Assembly (NCBI RefSeq): GCF_016907755.1
Contig: NZ_JAFBCN010000001.1
Location: forward strand, 1,488,001-1,552,000
DNA from: Cellulosimicrobium cellulans
GTDB taxonomy: Bacteria > Actinomycetota > Actinomycetes > Actinomycetales > Cellulomonadaceae
Reading direction: 5' to 3'
Length of the DNA: 64,000 bases
Part shown: in pieces, positions 1 through 64,000 of the stretch
Position numbering within the stretch: position 1 is the first letter of the stretch
Layout: the number at the start of each line of letters is the position of its first letter
Program-made: the position numbers and the translations under genes
The notes under the pieces: generated by a model
Told to the model about the DNA's origin: nothing
What the model saw: the letters and a program-made list of their open reading frames with translations, nothing else
The model's database searches: none

Positions 1-108
1 GCGCTCGGCGACGCGCTGGCGATGATCGGCGACGGCCGCATCGTCGACGGCAAGACGATCATGCTGCTCCAGTGGTGGGCGCTCGTCGGCGGACGGTCGG
101 GCGGCTGA
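1..108 (+). CDS. C-terminal fragment, probable NUDIX hydrolase
   Basis: Only the last 35 codons and the TGA stop are inside the window; the reading frame is open from base 1. The peptide ends with a segment reading GRIVDGKTIMLLQWWAL followed by a Gly/Ser-rich tail. This resembles the C-terminal helix of actinobacterial NUDIX (ADP-ribose pyrophosphatase-like) proteins, but the NUDIX box itself would lie outside the window, so the family call is tentative. It converges on radA, whose stop lies 18 bases away on the other strand. Confidence 0.4.
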   Translation, partial: ALGDALAMIGDGRIVDGKTIMLLQWWALVGGRSGG

Positions 109-126
109 CCGCCCCCGCCTGCGCCC

Positions 127-1584
127 TCAGGTCCGGGCGAGCTCGACGGCCTCGCCGAGGTGGCGCGCGGGGAGGATCGTCATGCCCTCCACGGGACGCG
201 GGAACGACCCGCGCGGCACGACGGCGCGCGTGAAGCCGAGGCGCGCGGCCTCCGCCAGCCGGCGGTCGAGGCCCGTGACGGGGCGGATGTCTCCCGCGAG
301 GCCGACCTCGCCGAACGCGACGGTGCCCTGGGGCAGCGCCTCGTCCTCGCGCGCGGAGAGCACGGCGAGCGCGATCGTGAGGTCGGCGGCGGGCTCGGTG
401 ACCTTGGCGCCGCCCACGGTCGACGCGTACACGTCCTGGTCGACGAGCCGCACCCCCGCGTGGCGGTGCATGACGGCGAGGATCATCGCGAGGCGGCTGG
501 AGTCCACGCCGCCCGTGGTCCGGCGCGGGTTGGTCAGCGAGCTCGGCACCACGAGCGACTGGATCTCGAGCGCGAGCGGGCGCCGACCCTCCAGCGTCAC
601 GGTGACGCACGTGCCGGGGGAACCGGCGCCCGTGTGCGAGAGGAACAGCCCGCTCGGGTCGGCGAGACCGACGATCCCGTTCTCCGTGAGGTCGAAGCAG
701 CCGACCTCGTCCGTCGGGCCGTAGCGGTTCTTGACGGCCCGGACGAGCCGCAGGCGCGAGTGCCGGTCCCCCTCGAACTGGCACACGACGTCGACGAGGT
801 GCTCGAGCGTGCGCGGCCCGGCGACCGAGCCGTCCTTGGTCACGTGGCCCACGAGGATGACCGGCAGGTCACGGGCCTTCGCCGCCGCGATGAGCGACGC
901 CGCGACCTCGCGCACCTGGCTCACGCCGCCCGGCGCGCCCTCCACCTGGGCGGACGCGATGGTCTGCACGGAGTCCACGACGAGCAGGTCGGGGTCGGTC
1001 GCCTCGATGTGCCCGAGGACGGTCGCCAGGTCGGTCTCGGACGCGAGGAGGAGGCCCGGCGCGAGGGCGCCGACGCGCTCGGCCCGCAGCCGGACCTGCC
1101 CCGCCGACTCCTCGCCGGTGATGTAGAGGACGCGTCGCGGCGTCGGGGTCGGGCGGGCGGCGGCGGCGCGCTCACCGACCGGACGCACCGTCGGCAGGTC
1201 CGACCCGCCGGCCGCGACGTTGCTCGCGACCGCGAGGAGGAGGGTCGACTTGCCGACCCCCGGTTCCCCGGCGAGCAGCACCACCGCGCCCGGCACGATG
1301 CCGCCGCCCAGCACGCGGTCGAACTCCGAGACGCCCGTGGGCGTGGCGCGCGCCGCCTCGACGCTGATCTCCCCGATCGGCCGCGCGGGGGAGCGCGTCG
1401 GCGAGACCGCGGTGGTGCGCGGGCCGGAGGCCGCCGGGGCGTCCTCGGTCACCGTGCCCCACTCCTGGCACTCCCCGCAGCGGCCCACCCACTTGGCCGT
1501 GGTCCAGCCGCACTCGGAGCAGCGGTAGGCGGGGCGGGAGCGCTTGGCGGCCGCGGAGCGGGCCGCGGTGGTCGACGACGTCAC
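127..1584 (-). CDS. radA: DNA repair protein RadA
   Basis: RadA is a RecA-like ATPase that helps process recombination intermediates through branch migration. The 485-residue protein has the family's whole layout. An N-terminal C4 zinc finger uses C22, C25, C36 and C39. A RecA-like core carries a Walker A motif GEPGVGKS near residue 106 and the RadA signature KNRYG near 285 (usually KNRFG). A C-terminal Lon-protease-like domain includes a conserved VGGAK segment. A short Ala/Pro-rich insert (about residues 125-148) lies between Walker A and the next strand. The ATG at 1584 gives the expected start just ahead of the zinc finger. The gene stands alone, convergent with the NUDIX fragment and divergent from the K+ channel gene. 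Confidence 0.95.
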   Translation of the reverse strand: MTSSTTAARSAAAKRSRPAYRCSECGWTTAKWVGRCGECQEWGTVTEDAPAASGPRTTAVSPTRSPARPIGEISVEAARATPTGVSEFDRVLGGGIVPGAVVLLAGEPGVGKSTLLLAVASNVAAGGSDLPTVRPVGERAAAARPTPTPRRVLYITGEESAGQVRLRAERVGALAPGLLLASETDLATVLGHIEATDPDLLVVDSVQTIASAQVEGAPGGVSQVREVAASLIAAAKARDLPVILVGHVTKDGSVAGPRTLEHLVDVVCQFEGDRHSRLRLVRAVKNRYGPTDEVGCFDLTENGIVGLADPSGLFLSHTGAGSPGTCVTVTLEGRRPLALEIQSLVVPSSLTNPRRTTGGVDSSRLAMILAVMHRHAGVRLVDQDVYASTVGGAKVTEPAADLTIALAVLSAREDEALPQGTVAFGEVGLAGDIRPVTGLDRRLAEAARLGFTRAVVPRGSFPRPVEGMTILPARHLGEAVELART

Positions 1585-1671
1585 GCGCCCAACCTAGCCA
1601 CGACCGCCGACACCGGCGCGACACCCGCGCGACACCGCGACGGGAACGCCCTCGCGCGGGATGCTGGGCGC

Positions 1672-2211
1672 ATGCGCAGGCTCCCGCACGACAGCCCGTG
1701 GTGGACGCTCATCCTCACGGTCGCCTCCACGACGGCGTGCCTCACGGTCTACTACGGGGTCCCGCTGCCGACCGACGAGGCCCGGGAGGTCGTCCAGCTC
1801 GTGGTGTTCGCCGTCGGGCTGGCGCTGCTGTGCGCGCTCCTCGTGGTCCAGGTGCGCCGCCAGCTCCGCGCGTGGGGGACGCCGAGCGTCCGGGTCCAGT
1901 CGGTCATGGGGCTGCTCCTGCCGGTGGTCACGTTCTTCGCCCTCGCCTACTACCTCATGGCCGACCAGTTCGTCGGCATCGAGAACCGCACCGACGCGCT
2001 GTACTTCGCCGTGGTGACGCTCGGGACCGTCGGGTACGGCGACGTCCACCCGGTCGGCGAGGCGGCGAAGATCGTGGCGATGGTCCAGATCGTGCTCGAC
2101 CTCGTCGTGGTCGGCGTGCTCGTCTCGATCGCCACGTCGCGCGCCCGCGCCCGGGCAGAGCATCGGCACGAGCACGAGCACGGGCCGCGCACCGAAAACC
2201 GGGCGGACTGA
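1672..2211 (+). CDS. Small potassium channel-like membrane protein
   Basis: The 179-residue product has four hydrophobic segments. The last two flank a pore loop carrying the K+ selectivity filter T-V-G-Y-G-D at residues 119-124. This is the Ion_trans_2 (two-helix K+ channel) family, with two extra N-terminal helices. The C-terminus is a short basic, His/Glu-rich tail with no RCK/TrkA-N domain, so gating input is unknown. The ATG at 1672 is chosen because everything upstream in this frame runs antisense to radA and has no membrane character. The gene diverges from radA with 87 bases between the starts. Confidence 0.8.
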   Translation: MRRLPHDSPWWTLILTVASTTACLTVYYGVPLPTDEAREVVQLVVFAVGLALLCALLVVQVRRQLRAWGTPSVRVQSVMGLLLPVVTFFALAYYLMADQFVGIENRTDALYFAVVTLGTVGYGDVHPVGEAAKIVAMVQIVLDLVVVGVLVSIATSRARARAEHRHEHEHGPRTENRAD

Positions 2212-2729
2212 CTTTCTCCCATCGCGCAGCGGCCGGTACCAGCCCGAGCTCGCCGGGGCGCAGCATCCTGCGGTTCGTAGCGCTCGGTGGAGGCGCACTC
2301 CCACCGACGTGCGAGCATGCCCGGAGCCGAATGACCGAAAACCATTGCGATAGCGTTTCTGTCTGTGGCAGGGTCGGCACCGGACGACCGGCTCGACGAC
2401 GAGAGGTGCACGCCCGTGACGACGCGAGCGCGACGACGGCCCGCACGCGGCACCCCTGAGGTGCGCGCCGCCGTCGGCCCGCCCGGCACGGCCACCACCC
2501 CGCGCACGACGACGGTGCCGTGACGACGGCGGTGACGCGTCCGACCCCCGCCCGCGGGGGCGTCACCGCCCGTCAGCCGGGCACACGGCCGCCCTGCCCG
2601 CCGGCACGGGCTCCACGACCGTGCGCCCCGGGGGCCGAGGGAACTCCCGGGGTGCACGACCTCCACGCAGGAACCGCTGGCCCGCTCCGTGCAGGTACGA
2701 GAGCGACCCGACCGTCAGGAGAGCAGCCC
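2212..2729. other. Intergenic region upstream of secreted GH43 gene
   Basis: No convincing gene is seen in these 518 bases. Open frames here have no start with a ribosome-binding site and are extensions or shadows. The one AT-richer patch, around 2330-2362, holds a possible operator listed separately. The final part reads into an AGGAG Shine-Dalgarno sequence (about 2718-2722) ahead of the ATG at 2730. Confidence 0.6.
2336..2360. promoter_or_regulatory. Putative operator (GAAA...GCGATAGCG...TTTC type)
   Basis: An AT-richer patch with inverted ends GAAAAC / GCGTTTC surrounds CGATAGCG. Its right half resembles that of the site at 32734-32754 (CGATAACGGTTTCG). Both lie upstream of GH43 genes. 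A LacI-family repressor other than the arabinose one would be a natural candidate, but this is inference. Confidence 0.35.
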
Positions 2730-5700
2730 ATGACCGACAGACCGACCACCCGATCGTCGCGCGGGCGGAGCCCCGCGCGCGGCGCGCTCGCGAGCGTGCT
2801 CAGCGCCGGCCTGGCGCTCACCGGGCTCGCGGCCACCGCGGCCCCGGCCGCCGCCGCGGACCCGTACACCTTCACGAGCACCGAGAACCCGATCCTCGGC
2901 GACGGCAGCTACTACTCGGCCGACCCGGCGCCGCTCGTCGTTCCCGCGGGCGCGCCCGGCAACGCGACGGGCGAGGACGAGCTGTACGTCTACACGGGTC
3001 ACGACGAGGCCGGCCCGACGCGCAACGACTTCGTCATGAACGAGTGGGGCGCGCTCGTGACGAGCGACGTCGACGCGGGGGAGTGGACGCACCACCCGTC
3101 GCTCATGCGGCCCGAGGACGTGTTCGACTGGGCGACGCCGGGCCGCGCGTACGCGGGGCAGGTCGTCCAGGGAGTCGACGGGCGCTACTACTGGTACGTC
3201 CCCGTGCACGAGGCGGGCAGCACGGCGAGCGACGCGTTCGGCATCGGCGTCGCGGTGTCCGAGACCCCGACGGGCCCGTGGACCGACCACGTCGGCGGGC
3301 CGATCATCTCGCAGCGCGTCCCGACCCCGAACACGATCCACAACATCGACCCCACGATCCTGGTCGACGGCGAGGGCGACGACGCCCGCGTCTACGTCTG
3401 GTGGGGCAGCTTCTCCAACCTGCGCATGCTCGAGCTCGCGCAGGACATGAAGACCCCGGTCGGTCAGGTCCGCACGGTCACCGGGCTCACCGGGTTCTTC
3501 GAGGCGGCGTGGGCGTTCGAGCGGAACGGCACCTACTACATGGCGTACGCGGGGAACAACGCCGGGCCGACGTCGTCGTGCACCCCGGCGAACTACCACG
3601 CGTGCATCGCGTACGGGACGGCGACCTCGCCCGAGGGGCCGTGGACGTACCGCGGCACGGTCCTCGCGCCGGTCTCCTCGACGACGAGCCACCCGGGGAT
3701 CCTCGAGTTCGACGGCGAGTGGTGGATCGCCTACCACACGGCCGACGCCGAGGGCGGGAACCACTTCCGGCGCTCGGTCGCGATCGACCGCGTCGAGTGG
3801 GACGACACGCAGTCGCCGCCCCGCATGAAGCAGGTCGTCACGACGCCGGCGAAGGTCACGGACACGACGCCGCGCGCGAACGTCGCGCAGGAGGCGACGG
3901 TCACCGTCTCCAACGAGCCCGTCCCGACCCAGTACTGGAAGAAGGCGCTCAACGACGAGATCGTGCGGCCCAACCCGCTGCCCCCGGACATGTGGGGCAC
4001 GTGGACGGGGAACAACCCGCCGCAGCAGTGGGTGCAGTACACGTGGGACCAGCCGATGCGGCTCGCCGGCTCGCAGATCGAGTTCTGGAACGACCAGCCG
4101 CAGGGCACGGGCGTCGGCGTCGCCGCCCCGGCGTCGTGGCGCATCCAGTACTGGGACGCGTCCGACGGCGGCGCGTGGGTCGACGTGCCGAACCCCAGCG
4201 CCTACGGCACGGCGACGAACGGCTTCCAGGACACGGCGTTCGACCCGGTCACCACGACCCAGGTCCGCGCGGTCTTCGACGCCTCGACCAACGGCAGCAC
4301 GTACTCGGCCGTGGCGGTGGAGGAGTGGAAGGTCCTCGCCGAGCAGCCCGACGCCGTCGAGCCGCCCGGGGTGACGGTCGAGGTCGGGGAGACCGACCTG
4401 CCGGGCGCGGTGCCCGTGACGTTCCCCGGCGGGGAGACGCTGCAGGTCCCCGCCTTCTGGGACGAGGTCGCCGCGGACGACGTCGCAGCCCCCGGCACGT
4501 TCGCCGTCGAGGGGTCCGTGCTCGGCTACGCGGGCGGTCGCGTGAGCACGGAGGTCACCGTGATCCCGGCCGAGGCGGCCGACGGCGACGAGACCGCGCC
4601 GACCGTGACGCTCACGCCGCTGGGCAGCGCCGGCAGCGACGGCTGGTTCCGCTCCGACGTGCGCGTCCGGGTCGACGGCGCCGACGACTCCGGCGGGCGC
4701 GTGGTCCTCACGACGACCGTCGACGACGGCGCGCCCGTCACCACGGAGCCGACCCGGTCGACCGAGGTCGCGGTCGCGGGCGACGGCGAGCACCGGGTCG
4801 TCGCGACGGCCGCGGACCGCGCGGGCAACGTCTCGCCGGAGGCGGCCCTCGACGTCCGGATCGACCGCGTGGCGCCGGTCAGCACGGGCGTCCTCGACCC
4901 GGCGGCGCGCACGGTGACGGTCACCGCGACCGACGCGACCTCCGGGGTCGCGCGCGTCGAGTACGCGATCGGGACCAGCGCGTGGCAGCCGTACGGCGGT
5001 CCCGTGGCCGCCCCGGACGCGAACCAGCACCGGGTGTCGTTCCGCGCGGTCGACGCCGCGGGCAACGCCGAGACGCCGAAGGTCGTGACGGTCCCCGCGG
5101 ACGTCTCCGGACCGCTCGCGGGCAACGTCGCGCCGATCGCCACGGCGAGCGCGTCGTACACCGCGGGGTGGAACAGCGTCGGCGCCCTCAACGACGGCGC
5201 CGACCCGGCGAACCCGAGCCAGGCCCAGATCTGGGGCACGTGGTCCGGGACGCGGCCGGCGACGCAGTGGGTCCGGTACGACTGGTCGCGCCCGATCCGC
5301 CTCACGGGCGCGGAGCTGAAGTTCTGGCGGGACTCGGACCCGGGGAGCGGGGACGGCGTCGTCCGCCCGGACTCCTGGGTGCTGGAGTACTGGGACGACG
5401 CGGCGCAGGCCTGGGCCCCCGTGGCGAACCCGTCCGGGTACGGCACGAGCACGACCGCCTTCAACACCGTGACGTTCGACCCGGTCACCACGTCGCGCCT
5501 CCGGGCGACCTTCGCGGCGAACGGCAACGGGTCGACGTACTCCGCGGTCGCCGTCACCGAGTGGCGCGCGTTCGCGGACGACCCGGGCACGGGCGGCCCC
5601 GAGCCCGAGCTCCCGGTCACCGTCACCGCGCAGGCGCGCTGCCTCGCGGGCAAGGCCTACGTCGCCGTGGTCGCGACCCACGACCACGACGCGCCCGTCG

Positions 5701-5897
5701 ACGTCGTCGTCGAGACGCCGTACGGGACGCGGTCGTTCCCCGCGGTGGCGCCCGGGAAGAGCGCCTACCAGTCGTTCGCCGTCCGCGCGGCGGTCGTCGA
5801 GGCGGGCGCCGTGGTCGTGCGCGCGACCGGCACGGTCGACGGCACGGAGGTGACGACGGAGACCGGGGCGGAGTACGCCGCCCTGGGCTGCGGGTGA
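2730..5897 (+). CDS. Secreted GH43 glycosidase with two discoidin-like modules
   Basis: This 1055-residue exported enzyme is probably an arabinofuranosidase or xylosidase acting on plant hemicellulose or arabinan. A Sec signal peptide ends near AAPAAAA (about residue 45). The GH43 propeller (about 47-377) shows the three expected acidic motifs: YYSADPAPL (base), HNIDPTIL (modulator) and FFEAAWAFERNG (acid). It is followed by an F5/8-type-C-like module (about 382-540), a Big_4-type Ig module, Ig-like repeats, a second F5/8-like module (about 797-950) and the C-terminal RCLAGK...GCG domain (bases about 5614-5894). ATG 2730 follows AGGAG and starts the basic n-region of the signal. It lies away from the main arabinose locus and has no TGTKAGCG operator, but carries the same tail domain. 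Confidence 0.85.
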   Translation: MTDRPTTRSSRGRSPARGALASVLSAGLALTGLAATAAPAAAADPYTFTSTENPILGDGSYYSADPAPLVVPAGAPGNATGEDELYVYTGHDEAGPTRNDFVMNEWGALVTSDVDAGEWTHHPSLMRPEDVFDWATPGRAYAGQVVQGVDGRYYWYVPVHEAGSTASDAFGIGVAVSETPTGPWTDHVGGPIISQRVPTPNTIHNIDPTILVDGEGDDARVYVWWGSFSNLRMLELAQDMKTPVGQVRTVTGLTGFFEAAWAFERNGTYYMAYAGNNAGPTSSCTPANYHACIAYGTATSPEGPWTYRGTVLAPVSSTTSHPGILEFDGEWWIAYHTADAEGGNHFRRSVAIDRVEWDDTQSPPRMKQVVTTPAKVTDTTPRANVAQEATVTVSNEPVPTQYWKKALNDEIVRPNPLPPDMWGTWTGNNPPQQWVQYTWDQPMRLAGSQIEFWNDQPQGTGVGVAAPASWRIQYWDASDGGAWVDVPNPSAYGTATNGFQDTAFDPVTTTQVRAVFDASTNGSTYSAVAVEEWKVLAEQPDAVEPPGVTVEVGETDLPGAVPVTFPGGETLQVPAFWDEVAADDVAAPGTFAVEGSVLGYAGGRVSTEVTVIPAEAADGDETAPTVTLTPLGSAGSDGWFRSDVRVRVDGADDSGGRVVLTTTVDDGAPVTTEPTRSTEVAVAGDGEHRVVATAADRAGNVSPEAALDVRIDRVAPVSTGVLDPAARTVTVTATDATSGVARVEYAIGTSAWQPYGGPVAAPDANQHRVSFRAVDAAGNAETPKVVTVPADVSGPLAGNVAPIATASASYTAGWNSVGALNDGADPANPSQAQIWGTWSGTRPATQWVRYDWSRPIRLTGAELKFWRDSDPGSGDGVVRPDSWVLEYWDDAAQAWAPVANPSGYGTSTTAFNTVTFDPVTTSRLRATFAANGNGSTYSAVAVTEWRAFADDPGTGGPEPELPVTVTAQARCLAGKAYVAVVATHDHDAPVDVVVETPYGTRSFPAVAPGKSAYQSFAVRAAVVEAGAVVVRATGTVDGTEVTTETGAEYAALGCG

Positions 5898-5941
5898 CGA
5901 TCCCGACCCCGCCCCGGGGATGACGGGCGGGTGAACCCGTC

Positions 5942-5989
5942 CGCGCGTGCCCGACACCCCGCGTCAGCGCGAGGGGTCGGGCACGCGCG
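5942..5989 (+). terminator. Hairpin after GH43 gene
   Basis: Perfect 14-base inverted arms (5942-5955 and 5976-5989) lie about 45 bases after the stop. No T-tract follows, as is common in very GC-rich actinobacteria. Confidence 0.55.
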
Positions 5990-6065
5990 CGTCCTACTCT
6001 TGGCCGCAGAGCCCCGGCCGAGAGGACCGGGCCCGCGAGGACCGAGAGCAGCGGAGGTAGGCGCG

Positions 6066-6782
6066 ATGAGCCAGTCGCCCGGCGGGAGCCCGACGGGACG
6101 AGCGCCCGCACCCGCGCGACCGGGGCAGGGCCCGGCCGCGCGCCGCCCCGGCGACGCGGTGGGCGCGAGCGACCGCCGCCACTCGCGGCCCTCCTCGGCG
6201 GCCGTGTACCGCCGCCGGCGGCTGGTCGTGCTCGTCGCCCTGGTGCTCGTCGTCGGGCTCGTGGTCGCGCTGCTCGCCTGGGTCTGGCCGGGGTTCGCCC
6301 GCGCCGACGCGGAGCCCGCGCCCACGGTGACCGTGACGGCGGACCCGCCGACCCCGACGCTCGAGCCCGTCGCGCGCACCGGGACGACCGCGTTCGCGCA
6401 GGCGCTCCCGGACACGGTGCTCGACCTGGTGCTGCGCAGCGACTCGGCGACGGACGCGTGGTCCACGGAGCGGGCCCTCGAGGCGTACGAGCTCGTGTAC
6501 GCGGACGGCGAGGGCGAGGACGCCACGACGGTCACGGTGGTCGCCGGGCAGTGGCCGACCGTCGCGGAGGCGGAGACCGCCGCGAGCGACCTCGTCGCGG
6601 CGGCCGGCGAGCCCACGGACACGGGCGACGTCGAGGTCGCGGGCGAGGTCGCCGGCACGTACGCGGTGACCCCCGCGGCCGACGGGCAGGCGACCGTCAC
6701 CTGGCGCAACGGCACCGCGGTCCTCCAGGCCACGGGGCCCGCCGACGTCGTCACCGACGTGTACTCCGCCTTTCCCCTCTGA
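6066..6782 (+). CDS. Single-pass membrane protein of unknown function
   Basis: The product has 238 residues: a Pro/Arg-rich cytoplasmic N-terminus, one transmembrane helix (about residues 53-75, LVVLVALVLVVGLVVALLAW) and an extracytoplasmic domain of about 160 residues rich in Thr, Ala and Asp. No catalytic motif is recognised. The outer part has mixed alpha/beta character and no cysteines. GGAGG at 6053-6057 fixes ATG 6066 over the upstream GTG at 5931, which would begin inside the terminator hairpin. It precedes proC in the same direction with a 148-base gap, so co-transcription is possible but not shown. Confidence 0.7.
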   Translation: MSQSPGGSPTGRAPAPARPGQGPAARRPGDAVGASDRRHSRPSSAAVYRRRRLVVLVALVLVVGLVVALLAWVWPGFARADAEPAPTVTVTADPPTPTLEPVARTGTTAFAQALPDTVLDLVLRSDSATDAWSTERALEAYELVYADGEGEDATTVTVVAGQWPTVAEAETAASDLVAAAGEPTDTGDVEVAGEVAGTYAVTPAADGQATVTWRNGTAVLQATGPADVVTDVYSAFPL

Positions 6783-6930
6783 CACCCGCTGTGACCCCGC
6801 GCTGACGCCGCCCCGACGCCGTGCGAGCGCCCTCCCCGGGGCGCGCGGCGCGGCGGCGGCCGCCCCGCGGTCCCGCGCACGCGCCGGGTGCGCGAGAATG
6901 CCCTCACCGACCACCGGGAGCTGATCGCCC

Positions 6931-7812
6931 ATGACCGACCGTCCGACCCCGTCCGCCCCTGCGCGCCCGCTCGCCGTCCTCGGCACGGGCGTCATGGGCG
7001 AGACCGTCCTCGCGGGCGCGCTCGCGTCGGGCTGGGACCCCGCCGACGTCGTCGCGACGGTGCGCCGACCGGAGCGCGCCGAGGAGCTCGCGGCGCGCCA
7101 CCGGGTCCGGACGACGCAGGACAACGTCGAGGCCGTGCGCGGCGCCGGCGTGGTGGTCGTCGCGGTCAAGCCGAAGGACGTCGCCGCGCTGCTCGACGAG
7201 GTCCACGACGCCGTCGGCGCGGGGACGGTCGTGGTGAGCGTCGTCGTCGGGCTCCCCACGTCCTTCTACGAGGACCGGCTCCCGGCGGGCACCGCCGTCG
7301 TGCGGGTCATGCCGAACACGCCGTCGGTCGTGGGCGCCGGGGTGAGCGCCGTGAGCGGCGGTGCCGCCGCGGACGACGACGACGTCGCGCTCGTCGAGCG
7401 CCTGCTGTCCGCGACGGGGCTCGTCGTGCGCGTCGCGGAGAAGGACCAGGACGCGGTCGGGGCGCTCTCGGGCTCCGGCCCGGCCTACGTCTTCTACGTG
7501 ATCGACGCGCTCGCCGAGGCGGGCGTCCTGCTGGGCCTGACGCGCGCCACGGCGCTCGAGCTCGCGACCGCCACGGTGCACGGCGCCGCGACGATGCTGC
7601 GCGAGACCGGCGAGCACCCGGCGATCGCGCGCGAGAAGGTCTCCTCGCCCGGCGGGACGACCGTCGCCGCGCTGCGGCGCCTCGACGCGGGCGGCGTGCG
7701 CGCCGCGTTCCTCGACGCGCTCGAGGCCGCGCGCGACCGGTCGGCCGAGCTCGCCGCGGCGCTCGCGGCCGCGCCCGCGCCGCGTCGCGACCCCGAGGGG
7801 ACCGGGTCGTGA
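6931..7812 (+). CDS. proC: Pyrroline-5-carboxylate reductase
   Basis: ProC catalyses the last step of proline synthesis, reducing 1-pyrroline-5-carboxylate with NAD(P)H in the cytoplasm. The 293-residue product has the N-terminal Rossmann motif LGTGVMGE (about residues 16-23), the VAVKPKD segment and the C-terminal family signature around ALSGSGPAY and SPGGTT. The short Ala-rich extension at the C-terminus is unremarkable. Its TGA stop overlaps the GTG start of the LacI-type gene by three bases, so the two are almost certainly translated from one mRNA. That is an odd pairing of a housekeeping gene and a catabolic regulator. Confidence 0.95.
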   Translation: MTDRPTPSAPARPLAVLGTGVMGETVLAGALASGWDPADVVATVRRPERAEELAARHRVRTTQDNVEAVRGAGVVVVAVKPKDVAALLDEVHDAVGAGTVVVSVVVGLPTSFYEDRLPAGTAVVRVMPNTPSVVGAGVSAVSGGAAADDDDVALVERLLSATGLVVRVAEKDQDAVGALSGSGPAYVFYVIDALAEAGVLLGLTRATALELATATVHGAATMLRETGEHPAIAREKVSSPGGTTVAALRRLDAGGVRAAFLDALEAARDRSAELAAALAAAPAPRRDPEGTGS

Positions 7813-8900
7813 GCGACGGGCCGTCGCCGCGCACCCGCCCGCCCGCGATGTCCGACGTCGCGCGGCTCGCCGGCGTGTCGCACCAGACGGTCTCGCGCGT
7901 GCTCAACGACCACCCCAGCGTGCGGCCGGAGACCCGCGACCGGGTCCTCGACGCGATCGCGACGCTCGGCTACCGCCGCAACAGCGCGGCCCGTGCGCTC
8001 GTCACGATGCGCTCGGGGACGATCGGCGTCGTGACGACGGGCTCCGCGCTGTACGGGCCGACGTCGACCCTCATCGCGGTCGAGGAGGCGGCGCGCGAGC
8101 AGGGGTACTTCGTGAGCGTCGCGACCATCCGGCGCTACGACGCGGACACGATGCACCGCGTGCTCGAGCACTTCATGGACCAGGGCGTCGAGGGCATCGT
8201 CGTCATCGCGCCGCAGACGGACGTCGCGGCGGCGGTCGACTCGTTCCGCGCGCCGGTGCCGGTCATCATGATCGCGGCGCGCGACCATCCGGGCGAGGGC
8301 GAGGCCGCGGAGGTCGTGCGCCCGAGCGCCGGGGCGCTGGGCGCCCCGGGCGCGATCCTCGCGATCGCGGTCGACCAGCGGCTCGGCGCCCGGCTCGCCA
8401 CCGAGCACCTGCTCGACCTGGGCCACCGCGCGGTGCTGCACCTGTCCGGCCCGCTCGACTGGTTCGACGCGCGCGAGCGCGAGACGGGCTGGCGCGCGGC
8501 GCTGGAGGAGCGCGGCGCTCCGGTGCCCGAGCCGGTGCGCGGCGACTGGTCCTCCGACCGCGGCTACGCCGTCGGGAAGGAGCTCGCGGACGCGGTCCGC
8601 GCGGGCGACGGGCCGACCGCGGTCTTCGCCGGCAACGACCAGCTCGCGCTCGGCCTGCTCCGGGCGTTCTGGGAGCAGGGCGTGCGGGTGCCGTCGGACG
8701 TCTCGGTCGTCGGGTTCGACGACGTCGCGGGCGCGGGGCACTTCATCCCGCCGCTGACGACGGTGCGCCAGCCGTTCGGCTCGCTCGGGCGGCGGTGCAT
8801 GGGGATGATGATCGACGCCCTGTCCGGCGCGACCGTCCGGCCCGTCTCCATCCCGCCCGAGCTCATGGTCCGCGAGAGCACGGCGGCGCCACGCGGCTGA
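7809..8900 (+). CDS. LacI-family repressor, probable arabinose regulator
   Basis: The product is a 363-residue LacI/GalR regulator. It has an N-terminal helix-turn-helix (MSDVARLAGVSHQTVSRVLN from residue 14), the hinge segment with YRRNSAARAL, and a periplasmic-binding-protein-like effector domain ending in the FDD...TTVRQP signature. GTG 7809 is preceded at good distance by GAGGGG and overlaps the proC stop; ATG 7848 is the alternative. It sits directly upstream of araB. The seven LacI-type palindromes in the window all lie before arabinose-related genes, so it is the obvious candidate to bind them, with L-arabinose or a derivative as inducer (inference). No palindrome precedes this gene itself, so it is probably not autorepressed. 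Confidence 0.85.
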   Translation: MSDGPSPRTRPPAMSDVARLAGVSHQTVSRVLNDHPSVRPETRDRVLDAIATLGYRRNSAARALVTMRSGTIGVVTTGSALYGPTSTLIAVEEAAREQGYFVSVATIRRYDADTMHRVLEHFMDQGVEGIVVIAPQTDVAAAVDSFRAPVPVIMIAARDHPGEGEAAEVVRPSAGALGAPGAILAIAVDQRLGARLATEHLLDLGHRAVLHLSGPLDWFDARERETGWRAALEERGAPVPEPVRGDWSSDRGYAVGKELADAVRAGDGPTAVFAGNDQLALGLLRAFWEQGVRVPSDVSVVGFDDVAGAGHFIPPLTTVRQPFGSLGRRCMGMMIDALSGATVRPVSIPPELMVRESTAAPRG

Positions 8901-8949
8901 CGTCGCGCTCCCGCCCGCGAGACCTCTGCGAGAACCCGCGCCGGGGGAG

Positions 8950-8978
8950 TTGGCCTCGTCGGTTGTGAGCGCTAACAT
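8950..8978 (+). promoter_or_regulatory. Putative araB promoter
   Basis: TTGGCC (8950-8955) and TAACAT (8973-8978) are separated by 17 bases. The operator palindrome at 8964-8977 covers the spacer and the -10 element, which is the expected place for a repressor. Confidence 0.6.
8964..8977. promoter_or_regulatory. Arabinose operator copy 1 (TGTGAGCGCTAACA)
   Basis: Near-perfect 14-bp LacI-type palindrome with central CG, between the repressor gene and araB, 54 bases before the araB start. Confidence 0.7.
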
Positions 8979-9030
8979 TCGAGAAGACAGTCACGACCGA
9001 GGCGCGACGCCGCGACGAGGAGAAGCAGCA

Positions 9031-10704
9031 ATGGTGCAGCAGGACGAGGTCGGTCGCCGTCGGGCGGCCGTCGTGGCAGGGGAGACCGCGCTCGGGATCG
9101 AGCTCGGGTCGACGCGGATCAAGGCGTGCCTCGTGGACGCCGACGGCACGCCGCTCGCGAGCGGCAGCCACGCCTGGGAGAACCAGCTCGAGGACGGCAC
9201 GTGGACGTACTCGCTGGACGCCGTCGAGGCCGGGCTGCGCGACTGCTACGCGCGCCTCGTCGACGACGTCGAGGAGCGGTACGGCGTGCGGCCCACGACC
9301 TACGGCGCGCTCGGCGTGTCCGCGATGATGCACGGCTACCTCGCGTTCGACGCCGACGGCGAGCTGCTCGTCCCGTTCCGTACGTGGCGCAACACCTCGA
9401 CGGGGCCGGCCGCCGCCGAGCTCACCGGGCTGCTCGCGTACAACGTCCCGCTGCGCTGGTCGGTCGCGCACTGGTACCAGGCGATCCTCGACGCCGAGCC
9501 GCACGCCCCGCAGGTCGCGTCGCTCACGACGCTCGCCGGGTACGTCCACCGGCGGCTCACCGGACGGCACGTGCTCGGCGTGGGCGACGCGTCGGGCATG
9601 TTCCCCGTCGACCCGGCGACGCGCGACTACGACCACGCGCTCCTCGCGCTCGTCGACGAGCGGGCCGCGACGCACCGCGCGGGTCCGAAGCTCGCGGAGC
9701 TGCTGCCCGAGGTCCTCGTGGCGGGTGCGGACGCCGGTCGGCTCACGGCCGAGGGCGCCGCCTGGCTCGACCCGTCGGGCACCCTGACACCCGGCGTCCT
9801 GCTGTGCCCGCCCGAGGGCGACGCCGGGACGGGCATGGTCGCCACCAACGCCGTCGCGCCGCGCACCGGCAACGTCAGCGCGGGCACGAGCATCTTCGCG
9901 ATGGTCGTGCTCGAGCGCCCGCTCGGCAGCGTGCACCACGAGCTCGACCTCGTCACGACGCCCGCGGGCGACCTCGTCGCGATGGTCCACTGCAACAACG
10001 GCGCGAGCGAGCTCGACGCGTGGGCGGGCCTGCTCGGCGAGCTGGCCGCGGCCGTCGGCAGCGACGCGAGACCGGACGACGTGTTCGGCGCCCTCTTCCG
10101 CGCCGCGCTGGACGGTGACGCGGACGGCGGCGGGCTGCTGGCCTACAACTACCTCGCGGGCGAGCCGATCACGGGGCTCGCGGAGGGGCGGCCGCTCGTC
10201 GTGCGCACGCCCGGGAGCCGCCTGACGCTCGCCAACTTCGCGCGCACCCAGGTCTACGGCGCGTTCGGGACGCTCGCGCTCGGGATGCGCGTCCTCGCGG
10301 GCGAGGGCGTCCGGCTCGACGGGATGCTCGCGCACGGGGGCATGTTCCGCACCGCGGGCGTCGCGCAGCGGCTGCTCGCCGCGGCGATCGACGCGCCGGT
10401 GAGCGTCGGGCGCACGGCAGGCGAGGGCGGCGCGTGGGGCATCGCGGTCCTCGCCGGGTTCGCGCGCGACCGTGCGTCGTCGGGCACCGCGTCCGGGTCC
10501 ACGGACGGCGGCGCCGCCCGCGACCTCGGCGCGTACCTGCGCGACCACGTGTTCGCGTCGGCCCAGGTCGAGACCGTCGCGCCCGACCCGGCGGACGTCG
10601 CCGGGTTCGCGGCCTACCTCGACCGCTACGCCGCGGGGCTCGCCGTCGAGCGAGCCGCCGTGACCGCGCTGCCCGCCCGCACCGAAGGAGAGGACCCCGC
10701 ATGA
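9031..10704 (+). CDS. araB: L-ribulokinase (FGGY-family sugar kinase)
   Basis: The 557-residue FGGY carbohydrate kinase is the predicted ribulokinase, phosphorylating L-ribulose with ATP. The N-terminal ATPase fold begins with LGIELGSTRIKACLVD (about residues 21-36). The C-terminal FGGY_C part includes LAHGGMFRT. The assignment as ribulokinase rests on the araB-araD-araA order; sequence alone would only say sugar kinase of this actinobacterial group. ATG 9031 follows GAGGAGA at good spacing. Its stop overlaps the araD start (ATGA), so araB and araD are translationally coupled. The operator at 8964 controls its promoter. Confidence 0.85.
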   Translation: MVQQDEVGRRRAAVVAGETALGIELGSTRIKACLVDADGTPLASGSHAWENQLEDGTWTYSLDAVEAGLRDCYARLVDDVEERYGVRPTTYGALGVSAMMHGYLAFDADGELLVPFRTWRNTSTGPAAAELTGLLAYNVPLRWSVAHWYQAILDAEPHAPQVASLTTLAGYVHRRLTGRHVLGVGDASGMFPVDPATRDYDHALLALVDERAATHRAGPKLAELLPEVLVAGADAGRLTAEGAAWLDPSGTLTPGVLLCPPEGDAGTGMVATNAVAPRTGNVSAGTSIFAMVVLERPLGSVHHELDLVTTPAGDLVAMVHCNNGASELDAWAGLLGELAAAVGSDARPDDVFGALFRAALDGDADGGGLLAYNYLAGEPITGLAEGRPLVVRTPGSRLTLANFARTQVYGAFGTLALGMRVLAGEGVRLDGMLAHGGMFRTAGVAQRLLAAAIDAPVSVGRTAGEGGAWGIAVLAGFARDRASSGTASGSTDGGAARDLGAYLRDHVFASAQVETVAPDPADVAGFAAYLDRYAAGLAVERAAVTALPARTEGEDPA

Positions 10705-11462
10705 CCACGCCCACCCCGGCCGCGGACGTCGCGGCACCCGCCGAGCCCGTCGTGCCCGCCCACCTGCGCGACGCCGTCGACGCCGCCAAGGAGCGCGTCG
10801 CCGCGCTGCACGCCGAGCTCCCGCGGTGGGAGCTCGTCGTGTGGACCGCGGGCAACGTGTCCGAGCGGGTCCGCGACACCACCCGGCCCGACGGCTCGGG
10901 CGACCTGCTCGTCATCAAGCCGTCCGGCGTCGCGTACGACGACATCACGCCCGGGGCGATGGTCGTGTGCGATCTCGACGCGGCCCTCGTCGAGGGCGAC
11001 CGGTCGCCGTCGTCCGACACGGCGGCGCACGCCTACGTGTACCGGCACCTGCCCGAGGTGGGCGGGGTCGTGCACACCCACTCGACGTACGCGACCGCCT
11101 GGGCGGCGCGCGGCGAGCCCGTCCCGTGCGTCCTGACGATGATGGCCGACGAGTTCGGTGGCGACATCCCCGTCGGGCCGTTCGCGCTCATCGGCGACGA
11201 CTCGATCGGGCGCGGCATCGTGGAGACGCTGCGGGAGTCCCGCAGCCCCGCGGTCCTCATGCGCAACCACGGCCCGTTCACGATCGGCACCGACGCGCGC
11301 GCGGCGGTCAAGGCGGCCGTCATGTGCGAGGAGGTCGCCCGGACCGTGCACGTCAGCCGCCAGCTCGGCGAGCCCGCGCGCATCGCGCAGGACGACGTCG
11401 ACTCGCTCTACGCGCGGTACCAGCACGTCTACGGGCAGCAGCCCGCGGCGGAGCCGCGCTGA
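10701..11462 (+). CDS. araD: L-ribulose-5-phosphate 4-epimerase
   Basis: A class II aldolase/adducin-family epimerase of 253 residues. It converts L-ribulose 5-phosphate to D-xylulose 5-phosphate, feeding the pentose phosphate pathway. Visible motifs are GNVSERV near the N-terminus, the phosphate-binding KPSGV, and the metal-ligand segment [13 protein letters not shown] with paired histidines. A further conserved RNHGPFTIG follows. AAGGAGAGG lies just before ATG 10701 within the end of araB. The length is slightly above the 231 residues typical of E. coli AraD because of N- and C-terminal Ala/Pro-rich extensions. Confidence 0.93.
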
Positions 11463-11610
11463 CCACGAGCGGGCACGCGCCCGGTGCACGCCCGGCACCG
11501 AGCCCGGGCGCACCGGCACGCCGCGCGCACGGCACGACAGCAGCACGACCACCCCGGGAGGGGCCGCAGCGGTGCGGGACCCGCCCACGACACGAGAGAT
11601 GTGGACCGAC

Positions 11611-13119
11611 ATGAGCAAGCCCTACGCGGACCGCGAGATCTGGTTCCTCACCGGGAGCCAGGACCTGTACGGAGAGGAGACGCTCCGGCAGGTCGCCGAG
11701 CAGTCCCAGGAGGTCGCGCGCGCGCTCGACGCGTCCCCCGACGTCCCGGCGAACGTGGTCTGGAAGCCCGTGCTCAAGGACGCCGGCTCGATCCGGCGCG
11801 CGATGCTCGACGCCAACGCGGACGACCGCGTGCTGGGCGTCGTGACGTGGATGCACACGTTCAGCCCGGCGAAGATGTGGATCGGGGGCCTCGACCAGCT
11901 CCGCAAGCCGCTGCTGCACCTGCACACGCAGGCCAACGTCGAGCTGCCGTGGGACACCATCGACTTCGACTTCATGAACCTCAACCAGGCCGCGCACGGC
12001 GACCGCGAGTACGCGTACGTCGCGACGCGCCTGGGGGTCGCGCGCACGACGGTCGTCGGGCACGTGTCGAACCCCGCCGTGACGGCGCGCGTGGGGTCGT
12101 GGGTGCGCGGCGCCGCCGGCTGGGCCGCGACGCACGAGCTGCGCCTGGCCCGCTTCGGCGACAACATGCGCAACGTCGCGGTCACCGAGGGCGACAAGAC
12201 CGAGGCCGAGCTCCGGTTCGGTGTGAGCGTGAACACGTGGGGCGTGAACGACCTCGTGCGCGCGGTCGAGGAGGTCTCCGAGGCCGACGTCGACGCGCTC
12301 GTCGCGGAGTACGAGGACCTCTACGACGTGGTCCCCGAGCTCCGCAAGGACGGCGACCGGCACGCGTCCCTGCGGTACGCGGCCCGCCAGGAGATCGCGC
12401 TCGAGACGTTCCTGGAGTCCGTGGGCGCCAAGGCGTTCACGACGAACTTCGAGGACCTCGGCGACCTGCGCCAGCTCCCCGGCATCGCCGTCCAGCGCCT
12501 CATGTCCAAGGGCTACGGGTTCGGCGCCGAGGGCGACTGGAAGACGGCCGTCCTCGTGCGCGCCGCGAAGGTCATGGGCGCGGGCCTGCCCGGCGGGGCG
12601 TCGCTCATGGAGGACTACACCTACGACCTCACGCCCGGCAGCGAGAAGATCCTCGGCGCGCACATGCTCGAGATCTGCCCGTCGCTCACGACCTCGACGC
12701 CGCGGGTCGAGATCCACCCGCTCGGCATCGGCGGCAAGGAGGACCCCGTCCGCATGGTGTTCGACGCCGACCCGGGCGTCGGCGTCGTCGTGTCCCTCGC
12801 GGACATGCGCGACCGGTTCCGCCTCACCGCCAACGTGGTCGACGTCGTCGCGCCCAGCGCGCCGCTGCCGCACCTGCCCGTGGCGCGGGCGGTGTGGGAG
12901 CCGCGCCCCGACTTCGCGACCTCCGCCGAGGCGTGGCTCACCGCGGGCGGCGCGCACCACACGGTGCTCTCCACCGCAGCGGGCATCGACGCGTTCGAGG
13001 TGTTCGCCGACATCGCGCGCACCGAGCTCCTGGTCATCGACGAGGGCACGACGCGCCGTGGGTTCCGCGACCAGGTGCGGTGGAACCAGGTGTTCTACCG
13101 CGTCGCGCAGGGCCTCTGA
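11611..13119 (+). CDS. araA: L-arabinose isomerase
   Basis: This metal-dependent isomerase interconverts L-arabinose and L-ribulose. At 502 residues it matches the family (about 500). Conserved segments are [13 protein letters not shown] at the N-terminus, SLMEDYTY (containing the catalytic Glu) and [13 protein letters not shown] (containing the metal-binding His). ATG 11611 is preferred over ATG 11599, because the GAGAG at 11594-11598 leaves usable spacing only for the later start. It follows araD after a 148-base gap with no operator palindrome, so read-through from the araB promoter is likely. Confidence 0.97.
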
Positions 13120-13193
13120 CGGGCTCGGGGGAGCCGTCTGCGCAGGTCCGAGCGCGGCCCGGTGGCCGTGACCGAACCGTGACGGGTGGCGGC

Positions 13194-13222
13194 TTCCCCT
13201 CCGCGCGTGTGAGCGCTAACAT
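13194..13222 (+). promoter_or_regulatory. Possible transporter promoter
   Basis: A weak -35 (TTCCCC, 13194-13199) and TAACAT (13217-13222) are 17 bases apart. The operator overlaps the -10 exactly as at araB. The weak -35 makes this tentative. Confidence 0.4.
13208..13221. promoter_or_regulatory. Arabinose operator copy 2 (TGTGAGCGCTAACA)
   Basis: Identical 14 bases to the araB operator, upstream of the sugar-binding protein gene. Confidence 0.7.
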
Positions 13223-13237
13223 CGTCTCTCGGGAGGG

Positions 13238-13251
13238 TGTGAGCGATCACA
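13238..13251. promoter_or_regulatory. Arabinose operator copy 3 (TGTGAGCGATCACA)
   Basis: Palindrome with centre 30 bp from copy 2, about three helical turns, so two repressor dimers could sit on the same face of the DNA. Confidence 0.7.
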
Positions 13252-13501
13252 TCCGCAGGTCTGGGGCTCACTGCCTCGACAGGCTCCGCACGGACGGCAC
13301 GCCGCAGTGTCGGGCGGTGACCACAACGGTTACCGAACGGTTATGCGGAATGTCGGGTCGGGACTTGCGGGAGGGGCACTGACACCGCTAGACATTGACA
13401 CAAGCAAACATGTATCAACAAGAGTCAACAGTCCGATGGTGGACTGGCACGACCCGACGACCCTCGGCACGGCGCCGAGGTCGCATCTCAAGGAGGAGAG
13501 C

Positions 13502-14515
13502 ATGTTCAGCACGACCAAGGCGCGCACGCGTCTGACGGGTGTCCTCGCCGGCGTGGCGGTCCTCGCGCTCGCGGCGTGCAGCAGCGGGGGCGGCAGCACG
13601 GACGACAGCAGCAACGACGCGGGTGGCGACGGCGGCAGCGGCGACGCGATCGTCGTCGGCTTCTCGCAGGTGGGCGCCGAGTCCGGCTGGCGCGCGGCGA
13701 ACACCAAGTCCATCCAGGACACGCTCACGGCCGAGAACGGGTTCGACCTCAAGTTCTCCGACGCGCAGCAGAAGCAGGAGAACCAGATCCAGGCGATCCG
13801 CTCCTACATCGCGCAGGGCGTCGACGTCATCGCGTTCTCCCCGGTCGTCGAGTCCGGCTGGGACGCGGTGCTCGAGGAGGCCCGCGACGCCGGGATCCCC
13901 GTGATCCTCACGGACCGCGCGGTCGACTCCGAGGACGAGACGCTGTACGAGTCGTTCATCGGCTCGGACTTCATCCTCGAGGGCGAGATGGCCGGCGACT
14001 GGGTCTCCGAGGCCGCGACGGAGCCGATGAACGTCGTCGAGCTCCAGGGCACCACCGGTGCGGCGCCCGCGATCGACCGCAAGACCGGGTTCGAGAACGC
14101 CACGAAGGACAACCCGAACGTCACGATCATCGACTCCCAGACGGGCAACTTCACGCGCGCCGAGGGCAAGACGGTCATGGAGGGCTTCCTCCAGGCGCAC
14201 GACGACATCGACCTCGTCTACGCGCACAACGACGACATGGGCCTCGGCGCCATCGAGGCCATCGAGGCGGCGGGCCTCGTCCCGGGCGAGGACATCCAGA
14301 TCGTCACCGTCGACGCGGTCAAGGACGGCATGCAGGCGCTCGCCGACGGCAAGATCAACTTCATCGTCGAGTGCAACCCGCTCCTCGGCCCGGACCTGGC
14401 GGACATCATCAAGAAGGTCGTCGCCGGCGAGGAGGTCGAGAAGCGCATCGTCGTGGAGGACCAGTCCTTCACGCAGGAGCAGGCCGTCGAGGCGCTCCCG
14501 ACGCGCGAGTACTGA
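13502..14515 (+). CDS. ytfQ: Furanose-type sugar-binding lipoprotein (YtfQ-like)
   Basis: The periplasmic-binding-protein-type receptor of an ABC importer, tethered as a lipoprotein. The signal peptide ends in a lipobox (LAAC, Cys about residue 24), followed by a Ser/Gly/Asp-rich linker. The 337-residue body closely follows E. coli YtfQ. Shared landmarks include VGFSQVGAESGWRAA, QQKQENQIQAIRSYIAQGVD, VVELQGTTGA with AIDRKTGF, and YAHNDDMGLGAIEAI. YtfQ is known to prefer furanose sugars (galactofuranose). In this locus the likely ligand is L-arabinofuranose or arabinose released by the secreted enzymes (inference). Two arabinose operators lie upstream. A strong hairpin follows the stop, which would favour higher expression of this gene than of the membrane components. 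Confidence 0.9.
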   Translation: MFSTTKARTRLTGVLAGVAVLALAACSSGGGSTDDSSNDAGGDGGSGDAIVVGFSQVGAESGWRAANTKSIQDTLTAENGFDLKFSDAQQKQENQIQAIRSYIAQGVDVIAFSPVVESGWDAVLEEARDAGIPVILTDRAVDSEDETLYESFIGSDFILEGEMAGDWVSEAATEPMNVVELQGTTGAAPAIDRKTGFENATKDNPNVTIIDSQTGNFTRAEGKTVMEGFLQAHDDIDLVYAHNDDMGLGAIEAIEAAGLVPGEDIQIVTVDAVKDGMQALADGKINFIVECNPLLGPDLADIIKKVVAGEEVEKRIVVEDQSFTQEQAVEALPTREY

Positions 14516-14525
14516 CCGGCGCCGA

Positions 14526-14557
14526 GCGGCCGTCCCGGAGCGATCCGGGACGGCCGC
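14526..14557 (+). terminator. Hairpin after binding-protein gene
   Basis: Perfect 13-base arms (14526-14538, 14545-14557) with a 6-base loop lie directly after the ytfQ-like stop and before the ATPase gene. It probably acts as a partial terminator or 3'-end stabiliser. Confidence 0.6.
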
Positions 14558-14737
14558 CCGCCCGGCAGGTCCGGTCGACGCCGACCGGTCCGCCACCACG
14601 GACGGGTCGCGCGCCGGGAGAGCACGTCTCCCCGGCGCGCGGCCGACGCACCACCGCCGGCATGCCGACGTCGCCGGCGTCCTGAGGCGCCCCGGGGCCC
14701 GGCAGCCCCGTCGCCACCGCTGCACGGAAGGTCACCC

Positions 14738-16276
14738 ATGACTACCGCCGTCCCCGACGGTCGACCCGTCGTCGAGATGACCGGGATCTCGATCGAGTTC
14801 CCGGGCGTCAAGGCGCTCGACGGAGTCGACCTCACGCTCCGGCCCGGAGAGGTCCACGCCCTCATGGGCGAGAACGGCGCCGGCAAGTCGACGCTCATCA
14901 AGGCGCTCACCGGCGTCTACTCGATCGACTCCGGTCGCATCGTCGTCGACGGCGCCGAGCACACGTTCTCGGGCCCGGGCGAGGCCCAGGCCGCCGGTGT
15001 CTCGCCGGTGTACCAGGAGGTCAACCTCTGCGAGAACCTCTCGGTCGCCGAGAACATCATGCTCGGCCACGAGCCGCGCCGGCTCGGCGCGATCGACTGG
15101 CGCGCGACCCGCCGCCGCGCGGGCGAGATGCTCGCCCGCCTCAACCTCGACATCGACCCGGCCTCGTCGCTCGCGGCCCACTCGCTCGCCGTGCAGCAGC
15201 TCGTCGCGATCTGCCGCGCGCTCGTCGTCGAGTGCAAGGTCCTCATCCTCGACGAGCCGACCTCGAGCCTCGACGCGGACGAGGTCGCCCAGCTCTTCGC
15301 CGTCGTCCGGCGGCTGCGCGACGAGGGCGTCGCGATCCTCTTCGTCTCGCACTTCCTCGAGCAGGTCTACGAGATCTCCGACCGCATGACGGTCCTGCGC
15401 AACGGGAAGCTCGTCGGCGAGTACGTGACCGCCGAGCTCCCGCGGCTCGAGCTCGTCTCCAAGATGATCGGCACCTCGCTCGAGGTGCTCGAGGAGCTCG
15501 AGGAGGCGCCCAAGCGCTCGGTGGCCGACCGCGAGGCGACGCCGTTCGTCCAGGCTCTCGGCGTCGGTCGCAAGGGCTCGGTGCAGCCGTTCGACCTCGA
15601 CGTGTACCCGGGCGAGGTCGTGGGTCTCGCCGGCCTGCTCGGCTCGGGCCGCACCGAGCTCGCGCGCCTGCTCGCCGGCGCGGACCGCGCCGACTCCGGC
15701 CAGGTGCGCGTGGGCGGCGCGCCCGCGCGCCTGCGCACGCCGCGCAGCGCGATGCAGCACAAGATCGCGTTCTCCTCGGAGCACCGCAAGGCCGAGGGCA
15801 TCGTGGGCGACCTGACGATCCGCGAGAACATCGTGCTCGGGCTCCAGGCGGAGCGCGGCTGGGCGCGGCGGCTGCCGAAGAAGCAGGTCGACGAGATCGT
15901 CGAGACCTACATCAAGGCGCTCGCGATCCGCCCCGGCAACCCGGACGCGCTCATCAAGAACCTCTCGGGCGGCAACCAGCAGAAGGTGCTCCTCGCGCGC
16001 TGGCTCGCGACGGCACCCCGGTTGCTCATCCTCGACGAGCCGACGCGCGGCATCGACGTCGGTGCCAAGGCCGAGATCCAGAAGCTCGTGGCCCAGCTCG
16101 CGGGCGAGGGCATGTCGGTCGTGTTCATCTCGGCCGAGCTCGAGGAGGTGCTGCGGCTCAGCCACCGCATCGCCGTCATGCGCGACCGCGTCAAGGTCGC
16201 CGAGATCACCAACGACGAGGACGTCACGGTCGAGGACGTCGTCGAGCTCATCGCGAGCGGAGGGCAGGAGTCATGA
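14738..16276 (+). CDS. ytfR: Sugar ABC transporter ATPase (YtfR-like)
   Basis: The 512-residue protein carries two fused nucleotide-binding domains, as usual for CUT2 sugar importers. The N-terminal half has Walker A GENGAGKST, a degenerate signature around HSLAVQQL and Walker B LILDEPTSSLD. The C-terminal half has the atypical P-loop LLGSGRTE, the full signature LSGGNQQKV and Walker B LILDEPTRGID. It energises import through the two permeases encoded next. ATG 14738 is used. The stop overlaps the ATG of the first permease by four bases, so translation is coupled. The 222-base gap from the binding-protein gene holds the hairpin at 14526. Confidence 0.93.
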   Translation: MTTAVPDGRPVVEMTGISIEFPGVKALDGVDLTLRPGEVHALMGENGAGKSTLIKALTGVYSIDSGRIVVDGAEHTFSGPGEAQAAGVSPVYQEVNLCENLSVAENIMLGHEPRRLGAIDWRATRRRAGEMLARLNLDIDPASSLAAHSLAVQQLVAICRALVVECKVLILDEPTSSLDADEVAQLFAVVRRLRDEGVAILFVSHFLEQVYEISDRMTVLRNGKLVGEYVTAELPRLELVSKMIGTSLEVLEELEEAPKRSVADREATPFVQALGVGRKGSVQPFDLDVYPGEVVGLAGLLGSGRTELARLLAGADRADSGQVRVGGAPARLRTPRSAMQHKIAFSSEHRKAEGIVGDLTIRENIVLGLQAERGWARRLPKKQVDEIVETYIKALAIRPGNPDALIKNLSGGNQQKVLLARWLATAPRLLILDEPTRGIDVGAKAEIQKLVAQLAGEGMSVVFISAELEEVLRLSHRIAVMRDRVKVAEITNDEDVTVEDVVELIASGGQES

Positions 16277-17331
16277 GCACCACGGCACCCGCGTGGCAGC
16301 GCGCCGTCCAGCACCGGCTCTTCTGGCCGATCGTCGCGCTGGTCGTGCTGCTGGCGGTCAACACCATCAACCGGCCGAGCTTCCTGTCGATCCGGCTCCA
16401 GGACGGGCACCTGTTCGGCTCGCTCGTCAACCTGCTGAAGAACGGCGCGCCGCTGCTGCTCGTCGCGCTCGGCATGACGCTCGTCATCGCGACGCGGGGC
16501 ATCGACCTGTCGGTGGGCGCGGTCGTCGCGATCTCCGGGGCCGTGGCGCTGAGCTTCATCGCGTCGTCGCCCTCGCCCGACAGCCTGACGACCGTCCTGG
16601 TCGCCGCGGGGATCGCGCTCGCGCTGTCCTTCGTCCTCGGCGTGTGGAACGGCTTCCTGGTCTCGGTCCTCGGGATCCAGCCCATCATCGCGACGCTCGT
16701 GCTCATGACCGCGGGCCGCGGCGTCGCGATGCTCATCACGGGCGGCCAGATCACGACCGTCAACAGCGCGCCGTTCAAGGCGATCGGCTCCGGCTTCTGG
16801 TTGGGGATCCCCGTGGCGGTCGTGCTCGCGGGCCTGGTGTTCGCCGCGGTCGCGCTGCTCACGCGCCGCACCGCGCTCGGCATGCTCATCGAGTCCGTCG
16901 GCATCAACCCCGAGGCGAGCCGCCTCGCGGGCGTCAAGTCCCGCAGCATCATCTGGACCGTGTACGCGGTGTGCGCGCTCTTCGCGGGCCTCGCGGGCCT
17001 CATGATCTCCTCGAGCACCATGGCGGCCGACGCCAACAACGCCGGTCTCTTCATCGAGCTCGACGCGATCCTCGCCGTCGTCATCGGCGGCACGTCGCTC
17101 GCGGGCGGCAAGTTCTCGCTCTCGGGCACCCTGGTCGGCGTCCTCATCATCCAGACGCTCACGCTGACGGTGACGATGCTCGGCATCTCGCCGTCCGTCA
17201 CGCCCCTGTTCAAGGCGATCGTCGTCATCGCGGTCTGCCTCGCGCAGTCCCCGAAGGTGCGCGACGTGGTCGCCGCCCGACGACGTCGCGCGGCCCCGAC
17301 GGCCGCCGCGGCCGCGGAGGTGAGCGCCTGA
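16273..17331 (+). CDS. ytfT: Sugar ABC transporter permease (YtfT-like)
   Basis: The 352-residue integral membrane protein belongs to the branched-chain/CUT2 (BPD_transp_2) permease family, with about eight to ten hydrophobic segments. The conserved TRGIDLSVGAVVAI block and the ADANNAGLFIELDAILAVVIGG block match YtfT rather than YjfF. It forms half of a heterodimeric pore with the next gene product. The start overlaps the ATPase stop and the stop overlaps the next ATG. Confidence 0.92.
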   Translation: MSTTAPAWQRAVQHRLFWPIVALVVLLAVNTINRPSFLSIRLQDGHLFGSLVNLLKNGAPLLLVALGMTLVIATRGIDLSVGAVVAISGAVALSFIASSPSPDSLTTVLVAAGIALALSFVLGVWNGFLVSVLGIQPIIATLVLMTAGRGVAMLITGGQITTVNSAPFKAIGSGFWLGIPVAVVLAGLVFAAVALLTRRTALGMLIESVGINPEASRLAGVKSRSIIWTVYAVCALFAGLAGLMISSSTMAADANNAGLFIELDAILAVVIGGTSLAGGKFSLSGTLVGVLIIQTLTLTVTMLGISPSVTPLFKAIVVIAVCLAQSPKVRDVVAARRRRAAPTAAAAAEVSA

Positions 17332-18389
17332 TGTCCGCCGTGCAGACCCCTGCCCCGACCTCGCCCCCCGACCCCCGGGGCGCCGAGACCGTCACCCCCG
17401 GAGGCCCGAGAATGACCGAGCGTCTCACGAGCCGCTTCCGCCTCGACCGGCGCTACCTCCCGGTCCTGGGCACGTTCGCGGTGCTCGCGCTCATGCTGGT
17501 GGTGGGCGGCAGCCGGTACGAGAACTTCCTCTCGGCCCGCGTCATCTCCAACCTCTTCATCAACAACTCGTTCCTCATCGTGCTCGCCGTCGGGATGACC
17601 TTCGTCATCCTCACGGGCGGCATCGACCTGTCGGTCGGCGCGGTGGTCGCGCTCTCGGGCATCACGACGGCGTCCCTGCTCCAGAGCGGCTGGCCCGTCG
17701 CCGTCGTGCTCCTCATCTCGGTCCTCATCGGGACCGTCCTCGGCCTCGCGGTCGGGTTGATGGTGCACGTCTTCGACATCCAGCCGTTCATCGCGACGCT
17801 CGCCGCGATGTTCCTCGCGCGCGGTCTCTGCTACGTGATCTCGCTCCAGTCGATCCCGATCACCGACGAGTCGTTCGTCGCCCTGGCGGGCTGGAGCCAG
17901 CAGTTCGGCGACGGGTGGCGCATCACGACCGCGGTCATCATCTCCCTCGTCGTCGTCGCGATCGCCTTCTACGTGCTGCACTACACGCAGTTCGGCCGCA
18001 CCGTGTACGCGATCGGCGGCGGCGAGCAGTCCGCGATGCTCATGGGCCTGCCCGTCGCGCGCACCAAGGTGCTCGTGTACGTGGTGAGCGGTACGTGCGC
18101 CGGCATCGGCGGCCTGCTGTTCGCGATGTTCTCGCGGTCCGGCTACTCGCTCACCGGCGTGGGCATGGAGCTCGACGCGATCGCCGCGGTCGTCATCGGC
18201 GGCACGCTGCTCACGGGAGGCACGGGCTTCGTGCTCGGGTCCGTGCTGGGCGTGCTCGTGCTCGGCCTCATCCAGACGATCATCACCTTCGAGGGCACGC
18301 TGAGCTCGTGGTGGACCAAGATCGTCATCGGCGTGCTGCTCCTGGTCTTCGTGATCCTGCAGCGCGTGCTCGTCGTCAGGCGGAGGTGA
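17331..18389 (+). CDS. yjfF: Sugar ABC transporter permease (YjfF-like)
   Basis: This second 352-residue CUT2 permease matches YjfF through GMTFVILTGGIDLSVG, the SIPI segment, AIGGGEQSAMLMG and the C-terminal TFEGTLSSWWTKI. The start overlaps the ytfT-like stop (shared base at 17331). ATG 17412 is an alternative that would drop a Pro-rich cytoplasmic extension of 27 residues. A 20-base-arm hairpin follows the stop. With this gene the importer is complete (receptor, double ATPase, two permeases). Confidence 0.92.
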   Translation: MSAVQTPAPTSPPDPRGAETVTPGGPRMTERLTSRFRLDRRYLPVLGTFAVLALMLVVGGSRYENFLSARVISNLFINNSFLIVLAVGMTFVILTGGIDLSVGAVVALSGITTASLLQSGWPVAVVLLISVLIGTVLGLAVGLMVHVFDIQPFIATLAAMFLARGLCYVISLQSIPITDESFVALAGWSQQFGDGWRITTAVIISLVVVAIAFYVLHYTQFGRTVYAIGGGEQSAMLMGLPVARTKVLVYVVSGTCAGIGGLLFAMFSRSGYSLTGVGMELDAIAAVVIGGTLLTGGTGFVLGSVLGVLVLGLIQTIITFEGTLSSWWTKIVIGVLLLVFVILQRVLVVRRR

Positions 18390-18393
18390 GCCG

Positions 18394-18456
18394 GTGGTGC
18401 CCGGCCCGGCCGGCGCGTCGTCCTCGTGACGCCGCACCGGCCGGGCCCGGCACCAC
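18394..18456 (+). terminator. Terminator of transporter operon
   Basis: Inverted arms of 20 bases (18394-18413, 18437-18456) with one mismatch lie five bases after the last permease stop. Confidence 0.65.
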
Positions 18457-18565
18457 GGCCGTCTGCCCGGGCGCCTCGCCCGGGGATCACCGGAGCTGGA
18501 CGGGGGCCGGCACCCCTGGGTCGGTCGGGCGCGTGCTCGACCGGCGGTGTGTCACGACATGACCC

Positions 18566-18594
18566 TTGTCGAATGTGAGCGTTCACACTAGGCT
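18566..18594 (+). promoter_or_regulatory. Promoter of GH51 gene with operator in spacer
   Basis: TTGTCG (18566-18571) and TAGGCT (18589-18594) are separated by exactly 17 bases, and the operator 18574-18587 fills that spacer. This is the clearest repressor-on-promoter arrangement in the window. Confidence 0.65.
18574..18587. promoter_or_regulatory. Arabinose operator copy 4 (TGTGAGCGTTCACA)
   Basis: 14-bp palindrome within the GH51 promoter spacer. Confidence 0.7.
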
Positions 18595-18606
18595 CGGCCA
18601 CGATCC

Positions 18607-18620
18607 TGTTAACGCTCACA
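18607..18620. promoter_or_regulatory. Arabinose operator copy 5 (TGTTAACGCTCACA)
   Basis: Second palindrome, centre 33 bp downstream of copy 4 (about three turns), between the promoter and ATG 18659. Confidence 0.7.
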
Positions 18621-18658
18621 CGCAACGGTGCGTGTCTCTCGACGATGAGAGGAAGCCC

Positions 18659-21600
18659 ATGGATACGTCCCTTCACCCGCCACGGCACCGAACGGTCCAC
18701 CGCCGACGCGCGGTCGCGCTCGCGGTCGTGACCGGCCTGGTCGGCACGGTCGCGCTCGCGACGTCGGTGCCCGCCTCCGCCGCGGAGCCCGACCTGCCCG
18801 ACGGCGCGTGGGTCGACGCGTTCGACGGTGCCGCGCTCGGCGCGGACTGGACCGTCGTCAACCCCGTGCCCGAGGCGCTGTCCGTCGGCGGCGGGAAGCT
18901 CACGCTCGCGTCGCAGCCCGGCGACACCTACCAGGACGCGAACAGCGCGAAGAACGTCGTGCTGCTCGACGTGCCCGCCGGCGACTTCACGGTCGTCACC
19001 CACCTCGAGGCTCCGGTCGCCTCCGTCTACCAGGGCGCGGGGCTCGTCGCGTGGCAGGACATGGACAACTACGTCCGGTCCGGCCTGACGTTCGTCGGCA
19101 GCCTGTCGCCCTCGGGCCGGGCGATCGAGAACGACGTCGAGAGCGGCGGCGTCTTCACCGCGGCCGCGTTCACCGACCGCCCGGGGTCCACGGGCGAGAC
19201 GCTGCGCATGCAGCGGACCGGCGACACCATCGCGACGTCCTACTGGGACGGCACCGCGTGGCAGCCGGCGGGCTCCGTGACCGTCGACTTCCCGACGACG
19301 CAGGTCGGCCTCTACGCGCTCGCCGCGCAGAACGGCACGTCGCACACGGCGGCCTTCGACTACGTCGCGCTCCAGGCCGCCGAGGGCGCCGACCAGGTGC
19401 CCGACGGCGCGTTCACGCTCGCGGGCCCGGGCGAGGCCCGGTACCTCGTCGGGACCGACGACGGCCTCGCCCTCGACGACGAGCGCCCCGCGACGACGGT
19501 CGCGCTCGACGCGACGGCGGTCGACGGCGCCGAGGGCACGTCCCCGGTGACGCTCGCCGTCGGCGACCGGCCCGTCGTCGTCTCCGACGCGTCCCGGCTC
19601 TCCCTCGGAGCCGCGGGCGAGGAGGCCGCGACCCTGCGGCTCACCGACGCGGGCGGCGGGAAGGTCTGGCTGCGCAGCGCGGCGGACCCCGAGCAGTACG
19701 CCGGGGTGCGCGCGTCCGACGGCGCGCTCGTCCTCGGCCCGCGCGACGCGGCCACGAAGCTGACGATCACACCTGCCACGAGCGCCGACCACGAGATCAC
19801 CGTGGACCTCGCCGGCGAGCGCACCGCGATGAGCGACGAGCTCTACGGCATCTTCTACGAGGACATCAACTACGCGGCCGACGGCGGGCTGTACGCCGAG
19901 CTCGTGCGCAACCGGTCGTTCGAGTTCACCACCCAGGACAACGGGTCGTTCACCGGGCTCACCGCGTGGAGCACGGCGAACCGTGCCGGCGCGACGGCGA
20001 CGACACAGGTCGTGAACGACGCCGGGCGGCTCAACGCGACGAACCGCACCTACCTGAACCTCACGACGACCGCCGCGGGCGCCGGGGTGCGCAACGGCGG
20101 GTACAACACGGGTCTGTTCGTGGAGGAGGGGGAGTCGTACGACTTCTCCGTCTGGGCGCGGTCGGCGACGGCGCAGACCGTCACTGTGCGCGTCGAGGAC
20201 GCCGCCGGGACCACGGCGTACGCGACCGGCCAGGTCGTCGTCGACGGCTCGAACGCGTGGAAGAAGTACGACGTCACGCTCACCGCGACCGGCACGACGA
20301 ACGCCGGGCGGCTCGCGCTGCTCTCCGGCGCGGCGGGCACGCTCGCGCTCGACCAGGTGTCGCTCTTCCCGCAAGACACGTGGGTCGGCCCGGTCAACGG
20401 GAGGTCCGTGCTCCGCAAGGACCTCGCCGAGAAGATCGAGGCGCTCGAGCCGCAGTTCCTGCGCTTCCCCGGCGGCTGCGTGACGAACGTCGGCACGTTC
20501 CGCACGTACGAGGAGTCGGGCTTCACCGACCGTCGCCGCACGTACCAGTGGAAGGAGACGATCGGCCCGGTCGAGGAGCGTGCGACCAACTGGAACTTCT
20601 GGGGCTACAACCAGTCGTACGGCATCGGCTACCTCGAGTACTTCGAGCTCGCCGAGGACCTGGGCGCGACCCCGCTGCCCGTCGTGTCGGTCGGGGCCAA
20701 CGGCTGCGGCAGCACGATCCCCGAGATGACGGACCCGGCGCAGATCCAGCGCTGGGTCGACGACACGGTCGACCTCGTCGAGTTCGCCAACGGCGACGTC
20801 ACGACCGAGTGGGGCGCCGTGCGCGCCGAGCTGGGTCACCCCGAGCCGTTCGGCCTGAAGTACCTCGGGCTCGGCAACGAGGAGAACACGAAGACGTTCG
20901 AGGCCAACTTCCCGGCGTTCCGCGACGCGATCGCGGCCGCCTACCCGGACGTCCAGATCATCTCCAACTCCGGTCCGGACGACACGGGCCAGCGCTTCGA
21001 CGAGCTCTGGGAGTTCAACCGCGAGCAGGACGTCGACCTCGTCGACGAGCACTACTACAACGACCCGCAGTGGTTCCTGGAGAACGACGAGCGCTACGAC
21101 TCCTACGACCGCGAGGGGCCGCACGTGTTCCTCGGCGAGTACGCGTCGCGCGGCAACACGTTCGCCAACGCGCTCGCGGAGGCGTCGTTCATGACGGGCC
21201 TGGAGCGCAACTCCGACGTCGTGCGGCTCGCGTCGTACGCGCCGCTGCTGGCCAACGAGTCGTACGTCCAGTGGTCGCCCGACGCGATCTGGTTCGACAA
21301 CGACGAGTCGTGGGGCTCGGTGAACTACTACGTCCAGCAGATGTTCTCCGCGAACGCCGGCGACGAGGTCGTGCCGAGCACGCACGCCGGTCCGGCGGCG
21401 GCGGACGCGACGCTCGACGGCGGGATCTTCCTCTCGACGTGGAACACGGCCGCGCAGTACGACAACGTCCGCGTCACCGACAACGCGAGCGGCGACGTGC
21501 TCTTCTCGGACGACTTCGAGTCCGGCGCGTCGCAGTGGGAGCCGCAGTCGGGCACGTGGGCGGCGCAGGACGGCGCCTACGTCCAGTCGGCGACGAACGT

Positions 21601-22540
21601 CACCGACGCCCGGTCGATCGTCGCGGGGGCGTACGCGAAGGACTGGTCGAGCTACACGCTCGAGCTCGACGCGCGCAAGACGTCGGGCGCCGAGGGCTTC
21701 CTCGTCGGCTTCGCCGCCGGCGGCCCCAACGACTACTACTGGTGGAACCTCGGCGGGTGGAACAACTCCCGCCAGGCCCTCCAGCGCGCGTCGGGCGGGA
21801 GCGCGAACGAGGTGAAGGCGGTCGAGAACAGCCGCATCGAGGACGGCCAGCCGTACCACGTCAAGGTCGTCGTCGAGGGCTCGACGATCGAGCTCTACCT
21901 CGACGGCGAGCTCCAGATGTCCTACGAGCAGCCGTCGACCAAGTCGCTCTACCAGGTCGTCACGCGCGACGACGTCACGGGCGACGTCGTCGTCAAGGTC
22001 GTCAACCCCACCGCGACCGCGGCGCGCACGCAGGTGCACGTCGAGGGGCTCGGGGCCGGCACGGGCATCGCGTCCGAGGCGACGGTCACGGAGATGGTGG
22101 GTGCGCCGTCGGACACCAACACCAAGGCCGACCCGGAGCGGGTCGTCCCGGTGGAGCGGACGCTGACGGGCGTGGGGGAGGAGTTCTCCTACGAGTTCCC
22201 CGCGCACTCGATCACGTTCGTCCGGCTGCACGCGTCCGACGCGGCGCCCGAGCTCGACCTCGCGGTCGAGGTCTCGCCGCGCTGCCTCGCGGGCAAGGCG
22301 TACGTCGCCGTGCGCGCGACGAACGGCGAGGACGTCCCGGTCTCGGTGACGCTCACGACGCCGTTCGGGCAGAAGACGTTCGCGGACGTCGCGCCGGGCA
22401 AGAACGCGTACCAGTCCTTCGCGGCGCGCGCGACGTCGGCCCCGGCGGGCACCACGTCGGTGACGGGCACGGCGACGGTGGACGGCGAACAGGTCACGGC
22501 GACCGTCACCGTCGCCTACGACGCGCTCGACTGCGGCTGA
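18659..22540 (+). CDS. Secreted GH51 alpha-L-arabinofuranosidase, multimodular
   Basis: The 1293-residue exported enzyme releases terminal alpha-L-arabinofuranose. A Sec signal ends near VPASAA (about residue 41). A concanavalin-like module (about 47-245), a less clear beta-rich module and a CBM4_9-like segment (about 422-578) are associated with the GH51 barrel. GH51 catalytic residues are visible as E741 in LGLGNEEN (acid/base) and E827 in FLGEYAS (nucleophile), and YGIFYEDINYAADGG opens the fold. A further laminin/concanavalin-like insert (about 935-1090) precedes the C-terminal RCLAGK...DCG domain (bases about 22250-22537). ATG 18659 follows GAGAGGA. The longer in-frame start at 18566 would run through the promoter and operators. 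Confidence 0.92.
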   Translation: MDTSLHPPRHRTVHRRRAVALAVVTGLVGTVALATSVPASAAEPDLPDGAWVDAFDGAALGADWTVVNPVPEALSVGGGKLTLASQPGDTYQDANSAKNVVLLDVPAGDFTVVTHLEAPVASVYQGAGLVAWQDMDNYVRSGLTFVGSLSPSGRAIENDVESGGVFTAAAFTDRPGSTGETLRMQRTGDTIATSYWDGTAWQPAGSVTVDFPTTQVGLYALAAQNGTSHTAAFDYVALQAAEGADQVPDGAFTLAGPGEARYLVGTDDGLALDDERPATTVALDATAVDGAEGTSPVTLAVGDRPVVVSDASRLSLGAAGEEAATLRLTDAGGGKVWLRSAADPEQYAGVRASDGALVLGPRDAATKLTITPATSADHEITVDLAGERTAMSDELYGIFYEDINYAADGGLYAELVRNRSFEFTTQDNGSFTGLTAWSTANRAGATATTQVVNDAGRLNATNRTYLNLTTTAAGAGVRNGGYNTGLFVEEGESYDFSVWARSATAQTVTVRVEDAAGTTAYATGQVVVDGSNAWKKYDVTLTATGTTNAGRLALLSGAAGTLALDQVSLFPQDTWVGPVNGRSVLRKDLAEKIEALEPQFLRFPGGCVTNVGTFRTYEESGFTDRRRTYQWKETIGPVEERATNWNFWGYNQSYGIGYLEYFELAEDLGATPLPVVSVGANGCGSTIPEMTDPAQIQRWVDDTVDLVEFANGDVTTEWGAVRAELGHPEPFGLKYLGLGNEENTKTFEANFPAFRDAIAAAYPDVQIISNSGPDDTGQRFDELWEFNREQDVDLVDEHYYNDPQWFLENDERYDSYDREGPHVFLGEYASRGNTFANALAEASFMTGLERNSDVVRLASYAPLLANESYVQWSPDAIWFDNDESWGSVNYYVQQMFSANAGDEVVPSTHAGPAAADATLDGGIFLSTWNTAAQYDNVRVTDNASGDVLFSDDFESGASQWEPQSGTWAAQDGAYVQSATNVTDARSIVAGAYAKDWSSYTLELDARKTSGAEGFLVGFAAGGPNDYYWWNLGGWNNSRQALQRASGGSANEVKAVENSRIEDGQPYHVKVVVEGSTIELYLDGELQMSYEQPSTKSLYQVVTRDDVTGDVVVKVVNPTATAARTQVHVEGLGAGTGIASEATVTEMVGAPSDTNTKADPERVVPVERTLTGVGEEFSYEFPAHSITFVRLHASDAAPELDLAVEVSPRCLAGKAYVAVRATNGEDVPVSVTLTTPFGQKTFADVAPGKNAYQSFAARATSAPAGTTSVTGTATVDGEQVTATVTVAYDALDCG

Positions 22541-22543
22541 CCC

Positions 22544-22612
22544 CGAGGTAGAACCGCAGGTCGCGAGGTAGAAGCCTCCGCGCTCTACCTCGCGACCGCC
22601 GGTTCTACCTCG
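22544..22612. repeat. Intergenic hairpin repeat, word GCGAGGTAGA
   Basis: Arms of 29 bases (22544-22572, 22584-22612) match except for a central triplet. Each arm contains the word CGAGGTAGA twice, giving the order word-word-inverted-inverted. It lies four bases after the GH51 stop and probably doubles as a terminator. Confidence 0.7.
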
Positions 22613-22749
22613 CGGGAGCCCGCTTCCCTCGTGGCCGGTCCGGCGGGCCACGAGGGCGCGGCCCGCGCGTCGTGCGCGGGCCGCCCTCGCACGACACCGC
22701 ACGTCTCGACGCGCGGGCGACGACGCCCGTGCCGACCAGAGGAGCACCG

Positions 22750-25700
22750 ATGCACCCCCGACCGACCGACGGCGTCCGCCGTCGACCCGGCGGCGCGGCC
22801 CGGCTGGCCGCCGTGGCGACTGCCGCCGCGCTCGCCCTCACCGCGTGGGCGCCGTCCGCCGTCGCGGCCGACGCCCTGCCCGCACCCGTCCTCGACCTCG
22901 CGTTCGACGGCGACGTCGCCGACGCGAGCCCCCTCGCCCACCCCGTGGCCCTGCGCGGCCACACCGGCTCCGCGCCGACCGGCTACTCCTACGTCGACGG
23001 TGTCGACGGGGCGGGGCAGGCCCTGCGCCTGAGCGGCAGCACGTACCTCGACCTCGGGTCGTCGACGGCGCTCCAGCCCGAGGACCTCACCCTCTCGTTC
23101 TGGGTGGAGCCCAGCGGGAAGCTGTCCGGCGAGCACGTCATCACGTGGAACAAGCGGGCCTACAACTCGGACGGCTGGTACCTGTCGTCCGAGTCGGACA
23201 CGGTGCCGCTCGCGCTGTCCGTGGGGCCGGCGTCGGGCCAGCCGTACAAGGTGCGGGTCGCGAGCTCCGACCGCGCGGCGTTCTTCCCCGCGGACGAGTG
23301 GACGCACGTCGTCGTCACGTACGACCACGTGACGAAGGCCGTCGCGTTCTACCGCAACGGCGAGCAGGTGCCGTCCGCCGTCGCGAACGCCGTCGGCGGC
23401 GACGCCACGGGCGTCCTGCGTTCCGACCCGGCGCTGCCCAAGACGATCGGGTTCAACGGGCCGCAGTACAACGGCGCCTACCTCAATGCCGCGCTCGACG
23501 ACTACCGCCTGTACGACGCCGTGGCGGACCTGGGCGACGTCGTCGGGCTCTACGAGGAGAGCGGGCGCACGGTCGACCGCGACGCGATCGCCCAGGACGA
23601 CGCCGACGCGCTGTCGTTGCCCGAGCGCGCGACCGTCGCGCTCGTGCTGCCGACGACGGGCTCGCGCGGGTCGACCGTGACCTGGCGGTCGTCGCACCCC
23701 GAGATCGTCGCGACCGACGGGACCGTGGTCCGGCCGACGATCGGGGAGGACGACGCGCACGTCACGCTCACCGCGACCGTGCGCTACCTGGACGGCGAGC
23801 CCGTGACCCGCGACCTGGAGGTCGTCGTGCCCGCGCTCGTCGACGAGACGCCGCTGGAGGACACCGCGCTGCCGTCCGTGCTGCTCTCCGACGACTTCCT
23901 CCAGAACGCCGCGGCGAAGGAGCACGAGTACCTGCTGAGCCTCGACTCCGAGACGTTCCTCTACGAGTTCTACAAGGTCGGCGGGCTCACCCCGACCACC
24001 TCCGCCGGGTACGGCGGCTGGGAGCGCAGCAACGCCGTGAACTTCCGCGGCCACGCGTTCGGGCACTACCTCTCGGCGCTCGCGATGTCGTGGTCCTCGA
24101 CGCAGGACCCCGCGACGAAGGACGCGCTGTTCACCGAGATCGAGGAGGGCGTGGGCGGGCTCGCCCGCGTGCAGGACGCGTACGCCGCCGCGCACCCCGG
24201 CTCGGCCGGGTACGTCTCGGCGTTCCGCGAGTCGATCCTCGACCAGGTGCAGGGCACCGGGACGTCGGACGAGAACGTCATCGTCCCCTGGTACAACCTG
24301 CACAAGGTGCTCGCCGGTCTGCTCGACGTCGCCGAGTACGTCGACGGCCCCGTCGGGGACCAGGCGCTCGCCGTCGCGACCGAGTTCGGGCTCTACGTGC
24401 AGGGGCGCGTGGCGAAGCTGCCGAACACCGACGTCATGCTGCGCACCGAGTACGGCGGCATGAACGAGGCGCTGTACGAGCTGTTCGACCTCACGGGCGA
24501 CGCCCGGATCAAGGAGGCGGCCGAGGCGTTCGACGAGGTGACCTTCTTCCGCCAGCTCGCCGCGGGCCAGGACGTGCTGCCGGGCAAGCACGCCAACACG
24601 CAGATCCCCAAGCTGCTCGGGGCGCTCAAGCGCTACCAGGTGTTCACGCAGAACCCGGAGTACTACGACCTGCTCACGCCGGCCGAGAAGGACGAGCTGC
24701 CGATGTACCTCGCGGCCGCGGAGAACTTCTTCGACATCGTCGTGCGCGACCACACGTACGTCACCGGCGCGAACAGCCAGGCGGAGCACTTCCACGCGCC
24801 CGGCTCGCTGCACGAGCGCGCCGACGAGCGGGGCACCGCACGCAACGCCGAGACGGCCGAGACGTGCAACGAGTACAACATGCTCAAGCTCGCGCGCGAG
24901 CTGTTCACGCTGAGCAAGGACGTGCGGTACGCGGACTACTACGAGAACGCGTTCATCAACACGATCCTCGCGTCGCAGAACCCGGAGACCGGGACGACGA
25001 CGTACTTCAACCCCATGGCGTCGGGCTACCACCGCGTGTACAACCTGCCGTTCACCGAGTTCTGGTGCTGCACCGGCACGGGCATGGAGAGCTTCTCCAA
25101 GCTCGGCGACTCGATGTACTTCACGGGGCAGGGCTCGCTGTGGGTCAACCTGTTCTTCTCCTCGACGGTCGAGCACGCCGAGCAGAACCTGCGGCTCACG
25201 CAGGAGGCGAACCTGCCGAACGAGGACACCGTGACCTTCCGTGTCGACGCGCTCGACGGCGGTGCGGTCGCCGAGGACGCGACGCTGCGCCTGCGCGTGC
25301 CGTCGTGGATCGCGGGCGACCCGGGCCTGGAGGTGAACGGGGCCGCCGTCGAGCCGGTCGTGTCGCGCGGGTACGTGGTGCTGCCCGTCGCCGCGGGCGA
25401 CGTGGTCCGGTACACGATGCCGATGGCGGCGTCCGTCGTCGACACCCCGGACAACCCGTACTTCGTGGCCTTCCGGTACGGGCCGGTCGTCCTCTCCGCG
25501 ACCCTCGGCGAGGTCCCCGAGCCGGCGTGGCAGGGCACGGGCATCCTCGTCCGCTCCGCCACGCGCGACGCCGACGCGCAGACCACCATCACGGCGGCGA
25601 CCATGGGCGCCGACGAGTGGAAGGAGCGCATCGCCGAGAACCTCGTGCGGGTCGAGGACGACGCCGAGGGTCGGGTCCAGCTCGAGCTGCGGAACACCGC

Positions 25701-26928
25701 CGACGGCGGCGACCTCGTCTTCACGCCCCACCACACCAACTGGGACGTGACCTACGGGCTCTACCTCAACCTCGACGAGCCGGACTCCGCGGCGTCGCAG
25801 GAGCGCATCCTGCGTGCCAAGGAGGCGCTGCGCGACGCCGACCGCACCGTCGACAGCTTGACCAGCTTCGACAACAACAACTTCGAGAACGCGAAGAACC
25901 TCAAGCAGAGCGGGTCGTCGGTCGGGACGTTCTCCGGCCGCCAGTTCCGCCACGCGAACGGCACGGGCTGGTTCAGCTACGACCTCATGGTCGACCCGGC
26001 GTCGGCCTCGAACCACCTGGGCGTCACGCTCTACTCGGGCGACCAGGGCCGCGTGTTCGACGTCTACGTCAACGACGAGAAGCTCAAGACCATCACGACG
26101 GTCGCGAACGCCCCGACCAAGGACGAGCAGGGGTTCTACGTCGACACCACGCAGCTCCCGGCGAAGTACCTGGAGATCGGGGAGGGCACGCGGTGGAAGG
26201 TCGACAGCGCGGGCGAGTACGTGCTCGACGAGGACGGCGAGCGCATCCCCGTGGTCACCGTGCGCTTCCAGGCGACGGGCGGCTGGGCCGGGGGAGTGTT
26301 CGGCGTCCGGGTCGACCGCGCGGCGTCGTACGACGCGACGCCCGGGCTCGCGGCGCTCGCGTTCGGCACCGGGTCGCTCTCCCCTGCGTTCGACCCGGCG
26401 GTCACGGACTACACGCTGGCCGTGCCCGTGGGCACGACGAGCGTCGTGCTGGACGCCGACCCGCACGTGCCGAGCGGCCTGGTCCGCGTCGACGGCGTGC
26501 TGATCGACGACACGCAGGGTCGCGTCGTGCCGCTCCCGGCGGACGGGAGCGCCCGGACCGTGGAGGTCGTCGGCGTCGCGCAGGACCACGAGACGGCCAC
26601 GACCTACCGGGTCGAGATCGTGCCGGGGACGACGGCCGTCGTCCCGCTCGACGTCGAGGTCTCGTCGCGCTGCCTGGCCGGCAAGGCCTACGTGGCGGTC
26701 CGGGCGACGAGCACGGGCGCCACCCCGGTGGACGTCACCCTGGCGACGCCGTACGGGGAGAGGTCGTTCACGGCCGTCGCCCCGGGCTCGAACGCCTACC
26801 AGTCGTTCGCGACGCGCGCGACGTCGGTCCCCGCCGGCACCGCGACGGTCACCGCGACGGCAGTGCTCGACGGCGCCCCGGTCACCACGACCCACGACGT
26901 CGACATCGAGCCGCGCACCTGCGGCTGA
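22750..26928 (+). CDS. Secreted GH127/GH146-type beta-L-arabinofuranosidase
   Basis: The 1392-residue exported enzyme is predicted to remove beta-L-arabinofuranose. Order of modules: Sec signal (to about residue 40), LamG-like jellyroll (about 45-265), degenerate bacterial Ig module (about 290-365), DUF1680 (alpha/alpha)6 barrel (about 370-1020), DUF6805-like module (about 1040-1190), cadherin-like sandwich (about 1195-1295) and the RCLAGK...TCG tail (bases about 26644-26925). The zinc/catalytic thiol set of GH127 is present: E-T-C-N-E-Y with C706, and W-C-C-T-G-T-G with C773/C774. ATG 22750 follows AGAGGAG. No arabinose operator precedes it, so it may be read from the GH51 promoter through the upstream hairpin, or have its own unseen promoter. 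Confidence 0.9.
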   Translation: MHPRPTDGVRRRPGGAARLAAVATAAALALTAWAPSAVAADALPAPVLDLAFDGDVADASPLAHPVALRGHTGSAPTGYSYVDGVDGAGQALRLSGSTYLDLGSSTALQPEDLTLSFWVEPSGKLSGEHVITWNKRAYNSDGWYLSSESDTVPLALSVGPASGQPYKVRVASSDRAAFFPADEWTHVVVTYDHVTKAVAFYRNGEQVPSAVANAVGGDATGVLRSDPALPKTIGFNGPQYNGAYLNAALDDYRLYDAVADLGDVVGLYEESGRTVDRDAIAQDDADALSLPERATVALVLPTTGSRGSTVTWRSSHPEIVATDGTVVRPTIGEDDAHVTLTATVRYLDGEPVTRDLEVVVPALVDETPLEDTALPSVLLSDDFLQNAAAKEHEYLLSLDSETFLYEFYKVGGLTPTTSAGYGGWERSNAVNFRGHAFGHYLSALAMSWSSTQDPATKDALFTEIEEGVGGLARVQDAYAAAHPGSAGYVSAFRESILDQVQGTGTSDENVIVPWYNLHKVLAGLLDVAEYVDGPVGDQALAVATEFGLYVQGRVAKLPNTDVMLRTEYGGMNEALYELFDLTGDARIKEAAEAFDEVTFFRQLAAGQDVLPGKHANTQIPKLLGALKRYQVFTQNPEYYDLLTPAEKDELPMYLAAAENFFDIVVRDHTYVTGANSQAEHFHAPGSLHERADERGTARNAETAETCNEYNMLKLARELFTLSKDVRYADYYENAFINTILASQNPETGTTTYFNPMASGYHRVYNLPFTEFWCCTGTGMESFSKLGDSMYFTGQGSLWVNLFFSSTVEHAEQNLRLTQEANLPNEDTVTFRVDALDGGAVAEDATLRLRVPSWIAGDPGLEVNGAAVEPVVSRGYVVLPVAAGDVVRYTMPMAASVVDTPDNPYFVAFRYGPVVLSATLGEVPEPAWQGTGILVRSATRDADAQTTITAATMGADEWKERIAENLVRVEDDAEGRVQLELRNTADGGDLVFTPHHTNWDVTYGLYLNLDEPDSAASQERILRAKEALRDADRTVDSLTSFDNNNFENAKNLKQSGSSVGTFSGRQFRHANGTGWFSYDLMVDPASASNHLGVTLYSGDQGRVFDVYVNDEKLKTITTVANAPTKDEQGFYVDTTQLPAKYLEIGEGTRWKVDSAGEYVLDEDGERIPVVTVRFQATGGWAGGVFGVRVDRAASYDATPGLAALAFGTGSLSPAFDPAVTDYTLAVPVGTTSVVLDADPHVPSGLVRVDGVLIDDTQGRVVPLPADGSARTVEVVGVAQDHETATTYRVEIVPGTTAVVPLDVEVSSRCLAGKAYVAVRATSTGATPVDVTLATPYGERSFTAVAPGSNAYQSFATRATSVPAGTATVTATAVLDGAPVTTTHDVDIEPRTCG

Positions 26929-26945
26929 GCGACCCGCACGCCGCA

Positions 26946-26988
26946 CCGGCGTCCTCGCGGTCGGTCCGACGGGCCGCGAGGACGCCGG
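26946..26988 (+). terminator. Terminator hairpin after GH127/146 gene
   Basis: Perfect 15-base arms (26946-26960, 26974-26988) with a 13-base loop, 17 bases past the stop. Confidence 0.65.
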
Positions 26989-27010
26989 ACAGCAGCGACG
27001 CGACGTCCGT

Positions 27011-27036
27011 CGATATCGGTACCGACATCGATATCG
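27011..27036. promoter_or_regulatory. Palindrome cluster upstream of GH43 gene
   Basis: Two copies of the 8-bp palindrome CGATATCG (27011-27018, 27029-27036) bracket the 10-bp palindrome TCGGTACCGA (27016-27025). It is AT-rich for this genome and lies 47 bases before ATG 27083, so it is a possible operator of a different regulator. Confidence 0.35.
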
Positions 27037-27082
27037 CCGAGTTGGACCACACCACAGCATGACCTCGACGAGGAGGAACGAC

Positions 27083-29980
27083 ATGAGCAGACACCGGAGA
27101 CGACGAGCCGCGGCGACGATCGTGGCGGGCGTGCTGGCGCTCGGGGCCGGCCTGCCCGCGGCGCACGCCACCGCGACGGCCGACGACGAGCCCCCGGCGG
27201 CGACCGCCCTCACCGGGCTGACCACGACGGACCGCGGCGACGGGACCTACGACGTCCCGCTGCTGCGCAGCGACGTGCCCGACATCTCGGTCACGCGCGT
27301 CCCCGCCGCCGAGAACGACGAAGGCCGCGACGTCTACTACATGATCAGCACGACGATGCACCTCGCGCCCGGTGCCCCGATCATGAAGTCGTACGACCTC
27401 GTGAGCTGGGAGATCGTCGGGTACGTCTACGACCGGCTCGGCGTCGGCGACGTGTCGTCGCTGCGCAACGGGCAGAACGGGTACGGCAACGGGCAGTGGG
27501 CCTCCTCGCTGCGGTACCACGACGGCACGTTCTACGTGGTGTTCAACACCAACGACCTCGGGGGGTCGTACCTCTTCCGGACGGACGACGTCGAGGGCGG
27601 CGCGTGGGAGCGGACGCCGCTCGGCCGGAGCCTGCACGACCCGTCGCTGTTCTTCGACGAGGCGGACGGCGGGACGCCGTACATCTTCTACGGCTCCGGC
27701 GGGACGAGCGCCGTCCGGCTCGACGCCGGCCTCACCCGGATCGAGCAGGACTTCCCGAACATCTTCCGTGCCGAGGACTACGCGGGCGAGCCGTTCGTCG
27801 GGGGGCTGTTCGAGGGCGCGCAGGTGCACTACATCGACGGCGAGTACTACGTCGCGATCATCACGTGGCCCAGCGGCCAGAACCGGCAGGAGGTGCTTCT
27901 ACGCTCCCCGCACCTGCTGGGCCGCTACGAGACCGCCGACGGGTCGAACCCGTACGAGGCGCGCAGCGCGCTGAACTCCGACGGCTTCGCCCAGGGCGGG
28001 CTCGTCGAGGTGCCCGACGGCGCGGGCGGCTACGAGTGGTGGGGGATGTTCTTCCGCGACACCTACCCCCTCGGCCGCATCCCCGCGCTCATCCCCGCGA
28101 CGTGGCAGGACGGCTGGCCGACGTTCGGCGACGACGGCGTCGTCCGCGTCGGCGACACGTTCGCCAAGCCGATCGTGCTGGACCCGGCGACGGAGCGCCG
28201 GGAGCGGCTGAAGAGCATCGTCGCCTCCGACGACTTCGCGAACGACGCCGAGCACCGCGCGTTCAGCGACACCGTCTGGGAGGTCCCCGACGCGCCGACG
28301 TACGACGAGTCCCTGCTCGGCGTCGAGCTCGTCGCCAACCCCGGGTTCGAGGACCCGACGACCGCGCCGTGGGCCGCGCAGTTCGGCGCGACGCTGTCGC
28401 GCGAGACGAGCGGCACGGCGTCGGGCACGGGCGCGCTGCGCGTCGCGGGCCGGACCCTCAACGGCTCCGGGCCGAACCAGCAGCTCGGCGGGAAGATCCA
28501 GGCGGGCGCGACCTACGAGGTCTCGGCCCGGGTCCGCTACGCCGCCGGGCCGGCGCAGGTCCGCTTCAACCTCGTCGGAGACTGGGGCGCGGGCGTCACC
28601 ACGCTCGCGTGGGCGAACGCCACGCCGGGGGAGTGGACGACCGTGCGGGGCACCTACACCGTCCCGCGGGACGCCGACGTCCGGACCTTCAAGCTCGCGG
28701 TCGAGACGCCGTGGGGCAATCCGCAGCCGCCGTCGTCGAGCGTCGAGTACCTGCTCGACGACGTGTCCGTGGTCGGCCGCGCGCCGGACGTCGAGACGCC
28801 CACGCTCGAGGAGGTGTCGTACAACGGCTCGGACCTCGACCTCGCCTGGCAGTGGAACCACGCGCCGGACAACCGGTACTGGTCGCTCACCGAGCGCGAG
28901 GGCTGGCTGCGCCTGACCAACGGGCACGTCGTGACCGGCGAGGCGGAGTACACGAAGGCGCCCGGGCGCGACCTCACGTATCTCGAGGAGGCGCGCAACA
29001 CCCTCGGTCAGCGCACGTTCGGCCCGACGTCGTCGGCCCAGACGAGGATCGACGTCTCCGGGATGCTCGACGGCGACGTCGCCGGCCTCGCCGTCTACGG
29101 GCGCAGCTTCGCGTACGCGGGGATCCAGCAGGTCGACGGCGAGCGCACGCTCGGCCTCGTCACCCGGCTCCAGCCGTTCACCGACACGATCGACCGCGAG
29201 GCGGTCGAGTCGTTCGTCCCCGGGTCGCAGGTCCCGCTGGGCGAGCACGCGGACGTGCACCTCAAGGCGGACGCGGACTTCGCCTCGCCGAACGGCCAGC
29301 TCTGGGTGCAGTACTCCTACAGCCTCGACGGTCGGACCTGGCAGCCGCTCGGTGCGCGCCAGGGGCCGCTCGTCATGGACTGGAGCCTGTCCCACTTCAT
29401 GGGGTACCGGTTCGGCCTCTTCTCCTACGCGAAGGAGCAGACCGGCGGGCACGTCGACTTCGACCACTTCCTCCTCAGCGACGTGCTCGACGCCGACGGC
29501 GGCGCCGACCGGACGGCGCTCGACGCCGTCGTCGCCGAGGCCGAGGGGCTCGACCCTGCGGACTACACCACCGAGTCGTGGTCTGCCGTCACGAAGGGGC
29601 TCGCGTCGGCGCGGGCCACGACCGCGCCGTCGACCCAGAACGAGGCGGACGCACCCGCGCGGGCGCTCGCGCTCGCCGTCGCGTCCCTCGTGCGGGCCGA
29701 CACCGCCGAGGTCGCGTTCACGGCCGAGGCGAGCGTGCGCGCCCTGGCGGGGAAGGACTACGTCGCCGTGCGCGTGACGAACGACGAGGACGTGCCCGTG
29801 GACGTCGTCGTCACCACGCGGTACGGCAGCCGGTCGTTCGCCGACGTCGAGCCGGGCCGCAACGCGTACCAGGCGTTCGCGAGCCGCCTCACGAGCGTCC
29901 CGGCGGGCGAGGTGACGGTCTCGGTCACCCGTTCGACCGACGGGTCCACCGCGACCCGCACGGTCGCGTACGGCAGCTGA
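27083..29980 (+). CDS. Secreted GH43 glycosidase with CBM4_9, GH43_C2 and FIVAR-like modules
   Basis: A 965-residue exported GH43 enzyme. After a Sec signal (to about residue 33), the propeller (about 56-370) shows the base in VPDISVTRV, a DPSLFFDEADGG motif and the acid in GLFEGAQVHYIDGEYYV. A CBM4_9-like module (about 412-570) interrupts the usual layout before a GH43_C2 sandwich (WQWNHAPDN...WLRL, about 580-800). A FIVAR-like helical segment follows. The tail domain is present (bases about 29710-29977) but reads RALAGK and ends YGS, so both cysteines found in the other copies are missing. AGGAGG at 27071-27076 fixes ATG 27083 over the in-frame ATG 27059. Exact bond specificity (arabinofuranosyl or xylosyl) cannot be told by reading. 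Confidence 0.85.
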   Translation: MSRHRRRRAAATIVAGVLALGAGLPAAHATATADDEPPAATALTGLTTTDRGDGTYDVPLLRSDVPDISVTRVPAAENDEGRDVYYMISTTMHLAPGAPIMKSYDLVSWEIVGYVYDRLGVGDVSSLRNGQNGYGNGQWASSLRYHDGTFYVVFNTNDLGGSYLFRTDDVEGGAWERTPLGRSLHDPSLFFDEADGGTPYIFYGSGGTSAVRLDAGLTRIEQDFPNIFRAEDYAGEPFVGGLFEGAQVHYIDGEYYVAIITWPSGQNRQEVLLRSPHLLGRYETADGSNPYEARSALNSDGFAQGGLVEVPDGAGGYEWWGMFFRDTYPLGRIPALIPATWQDGWPTFGDDGVVRVGDTFAKPIVLDPATERRERLKSIVASDDFANDAEHRAFSDTVWEVPDAPTYDESLLGVELVANPGFEDPTTAPWAAQFGATLSRETSGTASGTGALRVAGRTLNGSGPNQQLGGKIQAGATYEVSARVRYAAGPAQVRFNLVGDWGAGVTTLAWANATPGEWTTVRGTYTVPRDADVRTFKLAVETPWGNPQPPSSSVEYLLDDVSVVGRAPDVETPTLEEVSYNGSDLDLAWQWNHAPDNRYWSLTEREGWLRLTNGHVVTGEAEYTKAPGRDLTYLEEARNTLGQRTFGPTSSAQTRIDVSGMLDGDVAGLAVYGRSFAYAGIQQVDGERTLGLVTRLQPFTDTIDREAVESFVPGSQVPLGEHADVHLKADADFASPNGQLWVQYSYSLDGRTWQPLGARQGPLVMDWSLSHFMGYRFGLFSYAKEQTGGHVDFDHFLLSDVLDADGGADRTALDAVVAEAEGLDPADYTTESWSAVTKGLASARATTAPSTQNEADAPARALALAVASLVRADTAEVAFTAEASVRALAGKDYVAVRVTNDEDVPVDVVVTTRYGSRSFADVEPGRNAYQAFASRLTSVPAGEVTVSVTRSTDGSTATRTVAYGS

Positions 29981-29997
29981 CCCTGCCGCTGATCCGT

Positions 29998-30023
29998 CGG
30001 CGGGCCGCCCGGGCGGCCCGCCG
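29998..30023 (+). terminator. Perfect 26-base palindrome after GH43 gene
   Basis: Two contiguous 13-base arms with no spacer (29998-30010, 30011-30023), 17 bases after the stop. Confidence 0.55.
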
Positions 30024-30135
30024 GTGCCGGACGAGAGGAGGACGCAGGACGACGGCGCGACACCGCCGTCGGGGCACGACCGTCCGCGCGAGGTGCGCGG
30101 ACACGCAGGACACCCACATCGATCGAGGAGGATCC

Positions 30136-32553
30136 ATGGACACGCACCACCGCAGACGACGTCGCCTGCGCGGCGCCGTCGCCGGGGCCGCGCTCGCGAC
30201 GCTGCTCTCCGCGTCGCTCGCCGCGCTGCCGTCGTACGCCGCGGACGAGGAGCTGGTCGTCAACGGCGGCTTCGAGGACGGCACGACCGGCTGGTTCGTC
30301 AACAACGGCAACGCGACCGACAAGGCCGTGCTGTCGACCACCGACCAGGCGTTCGCGGGCGAGGCCGCAGCCCTGACCACCGCGCGCGCGACGACCGGCT
30401 CCGGTCCGATGCAGGACCTCAGCGGCAAGGTTCGCGCGGGCGAGACGTACGAGCTGACCGCGAAGATCCGGTACGACGACGCCGCGGCCCCGGCCACCAA
30501 GCAGTTCTTCGCCACGATGCACTACGGCGGCGGGACGTACACGAACCTGGTGAGCGTCACCGCGACCAAGGGCCAGTGGGCGACGCTCGACGGCCGGTTC
30601 ACGATCCCGGCCGACCAGAACGTCGGCACCGCGCGGCTGTTCTTCGAGACGCCGTGGACGAGCAACCCGTCCGCCGACCCGGCGACGCACCTCATGGACT
30701 TCGTGCTCGACGACGTCTCCGTCGTCGGCGCGCCCCCGCCCGGGCCGCCCTCGAAGACGATCGAGGTGCTCGGCAAGCTGCCCGGCGAGCACAACCCGCT
30801 CATCTCCCACAAGTTCGGGGCCGACGGGTTCGGGTTCGTCGAGGACGGCCGCGTGTACATGTACATGACGAACGACACCCAGGGCTACGCGCCCGACCCG
30901 GTGACGGGCGTCTCGCCGCAGATCAACTACGGCAGCATCAACCAGATCACGCTCATCTCGTCCGAGGACCTCGTGAACTGGACGGACCACGGCGAGATCC
31001 AGGTCGCGGGGCCGCAGGGCGTCGCGCCCTTCACGAACAACTCGTGGGCGCCGGGCATGGCGAAGAAGACGGTCGACGGCGTCGACAAGTACTTCCTCTA
31101 CTACGCCAACGGCGGCGGGTCGTCGAACGTCATCACGGGCGCCTCGCCGCTCGGGCCGTGGACGAGCGAGCGCGACAGCACGCTCATCGACGGGCGCACC
31201 CCGGGCGCCGAGGCCGTGGCCTGGAAGTTCGACCCGGCGCCGCTCGTCACCGACGACGGCGCGTACCTCTACTTCGGCGGGGGCCCGGCGTCGACGTCGA
31301 TGCCCGCGGCGGAGCGGTTCAACAACCCGAAGAACATCCGCGTCATCGAGCTCGGCGACGACATGGTCTCGACGAAGGGCACGGCAGCCGTCGTGGACGC
31401 GCCCGTGGCGTTCGAGGCGGCGCAGGTCTTCGAGCGCGAGGGCAAGTACTACCTGTCGTACTCGTCGCACTTCGGCGGCAACGACTTCGGCGGCAACCAG
31501 GCCACGCTCCCGGGGTACCCGGGCGGAGGGCAGATCGGCTACATGATCTCCGACGACCCGATGTCGTTCCCCAAGGAGACGTACGCCGGCGTGATGTTCC
31601 CGAACCAGTCGCAGTTCTTCGGTGCGGGCACGGGTGGCAACAACCACCAGTCGGTGTTCGAGCTGGACGGCAAGTACTACTTCACGTACCACGCGCCCAC
31701 GCTCAACAAGCGCATCAACGGCAGCACCACGCAGGGCTACCGCAGCCCGCACATCCAGGAGCTGACGTTCAACGCGGACGGCACGGTCCAGCAGGTCGTG
31801 GGCGACTACGCGGGCGTGGACCAGGTCAAGGACCTCGACCCGTTCCAGGTGCTCGAGGCGGAGACCTTCGCGTGGCAGCAGGGGCTCACCACGGCGAAGG
31901 TCGACGGCGGCTCGGCGCAGTTCGGCACCCAGGCGCCGAACCTCGTCGTCCGCGACGTCGACGCCGGCGACTGGTCGGCGCTGTCGTCGGTCGACTTCGG
32001 CGACGGTGCCGCGAGCGTCACGGCGCGCGTCAGGCCGCTCGTCGAGGGCGCGACGGTCGAGGTGCGCCTCGACGACCGCGAGGGTGCCGTCGTCGGCACG
32101 CTCGACCTCGACACCCCGGTGGGCGAGTGGGCGGACGTGACCGCCGCCCTCGAGGGCGTGAGCGGCGTCCACGACGTGTACTTCACGTTCGCCGGCCCCG
32201 CGGGCGTCGACCTCGTCGAGGTGGACACGTGGGAGTTCGCGGCCGACGCCGCAGGCCCGGCCGTCGAGCTCGACGTGACCGCGTCCGCACGCTGCCTCGC
32301 GGGCAAGGCCTACGTGGCGGTGCGCGCGACGAACCTGGGCGACGTCGCGGCCGACGTCGAGCTCGCCACCCCGTTCGGCACGCGCGTCGTGGCCGACGTC
32401 GCTCCGGGCGCGAACGCGTACCAGTCGTTCGCGGCGCGGTCCACGTCGCTCGCGGCCGGGGTCGCGACCGTCACGGGCACGGCGCCGGTCGACGGCGCCG
32501 ACGTCAGCACGCCGTACGAGGTCGCGTTCGACGCGCTCGCCTGCGGGGGCTGA
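30136..32553 (+). CDS. Secreted GH43 arabinofuranosidase-like enzyme with CBM4_9 and CBM6-like modules
   Basis: An 805-residue exported enzyme. The Sec signal ends near PSYAA (about residue 36). A CBM4_9-like module (about 38-202) precedes the GH43 propeller (about 214-565). The propeller opens with NPLISHKFGAD, typical of arabinoxylan arabinofuranohydrolase-like GH43 proteins, with KFDPAPLV and the acid in FEAAQVFEREGKYY. A CBM6-like sandwich (EAETFAWQQG..., about 570-705) follows. The tail domain RCLAGK...ACGG occupies bases about 32263-32550. ATG 30136 follows GAGGAGGA closely. No operator of the arabinose type is seen in the 155-base gap upstream. Confidence 0.88.
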   Translation: MDTHHRRRRRLRGAVAGAALATLLSASLAALPSYAADEELVVNGGFEDGTTGWFVNNGNATDKAVLSTTDQAFAGEAAALTTARATTGSGPMQDLSGKVRAGETYELTAKIRYDDAAAPATKQFFATMHYGGGTYTNLVSVTATKGQWATLDGRFTIPADQNVGTARLFFETPWTSNPSADPATHLMDFVLDDVSVVGAPPPGPPSKTIEVLGKLPGEHNPLISHKFGADGFGFVEDGRVYMYMTNDTQGYAPDPVTGVSPQINYGSINQITLISSEDLVNWTDHGEIQVAGPQGVAPFTNNSWAPGMAKKTVDGVDKYFLYYANGGGSSNVITGASPLGPWTSERDSTLIDGRTPGAEAVAWKFDPAPLVTDDGAYLYFGGGPASTSMPAAERFNNPKNIRVIELGDDMVSTKGTAAVVDAPVAFEAAQVFEREGKYYLSYSSHFGGNDFGGNQATLPGYPGGGQIGYMISDDPMSFPKETYAGVMFPNQSQFFGAGTGGNNHQSVFELDGKYYFTYHAPTLNKRINGSTTQGYRSPHIQELTFNADGTVQQVVGDYAGVDQVKDLDPFQVLEAETFAWQQGLTTAKVDGGSAQFGTQAPNLVVRDVDAGDWSALSSVDFGDGAASVTARVRPLVEGATVEVRLDDREGAVVGTLDLDTPVGEWADVTAALEGVSGVHDVYFTFAGPAGVDLVEVDTWEFAADAAGPAVELDVTASARCLAGKAYVAVRATNLGDVAADVELATPFGTRVVADVAPGANAYQSFAARSTSLAAGVATVTGTAPVDGADVSTPYEVAFDALACGG

Positions 32554-32590
32554 GGACGGACGGGCGCACGTCGCGCCCGGACGTCCCGTG

Positions 32591-32621
32591 AGCGGGCCGG
32601 CGTCGCGGACGCCGGCCCGCT
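32591..32621 (+). terminator. Terminator hairpin after GH43 gene
   Basis: Perfect 14-base arms (32591-32604, 32608-32621) around a three-base loop. Confidence 0.65.
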
Positions 32622-32651
32622 CTGGCGCTGGATTGCCCGCGTGCGTCGAGT

Positions 32652-32709
32652 GATGCGTTTCCGTTCGAGTGATGCGCGTCTACGCGCATCACTCGAACGG
32701 AAACGCATC
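32652..32709. repeat. Perfect 27-base inverted repeat, word GAGTGATGCG
   Basis: Arms 32652-32678 and 32683-32709 match perfectly around TCTA. The word CGAGTGATGCG also occurs just before the arm (from 32647), giving the word-word-inverted layout of the other intergenic hairpins but with an unrelated, less GC-rich word. It lies between the preceding terminator and the operators at 32734-32811. Confidence 0.7.
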
Positions 32710-32733
32710 GTTCGCCCCGGACAGCTCCCCGGA

Positions 32734-32754
32734 CGAAACTCGATAACGGTTTCG
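32734..32754. promoter_or_regulatory. Putative operator CGAAAC-N9-GTTTCG
   Basis: Perfect 6-base inverted ends around TCGATAACG. It resembles the site at 2336-2360 and differs from the TGTKAGCG palindromes that follow 30 bases later. Two regulators may therefore converge on this promoter. Confidence 0.45.
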
Positions 32755-32783
32755 GCGGAGTTGATCGCCTCCGACCCTCGCCA

Positions 32784-32797
32784 TGTTTGCGCTCACA
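32784..32797. promoter_or_regulatory. Arabinose operator copy 6 (TGTTTGCGCTCACA)
   Basis: 14-bp palindrome directly abutting copy 7; upstream of the double-GH43 gene. Confidence 0.65.
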
Positions 32798-32811
32798 TGT
32801 TAGCGTTCACA
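32798..32811. promoter_or_regulatory. Arabinose operator copy 7 (TGTTAGCGTTCACA)
   Basis: 14-bp palindrome immediately after copy 6 with no intervening base, ending 63 bases before ATG 32875. Confidence 0.7.
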
Positions 32812-32874
32812 CGCGCGTCCGACGGCGGACCTGCGACCGGCGCTGTCGCCGGGCACGACGACGAGGAGTCACCG

Positions 32875-35800
32875 ATGACCTCACGCCACGAACCACCCCC
32901 GACGCTCGCGGAGCCCCGCGCCCGACGCCGACGCCGCTCGCTCGCGGCGCTCCTCGGGCTCGCGCTGGTCGCACCGCTCGCGCCCGTGGGCGCGGCGGCC
33001 GCCGGCCCGATGCCCGCGGCACCCGCGCCGGTCCCGGCCGCGGCCGAGCCGAGCGCGGAGGGGCTCCGGCTCTGGCTCCCGCTCGACGAGACCGCCGGTA
33101 CTGTCGCGCACGACGCGTCCGGCAACGGGATGGACGGGACCCTCACGGGCTCCGGCGGCGGCTGGCAGCCCGGTCAGGGCCTGACCTTCGGCGGGTCGAA
33201 CCACGTCGACCTCCCCGACGACCTCCTGGCCGGGTACGACGCCGTGACGGTGAGCGCCGACGTGTGGGTCGACGCGTCGCTGAGCGGCAACTACTTCTTC
33301 TACACCCTCGGCAACCCGGCGGTCGGCAGCCCGCAGTCGGGGAACGGCTACCTGTTCTCGACGGGCAACGCGAACTACCGCGCGACGATCTCCGACCTCG
33401 CGTGGGGCCGCGAGCAGAACACCGCCAAGGCGCCCGCGGGCGCGCTCCAGCGCGGAGTCTGGAAGACGATCACGTACACCCTCGGCGGCGGCACCGCGCG
33501 GCTGTACGAGGACGGCACCCAGGTCGGGCAGAACACGGCCGTGACCATCACACCCGGCGCGATCGGTGGCGGCACGACGACCGCGAACGCGCTCGGCAGG
33601 TCGGCCTACGCCGCCGACAACCTCTTCAAGGGCCGCATGAAGGACTTCCGGCTCTACGACCGCGCTCTCACCGCGCAGGAGGTCGCCGACGTCGCGGCGG
33701 CCTCCGCGCAGGACGCCGTCGCGGCCGACGCCGCCGCGCTCGACCTCGGCGACACGACCGCCGTCGTCACCGACCTCGCGCTCCCCGCGAAGGGCGTCGG
33801 CGGCTCGGCGGTGACCTGGGCGAGCTCCGACGAGGCCGTCGTCTCCGCGAGCGGCGCGGTCACGCGCCCCGCAGGCGACGAGCCGGCGACCGCGACGCTC
33901 ACCGCCACGGTGGCGCTGCGCGGAGCGACCGAGACCCGCGCGTTCGACGTCACGGTCCTGCCGGGCGACGGCGACCAGGCCAAGGCCGACGCCGCGGCCG
34001 CCGCGCTCGAGGTGACGAACCTCGACGACGTGCGCGGCAACCTGACCCTGCCCACCGCGGGGCTGCACGGCGCGAGCGTGGCGTGGGCGACGTCGTCGGG
34101 CACGATCAGCCCGACGGGCGAGGTCACGCGCCCCGCGCACGGCGAGGACGCCGAGACCGTGACGCTCACGGCGACGGTGACCGTGGGCGCGGCCTCCGCC
34201 ACGCGCGAGCTCGCGGCGCACGTCCCCGCGCTGCCCGCGCAGGAGGACCTCGCGGGCTACCTCTTCTCGTACTTCGTCGGCGAGGGCACGGCGACGGGCG
34301 AGCAGGTCTACTTCGGGCTGAGCCAGGGCAACGACCCGCTGAAGTACCAGAACCTCAACGACAACCAGCCGGTGCTGACGTCGGAGCTGGGGGAGAAGGG
34401 CCTGCGGGACCCGTTCATCATCCGCTCGCCCGAGGGCGACAAGTTCTACCAGATCGCGACCGACCTCAAGATCTACGGCAACGGGAACTGGGACGCGTCC
34501 CAGCGCACGGGCTCGAAGTCGATCATGGTGTGGGAGTCCACGGACCTCGTGACCTGGACCGACCAGCGCCTCGTCCAGGTCTCGCCCGACACCGCGGGCA
34601 ACACGTGGGCGCCGGAGGCGTACTACGACGAGACCATCGGGGCGTACGTCGTGTTCTGGGCCTCGAAGCTCTACGCGGAGGACGACCCGGGCCACACCGG
34701 CAACACCTACAACCGCATGATGTACGCCACGACGCGCGACTTCGTGACGTTCAGCGAGGCGCAGGTGTGGGTCGACCCGGGCTACTCGGTCATCGACTCG
34801 ACCGTGACGCAGCACGACGGCCAGTACTACCGCTTCACCAAGGACGAGCGGAACAACACGTCGTCCACGCCGTGCTCCAAGTTCATCCTCGGCGAGAAGT
34901 CGGCCGAGCTGCGCTCGACGGACTACGAGTTCATCACCGACTGCATCGGCAAGGCGAACTCGCTCGGCGGCGGGATCAACCAGGGCGAGGGCCCGACGAT
35001 CTTCAAGTCCAACACCGAGGAGAAGTGGTACCTCTTCATCGACGAGTTCGGCGGCCGCGGCTACGTGCCGTTCGAGTCGACCTCGCTCGACGCGGCCGAG
35101 TGGACCATGTCCACCGACTACCAGATGCCGTCGCGCCCGCGCCACGGCACGGTGCTCCCGGTGACGCAGGCCGAGTACGACCGCCTGCTGAGCACCTACC
35201 AGCCCGACGCGTTCGTCGAGTCCGTCGACGACGTCGCGGTCACGGTGCAGACGGGCTCCACGCCCCTGCTGCCCGCCACCGTCACCGCCCACTACGCCGA
35301 CGGGTCGACCGGCCCGGCCGACGTCACGTGGGACGCGGTCGACCCGGCGTCGTACGCGCAGGCCGGCTCGTTCGAGGTCGCCGGCACGCTGGGCGGCGGG
35401 GTGAGCGTCCGCGCCCGCGCGGTCGTCACCGTGACCGACGACGTCGTCCCTGTCGAGGGCCTGAGCGTCACCCCCGAGTCGCTCGAGGTGGGCGTCGGCG
35501 GCGCGCGGCAGCTCACCGCCACCGTCACGCCCGCCAACGCGACGGCGCGCGCGATCACGTGGGCGTCGGACGACGCGGACGTCGCCACGGTCTCGGCCGA
35601 CGGCGTCGTCACGGGCGTCGGCGAGGGCCACGCGCTCGTCACGGCGACGACCGCGGACGGATCGCACACCGCGTACGTCGCGGTCGAGGTGACCACGGAG
35701 ATCCCGGGCCTCGTCGTGCGGTACGCGTTCGACGAGACGAGCGGCACGGCGGCGGCGAACACCGCGCCCGGGTCCGCGTTCGGCCCGGCGACGCTCGCCA

Positions 35801-37812
35801 ACGGCGCGGCGTTCTCGGGCACCGGGGAGGGCGTCCGGCTCGACGGGACGGACGACTACGTCGACCTGCCCGACCACCTGCTCTCCGGGCTCACCGACGT
35901 CACGGTCGGGCTCGACGTCAAGGTCGCGACGGACCAGGCGACGCCGTACTTCATCTACGGCCTGGGCAACACGAGCGGCACGGCGGGGAACGGGTACCTG
36001 TTCACCACGGGCAACGCGTACCGCACGTCGATCGCGACGGGGAACTGGACGACCGAGCAGACGGTCACCAAGAACGCGAACCTGCAGCGCGGGGTGTGGA
36101 AGCACCTCACGTACACGCTGTCCGGCACGACGGCCGTGCTCTACGAGGACGGCGTCGAGGTGGGCCGCCAGACGGGCGTCACCACCGACCCGCAGGACAT
36201 CGGCAACGGCTCGACGCTCGCCAACTACATCGGCCGCTCGCTCTACTCGGGCGACCGCTACCTCAAGGGCTCCGTGCGCGACTTCCGGGTCTACGACCGC
36301 GCGCTCACGGCGGACGAGGTCTACCAGGTCGGCGCGGACCACACGGCGGTCACCGGGGCGGAGCTCGACGCGCTCAAGGTGCCCGCGATCGTCGACGGCG
36401 CGAGCTCGACCGTCACCCTCCCCGTCGTGCCGGGCACGGACGTCTCGGCGCTCGCGCCGGTGCTCACCGTGTCGCCGCGCGCGACGGTGACGCCCGCCAA
36501 CGGCTCGGTGCAGGACTTCACGCAGCCCGTGGAGTACACCGTCACCGGGCCCGACGGGTCGTCGCGCACGTGGACCGTGCAGGCGAAGCAGATGGGCAGC
36601 CCCGTGCTGCCGGGGAAGTACGCCGACCCGAACATCGCGCAGTTCGGCGACACGTTCTACCTCTACGCCACGACCGACGGCACGCCGGGCTGGGGCGGCA
36701 AGGACTTCTACGTCTGGAAGTCGACCGACCTCGTGACGTGGGAGCGCTCGGAGCAGCCGTTCCTCACGCTCGACGGCGCGGACGGGAACGTCCCGTGGGC
36801 GACCGGCAACGCGTGGGCGCCCACGATCATCGAGCGGGACGGGAAGTACTACTTCTACTTCTCCGGCCACAACCCGACGTACAACCGGAAGACGATCGGC
36901 GTCGCGGTGGCCGACAGCCCCGAGGGCCCGTTCACCGCGCAGCCGACGGCGATGATCACGAACGGCGAGGCGGTCACCTCGGGACAGGCCATCGACCCGG
37001 CGGCCTTCCGTGACCCGGAGACCGGGAAGTACTGGCTCCTGTGGGGCAACGGCGGGCCGTCGAACGGGCCGGTCATGGCGGAGCTGAACGACGACATGAC
37101 GTCGATCAAGCAGGACACGCTGCGGCGCATCCCCGGCCTGACCGACTTCCGCGAGGGCCTGTTCCTCAACTACCGGGACGGGACGTACCACCTCACGTAC
37201 TCGATCGACGACACGGGGTCGGAGAACTACCGCGTCGGCTACGCGACGTCGGACAGCATCGACGGACCGTGGACGTACCGCGGCGTGATCCTCGAGAAGG
37301 ACGTCTCGCAGGGCATCCTCGGGACGGGGCACAGCTCGATCCTCCACGTCGAGGGCACGGACGACTGGTACATCGCGTACCACCGGTTCGCGATCCCCGG
37401 CGGCAACGGGACGAACCGCGAGACGACGATCGACCGCCTCACGTTCGGCGAGGACGGCCTCATCCAGAAGGTCGTGCCGACGCTCGAGAGCGTGGACCCG
37501 GTCGACGTCTCGCCCGCCCCGGTGGTCGAGCTGACCGTCGAGGCCACCCCGCGGTGCCTCGCGGGCAAGGTCTACGTCGCGGTCCGGGCGACGAACGCGG
37601 GCGACGTGCCCGCCGACGTCACCCTCACGACCCCGTACGGCACGAAGACGTTCGCGGGCGTGGGCCCGGGGGCGAACGCGTACCAGTCGTTCGCGACCCG
37701 CGCGACGTCGGTCGAGGCCGGCACGGTGACCGTCACCGGCACGGCGACGCTCGACGGCACCCCGGCCACGACGACGTACGACGTCGCGTACGCCGCGCAC
37801 ACCTGCGGCTGA
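32875..37812 (+). CDS. Secreted protein with two GH43 domains
   Basis: This 1645-residue exported protein combines two GH43 domains. Order: Sec signal (to about 45), LamG (about 62-275), two degenerate bacterial Ig modules (about 282-450), GH43-A (about 460-777; LRDPFIIRSPEGDKFY, VIDSTVTQHDG and GEGPTIFKS supply the acidic residues), Big_4 (about 780-855), Big_2 (about 860-942), second LamG (about 943-1157), GH43-B (about 1242-1542; KYADPNIAQ, AIDPAAFRD and FREGLFLNYRDG) and the RCLAGK...TCG tail (bases about 37522-37809). Two GH43 domains in one chain occur in bifidobacterial enzymes acting on plant glycoprotein arabinan chains; that parallel is inference. Two abutting arabinose operators and another operator type lie upstream. 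ATG 32875 follows GAGGAG. Confidence 0.88.
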   Translation: MTSRHEPPPTLAEPRARRRRRSLAALLGLALVAPLAPVGAAAAGPMPAAPAPVPAAAEPSAEGLRLWLPLDETAGTVAHDASGNGMDGTLTGSGGGWQPGQGLTFGGSNHVDLPDDLLAGYDAVTVSADVWVDASLSGNYFFYTLGNPAVGSPQSGNGYLFSTGNANYRATISDLAWGREQNTAKAPAGALQRGVWKTITYTLGGGTARLYEDGTQVGQNTAVTITPGAIGGGTTTANALGRSAYAADNLFKGRMKDFRLYDRALTAQEVADVAAASAQDAVAADAAALDLGDTTAVVTDLALPAKGVGGSAVTWASSDEAVVSASGAVTRPAGDEPATATLTATVALRGATETRAFDVTVLPGDGDQAKADAAAAALEVTNLDDVRGNLTLPTAGLHGASVAWATSSGTISPTGEVTRPAHGEDAETVTLTATVTVGAASATRELAAHVPALPAQEDLAGYLFSYFVGEGTATGEQVYFGLSQGNDPLKYQNLNDNQPVLTSELGEKGLRDPFIIRSPEGDKFYQIATDLKIYGNGNWDASQRTGSKSIMVWESTDLVTWTDQRLVQVSPDTAGNTWAPEAYYDETIGAYVVFWASKLYAEDDPGHTGNTYNRMMYATTRDFVTFSEAQVWVDPGYSVIDSTVTQHDGQYYRFTKDERNNTSSTPCSKFILGEKSAELRSTDYEFITDCIGKANSLGGGINQGEGPTIFKSNTEEKWYLFIDEFGGRGYVPFESTSLDAAEWTMSTDYQMPSRPRHGTVLPVTQAEYDRLLSTYQPDAFVESVDDVAVTVQTGSTPLLPATVTAHYADGSTGPADVTWDAVDPASYAQAGSFEVAGTLGGGVSVRARAVVTVTDDVVPVEGLSVTPESLEVGVGGARQLTATVTPANATARAITWASDDADVATVSADGVVTGVGEGHALVTATTADGSHTAYVAVEVTTEIPGLVVRYAFDETSGTAAANTAPGSAFGPATLANGAAFSGTGEGVRLDGTDDYVDLPDHLLSGLTDVTVGLDVKVATDQATPYFIYGLGNTSGTAGNGYLFTTGNAYRTSIATGNWTTEQTVTKNANLQRGVWKHLTYTLSGTTAVLYEDGVEVGRQTGVTTDPQDIGNGSTLANYIGRSLYSGDRYLKGSVRDFRVYDRALTADEVYQVGADHTAVTGAELDALKVPAIVDGASSTVTLPVVPGTDVSALAPVLTVSPRATVTPANGSVQDFTQPVEYTVTGPDGSSRTWTVQAKQMGSPVLPGKYADPNIAQFGDTFYLYATTDGTPGWGGKDFYVWKSTDLVTWERSEQPFLTLDGADGNVPWATGNAWAPTIIERDGKYYFYFSGHNPTYNRKTIGVAVADSPEGPFTAQPTAMITNGEAVTSGQAIDPAAFRDPETGKYWLLWGNGGPSNGPVMAELNDDMTSIKQDTLRRIPGLTDFREGLFLNYRDGTYHLTYSIDDTGSENYRVGYATSDSIDGPWTYRGVILEKDVSQGILGTGHSSILHVEGTDDWYIAYHRFAIPGGNGTNRETTIDRLTFGEDGLIQKVVPTLESVDPVDVSPAPVVELTVEATPRCLAGKVYVAVRATNAGDVPADVTLTTPYGTKTFAGVGPGANAYQSFATRATSVEAGTVTVTGTATLDGTPATTTYDVAYAAHTCG

Positions 37813-37823
37813 CCCCACCCCGC

Positions 37824-37892
37824 CGAGGTAGAGCCGCACGTCGCGAGGTAGAGCTCTCGGAGCTCTACCTCGCGACCGCAGGTTCTATCTCG
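37824..37892. repeat. Intergenic hairpin repeat, word GCGAGGTAGAG
   Basis: Imperfect 32-base arms (37824-37855, 37861-37892) around CTCGG. Closely related in sequence to the copy at 22544 and placed the same way, 12 bases after a stop. Confidence 0.7.
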
Positions 37893-37928
37893 CGAGCACG
37901 ATCTGCATCTCGACGAGGAGAGGAACCC

Positions 37929-40514
<2,586 letters not shown>

Positions 40515-40559
40515 CACCCGCGAGGTCGCACCCCGCCGAGGAAGAGAGGCGAGGTACCG

Positions 40560-40597
40560 CGAGGGAGGGGCGTGGTCACGACCACGCCTCTCCCTCG
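40560..40597. repeat. Intergenic hairpin repeat, word GAGGGAGRGGCGTGGTC
   Basis: Arms of 18 bases (40560-40577, 40580-40597) with one mismatch and a two-base loop. Related words GCCGAGGAAGAG and TCTCCCTCGGC flank it at about 40536 and 40610. It follows a GH43 stop. Confidence 0.65.
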
Positions 40598-40728
40598 ACG
40601 GACCAGAGCTCTCCCTCGGCGACGTGGCGGCCGGGCGGAACCAGCACGAGCGTCGGACGCGGGGCTTCCCTCCTTGCCGCCGACGACGCTTCCACCACTC
40701 GACGACGAGTGAGAAGGAGCGACAGCTC

Positions 40729-42978
40729 ATGCACGTGCACGACTCCAGATATTCGCGGCGGGCCGTCCTGCGGCTCGGGGCGCTGGCCGCCGGGGCGACC
40801 GGCGCCGTCGCGCTCGCGGGCGGCGGCAGCGCGCTCGCCGCGCCGCCGGTCCCGGCACTGACGGTCCCGAGCGGACCGCCCGTCAGCCGGGCCTTCCTGC
40901 GGTCCCTCGACCGCTCGGTGACCTTCGACGGCTGGGCCGCCGAGCCGTTCCCGATGTCCGACGTGACGCTCGCCCCGAGCGTCGCGACGCGCTCGCAGGA
41001 CCAGATCCTGCACCTCGCGCGCGAGTACCCCGTGGACCGCGTCCTCGCGGTGTTCCGGCGCAACGCCGGGCTCGACACCAAGGGCGCGTCCGCGCCCGGC
41101 GGCTGGGAGGGCTTCGGCCACGCCAACGAGCAGCCGTGGGGCCCCGACGACTACCCGGGCCGCGCGAACACCCAGACCGCGAACCTCCTGCGGGGGCACT
41201 ACGGCGGGCACTTCCTGTCCATGGTGTCGCTCGCGTACGCGAGCACGGGCGAGACGGTGTTCCGCGACAAGGTGGACCATCTCGTCGAGGGTCTGGCGGA
41301 GGTCCAGACGGCGCTCGCGGCCATGGGCCGGTTCAGCCACCCCGGCTTCCTCGCGGCGTACGGCGAGTGGCAGTTCAGCCAGCTCGAGAAGTACGCGCCG
41401 TACGGCGAGATCTGGGCGCCGTACTACACGTGCCACAAGATCATGGCGGGACTCCTCGAGGCGTACCGCCTCGCGGGCAGCGACCAGGCGCTCGAGCTCG
41501 CGTCCTCGATGGCGGCGTGGGTGCACAGCCGTCTGTCGGTCCTGCCGCAGGCGCAGCTCGACCGGATGTGGGGCATCTACATCGCGGGCGAGTACGGCGG
41601 CATGAACGAGGTGCTGGCCGACATCGCGTCGATCACGGGCGACGACACGTACGTCGCCACCGCGAAGCTGTTCGACCTCAACACGCTCGTGGACGCGAGC
41701 GCCGCGGGCACGGACACGCTCAACGGCAAGCACGCGAACCAGCACATCCCGCAGTTCCCGGGGTACCTCAAGGTCTACGACCTCACGGGCGAGGAGCGGT
41801 ACCTCCGCGCCGTCGAGGGCTTCTGGGGCATGGTCGTGCCCGGGCGCACGTACGCGCACGGCGGTCACGGCGAGGGCGAGCTGTTCGGCCCGCCGAACAC
41901 GGTCGCGGGCGACATCGGCGCGCGCAACGCCGAGACGTGCGGCACGTACAACATGCTCAAGCTCTCGCGGCTCCTGTACTTCCACTCGCTCGACCCGAAG
42001 TACATGGAGTACTACGAGCGCGGGCTGCTCAACCACGTCGTCGGCTCGAAGAAGAACTCGCAGTCCACGACGAGCCCCGACGTCACGTACATGTACGGCG
42101 TCAACCCGGGCACGCGCCGCGAGTACGGCAACACGGGCACGTGCTGCGGCGGCACCGGGCTCGAGAACCACGTGAAGTACCGCGACTCGGTCTACTTCCG
42201 GTCGGTCGACGGCGAGGTGCTCTACGTCAACCTCTACCTCGCCTCCACCCTGACGTGGGCGGAGAAGGGCTTCGAGGTCGTGCAGGAGACGCAGTACCCG
42301 AAGGTAGGGGCGACCCGCCTCACGGTGAACGGCTCCGGGCAGCTCGACCTGCGCCTGCGCGTGCCCGGCTGGGTGCGCAAGGGCTTCACGGTGACGGTCA
42401 ACGGCGTGGAGCAGGACCTCGACGCGGTCCCGGGGACGTACGCGAGCGTGTCGCGCTCGTGGTCGCCCGGCGACGTCGTCGACGTGACGATGCCGCTGAG
42501 CATCCGCGCCGTGCCGACGATCGACAACCCCGCGATCCAGAGCATCGAGAACGGGCCGACGGTCCTCCTCGCGCGCAGCGCGTCGCGCGAGTACCTCAAG
42601 TTGTCCCTCTACGCCCACATGGGCCTCGACGGCACGCTCGAGGGCGCGTTCACGGACACCGGGAACGGGTACTTCCGCCTCGGGGACCTCACGTTCGAGC
42701 CCGCGTGGTCGGGCGACGACACGCAGTACCACATGTACGTCGAGCGCTCCGAGCCGCGCGTCGTCTTCGCGGGGCTCGACAGCGGCGTCGCCAACGCCGC
42801 CCGGCCCAACGGGACGACGTTCCTCGACGTCGTGTGGGGCGACGGCGGGTTCGCCGACCGCGCCGCCTTCCTCCAGAAGGTCCAGCGCACCGTCGAGCAG
42901 TTCACCGCGGACGGCCTCCTGAGCCGCCGCGACGGTCAGAAGGTCCTGGTCACGGCGGGGAAGGCGAGGCTGGCATGA
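40729..42978 (+). CDS. Tat-exported GH127-type beta-L-arabinofuranosidase
   Basis: A 749-residue enzyme of the DUF1680/GH127 family. Unlike its Sec-type neighbours it has a twin-arginine signal (SRRAVLRLGALAAG, about residues 7-20, ending near SALAA), implying export in folded form. The metal/thiol motifs are ETCGTYN with C404 and TCCGGTG with C472/C473, so the zinc site may be filled before export (inference). It has neither LamG nor Ig modules and lacks the RCLAGK tail found on the other enzymes. Its stop overlaps the start of the next gene, which encodes exactly such accessory modules without a catalytic domain. AAGGAG lies 12 bases before ATG 40729. Confidence 0.9.
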   Translation: MHVHDSRYSRRAVLRLGALAAGATGAVALAGGGSALAAPPVPALTVPSGPPVSRAFLRSLDRSVTFDGWAAEPFPMSDVTLAPSVATRSQDQILHLAREYPVDRVLAVFRRNAGLDTKGASAPGGWEGFGHANEQPWGPDDYPGRANTQTANLLRGHYGGHFLSMVSLAYASTGETVFRDKVDHLVEGLAEVQTALAAMGRFSHPGFLAAYGEWQFSQLEKYAPYGEIWAPYYTCHKIMAGLLEAYRLAGSDQALELASSMAAWVHSRLSVLPQAQLDRMWGIYIAGEYGGMNEVLADIASITGDDTYVATAKLFDLNTLVDASAAGTDTLNGKHANQHIPQFPGYLKVYDLTGEERYLRAVEGFWGMVVPGRTYAHGGHGEGELFGPPNTVAGDIGARNAETCGTYNMLKLSRLLYFHSLDPKYMEYYERGLLNHVVGSKKNSQSTTSPDVTYMYGVNPGTRREYGNTGTCCGGTGLENHVKYRDSVYFRSVDGEVLYVNLYLASTLTWAEKGFEVVQETQYPKVGATRLTVNGSGQLDLRLRVPGWVRKGFTVTVNGVEQDLDAVPGTYASVSRSWSPGDVVDVTMPLSIRAVPTIDNPAIQSIENGPTVLLARSASREYLKLSLYAHMGLDGTLEGAFTDTGNGYFRLGDLTFEPAWSGDDTQYHMYVERSEPRVVFAGLDSGVANAARPNGTTFLDVVWGDGGFADRAAFLQKVQRTVEQFTADGLLSRRDGQKVLVTAGKARLA

Positions 42979-44993
42979 GCGCGCGCACTCACTCATCGCG
43001 GGGCGCGGGCTCGGCCGTGCTCATCCCGCTCGGGCACGAGCCGGGGACACCCCGGGCCCGACGGCGCGTGGTCGCCACCGCGACCGTCCTCGCCCTGGCC
43101 CTCACGGGCGCGGGCGTCGGGGCGTGGGCCGCGACCTCGGGCACCGGGGACGAGGTCCTGGCGGCGGCCGACGAGGCGCCGTCGAACGTGGCGCTGCTCG
43201 GCACGCCCGAGGCGAGCTACACGGCGTCGTGGAACAAGGTCGAGGCCGTGAACGACGGCGCGGGCGTGAGCACCGGGGGAGCGCACGACGCGACCTGGGC
43301 GACGTGGAGCGGGGACCGACCCGCGACGCAGTGGCTCGAGTACTCGTGGCCCGCACCGGTCACGGTGGACCGTTCCGTCGTCCGGTTCTGGTCCGACGGC
43401 ATCGACGCGAACGGCGACAACGTGCGCGTCCCGGCGTCGTGGAAGCTCCAGTACTGGGACGCGGACACCGGCGCGTTCGTCGACGTCCCGAACCCGAGCG
43501 GCTACCCGACCGAGCGCCTCACGACCAACGAGACGACCTTCGACGCGGTGACGACGACGCGCCTGCGCGCGACGTTCGACGCGCTGCGGGGCACCACGGC
43601 GGCGACGTACTCGGGCGTCGGGGTGTCGGAGTGGGAGGTCTGGGGCACGGGTGGCGTCGAGGAGCCGGAGCCGGTCGACCCGAACGGACCGATCGACTAC
43701 TCGCCGGTCCACGTCCCGACCGACGTCGGCGTCCTGCCCGACCTGCCGGCGGAGATCGACGCGATCTTCACCGACGGCCGCGTGGAGACCGTCGCCGTGG
43801 ACTGGGAGGACGTGACGCCCGACGACGTCGCCGCCGCGGGGGCGTTCGAGGTCACCGGGACGTCGGACGAGCTCGTCGAGCCGGTGAGCGGCACGGTGCA
43901 CGTGCGCGACGGCGAGCCGGGCGCGATCACGGCCGTCGACAACGTGAGCGTCGTGACGCTCGCGGGCACGGCCCCGGCGCTCCCCGCGACCGTCACGGCC
44001 GAGTACGAGGACGCGTCCAAGGACAGCCGCATCCCCGTGACGTGGGACGCCGTGGACCCGGCCGACTACGCCGAGCCGGACGGGCTGTTCTTCGTCGACG
44101 GGGACGTCGAGGGGACGGACGTGCCGGCCGAGGCCGTCGTGTTCGTCATCGCGCCGGACACCGGCGAGGACACGACACCGCCCACGGTGACCGTCACGGC
44201 CCAGCCCGGCGCGGCGACGTCGGGCTGGTACGTCCAGCACCCGACCGTCACGGTCGTGGCGTCCGACAACCGCGACCCGGCCCCGGCGGTCGAGGTCTCG
44301 GTCGACGGCGGCGCGTGGACCGCGTACGACGGACCGTTCGCGGTCGACGAGGACGGGGTGCGCACCGTCGAGGCGCGCGCCACGGACGCGGCGGGCAACG
44401 TCGGCACGGGTTCGCGCGAGCTCCGCGTGGACACGGTCGCGCCCGCGACGGTCGCGACGCTGCGCGAGGTCGGCAGCAGCGTCGAGATCACCCTCGCGGC
44501 CACCGACGCGGGCTCGGGCGTGGACAAGGTGCAGTGGGAGGGCCCCGGCACGTTCTGGGGCACGTACACGGAGCCGTTCACGCGCGCGCTCACCGACGAG
44601 CCGCAGGTCATCGAGTTCGCCGCGACCGACGCGGCGGGCAACGAGGAGGTGCGCCAGCAGGTCGTGCTGCCCGCGCTCGGCGACGAGCCGGAGCTCGCGC
44701 TGGACGTCGAGGTGTCGCCCCGTTGCCTCGCCGGCAAGGCGTACGTCGCCGTGCGCGTCACGAACGGCGAGGACGTCCCGGTGTCGGTGTCGCTCGCCAC
44801 GCCGTACGGCGAGAGGGCGTTCGCGGACGTGGCGCCCGGCAGGAACGCCTACCAGTCGTTCGCGACGCGCGCGACGTCGGCCCCGGCCGGCACCGCGACC
44901 GTCACGGGGACCACCACGGTCGACGGCCCCGACGGACCCCAGGAGGTGACCGCCACGGTCGACGCGCCGTTCGTCGCGCTCGACTGCGGCTGA
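42975..44993 (+). CDS. Secreted non-catalytic modular protein with discoidin-like, Ig and RCLAGK-tail domains
   Basis: A 672-residue protein with an unusually long n-region before one hydrophobic export helix (about residues 34-52, VVATATVLALALTGAGVGAW). It could be cleaved or stay membrane-tethered. It contains one F5/8-type-C-like module (about 68-225; very similar to the two in the protein at 2730), two Big_4-type Ig modules (about 235-395), an Ig-like/OmpL47-type repeat region (about 405-565) and the tail RCLAGK...DCG (bases about 44698-44990). No glycosidase domain is present. ATG 42975 overlaps the stop of the Tat-type GH127 gene by four bases, so the two products are made together. A scaffold or substrate-binding partner for that enzyme is a reasonable guess. 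Confidence 0.8.
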   Translation: MSARTHSSRGAGSAVLIPLGHEPGTPRARRRVVATATVLALALTGAGVGAWAATSGTGDEVLAAADEAPSNVALLGTPEASYTASWNKVEAVNDGAGVSTGGAHDATWATWSGDRPATQWLEYSWPAPVTVDRSVVRFWSDGIDANGDNVRVPASWKLQYWDADTGAFVDVPNPSGYPTERLTTNETTFDAVTTTRLRATFDALRGTTAATYSGVGVSEWEVWGTGGVEEPEPVDPNGPIDYSPVHVPTDVGVLPDLPAEIDAIFTDGRVETVAVDWEDVTPDDVAAAGAFEVTGTSDELVEPVSGTVHVRDGEPGAITAVDNVSVVTLAGTAPALPATVTAEYEDASKDSRIPVTWDAVDPADYAEPDGLFFVDGDVEGTDVPAEAVVFVIAPDTGEDTTPPTVTVTAQPGAATSGWYVQHPTVTVVASDNRDPAPAVEVSVDGGAWTAYDGPFAVDEDGVRTVEARATDAAGNVGTGSRELRVDTVAPATVATLREVGSSVEITLAATDAGSGVDKVQWEGPGTFWGTYTEPFTRALTDEPQVIEFAATDAAGNEEVRQQVVLPALGDEPELALDVEVSPRCLAGKAYVAVRVTNGEDVPVSVSLATPYGERAFADVAPGRNAYQSFATRATSAPAGTATVTGTTTVDGPDGPQEVTATVDAPFVALDCG

Positions 44994-45011
44994 CCCGTCG
45001 CCCCACCTCGC

Positions 45012-45071
45012 CGAGGTAGAGCCCCGGTGCCGCGAGGTAGAGGTGCGGTCGTGACCACGCCTCTACCTCGC
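45012..45071. repeat. Intergenic hairpin repeat, words GAGGTAGAG / GGTCGTGACC
   Basis: Arms of 19 bases (45032-45050, 45053-45071) with two mismatches. A further direct copy of CGAGGTAGAG stands at 45012. It mixes the word seen at 22544 and 37824 with the central GTGGTC word seen at 40560. Confidence 0.65.
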
Positions 45072-45124
45072 CACGGTGGGTGACCACAGACCCCCGGGCG
45101 GTGTGCCGGCACCGTCCGGGTCCG

Positions 45125-45164
45125 GCTCGGCCCCCGTCGCTCCTCGGAGCGGCGGGGGCCGAGC
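45125..45164 (+). terminator. Terminator at end of arabinose locus
   Basis: Perfect 12-base arms (45125-45136, 45153-45164), with a short nested stem GCTCC/GGAGC inside. A TTCGTG run follows. Confidence 0.65.
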
Positions 45165-45256
45165 TTCGTGCTGCCGGAGGGGGCGAGACGACGACGGCCG
45201 GGTGAACAACCTGGACGGATGTTCAGTTCGAGCGTCCAAGATGGCAAGATGATCGC

Positions 45257-45276
45257 GGCTGGACGATCGTCCAGCC
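45257..45276. promoter_or_regulatory. Perfect 20-bp palindrome
   Basis: GGCTGGACGA followed by its exact inverse lies 55 bases before the GTG of the LAxTG protein gene. It could be a dimeric repressor site; no cognate regulator is obvious nearby. Confidence 0.4.
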
Positions 45277-45331
45277 GGGTTCGGGGGGACCCAGCAGCGC
45301 CCACCCCGGGCCGGACGAAGAGGTTCATCGC

Positions 45332-45967
45332 GTGACGACCACCCGCAGGCTGCTCGCCGCCCTCGTGATCGCCGGCTCCCTCGTCGTCCCCGCCGGCGCC
45401 GCCTCGGCCACCGCGCTGACGGCCGCCGTCCCCGACCCGGCCGAGGGCGTGCGCGTGAGCGTCGAGATCAGCGAGCGGGAGGTGCCCGCAGGTCCACGCG
45501 TCGTCGTCGTGGGCGACGGCCCGTTCGTCGTCGGCGGCGAGCTCGTGGTCCGCGGGACCGGCCTCGCGCCGCACACCACGTACGAGGTCTGGCTCGAGAG
45601 CGAGCCCGTGCTGCTCGGCACGGTCACGACCGACGCCGACGGCGCGTTCGAGCTCGTGACGACGATCCCCGTCGGGACGGCCCCGGGCGAGCACCACATC
45701 CGCCTCGTCGCCCCGGGCGAGGGCGCCGACGTGCTGTCCGAGCCGTTCGTCGTCCTCGCCGCACCGGGCGAGCCGCACGAGCCCGGCGGCACGCCGTCCG
45801 TCGGCACCGGCGGCACGACCGGCGGCGGGACGTCGGCCTCCCCGCGCCCCGGGGGCCTCGCCACGACCGGCACGGGGCTCGTCGGGGTCGCCGTGCTCGC
45901 CGGGCTGGCCGTCGCGGCCGGCGCCGTGCTGCGCCGTCGGGCGCACAAGGACCAGCCCGCCGCCTAG
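45332..45967 (+). CDS. LAxTG cell-wall-anchored surface protein
   Basis: A 211-residue exported protein. It has a Sec signal (about residues 1-28) and an Ig-like beta-rich domain with a GLAPHTTYEVWL...GTVTTDADGAF...IPVGTAPGEH pattern typical of actinobacterial adhesin-like repeats. A Gly/Thr/Pro-rich spacer leads to a C-terminal sorting signal: LATTG, a hydrophobic helix, then RRR. LAxTG is the motif recognised by class E sortases of actinobacteria, so the protein is probably linked to peptidoglycan. GTG 45332 is the start used. Its ligand is unknown. Position next to the arabinose locus is suggestive only, because a terminator separates them. Confidence 0.75.
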   Translation: MTTTRRLLAALVIAGSLVVPAGAASATALTAAVPDPAEGVRVSVEISEREVPAGPRVVVVGDGPFVVGGELVVRGTGLAPHTTYEVWLESEPVLLGTVTTDADGAFELVTTIPVGTAPGEHHIRLVAPGEGADVLSEPFVVLAAPGEPHEPGGTPSVGTGGTTGGGTSASPRPGGLATTGTGLVGVAVLAGLAVAAGAVLRRRAHKDQPAA

Positions 45968-45976
45968 TCGGCGGCC

Positions 45977-47284
45977 CTACTCCTCGGTGACCGCGTCCGC
46001 CGCAGGCTCGCTCTCCTGGAGCGCGTCGCGCTCGTCGGCGGCGCGCTCCGCGGCGTCCATCGCGCGGTCGTCGACGACGAGCATGCCCAGCAGCGTCGCC
46101 GCCGACACGGCCGCCATGACGACGAACACGCTCCGCAGCCCGAAGAGCTCGCCGAGCAGGCCGCCGACCGCCGCGCCGAGCGGCATCGTCCCCCACGCGA
46201 CGAGCCGGTAGCAGGAGTTGAGGCGACCGAGCAGCGCGTCGGGCGTGATCCGCTGCCGGAGCGAGACGGTGACGACGTTCCACACCGCGATCCCCGCCCC
46301 GCCCACGGCGTAGACGGCACCGATGACCCACGGGTCCGTCGTCACCGCGGGGACGCCCACCAGCGCGACCGTGCTGAGCACGGTCAGCGCCAGCGAGCGC
46401 GCCCGGCCGACGAGCGCGACCACGCGCTCCGCGACGAAGGACCCGGCGAACGCGCCGACGGCGGTCGTCGTGAGCAGGACGCCGTACGCGGGCTCGGACA
46501 GCCCGAGGGGCGAGTCGGGGCCGACGGCGTAGAGCACGAAGATCGCGAATGCGGCGTTGCTCGCGAAGTTGATGCCACCGACCATCAGGGCGAGCGTGCG
46601 CAGGATCCGGTCGTGCCACAGGAAGCGCAGGCCCTCGGCGATGTCGGCCCGCAGCGTCGTGCGGGCCGTGCGCTCGGGGCGGTACGCCCCGGGCAGCCCG
46701 ACGAGCAGCCCGACGGCGAGCGCCCACAGCGCGCCCGGGAGGCCGAACGCCACCGCCGCCCCTGCAGCGACGAGCAGCCCGCCGAGCGGCGGGCCGACGA
46801 ACTGGTTCGCGGTGAGCTCCGCCGCGTAGAGGCGTCCGTTCGCCCGGGGGAGCGCGGTGCGCGGAACGACCTGCGGCAGGATCGACTGCGCGGCGGTGTC
46901 GTAGAGCGTCTCCGTGACGCCCACGCCGAACGCCACGACGTAGAGCACGGCGATGCTCCCGGCGTCGGGCACGAGCGCGACGGCGGCGAGCGCGACCACG
47001 AGCAGCGCGCGCGCCACGTTGGCGCCGATCATCGCGTGACGCCGGTCGAGCCGGTCGGCGAGCGCGCCGGCGGGCAGCGCGAAGAGGAGCCAGGGCAGGG
47101 TGAGGGCGAACGTCAGCCCGGCGACGAGCGCGGGGGAGTCGGTGTAGCGGACCGCGACGAGCGGCAGCGCGACCTTGAGCACGCCGTCGGCGAGGTTGGA
47201 GACCGTCGACGCGGTCCAGAGGCGCCGGAACGGCCCGCCCAGGGGCGTGCCGACCGTCCGTCGTCGGCGGGGTGCGAGGGCCAT
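45977..47284 (-). CDS. MFS transporter (MFS_3/EntS-like exporter)
   Basis: A 435-residue major facilitator with about twelve hydrophobic segments. The loop FALPAGALADRLDRRHAM holds the family's G-x-L-A-D-R-x-x-R-R motif between helices 2 and 3. FVGPPLGGLL in the middle is characteristic of the MFS_3 group that includes enterobactin exporter EntS. The substrate is unknown. ATG 47284 is chosen because upstream codons run into the divergent promoter. It diverges from a winged-helix regulator with 76 bases between, the usual layout of a drug or metabolite exporter and its regulator. Confidence 0.85.
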   Translation of the reverse strand: MALAPRRRRTVGTPLGGPFRRLWTASTVSNLADGVLKVALPLVAVRYTDSPALVAGLTFALTLPWLLFALPAGALADRLDRRHAMIGANVARALLVVALAAVALVPDAGSIAVLYVVAFGVGVTETLYDTAAQSILPQVVPRTALPRANGRLYAAELTANQFVGPPLGGLLVAAGAAVAFGLPGALWALAVGLLVGLPGAYRPERTARTTLRADIAEGLRFLWHDRILRTLALMVGGINFASNAAFAIFVLYAVGPDSPLGLSEPAYGVLLTTTAVGAFAGSFVAERVVALVGRARSLALTVLSTVALVGVPAVTTDPWVIGAVYAVGGAGIAVWNVVTVSLRQRITPDALLGRLNSCYRLVAWGTMPLGAAVGGLLGELFGLRSVFVVMAAVSAATLLGMLVVDDRAMDAAERAADERDALQESEPAADAVTEE

Positions 47285-47303
47285 GGCGCCAGCATGGCAC
47301 AGT

Positions 47304-47339
47304 GATCGAGAAATCCCAATCGATCGGTGGATCTCGATC
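47304..47339. promoter_or_regulatory. Possible operator between exporter and regulator
   Basis: GATCGAGAAATCC (47304-47316) and GGATCTCGATC (47329-47339) form an imperfect inverted repeat in the short, AT-richer divergent intergenic region. The site could serve both genes. Confidence 0.4.
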
Positions 47340-47360
47340 GATCGACGTACGATGGGTGCC

Positions 47361-47936
47361 ATGAGCGCCGAGCCCACGCCGCAGGAGCCAGCAGCGACCG
47401 CGGGTGCGACGCCGCCCGCCGTGCCCGGACGGCGTCCGCCCACGGCGCTCGAGGCGAAGGCCCTCGCCCACCCCCTGCGCCAGCGCATCGTCCGGCAGTG
47501 CGGCACGCGCGAGATGACCAACAAGGAGCTCGCCGACCACCTCGGCGTCGCCCCCGGCACGGCCCTCCACCACGTCCGGCTCCTGGTCCGCGCCGGACTC
47601 CTCGAGCCCGCCGACGTCCGCACCGGCGCCGGGGGAGCGCTCGAACGCCCCTACCGCGCGACCGGCGCGACCTGGTGGCTCGACGACCCCCTGCGCGGCA
47701 CGGCGCCCGACGTCCGGTTCGGACCCTTCGCCGCCGCGCTCGACGACGCCCTCGCCGCCGGCCCCGACGCGGTCTCGACGGCCGCGACCTTCGGCCTCCA
47801 CCTCTCCGACGACGACGTCGCCGAGCTCGACCGGCGCATCCTCGCCGTCCTCGACGAGTACGTCGCGACCGACGAACAGCGCCTCGACCGCCCCCTCCAC
47901 CGCGGGCTGTTCCTCCTGCACCGCCCGCCGTCCTGA
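47361..47936 (+). CDS. ArsR-like winged-helix regulator
   Basis: A 191-residue regulator. An N-terminal ArsR/HTH_20-type winged helix (about residues 28-105) shows the pattern AKALAHPLRQRIVRQ, then the recognition region MTNKELADHLGVAPGTALHHVRLLVRAGLLE. The C-terminal part (about 110-191) is not recognised and probably binds an effector. No clustered cysteines are seen, so a metal-sensing role is not indicated. It diverges from the MFS gene and likely controls it. ATG 47361 is used; ATG 47352 in the same frame adds three residues. Confidence 0.8.
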   Translation: MSAEPTPQEPAATAGATPPAVPGRRPPTALEAKALAHPLRQRIVRQCGTREMTNKELADHLGVAPGTALHHVRLLVRAGLLEPADVRTGAGGALERPYRATGATWWLDDPLRGTAPDVRFGPFAAALDDALAAGPDAVSTAATFGLHLSDDDVAELDRRILAVLDEYVATDEQRLDRPLHRGLFLLHRPPS

Positions 47937-47962
47937 ACCGTCCTGAGCGTCCGGTCGGCCCG

Positions 47963-48757
47963 TCAGGGGCGGGCGGCGAAGCGCTCCAGGAGGTCGGCGT
48001 GGCCGGAGACGATGAGGAGGTCGTTGGCGCTGATGCGGGTCTCGGGGGTCGCGTAGAGGAAGTCCTCGCCGGGGGACTTCACGCCGATGACGGTGACGCC
48101 GTAGCGCTCGCGGACCTTGGACTGCGTGAGCGTGAAGCCCTGGACCTCCTTGGGCGGGCGCATCTTGACGATCGTGAACCCGTCCTCGACCTCGATGTAG
48201 TCGAGCAGCTTGCCGGAGACCAGGTGCGCGACGCGGGAGCCGGCGTCGGCCTCGGGGAACACGACGTGGTGCGCGCCGATGCGCTGGAGGATGCGCCCGT
48301 GCTCGGCGGAGATCGCCTTGGCCCAGATCTGGGGCGTGCCCATGTCGACGAGGTTCCCCGTGATGAGCACGCTCGCCTCGAGCGACGTGCCCACGCCGAC
48401 GACCGCGACGGGGAAGTCGCGCGCCCCGAGCTGCTCGAGCGCGACGGGGTTGGACGCGTCGGCCTCGACGAGGGGGAGCTGACCGCTCCACTGGGCGACG
48501 AGCTCGGGGTCGCGCTCGACGGCGAGCACGTCCTGGCCGAGGCGGTCGAGCGTGGCCGCGATGGCCGTCCCGAAGCGCCCGAGACCGATGACGAGCACGC
48601 CGGCGTCCTTGCGGGGCGCCTTCGCCTCGTCGCGGCGGGACCGCTCGGCGCGTCCGCGCTCGACGATGCGCCGCGCGACGGGGTCTGCCGTCAGGGCGTC
48701 CCTCCCGGTCACCGGCGCGGGGCGCGGGTCGGCGCCGCGGGAGAAGGGGTCGGTCAC
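47963..48757 (-). CDS. KtrA/TrkA-type potassium uptake regulatory subunit
   Basis: The 264-residue cytoplasmic gating subunit has an N-terminal extension of about 50 residues. An RCK/TrkA_N Rossmann domain starts at VLVIGLGRFGTAIA (about residue 54), followed by ERDPELVAQW as the nucleotide-ribose site. A TrkA_C domain lies at about residues 180-264. Such proteins form octameric rings that open KtrB in response to ATP/ADP. The gene for the KtrB-like channel lies 73 bases upstream on the same strand, so they form an operon. Confidence 0.9.
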   Translation of the reverse strand: MTDPFSRGADPRPAPVTGRDALTADPVARRIVERGRAERSRRDEAKAPRKDAGVLVIGLGRFGTAIAATLDRLGQDVLAVERDPELVAQWSGQLPLVEADASNPVALEQLGARDFPVAVVGVGTSLEASVLITGNLVDMGTPQIWAKAISAEHGRILQRIGAHHVVFPEADAGSRVAHLVSGKLLDYIEVEDGFTIVKMRPPKEVQGFTLTQSKVRERYGVTVIGVKSPGEDFLYATPETRISANDLLIVSGHADLLERFAARP

Positions 48758-48830
48758 GGTGGGGCCTCTCGTGTGGTCGGGGAGGGTCGGTGGCGGTGCC
48801 CGACGGCGTCCGGCGCGGCGGGCGGGCCGC

Positions 48831-50207
48831 TCACCCGATGATGGGGCGCTCCTCGGGGTAGCGCACGATGCGGCGACGGTCGCGCAGCGCGAGCGCCGCG
48901 GCGAACGTCATGGTCCCGGTGCGCCCGACGAACATGAGCAGGACGAGCACGTACTTGCCAATGTCGGGCAGGTCGGGCGTGATCCCGGTGCTGAGACCGA
49001 CGGTCGCGAACGCGGAGATCGTCTCGAACAGGATGACGTCGAGCGACTCGCCGGTGATCTCGAGGAGCAGCAGGCTGGACAGCAGGACCGCCGTCGCGCC
49101 GACGAACGAGACGGCGACGGCGAGCCGGAGGGTGTCGCGGGGGATCCGCCGCCCGAACGCCTCCATGTCCCGGTCGCCGCGCGCCTCGGAGACGATCGCG
49201 ATGACCATGACGGCGAGGGTCGTGACCTTGATGCCGCCGGCGGTGGACGCCGAGCCGCCACCGACGAACATGAGCGCGTCGGTGATGAGCCAGCTCGCCT
49301 CGTGCATCTGCCCGGTGTCCACGGTCGAGAACCCCGCGGACCGCGGCATGACGCCCGCGAACAGCGACGCGAGGAGCTTCTCGCCGAGCGACAGGGGGCC
49401 GAGCGTCCCGTCGTTCGTCCACTCGAACGCCGCGAAGAGGATCGTGGCGACGACGACGAGGATCGCGCTCGTCGTGAGCGTGAGCTTGGTGTGCAGGCTC
49501 CACTTCGACACGCGCTTGCGGTTGCGCATGACGTTGAGGATCACGGGGAAGCCGAGGGAGCCGATGAACACGCCCAGGATGATCGGCAGGCACAGCATCC
49601 AGTCGCCGACGTACGGCATGAGGCCCTGCTCGGTCGGGATGAACCCGGCGTTGTTGAAGGCGGAGATGCCGTAGAAGATGCCGTGCCACGCCGCCTCCCC
49701 GAACGTCTCCTCGAGGACGATGAAGCGGGGCAGCAGGAGCAGCGCGATGAGGAGCTCGAGCGACGTCGAGGTGATGATGACGACCCGCACGAGCGACCCG
49801 ACCTCGCCGAGCCGCGTCGTCTTGGTCTCGGACGCCGTGAGGAGCTTCTGCGTGAGGCCGATGCGCCGCGACACCGCCATGCCGAGGATCGACGCGAGCG
49901 TCATGACGCCGAGGCCGCCGATCTTGATGCCGAGCAGGATGACGACCTGCCCGTACGTCGACCAGTACGTGCCGGTCGGGACCACGACGAGGCCCGTGAC
50001 GCACACCGCCGACGTCGCGGTGAACAGCGCGTCGACGAAGGGCGCCGCCCGTCCGCTCACCGTCGCCCAGGGCGCCATGAGGAGAGCGGTGAAGACGGCG
50101 ATGACGGCGGCGAAGACCGTGACGGCGAGGCGTGCGGGCGACTGCCGGGCGAGGCGGTCGACGATCTCCCGCCCCTTGAACAGGCGCCCGGTCATGCTCG
50201 TCGGCAT
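48831..50207 (-). CDS. KtrB/TrkH-type potassium transporter
   Basis: A 458-residue membrane protein of the Trk/Ktr superfamily with four repeats of helix-pore-helix. The first pore loop reads TATSAVCVTGLVV. A later one is FNNAGF, and further Gly-containing filters occur near STVDTG and AFATVGLSTG. With the KtrA-like subunit it should catalyse (Na+-coupled) K+ uptake. ATG 50207 is preceded by GGGAGG on this strand; ATG 50195 is a close alternative. It diverges from acuC. Confidence 0.9.
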   Translation of the reverse strand: MPTSMTGRLFKGREIVDRLARQSPARLAVTVFAAVIAVFTALLMAPWATVSGRAAPFVDALFTATSAVCVTGLVVVPTGTYWSTYGQVVILLGIKIGGLGVMTLASILGMAVSRRIGLTQKLLTASETKTTRLGEVGSLVRVVIITSTSLELLIALLLLPRFIVLEETFGEAAWHGIFYGISAFNNAGFIPTEQGLMPYVGDWMLCLPIILGVFIGSLGFPVILNVMRNRKRVSKWSLHTKLTLTTSAILVVVATILFAAFEWTNDGTLGPLSLGEKLLASLFAGVMPRSAGFSTVDTGQMHEASWLITDALMFVGGGSASTAGGIKVTTLAVMVIAIVSEARGDRDMEAFGRRIPRDTLRLAVAVSFVGATAVLLSSLLLLEITGESLDVILFETISAFATVGLSTGITPDLPDIGKYVLVLLMFVGRTGTMTFAAALALRDRRRIVRYPEERPIIG

Positions 50208-50373
50208 GGAGCCTCCCTCACCACTCGCGTCACTCTGCCACGGGCCCGGTGCCCCGTCATGTCGCCGCTCCGGCGCCGGGACATCATGCCGCTTCCGGGG
50301 CGCGCGTGCCGCACCGAGGTCCGGCGACCGGTCCGTCGGGGCCGGTGCGCGCCGTCGGGCGTTACCGTGAGCC

Positions 50374-51615
50374 ATGCCCACGACCGACCCCACGTCGTCG
50401 CCCGCCCCCGTCGGTGCGGGTGCCGCGGCGCCCGGATCCTGCGTCGTGTGGAGCCCCGAGCTCCTCGGGTACGACTTCGGCCCCGGGCACCCCATGTCCC
50501 CGGCCCGGCTCGACCTGACGATGGGGCTGGTGCGCGCGCTCGGCCTGCTCGACGGCGACGGTGCGCCCCGAGGTGCGCCTCGCGTCGTCCGGCCGGAGCC
50601 GGCGAGCGACGACGTCCTGGGCCTCGTGCACGAGGCGGCGTACGTCGCGGCCGTGCGGGCCGCGTCCGAGCACGGCACGCCCGACCCGCGCCGAGGGCTC
50701 GGCACCGAGGACGACCCGGTCTTCCCCGGCATGCACGAGGCCGCCGCCCGGATCGTCGCGGGCTCCTACGAGGCGGCGGGGGAGATCGCCGCGGGGCGCG
50801 TCGGGCACGCGGTGAACGTCGCGGGGGGCATGCACCACGCGAAGGCGGGCGCGGCGTCGGGCTTCTGCGTCTACAACGACGCGGCCGTCGCGATCCGCCG
50901 CCTCCTGGACGACGGCGTCGCGCGCGTCGCGTACGTCGACCTCGACGCCCACCACGGCGACGGCGTGGAGGAGGCGTTCTGGGACGACCCGCGCGTCCTC
51001 ACCGTGTCCGTCCACCAGAGCGGGACGACGCTCTTCCCCGGCACGGGGCACCCGACCGACGTCGGGGGCGCGGGCGCCGAGGGCACCGCGGTCAACGTCG
51101 GGCTCCCGCGCCGCACGGACGGCGCGCGCTGGCTGCGCGCGGTCGACGCCGTCGTGCCGCCGGTGCTGCGCGCGTTCCGGCCCGAGGTCCTGGTCACGCA
51201 GCACGGGTGCGACGCGCACGGCGAGGACCCGCTCTCCGACCTCGACGTGTCCGTCGACGCGCAGCGCACCGCCCTGGCCTGGGTGCACGACCTCGCGCAC
51301 GAGCTCACCGACGGACGCTGGCTCGCGCTCGGCGGCGGCGGGTACGCGATCGCGCGCGTCGTGCCGCTCGTGTGGACGGCGGTCGTGGGGGAGGTCGTCC
51401 ATCGGCCCGTGACGGCGGGCGAGCCGCTCCCCGACGAGTGGCGCGCCCGCGTCGCCGAGGTCGCCGGGTTCGACGCCCCGCTCGCGTTCGGCCCGCCCGT
51501 CGACGTGCGGCGTTGGAGCAGCGGCTACGACCCCGACGACGACGTCGACCGGGCCGTCGCGGCCACGCGCCGCGCCGTCTTCCCGCTGCTCGGCCTCGAC
51601 CCGCACTTCGACTGA
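50374..51615 (+). CDS. acuC: Acetoin utilization protein AcuC-like deacetylase
   Basis: A 413-residue class I histone-deacetylase-fold protein. Zinc-hydrolase motifs are visible: GGMHHAKAGAASGFCVYND (tandem catalytic His), DLDAHHGDG (zinc Asp/His), VSVHQSGTTLFPGTG and GCDAHGEDPLSDL (second zinc Asp). AcuC in Bacillus deacetylates acetyl-CoA synthetase; that target is only assumed here. AcuC genes next to the bS22 and SerB-like HAD genes are familiar in actinobacterial genomes, so this is core backbone rather than part of the arabinose locus. Confidence 0.9.
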   Translation: MPTTDPTSSPAPVGAGAAAPGSCVVWSPELLGYDFGPGHPMSPARLDLTMGLVRALGLLDGDGAPRGAPRVVRPEPASDDVLGLVHEAAYVAAVRAASEHGTPDPRRGLGTEDDPVFPGMHEAAARIVAGSYEAAGEIAAGRVGHAVNVAGGMHHAKAGAASGFCVYNDAAVAIRRLLDDGVARVAYVDLDAHHGDGVEEAFWDDPRVLTVSVHQSGTTLFPGTGHPTDVGGAGAEGTAVNVGLPRRTDGARWLRAVDAVVPPVLRAFRPEVLVTQHGCDAHGEDPLSDLDVSVDAQRTALAWVHDLAHELTDGRWLALGGGGYAIARVVPLVWTAVVGEVVHRPVTAGEPLPDEWRARVAEVAGFDAPLAFGPPVDVRRWSSGYDPDDDVDRAVAATRRAVFPLLGLDPHFD

Positions 51616-51838
51616 CGCGGTCGCCCCGCCCCGGTGGCCGTGGCGTCGTGCGAGCCCGCGCGGCGGGCGGCGTACCGGGGCACGAGCGCGAGCGGGTAGT
51701 CTAGGGGGCGGATTTCTCTCGTGTTGGTCGGCTCGCGGCGCCCTCGTGGTCGCCGGGGCGCCCCGATCAACCGTGGACCACACGCGGCCGGTCGACCGGT
51801 CGCCGACCGACACGCCGCTCGAGCATTGCGAGGACCGT

Positions 51839-51937
51839 ATGGGCTCCGTCATCAAGAAGCGCCGCAAGCGCATGGCCAAGAAGAAGCACCGCAAGCTGCT
51901 TCGCAAGACGCGTCACCAGCGTCGCAACAAGAAGTGA
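51839..51937 (+). CDS. Small ribosomal protein bS22 (AURKAIP1/COX24 family)
   Basis: Only 32 residues, almost half of them Lys or Arg: MGSVIKKRRKRMAKKKHRKL followed by LRKTRHQRRNKK. This sequence is nearly invariant in actinobacteria and corresponds to the extra small-subunit protein bS22 seen in mycobacterial ribosomes. ATG 51839 is preceded by GAGG at about 51829. A longer open frame from 51746 is not supported, because homologues begin with MGSVIKKRRKRM. A possible -10 (TAGTCT, 51697-51702) lies upstream. Confidence 0.93.
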   Translation: MGSVIKKRRKRMAKKKHRKLLRKTRHQRRNKK

Positions 51938-51968
51938 CGTCGCGCGCGTCCTGACGCGCCGACCCGTC

Positions 51969-52004
51969 GTCGAGCCCGGCCCCTCCCGAGGGACCGGGCT
52001 CGAC
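51969..52004 (+). terminator. Terminator after bS22
   Basis: Perfect 11-base arms (51969-51979, 51994-52004) with an inner CCCTC/GAGGG stem. Confidence 0.65.
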
Positions 52005-52020
52005 GCGTCTCCCGACGGTC

Positions 52021-52072
52021 GCCGAGGGAGAGCCCTGGTAGGCGGAGGTCGAGGCCAGGCCCCTCCCTCGGC
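52021..52072. repeat. Intergenic hairpin repeat, word GCCGAGGGAGAG
   Basis: Arms of 18 bases (52021-52038, 52055-52072) with two mismatches, between convergent genes. The word is close to that at 40560-40615. Confidence 0.6.
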
Positions 52073-52125
52073 AGGCTAGGTTTCTCGCGTGCGGGGACGA
52101 GGGTGCTGGCTCGGGGGAGAGGCCT

Positions 52126-53007
52126 TCAGAGGCGGGTGATGCGGCGGTCGACGGCGCGGCGGACCGACCGCAGGACGAGCGCGGCCGCCCACGCGGCTCC
52201 GGCCCAGCTCGCGGTGCGGACGCTGCTGCGGGCGACGCGGCGGCGTCGGCCCCGGAACTCGCGGATGGGCCAGCCGACGTCCTGCGCGTGCCGGCGCAGG
52301 CGCGCGTCGGGGTTGATGGGGCACGGGTGGCCGACCGTCTCCATCATGGTGACGTCGTTGAGCGAGTCGCCGTAGGCGTAGGACGCCGCGAGGTCGATGT
52401 CCTCGCGCTCGGCGAGCGCGCGCACCCCGGCGGCCTTGGCGCGGCCGTGCATCATGTCGCCCACGAGGCGGCCGGTGTAGAAGCCGTCCTCGTGCTCCGC
52501 GACGGTGCCGAGGGCACCGGTCGTGCCGAGACGGCGGGCGATGAGCTCGCCGATCTCGACGGGGGTCGCGGAGACGAGCCACACCTGGTGGCCGGCGGCG
52601 AGGTGCTCGTCGAGCAGGCGGCGCGTGCCAGGGTAGATGCGCAGCGAGAGGACGGTGTCGTAGACCTCCTCGCCGATCGCGGTGACCTCGGCGACGGAAC
52701 GCCCCGCGATGAGGGCGAGCGCGCGCGACCGGATGCGGTCGATCTGCTGCTTGTTCTCGCCGAACAGGAGGTAGCGCGCCTGGTGCACGGCGAAGCGCGC
52801 GATGTCGAGCGTCGAGAAGAACTGCCGCTGGTACAGGGCGCGGGCGAGGTGGAACGACGACGCGCCGCGGATGATGGTGTTGTCGACGTCGAAGAAGGCG
52901 GCCGTGCGGTGCGCGGGAGCGGGCGGCGTGCGCCCGGCGGTGGGTGCGTCCTCGGGGTCCGTCGACCCGGGGGTCGGGACGGGGCCCGGACCGGAAGACG
53001 TCGCCAT
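52126..53007 (-). CDS. HAD-IB family phosphatase (SerB-like)
   Basis: A 293-residue haloacid-dehalogenase-superfamily hydrolase. Motif I is FFDVDNTII (catalytic Asp, about residue 40), motif II is VSATP, and motif III/IV is YAYGDSLNDVTMM. A helical cap lies between motifs I and II. The C-terminal 40 residues contain a short hydrophobic helix (SWAGAAWAAALVL) that may associate with the membrane. Related actinobacterial proteins are annotated as phosphoserine phosphatase-like or lysophospholipid phosphatase-like; the substrate is not determined by sequence. It diverges from the glutaredoxin-like gene. Confidence 0.85.
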   Translation of the reverse strand: MATSSGPGPVPTPGSTDPEDAPTAGRTPPAPAHRTAAFFDVDNTIIRGASSFHLARALYQRQFFSTLDIARFAVHQARYLLFGENKQQIDRIRSRALALIAGRSVAEVTAIGEEVYDTVLSLRIYPGTRRLLDEHLAAGHQVWLVSATPVEIGELIARRLGTTGALGTVAEHEDGFYTGRLVGDMMHGRAKAAGVRALAEREDIDLAASYAYGDSLNDVTMMETVGHPCPINPDARLRRHAQDVGWPIREFRGRRRRVARSSVRTASWAGAAWAAALVLRSVRRAVDRRITRL

Positions 53008-53067
53008 GACCCCACTCTAGGCGGTCGCCGGACCGTCCCGGGGGCGGTCCCTCGTACCCTGGGAGTC

Positions 53068-53361
53068 GTGACCACCTCTGACGCCCCCGCACCTCCCGTC
53101 GTCCTCTACGGCCGCGCGGGGTGCCACCTGTGCGACGACGCGCGGGCCGTCGTCGAGGCGGTGTGCGCCGAGGCGGGGGTCGCGTGGGCGGAGGTGGACG
53201 TGGACGCGCCGGGCGCGGACCCGGCGCTGCGCGAGCAGTACGGCGAGTACGTCCCGGTCGTCACGGTGGGGGGTGTCCGGCAGGGGTTCTGGCGGGTGGA
53301 CGCGCGCCGGCTCGCTCGTGCGGTGGGTCGGATTTCGACGGCGCGCGCGGACCTGGGATGA
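53068..53361 (+). CDS. Glutaredoxin-like thiol protein
   Basis: A 97-residue thioredoxin-fold protein of the glutaredoxin/DUF836 type. It begins VVLYGRAGCHLCDDA, a C-x-x-C redox pair near residues 19-22. It continues with the cis-Pro segment GEYVPVVTVGG and ends shortly after. GTG 53068 is the start, with GGGAG close upstream. It sits between the HAD phosphatase and rex genes, an order common in actinobacteria. A role in thiol redox balance is likely; the partner is unknown. Confidence 0.85.
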   Translation: MTTSDAPAPPVVLYGRAGCHLCDDARAVVEAVCAEAGVAWAEVDVDAPGADPALREQYGEYVPVVTVGGVRQGFWRVDARRLARAVGRISTARADLG

Positions 53362-53419
53362 TTCGTCGCGGTGGAGCGCGACCGTCGACGAGGACGGTCC
53401 CAGGACGACGGGGTGACGG

Positions 53420-54094
53420 GTGGCTGAGCAGGTAGTCGGTGAGGTGACGGCGCCGGGGATCCCGAGCGCGACGGTGGCGCGGCTGCCCTCCTACCTCCGC
53501 GCGCTGCGGGACCTCGTGGCCCGGGGTGTCGCGACGACGTCGTCGGTCGAGCTCGCGGAGCTCTCCGGCGTCGGTCCGGCGCAGCTCCGCAAGGACCTGT
53601 CCTTCCTGGGCTCCTTCGGCACGCGCGGCGTCGGCTACGACGTGGACTCGCTCGCGCAGTACATCACCGAGGCGCTGGGGCTCGTGGACGAGCACCGGAT
53701 CGCGATCGTCGGGATCGGCAACCTGGGGCACGCGCTCGCGAACTACTCGGGGTACGAGCAGCGCGGCTTCCACGTCGCGGCACTGCTCGACGCGTCGCCG
53801 GAGGTCGTCGGCACGCGGGCCGCGGGTCTTGTCGTCGAGCACGTCGACGCGCTGGAGGAGGTCGTGGCGCGCGAGGAGGTGTCGATCGTGGTCCTCGCGA
53901 CGCCGGCGGCGCACGCGCAGTCCGTCGCGGACCGGGTCGTCGCGGCGGGCGTGCGGGAGATCCTCAACTTCGCGCCGCGCGCGCTGCAGGTGCCCGCGGA
54001 CGTCGACGTGCGCGGCGTGGACGTCGGCAGCGAGCTGCAGATCCTCGCGTTCCACTCCCAGGCCCGCGCGCTCGCGGAGGCCCAGGACCGCTGA
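53420..54094 (+). CDS. rex: Redox-sensing transcriptional repressor Rex
   Basis: A 224-residue Rex protein that represses respiratory and fermentative genes and is released from DNA by NADH. An N-terminal winged helix (about residues 18-85, PSYLRALRDL, then SVELAELSGVGPAQLRKDLSFLGSFGTRGVGY) is followed by a Rossmann domain with IVGIGNLGHALANY (G-x-G-x-x-G, about residue 95). A C-terminal domain-swapping helix closes the protein. GTG 53420 is the start. A Rex operator (TTGTG...CACAA) is not seen in the short upstream gap. hemA, which often follows rex in actinobacteria, is absent here. Confidence 0.95.
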   Translation: MAEQVVGEVTAPGIPSATVARLPSYLRALRDLVARGVATTSSVELAELSGVGPAQLRKDLSFLGSFGTRGVGYDVDSLAQYITEALGLVDEHRIAIVGIGNLGHALANYSGYEQRGFHVAALLDASPEVVGTRAAGLVVEHVDALEEVVAREEVSIVVLATPAAHAQSVADRVVAAGVREILNFAPRALQVPADVDVRGVDVGSELQILAFHSQARALAEAQDR

Positions 54095-54098
54095 CGAC

Positions 54099-54130
54099 GA
54101 GGGGCCGCGTGCTCGCGCACGCGGCCCCTC
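54099..54130. terminator. Bidirectional terminator between rex and yceI
   Basis: Perfect 14-base arms (54099-54112, 54117-54130) with a four-base loop, between convergent genes. Confidence 0.7.
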
Positions 54131-54189
54131 GGGGCGGCACCCCTGCCGGGGGTGCCGGTCGTCCCGGGAAGGGTCCCGGGGGACGGTCG

Positions 54190-54741
54190 TCAGGCCTGCT
54201 TGATGGCCGAGACGTCGAGGGCGATCTTGATCTTGTCGCCCACGAGCACGCCGCCGGTCTCGAGCGCGGCGTTCCAGGTGAGGCCGAACTCCTTGCGGGA
54301 GATCTCGGTCTTCGCCTCGAACCCGGCGCGCGGGTTGCCGAACGGGTCGGTCGCGGTGCCCGCGAACTCGGTCTCGAGCTCCACCGGCTTGGTCACGCCG
54401 TTGATGGTCAGGTCGCCCGCCACGACGAAGTCGTCGCCGTCGCCCGAGATGCTGGTCGACGTGAAGCTCCACGTCGGCTTGTTCTCGGCGTCCCAGAAGT
54501 CCGCGCTGCGCAGGTGGTTGTCGCGGTTCGCGTCGCCCGTGCTCACGGACGCCGCGTCGAGCTCGGCGGTCACGGAGGTCGACTCGAGGTCGTCGCCCAC
54601 GGTGATGGTGCCGGCCGTGATGGCGAGCGTGCCGCGCACCTTGGAGATGCCGGCGTGGCGGACCGTGAAGGCCGCCTGCGAGTGGGACGAGTCGAGGGCG
54701 TAGGTACCGGCGTTGAGCCCGGCGGGCAGCGGCGTGGCCAT
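54190..54741 (-). CDS. YceI family protein
   Basis: A 183-residue lipocalin-like beta-barrel protein. It carries the family's opening pattern AGTYALDSSHSQAAFTVRHAGISKVRGTL, the NRDNHLRSADFWDAENKP segment and the DLTINGVTKPVELE segment. E. coli YceI-type proteins bind isoprenoid chains such as ubiquinone tails; a menaquinone or isoprenoid ligand would fit here. No signal peptide is present, so this copy should be cytoplasmic. It diverges from a MarR-family regulator that probably controls it. Confidence 0.92.
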   Translation of the reverse strand: MATPLPAGLNAGTYALDSSHSQAAFTVRHAGISKVRGTLAITAGTITVGDDLESTSVTAELDAASVSTGDANRDNHLRSADFWDAENKPTWSFTSTSISGDGDDFVVAGDLTINGVTKPVELETEFAGTATDPFGNPRAGFEAKTEISRKEFGLTWNAALETGGVLVGDKIKIALDVSAIKQA

Positions 54742-54783
54742 GGGTGCTCCTGAAGGGGTCGAGGTCCCGGAGGACCGAACATG

Positions 54784-54797
54784 GTTGAAGGTTCAAC
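54784..54797. promoter_or_regulatory. Putative MarR operator GTTGAA-GG-TTCAAC
   Basis: Perfect inverted hexamers in the divergent yceI/marR interval, AT-rich against the background, 43 bases from the yceI start. Confidence 0.55.
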
Positions 54798-54912
54798 TTC
54801 GTACGAGCGTATCAACAGCAGGGGGTGATCCGTCTATTCCCGGTGGGATGGAACAATGTTCGGCGAGGTTCCACCCCTGAACCCGCCCCCGTCCGCCAGC
54901 GCCCGAGGACCT

Positions 54913-55443
54913 ATGACCAGCAACGACGTCGACGCCCAGCCGACGACGACCGCCCGCAGCACCGCCGCGACCGCGAGCGAGGAGCCCCGCTGGCTCGATC
55001 CCGAGCAGCAGCGGTTGTGGCGCGCCTACCTCGACGGGACCGTGCGCTTCATCGAGTCGCTGGGGCGCGACCACGAGGAGCGGTCGGACGTGTCGCTCAA
55101 CGAGTACGAGCTGCTCGTCCGGCTCTCGGAGAGCCCGGACCACACGCTGCGCATGTCCGCGCTCGCGGACGGGCTGGCCCGGTCCCGGAGCCGCGTCACC
55201 CACACCGTGGCGCGCATGGAGGCGCGCGGCCTGGTCCGGCGCTCGGCGAGCACGGGCGACCGCCGCGGGGTCAACTGCGAGATGACGGCCGAGGGCTACC
55301 GCGTGCTCGTGGCGTCCGCGCCGGCGCACGTGGCCGCCGTGCGCCGGTTCATGGTCGACGTGCTCACGCCGGAGCAGTTCCGCGCGCTCGGCGAGGCGAT
55401 GGCGGCCGTCGCCGAGGCGTGCAAGGCCGACCGCGACACCTGA
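54913..55443 (+). CDS. MarR-family transcriptional regulator
   Basis: A 176-residue MarR protein. The winged-helix core (about residues 60-130) reads LNEYELLVRLSES, then LRMSALADGLARSRSRVTHTVARMEARGLVRR and the wing STGDRRGVNCEMTAEG. The single conserved cysteine near the wing is a possible oxidation sensor, but this is speculative. ATG 54913 with CGAGGAC upstream is preferred over ATG 54856, which would add 19 residues of no clear character. It is divergent from yceI and the 14-bp palindrome at 54784 lies between them. Confidence 0.88.
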   Translation: MTSNDVDAQPTTTARSTAATASEEPRWLDPEQQRLWRAYLDGTVRFIESLGRDHEERSDVSLNEYELLVRLSESPDHTLRMSALADGLARSRSRVTHTVARMEARGLVRRSASTGDRRGVNCEMTAEGYRVLVASAPAHVAAVRRFMVDVLTPEQFRALGEAMAAVAEACKADRDT

Positions 55444-55513
55444 CCCGGGTCGCTCCGGGAGCCGCTGCCCCGCAGGTGCCGGTCAGGGCCGGGAGTGCGG
55501 GACACTGGTGCGC

Positions 55514-56185
55514 ATGGTCTCCACCATCGTCCACCTCCTGCGCCACGGCGAGGTCCACAACCCCGACGGCGTCCTCTACGGCCGCATCCCCGGCTACCAC
55601 CTCTCCGAGCGGGGCCACGAGATGGCCCGCCGCGTTGCCGCGCACCTCGCGGGCGAGCCCGGGCCCGACGGCGCGTCGCGCCCGCGCGCGGACCTCACCG
55701 TCGTCGTCGCGTCGCCGCTCCAGCGCGCCCAGGAGACGGCCACGCCCGCCGCCGAGGCGTTCGGGCTCGAGCTCGGCACCGACGACCGGCTCATCGAGGC
55801 CGCGAACCACTTCGAGGGCATGACCTTCGGCGTCGGGGACGGGTCGCTGCGCCACCCGCAGCACTGGCGCTTCCTGTGGAACCCGTTCCGTCCGTCGTGG
55901 GGCGAGCCGTACACCGAGCAGGTCGCGCGCATGCGCGCCGCGGTCGCCGACGCCCGGGACAAGGCCGCGGGCCACGAGGCTCTCCTCGTGAGCCACCAGC
56001 TCCCCGTGTGGCTCACGCGCCTGAGCTTCGAGAACCGCCGCCTGTGGCACGACCCGCGCAAGCGGCAGTGCTCGCTCGCGTCGCTCACGTCGCTGCACTT
56101 CGAGGACGACCGCCTCGTCGGCCTGCACTACTCCGAGCCGGTCGCCGACCTCCTCCCGGGCGCCGCGACCGTCGCGGGGGCGTGA
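55514..56185 (+). CDS. Histidine phosphatase (phosphoglycerate mutase-like)
   Basis: A 223-residue member of histidine phosphatase branch 1. The catalytic motif LLRHGEV (phospho-acceptor His) is at residues 9-15. SPLQRAQETA follows at about residue 76, and the second catalytic His lies in LLVSHQLPVW. Proteins like this are commonly placed just before the resA/ccdA/resB/ccsA genes in actinobacteria. The substrate is unknown. ATG 55514 is used; GTG 55508 in frame is nearly as good. Confidence 0.88.
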   Translation: MVSTIVHLLRHGEVHNPDGVLYGRIPGYHLSERGHEMARRVAAHLAGEPGPDGASRPRADLTVVVASPLQRAQETATPAAEAFGLELGTDDRLIEAANHFEGMTFGVGDGSLRHPQHWRFLWNPFRPSWGEPYTEQVARMRAAVADARDKAAGHEALLVSHQLPVWLTRLSFENRRLWHDPRKRQCSLASLTSLHFEDDRLVGLHYSEPVADLLPGAATVAGA

Positions 56186-56312
56186 CGTCGGTCATGTCTC
56201 GCCCCGTCGGCGCCGTCCGGACGCCCGAACCGTCCCGTTCGGGAGTGGCGGAGGTCACGTCTCCCAGGTGGCGTCCAGGATCCCCGGGCAGGGTGCCTCC
56301 CGTGATGCCGCT

Positions 56313-56945
56313 GTGACCGCCAGCTCGCGCGCGCGTGACGCGCGCGCCCTCCCGCCCCTCCGTCGCGCGCTCACGGCGGGCGTCGTGCTCGCCGCGACGC
56401 TCGGCCTCGCGGCCTGCGCCCAGGACTCCGGGGCGACGACCGACGTCGTCGGGCAGGGCTACGTCTCCGGCGACGGTTCGGTCCGCACCTGGGACGCGGG
56501 CGAGCGGGGGGACGTCGTCGCGCTCACCGGCACCGACTACGAGGGCGAGGCGGTCGACACGAGCGCCTGGCTGGGCGACGTCGTCGTGCTCAACACCTGG
56601 TACGCCGCCTGCGCGCCGTGCCGGGCGGAGGCGCCCGACCTCGTGGCCCTCGCGAACGACCGCGCCGACGACGGCGTGCAGGTGCTCGGTATCAACACGA
56701 CCGACGAGGCAGGCGCCGCGCAGGCGTTCCAGCGCCGGTTCGAGGTGCCGTACCCGTCGATCGACGACCGCAGCGGTGAGGTCGTCGCGGCGCTCTCCGG
56801 CACCGTGCCGCTCCAGGCCGTCCCGTCGACCGTCGTGCTCGACCGCGAGGGCCGCGTCGCGGCGCGCGTCATCGGGCTCGCCGAGGGCTCGACCCTGAGC
56901 GCGCTCGTCGACGACGTGCTCGCCGAGGACGAGGCGGCCGGCTGA
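56313..56945 (+). CDS. resA: TlpA/ResA-type thiol-disulfide lipoprotein
   Basis: A 210-residue membrane-anchored thioredoxin-like protein that keeps apocytochrome c cysteines reduced outside the membrane. A lipoprotein signal ends in LAAC (Cys about residue 34). The redox motif is [14 protein letters not shown], a C-x-x-C near residues 101-104. GTG 56313 gives a normal signal peptide; GTG 56268 in frame would add 15 residues. The stop is two bases before the ccdA start, so the genes are co-transcribed and should act in one pathway. Confidence 0.88.
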
Positions 56946-56947
56946 CC

Positions 56948-57802
56948 GTGGTCACCCTCGTGTCCCTCGCCGGCTCCCTCGCCGCCACGGCCCCCGCCGC
57001 GACCGGCGTCGGCGACACGTTCGCCACGACGGTCTGGAGCGGGTCGATGCTGCTGGCGGTCCCCGTGGCGGTCCTCGCCGGGCTCGTCTCCTTCGCGTCG
57101 CCGTGCGTGCTGCCGCTCGTGCCCGGCTACGTGGGCTACGTCTCCGGCATGGCCGCGGCGAACGCCGGGAACGCTCGCGGCGCGTCCGGGGGCACGACGA
57201 CGGCCACCCGGGTCGCGGCGCCGAGCCGCGGCCGGGTCCTCGCGGGGGTCGGGCTCTTCGTCGCCGGGTTCACGCTCGTGTTCGTCGCGCTCATGTTCGC
57301 GGCCGGGGCGATCGGCGTGCACCTGGTCCGCTGGGAGGACGTCATCACGCGCGTGCTCGGCGTGGTCGTGATCCTCATGGGCCTCGCATTCATGGGAGCG
57401 GTCCCGTTCCTGCAGCGCGAGCGGCGCCTGCACCTCAGCCCGCAGGCCGGGCTCTGGGGCGCCCCGCTGCTCGGCGTCGTGTTCGGGCTCGGCTGGACGC
57501 CGTGCCTCGGCCCGACCCTCGTCGCGGTGCAGGCGCTCTCGCTGAGCGAGGCGTCGGCGGGGCGGGGAGCGGTCCTCGGGGTCGCCTACTGCCTCGGGCT
57601 GGGCGTGCCGTTCCTGCTCATCGCGCTCGGGCTGCAGAGCTCGCAGCGCATGCTCGGCTTCCTGCGTCGGCACCGCCTCGCGATCATGCGGATCGGCGGC
57701 GGCCTGCTGGTGCTCATCGGCCTCGCGCTGGTCACGGGCCTGTGGACGACGTGGACGACGTCGCTGCAGGGCTGGATCGGCGGATACGTGACGGTGGTGT
57801 GA
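56948..57802 (+). CDS. ccdA: Cytochrome c biogenesis protein CcdA
   Basis: A 284-residue polytopic membrane protein of about six to seven helices that passes electrons from cytoplasmic thioredoxin to ResA. The paired redox cysteines are in [14 protein letters not shown] (first helix) and [11 protein letters not shown] (fourth helix region). A basic loop with an extra Ala/Thr-rich stretch lies after helix 1. GTG 56948 follows the resA stop by two bases. The stop is one base before the resB ATG. Confidence 0.93.
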
Positions 57803-57803
57803 G

Positions 57804-59684
57804 ATGACCGAGCGGACCGGCAAGGCCGAGAAGACGGGGAACCAGGCCGGCGGGCCGGTGGGCTACCACCCCGAGGGCATCGACGACGCGTTCTCCACGG
57901 GCGGCGACGACGGCGGTCGTCGGAACCCGGGTGACGGGGCACCCGGTGCGGCCCCGGCGCTCCCGAGGCTCGGGTGGCGCGGCACGCTGCGCTGGACCTG
58001 GCGCCAGCTCACGAGCATGCGCGTCGCGCTCATGCTCCTCATGCTGCTCGCGGTCGCGGCGGTGCCCGGCTCCGTCCTGCCCCAGCGTCCGCAGGACCCG
58101 GCGGCCGTGCTGCGCTACCTGCAGGAGAACCCCACGACGGGGGAGTGGCTCGACCGGCTCGGGTTCTTCGACGTCTACGCGTCGGTGTGGTTCTCCGCGA
58201 TCTACATCCTGCTGTTCGTCTCGCTCGTCGGGTGCATCCTGCCGCGCACGAAGGCGCACTGGCAGGCCCTGCGCACGCGCCCCCCGCGCACGCCGCGGCG
58301 CTTCGACCGCTTCCCCGCGCAGGCGCGCGCCGTCACCGACGCGTCCCCGGACGAGGTCGTCGCGGCGGCGAGCACCCACCTGCGCGGCCGCCTGCGCCGG
58401 CTGCCGACGTTCCGCGTCGACACGGGCACCGAGGAGGCGGCCCCGGCACGGGGTCGCGCCGCCGCGCGTCCCGCGGCACGCACGGTGTCCGCCGAGCGGG
58501 GCTACGTGCGCGAGACGGGGAACCTGCTGTTCCACCTGTCGCTCGTCGGCCTCCTGGTCGCCGTCGCGACCGGTCAGCTTCTCCACTACCGCGGCCAGGC
58601 GATCGTCACCGAGGGGCGTGGGTTCGCGAACGCGGTCGTCGACTACGACACGTTCGAGAACGGCGCCTGGTTCCGGCCGTCGTCCCTCGTCCCGTTCTCG
58701 ATGACGCTCGACGCGTTCGAGTCGGAGTTCGCCCAGGACTCCGTCGCGTTCGCGCAGTCGCGCGACTTCACCGCGACGGTCACCGTGCGCGACCCCGACG
58801 GCGAGTCCCACGAGGAGACCATCAAGGTCAACCACCCGCTCACCGCGGGCGGCGCCAAGATCTACCTCCAGGGCAACGGGTTCGCGCCCGAGGTCACGGT
58901 GCACGACGCCGACGGCGAGGTCGCGTTCTCCGGCCGCGTGCCGTTCCTGCCCGAGGACACGATGTACACCTCGCGCGGCGTCATCAAGGTGCCCGACGTG
59001 TCCTCCGGCCTGGACCAGATCGGCCTCGTCGGGTACTTCCTGCCGACGGCCCAGCTCAGCGAGGACGGCGAGACCGCGGCGTCGGTGTACCCGCAGCCGA
59101 TCAACCCCCTGCTCGTGCTCGAGGTCTACCGGGGCGACCTGGGCCTCGACGAGGGCCTGCCCCAGAACGTCTACCGCCTCGACACCGACGACCTCACGCC
59201 GTCGGTCGACGAGGACGGCGACCGCGTGAAGCTGCTCGTCGCCCCGGGCGAGACGGTCGACCTGCCCGACGGCCTCGGCACGATCACGTTCGACTCGCTG
59301 CCGCGCTACGTCGCGCTCGACCTGCGCCACGACCCGTCGCTCACGTGGGTGCTCGTGTTCGCGCTCGGCGCGCTCACCGGCCTCGCCGTCTCGCTGTTCA
59401 CCCCGCGCCGCCGCGTGTGGGTGCGCGCGTGGCGCGAGGAGGTGCCCGGGACGGGCGAGGACGCCCCGCGCGAGCGCACCGTCGTCGCCGTCGCGGGCCT
59501 CGCCCGCGGGGACGACGCCGGGCTCCAGGGCGAGGTGGACTCGCTTCTCGCCGCGCTCCCGGGCGTGGCACCATCGGGTGAGGGTGACCTCACCTCGTCG
59601 CCGGGACGCGCACCGGCCGACCGCACCCGTCCCACCGCGCGTCCCGCACAGGACCCGACCGCGCGACCGCGCACGAAAGGCTGA
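57804..59684 (+). CDS. resB: Cytochrome c biogenesis protein ResB
   Basis: A 626-residue ResB/Ccs1 protein, one half of the system II cytochrome c synthase. After a Pro/Gly-rich cytoplasmic N-terminus there are hydrophobic helices near residues 75-95, 130-150 and 240-260, a large extracytoplasmic domain (about 260-510) and a last helix (about 513-533), then a cytoplasmic tail. The family-typical W-R-Q-L-T-S-M-R-V-A-L entry into the first helix is visible. It precedes ccsA by three bases. Confidence 0.92.
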   Translation: MTERTGKAEKTGNQAGGPVGYHPEGIDDAFSTGGDDGGRRNPGDGAPGAAPALPRLGWRGTLRWTWRQLTSMRVALMLLMLLAVAAVPGSVLPQRPQDPAAVLRYLQENPTTGEWLDRLGFFDVYASVWFSAIYILLFVSLVGCILPRTKAHWQALRTRPPRTPRRFDRFPAQARAVTDASPDEVVAAASTHLRGRLRRLPTFRVDTGTEEAAPARGRAAARPAARTVSAERGYVRETGNLLFHLSLVGLLVAVATGQLLHYRGQAIVTEGRGFANAVVDYDTFENGAWFRPSSLVPFSMTLDAFESEFAQDSVAFAQSRDFTATVTVRDPDGESHEETIKVNHPLTAGGAKIYLQGNGFAPEVTVHDADGEVAFSGRVPFLPEDTMYTSRGVIKVPDVSSGLDQIGLVGYFLPTAQLSEDGETAASVYPQPINPLLVLEVYRGDLGLDEGLPQNVYRLDTDDLTPSVDEDGDRVKLLVAPGETVDLPDGLGTITFDSLPRYVALDLRHDPSLTWVLVFALGALTGLAVSLFTPRRRVWVRAWREEVPGTGEDAPRERTVVAVAGLARGDDAGLQGEVDSLLAALPGVAPSGEGDLTSSPGRAPADRTRPTARPAQDPTARPRTKG

Positions 59685-59687
59685 CCG

Positions 59688-60740
59688 ATGACCGTAGCCG
59701 AGCTGAGCCAGGACCTCGTCTGGGCCGCGGCGACCGCGCTGACCGTGGCGCTGGTGGCGTTCGCGATCGACCTCGCGCGCCTCGCCGGACGCGTGGACGC
59801 CGAGCCGACGACCGTGCGCGCCGGCGAGCGGGCCGACGCCCGGGTGCAGGACGCCGACCGCGCCGAGGTGCTCGCGGGCGCCGGCGCGTCGTCCGCCTCG
59901 CCGTACGGCCCGGACGCGTCCGGCACCGCCGACGACGCGACGGCCGACGCGGTCGCGGCGCCCGAGCCGTCGCGCAAGGCGGCGAACATCGGGATCTCGC
60001 TGACGTGGCTCGGGACGGCGCTGCTGCTCGTCGCGATCGTCACGCGAGGGATCGCCGCCGGCCGCACGCCGTGGGCCAACATGTACGAGTTCACGCTCGT
60101 GGGTGCGTTCGTCGCGCTCGCGGTGTTCCTGGCCGTGTCGCTCAAGCGGGACGTGCGCTTCCTCGGGTCGTTCGTCACCGGCCTCGCCGTGCTCTTCCTC
60201 GTGCTCGCGCAGAACGCGTTCTTCGTCGCCGCGACCGGCGTGCAGCCCGCGCTCCAGTCCTACTGGCTCGTCATCCACGTCGGGGTCGCGATCATCGCGA
60301 CGGGCATCTTCACCGTCGCGTTCGTCACGTCGGTGCTCCAGCTCCTGCGCGACTCGCGCGACTCCGGGAACGCGTTCCTCGGCACCCGCGGCTGGCGGTG
60401 GCTCGACTCGACGCCCGGACCGCTGCAGCTCGAGGCGCTGAGCTTCCGCCTCAACGCGGTCGCGTTCGTGCTGTGGACGTTCACCATCATCGGCGGCGCG
60501 ATCTGGGCCGAGCACGCCTGGGGCCGCTACTGGGGCTGGGACCCCAAGGAGGTCTGGAGCTTCGTCGTCTGGATCGTGTACGCGGCGTACCTGCACGCGC
60601 GCACGACCCGCGGCTGGTCCGGGCGCCGGGCGGCGTACTTCGTGATCGTCGGCTACGCGTGCGTGCTCTTCAACTTCACGGGCGTGAACCTGCTCTTCAA
60701 CGGCAAGCACTCGTACTCGGGCCTCAACCCGGGCGACTGA
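59688..60740 (+). CDS. ccsB: Cytochrome c biogenesis protein CcsA (ResC)
   Basis: The 350-residue heme-handling partner of ResB. It has about eight transmembrane helices and the conserved extracytoplasmic tryptophan-rich WWD-type motif GRYWGWDPKEVWS (about residue 278). Conserved histidines lie in adjacent loops (VIHVG and WAEHAW). An Ala/Asp-rich insert of about 60 residues follows the first helix. Actinobacterial annotations call this gene either ccsA or ccsB (c-type cytochrome biogenesis protein CcsB). It ends the operon; a hairpin repeat follows. Confidence 0.92.
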   Translation: MTVAELSQDLVWAAATALTVALVAFAIDLARLAGRVDAEPTTVRAGERADARVQDADRAEVLAGAGASSASPYGPDASGTADDATADAVAAPEPSRKAANIGISLTWLGTALLLVAIVTRGIAAGRTPWANMYEFTLVGAFVALAVFLAVSLKRDVRFLGSFVTGLAVLFLVLAQNAFFVAATGVQPALQSYWLVIHVGVAIIATGIFTVAFVTSVLQLLRDSRDSGNAFLGTRGWRWLDSTPGPLQLEALSFRLNAVAFVLWTFTIIGGAIWAEHAWGRYWGWDPKEVWSFVVWIVYAAYLHARTTRGWSGRRAAYFVIVGYACVLFNFTGVNLLFNGKHSYSGLNPGD

Positions 60741-60763
60741 CCCGGTCCGGCACCGAGCCTCAT

Positions 60764-60831
60764 CGAGCGCTGCGTCCCCGCGCGAGCGCTGCGTCCAGAC
60801 ACGCAGCGCTCGACCGCGGAGGCAGCGCTCG
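60764..60831. repeat. Intergenic hairpin repeat, word CGAGCGCTGCGTC
   Basis: Arms of 31 bases (60764-60794, 60801-60831) with a few mismatches. Each arm carries the word CGAGCGCTGC twice. It lies between convergent genes and has the same word-word-inverted-inverted layout as the copies at 22544 and 37824 but a different word. Confidence 0.7.
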
Positions 60832-60851
60832 ACCTGTGCGCGGTGGGTCGG

Positions 60852-61322
60852 TCAGCGAGCGGTGTCGTCGCCGTCGTCGGAGCCGTTGCTCGCTCCGGGA
60901 CGGTGTGCGTCGCCGTCGTCCTCGGTCCGGCCGTCCTCCGTCGTGTCCCCGGCCGCCGGGGGAGCGTCGTCCGTGGCGGGCGACGGTGCGTCGTCGCGCG
61001 CCTGGCGGCGCTGCTGCTGCTCGAGCCGCCAGAGGAACTCGGGGTCGTCGTCGGGCGCGACCGGGGCGTTGCGGCGCCGGCGCGTGCCGCCGTTCGACGA
61101 GCCGCCCGACGGGCGGCCGGCCGCGTACCGCGAGCCCGAGCGCCCCGCGGAGCGCTTGACGAGGATCCAGGCGATCGGACCGAGGAACGGCAGCAGGATG
61201 ATGAGGACGATCCACAGCCCCTTGGGGATGCCGCCGCGCTCCTCCTCGTCGCTCGAGGCGAGGTCGACGAGCGCGTAGACCGCGAGGCCGACGGCGATGA
61301 GGGGGAGCAGCACGCGAAGCAT
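60852..61322 (-). CDS. Small membrane protein with PLDc_N domain
   Basis: A 156-residue protein. Two N-terminal transmembrane helices (about 1-22 and 36-55) form the PLDc_N domain seen ahead of cardiolipin synthase-type enzymes; LLPFLGPIAWILV is the signature. No phospholipase catalytic HKD motif is present. The rest is a hydrophilic tail, first Arg/Gly/Ser-rich and then very acidic. Such stand-alone PLDc_N proteins are common in actinobacteria and have no assigned function. It diverges from the DUF4229 gene with 31 bases between starts. Confidence 0.82.
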   Translation of the reverse strand: MLRVLLPLIAVGLAVYALVDLASSDEEERGGIPKGLWIVLIILLPFLGPIAWILVKRSAGRSGSRYAAGRPSGGSSNGGTRRRRNAPVAPDDDPEFLWRLEQQQRRQARDDAPSPATDDAPPAAGDTTEDGRTEDDGDAHRPGASNGSDDGDDTAR

Positions 61323-61353
61323 GGCTCCAGCCTACGGGCCGTACCCTGGACTC

Positions 61354-61692
61354 GTGCCTGTCGTGATCTACTCCGTCCTGCGTCTGCTGCTCTTCGCCGC
61401 CGCGCTGGGGGTGCTCTGGTTCGCCGGCCTCCGGGGCTGGCTGCTCGTCCTCGTCGCCGCGGTCGTCGCGCTCATGCTGTCGTACCTGACCCTGCGCGGG
61501 CCCCGTGAGGCGGCGTCGCGCTACCTCGCCGAGCGGGCCGAGCACCGCGCCCGGACGGGCGAGCGGTTCTCGCGCGAGATCGAGGACGACGCCGCGGCCG
61601 AGGACGCGGCCCTCGACGCGCAGGAGGACGCGGCCTCGTCCGGCGCGGACGCGACGCCGACCGAGCAGCCCGGGGCGTCGTCGGCCCGCTGA
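61354..61692 (+). CDS. DUF4229-type small membrane protein
   Basis: A 112-residue protein with two transmembrane helices (about residues 5-22 and 26-45), the segment SYLTLRGPRE and a long acidic, Ala-rich cytoplasmic tail. This is the DUF4229 family, found beside menaquinone genes in many actinobacteria. GTG 61354 gives the short N-terminus PVVIYSVLRLLLF usual for the family. No function is known. Confidence 0.82.
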   Translation: MPVVIYSVLRLLLFAAALGVLWFAGLRGWLLVLVAAVVALMLSYLTLRGPREAASRYLAERAEHRARTGERFSREIEDDAAAEDAALDAQEDAASSGADATPTEQPGASSAR

Positions 61693-61728
61693 GCCCTCCG
61701 GCGCCGTCCGGCGCAGGTCGGGACGCGC

Positions 61729-62598
61729 TCAGAGCGCGAGCCCGACCCCCAGGAGCACGCCGTACGCGAGCTCGAACAGCCCGGTCCCGGCGAGCACCGG
61801 CACGAGGAGCGGCCCGCGCGCGCCCGCGATCACCGGGACCGTGAGCAGCACCGCGGGCAGCAGGAGCAGCAGGACGGCGAGCGACCAGGGCGCCGCGAAC
61901 GCGCACACGACCGCCAGCAGCAGCGGGACCCAGATCATCGCGACGTAGGCCCGGCGGGCGCGGAAGTCGCCGAGCCGGACCGCGAGGGTCCGCTTGCCCG
62001 CGACGACGTCGGTCGGGATGTCGCGGATGTTGTTGACCATGAGGATCGCGCACGCGAGCAGGCCCACCGCGACCGCGCCGACGGCCGACGGCCACGTGAC
62101 CACGCCCGCCTGGGTGTAGGTGGTGCCGAGCGTGGCCACGAGACCGAAGAACAGGAACACCCCGACCTCGCCGAGGCCCCGATAGCCGTAGGGGTTGCGG
62201 CCGCCCGTGTAGTACCAGCCCGCGAGGATCGCGAGCGCGCCCACGGCGATCAGCCACCAGTGGCCGGTCACCGCGCAGAGCACGAGCCCGAGCACGGCGG
62301 CGACGCCGAACGCGCCGAACGCCGCGGCGCGCACCTGGCCCGGCCGTGCCGCGCCGGTCGCCGTGAGGCGCATCGGGCCGACGCGGTCGAGGTCGGTGCC
62401 CCGCACGCCGTCGGAGTAGTCGTTGGCGTAGTTCACGCCCACCTGGAGCGCGAGCGCGACGCCGAGGGCGAGCAGCGCGGGCCAGAAGGCGAAGCCGTCC
62501 ACCTGGGCCGCGGCGCCGGACCCGACGATGACGGGCGTGGCGGCGGCGGGGAGGGTGCGCGGGCGCGCGCCTGCGACCCACTCGGTGGTGCTGGCCAT
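61729..62598 (-). CDS. menA: 1,4-dihydroxy-2-naphthoate polyprenyltransferase
   Basis: A 289-residue UbiA-superfamily membrane enzyme that attaches the polyprenyl chain to 1,4-dihydroxy-2-naphthoate, making demethylmenaquinone. The first Asp-rich motif is NYANDYSDGVRGTD (about residues 56-69) and the second is NNIRDIPTDVVAGKRTL (about 188-204). About eight transmembrane segments are evident. It lies 51 bases downstream of menE on the same strand, so the two are likely one transcript. Confidence 0.94.
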   Translation of the reverse strand: MASTTEWVAGARPRTLPAAATPVIVGSGAAAQVDGFAFWPALLALGVALALQVGVNYANDYSDGVRGTDLDRVGPMRLTATGAARPGQVRAAAFGAFGVAAVLGLVLCAVTGHWWLIAVGALAILAGWYYTGGRNPYGYRGLGEVGVFLFFGLVATLGTTYTQAGVVTWPSAVGAVAVGLLACAILMVNNIRDIPTDVVAGKRTLAVRLGDFRARRAYVAMIWVPLLLAVVCAFAAPWSLAVLLLLLPAVLLTVPVIAGARGPLLVPVLAGTGLFELAYGVLLGVGLAL

Positions 62599-62649
62599 GG
62601 TGCTCCGTCTCGGTCGTGCGGGTCGTGCAGGGGGGTGGGACCGTGCGGC

Positions 62650-63912
62650 TCAACCAGGGGAGACCTGGAGGTGCCCGACGGCGAGCTGCGCCACCGCGGC
62701 GCGGTCCACCTTGCCGGGCCCGCGGCGCGGGAGCTCCGCGACGACGAGCACGCGACGCGGTGCGGCCGCGCGCTCCAGCCTATCCGCGACGCGGTCCCGG
62801 ACGGCGGCGACGAGCGCGGCCGGGGCGTCCGCGACCGCGTCCCCGGCGACGTGCCCGGGGCCGAGGGGCGTCGTCCCGGTGGTCGTGACGACCGCGACGA
62901 CCTCCTGCCCCCACTCCGGGTGCGGCACGCCGACGACGCACGCCTCGCCCACGCCGTCCACCTCGCCGACGAGGGCCTCGACCGCCGCCGGCGCGACGTT
63001 GACGCCGCCCGAGACGACGACGTCGTCCGCCCGGCCGAGCACGGTGAGCGTCGGCCGGTCCGGCGGCTCGTCGAGCCGGCCGAGGTCGCTGGTGCGGAAC
63101 CAGCGCGTGCCGTCGTCGTCGGTGCGGAACGCGTGCCCGGTCGCGTCGGGGTCACCGAGGTAGCCGTCCGCGAGGACGGGCCCGGCGAGCTCGACGACGC
63201 CCGCGGTCCCTCCCGGGGCGTCCGTCCCCTCCTGCGGCGCGCCGAGCCGCACGTGCACCCCCGCGAGCGGGACGCCGTCGTACACGCACCCGCCGCTCGT
63301 CTCCGTCATGCCGTACGTGGTCACGACGCGCGCGCCCGCCGCCCGCGCGCGGCGCAGCAGGGCCGGAGGCGTGGCGGCCCCGCCCAGCAGGACCGCGTCG
63401 AGGCCGCAGAGCGCGTCGAGGCCCGCCGTGCCGCCGTCGGAGCCCGCGTCCGCCGCGGCGAGGAGGCGGTGGAGCTGCGTGGGGACGAGCGAGACGTACC
63501 GCCGCTCGGCGGGCGGGGTGCGGCCGACGAGCGCCGCGAATCCGGCGGGGGTGAAGGGCTCGTCCGGCGGCGCGACCGTGAGGCCCCGCCCGGCCGCGTG
63601 CGCACGGGCGACGACCTGCACGCCCGCCACGTGCGTCGGGGGGAGCGCGAGGAGCCAGTGTCCCGGGCCGCCGAGTCGCTCGTGCGTCGCGGCGCCCGAG
63701 GCCCGCAGCGCGGCCGCGGACAGCACGACCTCGCGCGGCTCGCCCGTCGAGCCCGACGTGCGCAGGACGAGCGCGGTGCCCGGGGCGACGTCGGGGCGCC
63801 CGGGCCGGGGGAGCAGCGCGACGGGCGCCACCGGGGGCCCCGCGCCGTCGAGCGCGGCGCCGACGGCCGAGACCAGGGCGTCGAGATCGGCGGGGACGAC
63901 GGCGCGGTTCAC
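62650..63912 (-). CDS. menE: o-succinylbenzoate-CoA ligase
   Basis: A 420-residue acyl-adenylate-forming enzyme. The P-loop is RTSGSTGEPREV (about residues 51-62), the adenine site is TTYGMTETSGG, and the hinge and C-terminal Lys motifs are TSDLGR...GRADDVVVSGG and RRGPGKVDR. Its short N-terminal domain is typical of actinobacterial MenE. It activates o-succinylbenzoate in menaquinone synthesis, and its neighbour menA acts later in the same pathway. Confidence 0.93.
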   Translation of the reverse strand: MNRAVVPADLDALVSAVGAALDGAGPPVAPVALLPRPGRPDVAPGTALVLRTSGSTGEPREVVLSAAALRASGAATHERLGGPGHWLLALPPTHVAGVQVVARAHAAGRGLTVAPPDEPFTPAGFAALVGRTPPAERRYVSLVPTQLHRLLAAADAGSDGGTAGLDALCGLDAVLLGGAATPPALLRRARAAGARVVTTYGMTETSGGCVYDGVPLAGVHVRLGAPQEGTDAPGGTAGVVELAGPVLADGYLGDPDATGHAFRTDDDGTRWFRTSDLGRLDEPPDRPTLTVLGRADDVVVSGGVNVAPAAVEALVGEVDGVGEACVVGVPHPEWGQEVVAVVTTTGTTPLGPGHVAGDAVADAPAALVAAVRDRVADRLERAAAPRRVLVVAELPRRGPGKVDRAAVAQLAVGHLQVSPG

Positions 63913-63973
63913 CGGATCAGCGTAGGCCGGGCCGTAGGGTGGCCGGGAAACGCACGTCCGTCGCAGGGGCTGC

Positions 63974-63992
63974 CCCAGGACCGGGTCCTGGG
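63974..63992. terminator. Hairpin at window edge
   Basis: Perfect 9-base arms (CCCAGGACC and its inverse) around one G, upstream of menE. It may end a gene lying beyond the window; no coding end is visible before base 64000. Confidence 0.35.
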
Positions 63993-64000
63993 CCGACGGG

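Follow-up and report, generated by a model that had tools for sequence, protein, structure and literature searches.

A lineage-specific C-terminal domain, predicted to be Ig-like, on exported proteins of Cellulosimicrobium cellulans: a possible envelope-retention handle

Using profile searches, we found that 57 proteins of the Cellulosimicrobium cellulans genome end in the same domain, one copy each. Eight of these proteins are encoded in the window, i.e., the whole stretch of 64,000 nucleotides that was analysed. We tentatively propose, with somewhat less than even confidence, that this tail is a lineage-specific, non-covalent envelope-retention handle. The tail would be a small Ig-like domain with a disulfide clamping its two ends, from the RCLAGK Cys to the C-terminal Cys, and it would form the last, probably independently folding, module on many kinds of exported enzymes. 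After export, the folded tail may dock on a single, common ligand of the cell envelope or of its glycan coat, and this docking would keep the enzymes near the cell. In Cellulosimicrobium and in Oerskovia-like genera the tail would serve the function of the SLH, CWB2 or sortase signals that some homologues carry elsewhere. The window genes are listed below; all are open frames from the ATG at the given start, all have a signal-peptide-like N-terminus (by eye), and the domains are Pfam assignments except in gene 8.

Gene 1, 2730..5897, + strand: GH43, Big_4 and F5/8-type domains; tail at about 5607-5897, with Cys codons at 5640-5642 and 5889-5891 (+ strand)
Gene 2, 18659..22540, + strand: GH51-type alpha-L-arabinofuranosidase; tail at about 22250-22540, the best-scoring copy of the genome in the profile search
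Gene 3, 22750..26928, + strand: GH127-type beta-L-arabinofuranosidase; tail at about 26638-26928
Gene 4, 27083..29980, + strand: GH43, CBM4_9 and GH43_C2; tail at about 29708-29980, a variant without both Cys, in a protein with zero Cys
Gene 5, 30136..32553, + strand: GH43, CBM4_9 and CBM6; tail at about 32260-32553, whose two Cys are the only ones of the protein
Gene 6, 32875..37812, + strand: two GH43 domains with LamG, aBig_2, Big_2 and Big_4; tail at about 37522-37812
Gene 7, 37929..40514, + strand: LamG, two aBig_2 and GH43; tail at about 40224-40514, with the sole two Cys of the protein
Gene 8, 42975..44993, + strand: by eye, discoidin-like and Ig-like parts, no catalytic domain recognised; tail at about 44691-44993, again with the only two Cys of the protein

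The eight window tails, of about 95 residues, are 51-56% identical to the first tail and share 27 invariant columns in their alignment. Their E-values against their own profile range from 3.6e-40 to 1.4e-48, although the same eight sequences built that profile; copies outside the window reach E-values down to 1.2e-43, and chance similarity was therefore ruled out. An earlier note on this DNA had described eight exported proteins ending in one common domain, and the alignment, the profile E-values and the signal-peptide-like N-termini confirm this. The motifs given there hold for most tails. The RCLAGK start with its Cys is found in seven, but gene 4 reads RALAGK, ends in AYGS and lacks both Cys. 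The middle motif TPYG is found in five tails and is replaced by TPFG in two and by TRYG in one (gene 4). The last Cys, placed one or two residues from the stop, is next to last in six tails and third from last in gene 5 (CGG), and gene 4 has none. The start given for the feature, 5614, falls inside the first tail. Nor is the domain a property of one locus, as the profile search gave 59 matches genome-wide, including two divergent internal copies in one protein (L052); the other 57 are terminal tails.

For comparisons across genomes, 199 tails were reduced to 154 by an 88% identity filter and then to 148 by dropping six (2 fragments, one divergent copy and three more), with one row exchanged for a window relative. 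Among these 148 aligned copies, 145 have both Cys, 3 have neither, and mixed cases are absent. Because the two Cys are kept or lost together in 148/148 copies, they very likely form a disulfide joining the ends of the domain. In the own genome, the last Cys lies 0-2 residues from the end in 54/57 proteins, and both Cys are missing in 3/57. The structure prediction proposed in the earlier note was run and gave a confident model (pLDDT 97.4, pTM 0.88) of a seven-strand, all-beta Ig-like sandwich, with predicted strands at residues 5-14, 17-26, 32-38, 41-48, 53-59, 68-78 and 81-91. Structure comparison (VIA) gave Z up to 9.7 among 998 chains aligned, with many generic Ig-like sandwiches at similar Z, and a Foldseek search against the PDB returned nothing at E<=0.001 (best E 6.9e-3).

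Such a compact domain might have no ligand and serve as a structural end cap, in which a stable, disulfide-clamped Ig-like fold shields the C-terminus from exopeptidases or aids folding after export. We consider this rather unlikely. The ends pinned by the Cys pair, the terminal position, the indifference to the body and the presence of other Ig-like domains at the end of some homologues are all compatible with a cap, as is fast, exchangeable evolution: in 74 pairs whose bodies share 80% identity or more, 12 have a tail that is nearer to another own-genome tail (the comparison was with tails of this genome only). On the other hand, a pure cap needs no single sequence family on 57 bodies, versions without Cys persist, and R12, Y19, R/K43, Y55-Q56 and R61 are conserved across bodies in the 148-row alignment, which we judge to be beyond the needs of the fold.

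The tail has no name in the libraries searched (Pfam, NCBIfam, PDB sequences), in agreement with the earlier note. For the eight window tails, no Pfam-A match (E<=10) exceeded its gathering score, the best being 12-15 bits against cut-offs of 21-28, and the best NCBIfam match (E<=10), with the T9SS CTD models included, scored 16.6 bits where the cut-off is 81. The 148 tails gave Pfam matches (E<=0.1) to 40 families; among the best 25 of these, DUF4232 was the most frequent (17/148 tails, best E 1.5e-4), and two window tails matched it at 13.2 and 12.2 bits against a 27-bit cut-off. The PDB sequence search returned chance-level matches only, and those to asparaginase (best E 0.039) were dismissed as such. 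Similarity to other Ig-like domains, i.e., CARDB, NPCBM_assoc (NEW3) and PKD, is far below significance, and the tail differs from them by its terminal position and by its own motifs RCLAGK, AYQSF and the terminal Cys. A description of the tail was not found in titles and abstract openings of the literature on Cellulosimicrobium exported enzymes and secretome and on actinobacterial Ig-like display.

There are 26-64 copies per genome in Cellulosimicrobium and 14-36 in two Oerskovia-like genera; most of the other genomes searched have few copies or none. The tail is multiplied in these genera. In the phylum search at least 6/396 genomes were positive, a lower bound, as 12 candidates were scored per genome. 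Among 203 distinct copies, 198 reach to within 8 residues of the stop, one protein holds 4 internal copies, and a contig end truncates the remaining one; in one search, all of the 120 matches listed carry the tail at the C-terminal end. None of the 57 own terminal copies is in tandem. A tandem tail pair at the C-terminus was seen in two proteins.

The bodies of the 57 own carriers include GH43, GH92, GH51, peptidases, nucleases and phosphatases (Pfam), where all 50 bodies outside the window, L052 included, were scanned over no more than 1000 residues downstream of the presumed signal peptide. Since the bodies are unrelated, duplication of the tail together with its body was rejected, and the portable character claimed from the GH43, GH51- and GH127-type bodies in the window extends to many more bodies in the genome. 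Eleven of the 57 look non-saccharolytic (S8, M28, two Exo_endo_phos, purple acid phosphatase, metallophosphatase, Phosphodiest, PAP2, GDSL, esterase and asparaginase). It should be noted that GDSL and esterase bodies could still act on sugar esters. A signal-peptide-like stretch was found in 55/57 carriers by a permissive hydropathy script, which scans far into over-extended open reading frames, and by eye in the other two (genes 5 and 8); a cytoplasmic role was rejected for the 57 carriers on these stretches. Among proteins over the family cut-off in the genome, 7/8 GH43 and 6/7 GH92 carry the tail, and the tail-less member of each family has no signal peptide (by eye), so the sequences associate the tail with export in these two families. 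The earlier note had named internal or cytoplasmic copies as evidence against a location tag: internal copies occur in one protein (the divergent pair in L052), the two proteins with a terminal tandem pair are the other exceptions, and the GH43 and GH92 members that were checked include no cytoplasmic carrier.

If the tail were a new carbohydrate-binding module (CBM), a face formed by Tyr19 and Tyr55 would bind a polysaccharide of plants or fungi (arabinan, hemicellulose or a widespread glycan of cell walls) and target the enzymes to their substrate. The eight window copies indeed sit among GH43, GH51- and GH127-type enzymes, and in two genomes of another family the copies are clustered (9/11 within 60 kb in G322 and 6/9 within 27 kb in G370). 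Positions 19 and 55 hold two aromatic residues in 195/246 copies, two non-aromatic ones in 31/246 and one of each in 20/246 (raw counts that ignore kinship). In low-copy genera GH43 was found in 9/10 bodies, a biased sample (10 picked of 28, with loci ranked by likeness to window tails), and in 5/10 of a further scan; because these bodies are mostly GH43, an arabinan- or hemicellulose-binding role retains some probability. Other low-copy tails are on ThuA/GSDH proteins (Nonomuraea, Microbispora) and on an M14 carboxypeptidase (Sphaerisporangium). Conversely, the tail is also on peptidases, nucleases and phosphatases, it lacks tandem arrangement among the own terminal copies, and it closes the protein, a position that many CBMs do not take. 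The window tails score below every Pfam CBM cut-off, the best weak match among the 148 tails being CBM_35 at E 0.0019. Taken together, we regard the polysaccharide-binding module as possible but doubtful.

Another comparison relevant to the retention handle is with the C-termini of tail-less homologues with the same bodies. In a first set of 120 listed, 6 have a sortase-like end, 3 SLH and 1 CWB2, and 91 were classed as "none" (4 of these with SLH or CWB2, and some being fragments); in a second set of 120 listed, the numbers are 3, 3 and 2, with 69 lacking a recognised anchor. One homologue (L236) ends in an LPKTG signal, in a comparison from which L228, L230 and several distant loci, read in a wrong frame, were left out; other ends are Big_3_5 (8/120) and CBM5/12 (4/120) among the matches listed. 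Most homologues elsewhere thus end in nothing recognised, and a minority have sortase signals, SLH or CWB2 at the end. A single script call of a C-terminal transmembrane segment (P0122) looks like a false positive. These known anchors lie mostly in the C-terminal part of some same-body homologues, but the window tails have neither an LPXTG motif nor a membrane segment, ending instead in a beta strand followed by C-G/S/A/R or C, and each is predicted to be one folded Ig-like domain. SLH (PF00395) and CWB2 (PF04122) are absent from the matches of the eight window tails and from the best 25 of the 40 families matched by the 148 tails.

The terminal position in 57 own-genome proteins, irrespective of body, and the link with export suggest a retention handle, and the known anchors that take its place in some homologues suggest it by analogy. 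The preference of the earlier note for a location tag over substrate choice agrees with these anchors and with the peptidases, nucleases and phosphatases among the carriers, but not with the observation that most listed tail-less homologues have no recognised anchor or with the mostly GH43 bodies in the biased low-copy sample. The handle is opposed by these same two observations. Moreover, the tail is frequently less conserved than its body, which in our judgement is odd for a receptor-binding part. If the handle is real, the tail determines which of these enzymes are retained by the cell and which are released; it could then be tried as a display tag in Gram-positive hosts, and anyone producing these enzymes should choose deliberately between leaving it on and taking it off. 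Should the tail be a binding module, it defines a new CBM-like family. With either reading, dozens of unannotated C-termini gain one annotation.

Secretion signals of the type IX system are folded domains. The tail could likewise direct sorting, with a dedicated enzyme recognising and cleaving it. Dozens of proteins per genome carry this folded domain at their end, and type IX signals too are terminal and present on many proteins (PMC9143113). This is very improbable: the eight window tails match no NCBIfam sorting model, the genome has one sortase at E<=1e-4, and the lineage is Gram-positive and, by its taxonomy, presumably without an outer membrane. The type IX C-terminal domains of Bacteroidota are common to many exported proteins of one genome, many of them surface-attached (PMC9143113), and the tail resembles them in terminal position and in the number of exported proteins; it differs in its Cys pair and is not known to be cleaved. 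A broader version of the handle proposal is speculative and, we think, unlikely to hold in full: a Cellulosimicrobium/Oerskovia genus-wide display, in which the stapled Ig-like tail would dock tens of unrelated exported enzymes on a single receptor dedicated to this task, a glycan or a protein of the envelope. It would be a Gram-positive counterpart, in logic, of the type IX signal, of a kind undescribed in the sources searched, and other actinobacterial genera would have terminal tags of their own.

Cellulosimicrobium is a genus known for yeast-lytic enzymes. The tail has no CBM13 Pfam match and differs from the CBM13 lectin tails, threefold-repeat modules held to bind mannose, which likewise end exported enzymes of this genus. 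Such a tail is the C-terminal non-catalytic module of Cellulosimicrobium beta-1,3-glucanases (PMC1458353), so that other exported enzymes of the genus end in CBM13, a further point against the retention handle.

We confirmed ORFs with ATG starts for all eight tailed genes of the window (2730, 18659, 22750, 27083, 30136, 32875, 37929 and 42975, named by their start coordinates), and the last ~95 codons of each encode one domain, the tail, with 27 invariant columns across the eight aligned copies. By eye, all eight N-termini are hydrophobic, Arg-rich and signal-peptide-like, which bears out the earlier note in taking these for exported proteins with a common C-terminal domain. The Cys motif that it described was found in seven tails, with RCLAGK in 7/8 and the last Cys as the penultimate residue in six of them and the third residue from the end in 30136, but not in 27083, where the domain is present without either Cys and the whole protein has none. 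In 30136, 37929 and 42975, the tail pair are the only Cys of the protein. The tail passed the cut-off of no Pfam or NCBIfam family and had no sequence match in the PDB; literature searches on the motif, the genus and actinobacterial surface terms, with most subscription literature outside their range, showed no description of it among the papers listed. Thus, the domain is unnamed within these databases and the literature searched, a scope that lies outside CAZy/dbCAN and InterPro.

With a profile built from the window tails (A1) and a threshold of E<=0.01, the own genome gave 59 matches, and 57 proteins carry a terminal copy, with one residue after the last Cys in 46, none in 7 and two in 1; Cys is absent from the tail in 3 of the 57. 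Two own-genome loci need separate mention:

4528028-4533082, minus strand: L052, 1684 codons, with four weak, divergent, internal tail copies; by eye, its C-terminal end looks CBM5/12-like.
1479228-1484144: L064, a tailed gene whose end lies ~4 kb to the left of the window; the cluster of tailed genes therefore reaches beyond it.

In a wider set of 203 distinct copies, with loci from Micromonospora, Nonomuraea, Plantactinospora, Phytohabitans, Jiangella and others, 198 end <=8 residues from the stop (including 9 Micromonospora copies with 5-7 residues beyond the aligned end), four are the internal copies of L052 and one is cut by a contig end. The claim that the tail is always last therefore stands for the 57 own terminal copies and for 198 of the 203, but not for L052, the one own-genome protein in which internal copies were found. 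Two proteins end in a tandem pair of tails (L217/L221 and L218/L222). Further tails lacking the Cys pair were seen at loci L046, L068, L177, L179 and L252, and these are candidates for a natural test of the role of the putative Cys staple.

Pfam assigned seven window bodies, i.e., the protein parts before the tail, to GH43, GH51-type and GH127-type families plus accessory domains. We also scanned all 50 non-window carriers, L052 included, over up to 1000 body residues each. Their glycosidases and lyases comprise six GH92 proteins, GH2, GH10, GH13, GH26, GH30/43, GH43, GH95, GH97, PL8, pectate-lyase-like, MGH1-like, glucoamylase-like and sialidase-like types; 3-keto-disaccharide-hydrolase types, ThuA/GSDH proteins and a TIM barrel of sugar-isomerase-like type also occur. 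Eleven carriers have non-saccharolytic families (S8, M28, two Exo_endo_phos, purple acid phosphatase, metallophosphatase, Phosphodiest, PAP2, GDSL, esterase and asparaginase); the tail of the asparaginase is divergent, and the GDSL and esterase proteins could act on sugar esters. For eight carriers, no catalytic family was recognised in the scanned part. With carriers ranging from glycosidases to peptidases, nucleases and phosphatases, the suggestion of a portable tail on differing catalytic parts is borne out.

In the own genome, GH43 gave nine matches over the cut-off in eight proteins, seven of them tailed, and six of seven GH92 proteins are tailed. The tail-less GH43 and GH92 proteins have, by eye, N-termini without a signal peptide; thus, export and tail coincide in these two families. 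A sub-cut-off GH43 match of 502 codons has neither tail nor signal peptide. According to a published account (PMC1458353), CBM13 forms the C-terminal end of other exported Cellulosimicrobium enzymes.

Homologues of three bodies were compared for what occupies the C-terminal slot. Among the best 120 of 1305 homologues of the 37929 body, our classifier found 22 tails, six sortase-like ends, one doubtful membrane segment and 91 with none. Among the matches listed, some of the 22 (Georgenia, Microbacterium, Glycomyces and others) carry a divergent type, RCVAGKVVLTV, without AYQSF, and the 91, some of them fragments, include three with Pfam SLH and one with CWB2. The best 120 of 3550 homologues of the L036 nuclease body had 27 tails, three SLH (one at the very end), two CWB2, three sortase-like, three membrane-type and one hydrophobic end, eight Big_3_5, four CBM5/12 and 69 none; of the membrane-type ends listed, one has an MPGTG motif, one an extended tail-like domain and one is doubtful. 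Within the family, three congeners and two genomes of another genus (g326, probably Oerskovia) have the tail on the 22750 GH127 body; L236 shows an LPKTG sortase signal at that position, L235 a different Ig-like end and L237 nothing. Known anchors are thus present in this slot, but as a minority; that the tail is itself a cleaved sorting signal is, in our estimate, very improbable. On the L036 nuclease, C-terminal ends are genus-specific by eye. Among public homologues P0273-P0291, P0298-P0307 and P0309-P0354, stretches without a Pfam hit look CBM5/12-like in Promicromonospora and Myceligenerans, and Trp-rich and amphipathic in many Leifsonia and Arthrobacter. P0271 and P0286 have an apparent tail variant with a Pro-rich, hydrophobic, aromatic-ended extension beyond the last Cys.

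As judged from sequence, the tail is a terminal, portable, export-linked domain whose two Cys are kept or lost together, and it would be a shared handle for something extracellular that these proteins encounter. A handle on a common envelope ligand, which we favour tentatively, would account for the independence from the body, the link to export and the anchors in the same slot.

A1 matched 25 of 59 relatives, own genome included, and a broader profile (A3) 26 of 59. Copy numbers are 26-64 across the own genome and its 16 congeners, all of which match, and 32, 30 and 14 in the three g326 genomes. With one genome per genus, six of 20 other genomes of the family match, five with 1-5 copies and Oerskovia flava with 36; three family members with a GH127-enzyme homologue had no tail copies. 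Matches fall to three of 22 genomes in the order (1-2 copies), seven of 89 across the class (six others with 2-7 copies) and at least six of 396 across the phylum. Counterparts in the own genome exist for 26 of the 36 O. flava bodies, at 64-87% identity, among them a subtilase, an M28 peptidase, a nuclease, a purple acid phosphatase and a GH92. In low-copy genera, GH43 was found in nine of ten bodies of a first set, biased because its ten were picked from 28 loci ranked by likeness to window tails, and in five of ten of a second. This GH43 bias, and the clustering of copies in genomes G322 and G370, would be explained by a sugar-binding module; however, among the matches listed are also ThuA/GSDH proteins from Nonomuraea and Microbispora and a Sphaerisporangium M14 carboxypeptidase, and we consider such a module rather unlikely.

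Of 104 public carriers whose body has an own-genome match, 65 have a tail closest, among own-genome tails, to that of the match, 38 have one closer to another own tail and one is tied; for bodies >=80% identical (n=74), these numbers were 62, 12 and 0. P0048 has a body 96% identical and a tail 65% identical to its match, versus 78% to the tail of a different enzyme. These comparisons suggest that tails may have been exchanged or replaced between proteins. An inert cap would fit both the end position and the fast evolution of the tail, and we regard it as unlikely.

The window holds 12 copies of the repeat CGAGGTAGA (shuffles: mean 0.4, 0/100 reached 12), ten of which form direct and inverted repeats, ~20 to 30 bases apart, directly 3' of tailed genes; they may represent an operator of the arabinan locus. 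Sites in the window are:

22544-22612: CGAGGTAGA site
37824-37872: CGAGGTAGA site
45012-45070: CGAGGTAGA site
21894 and 42233: further CGAGGTAGA sites
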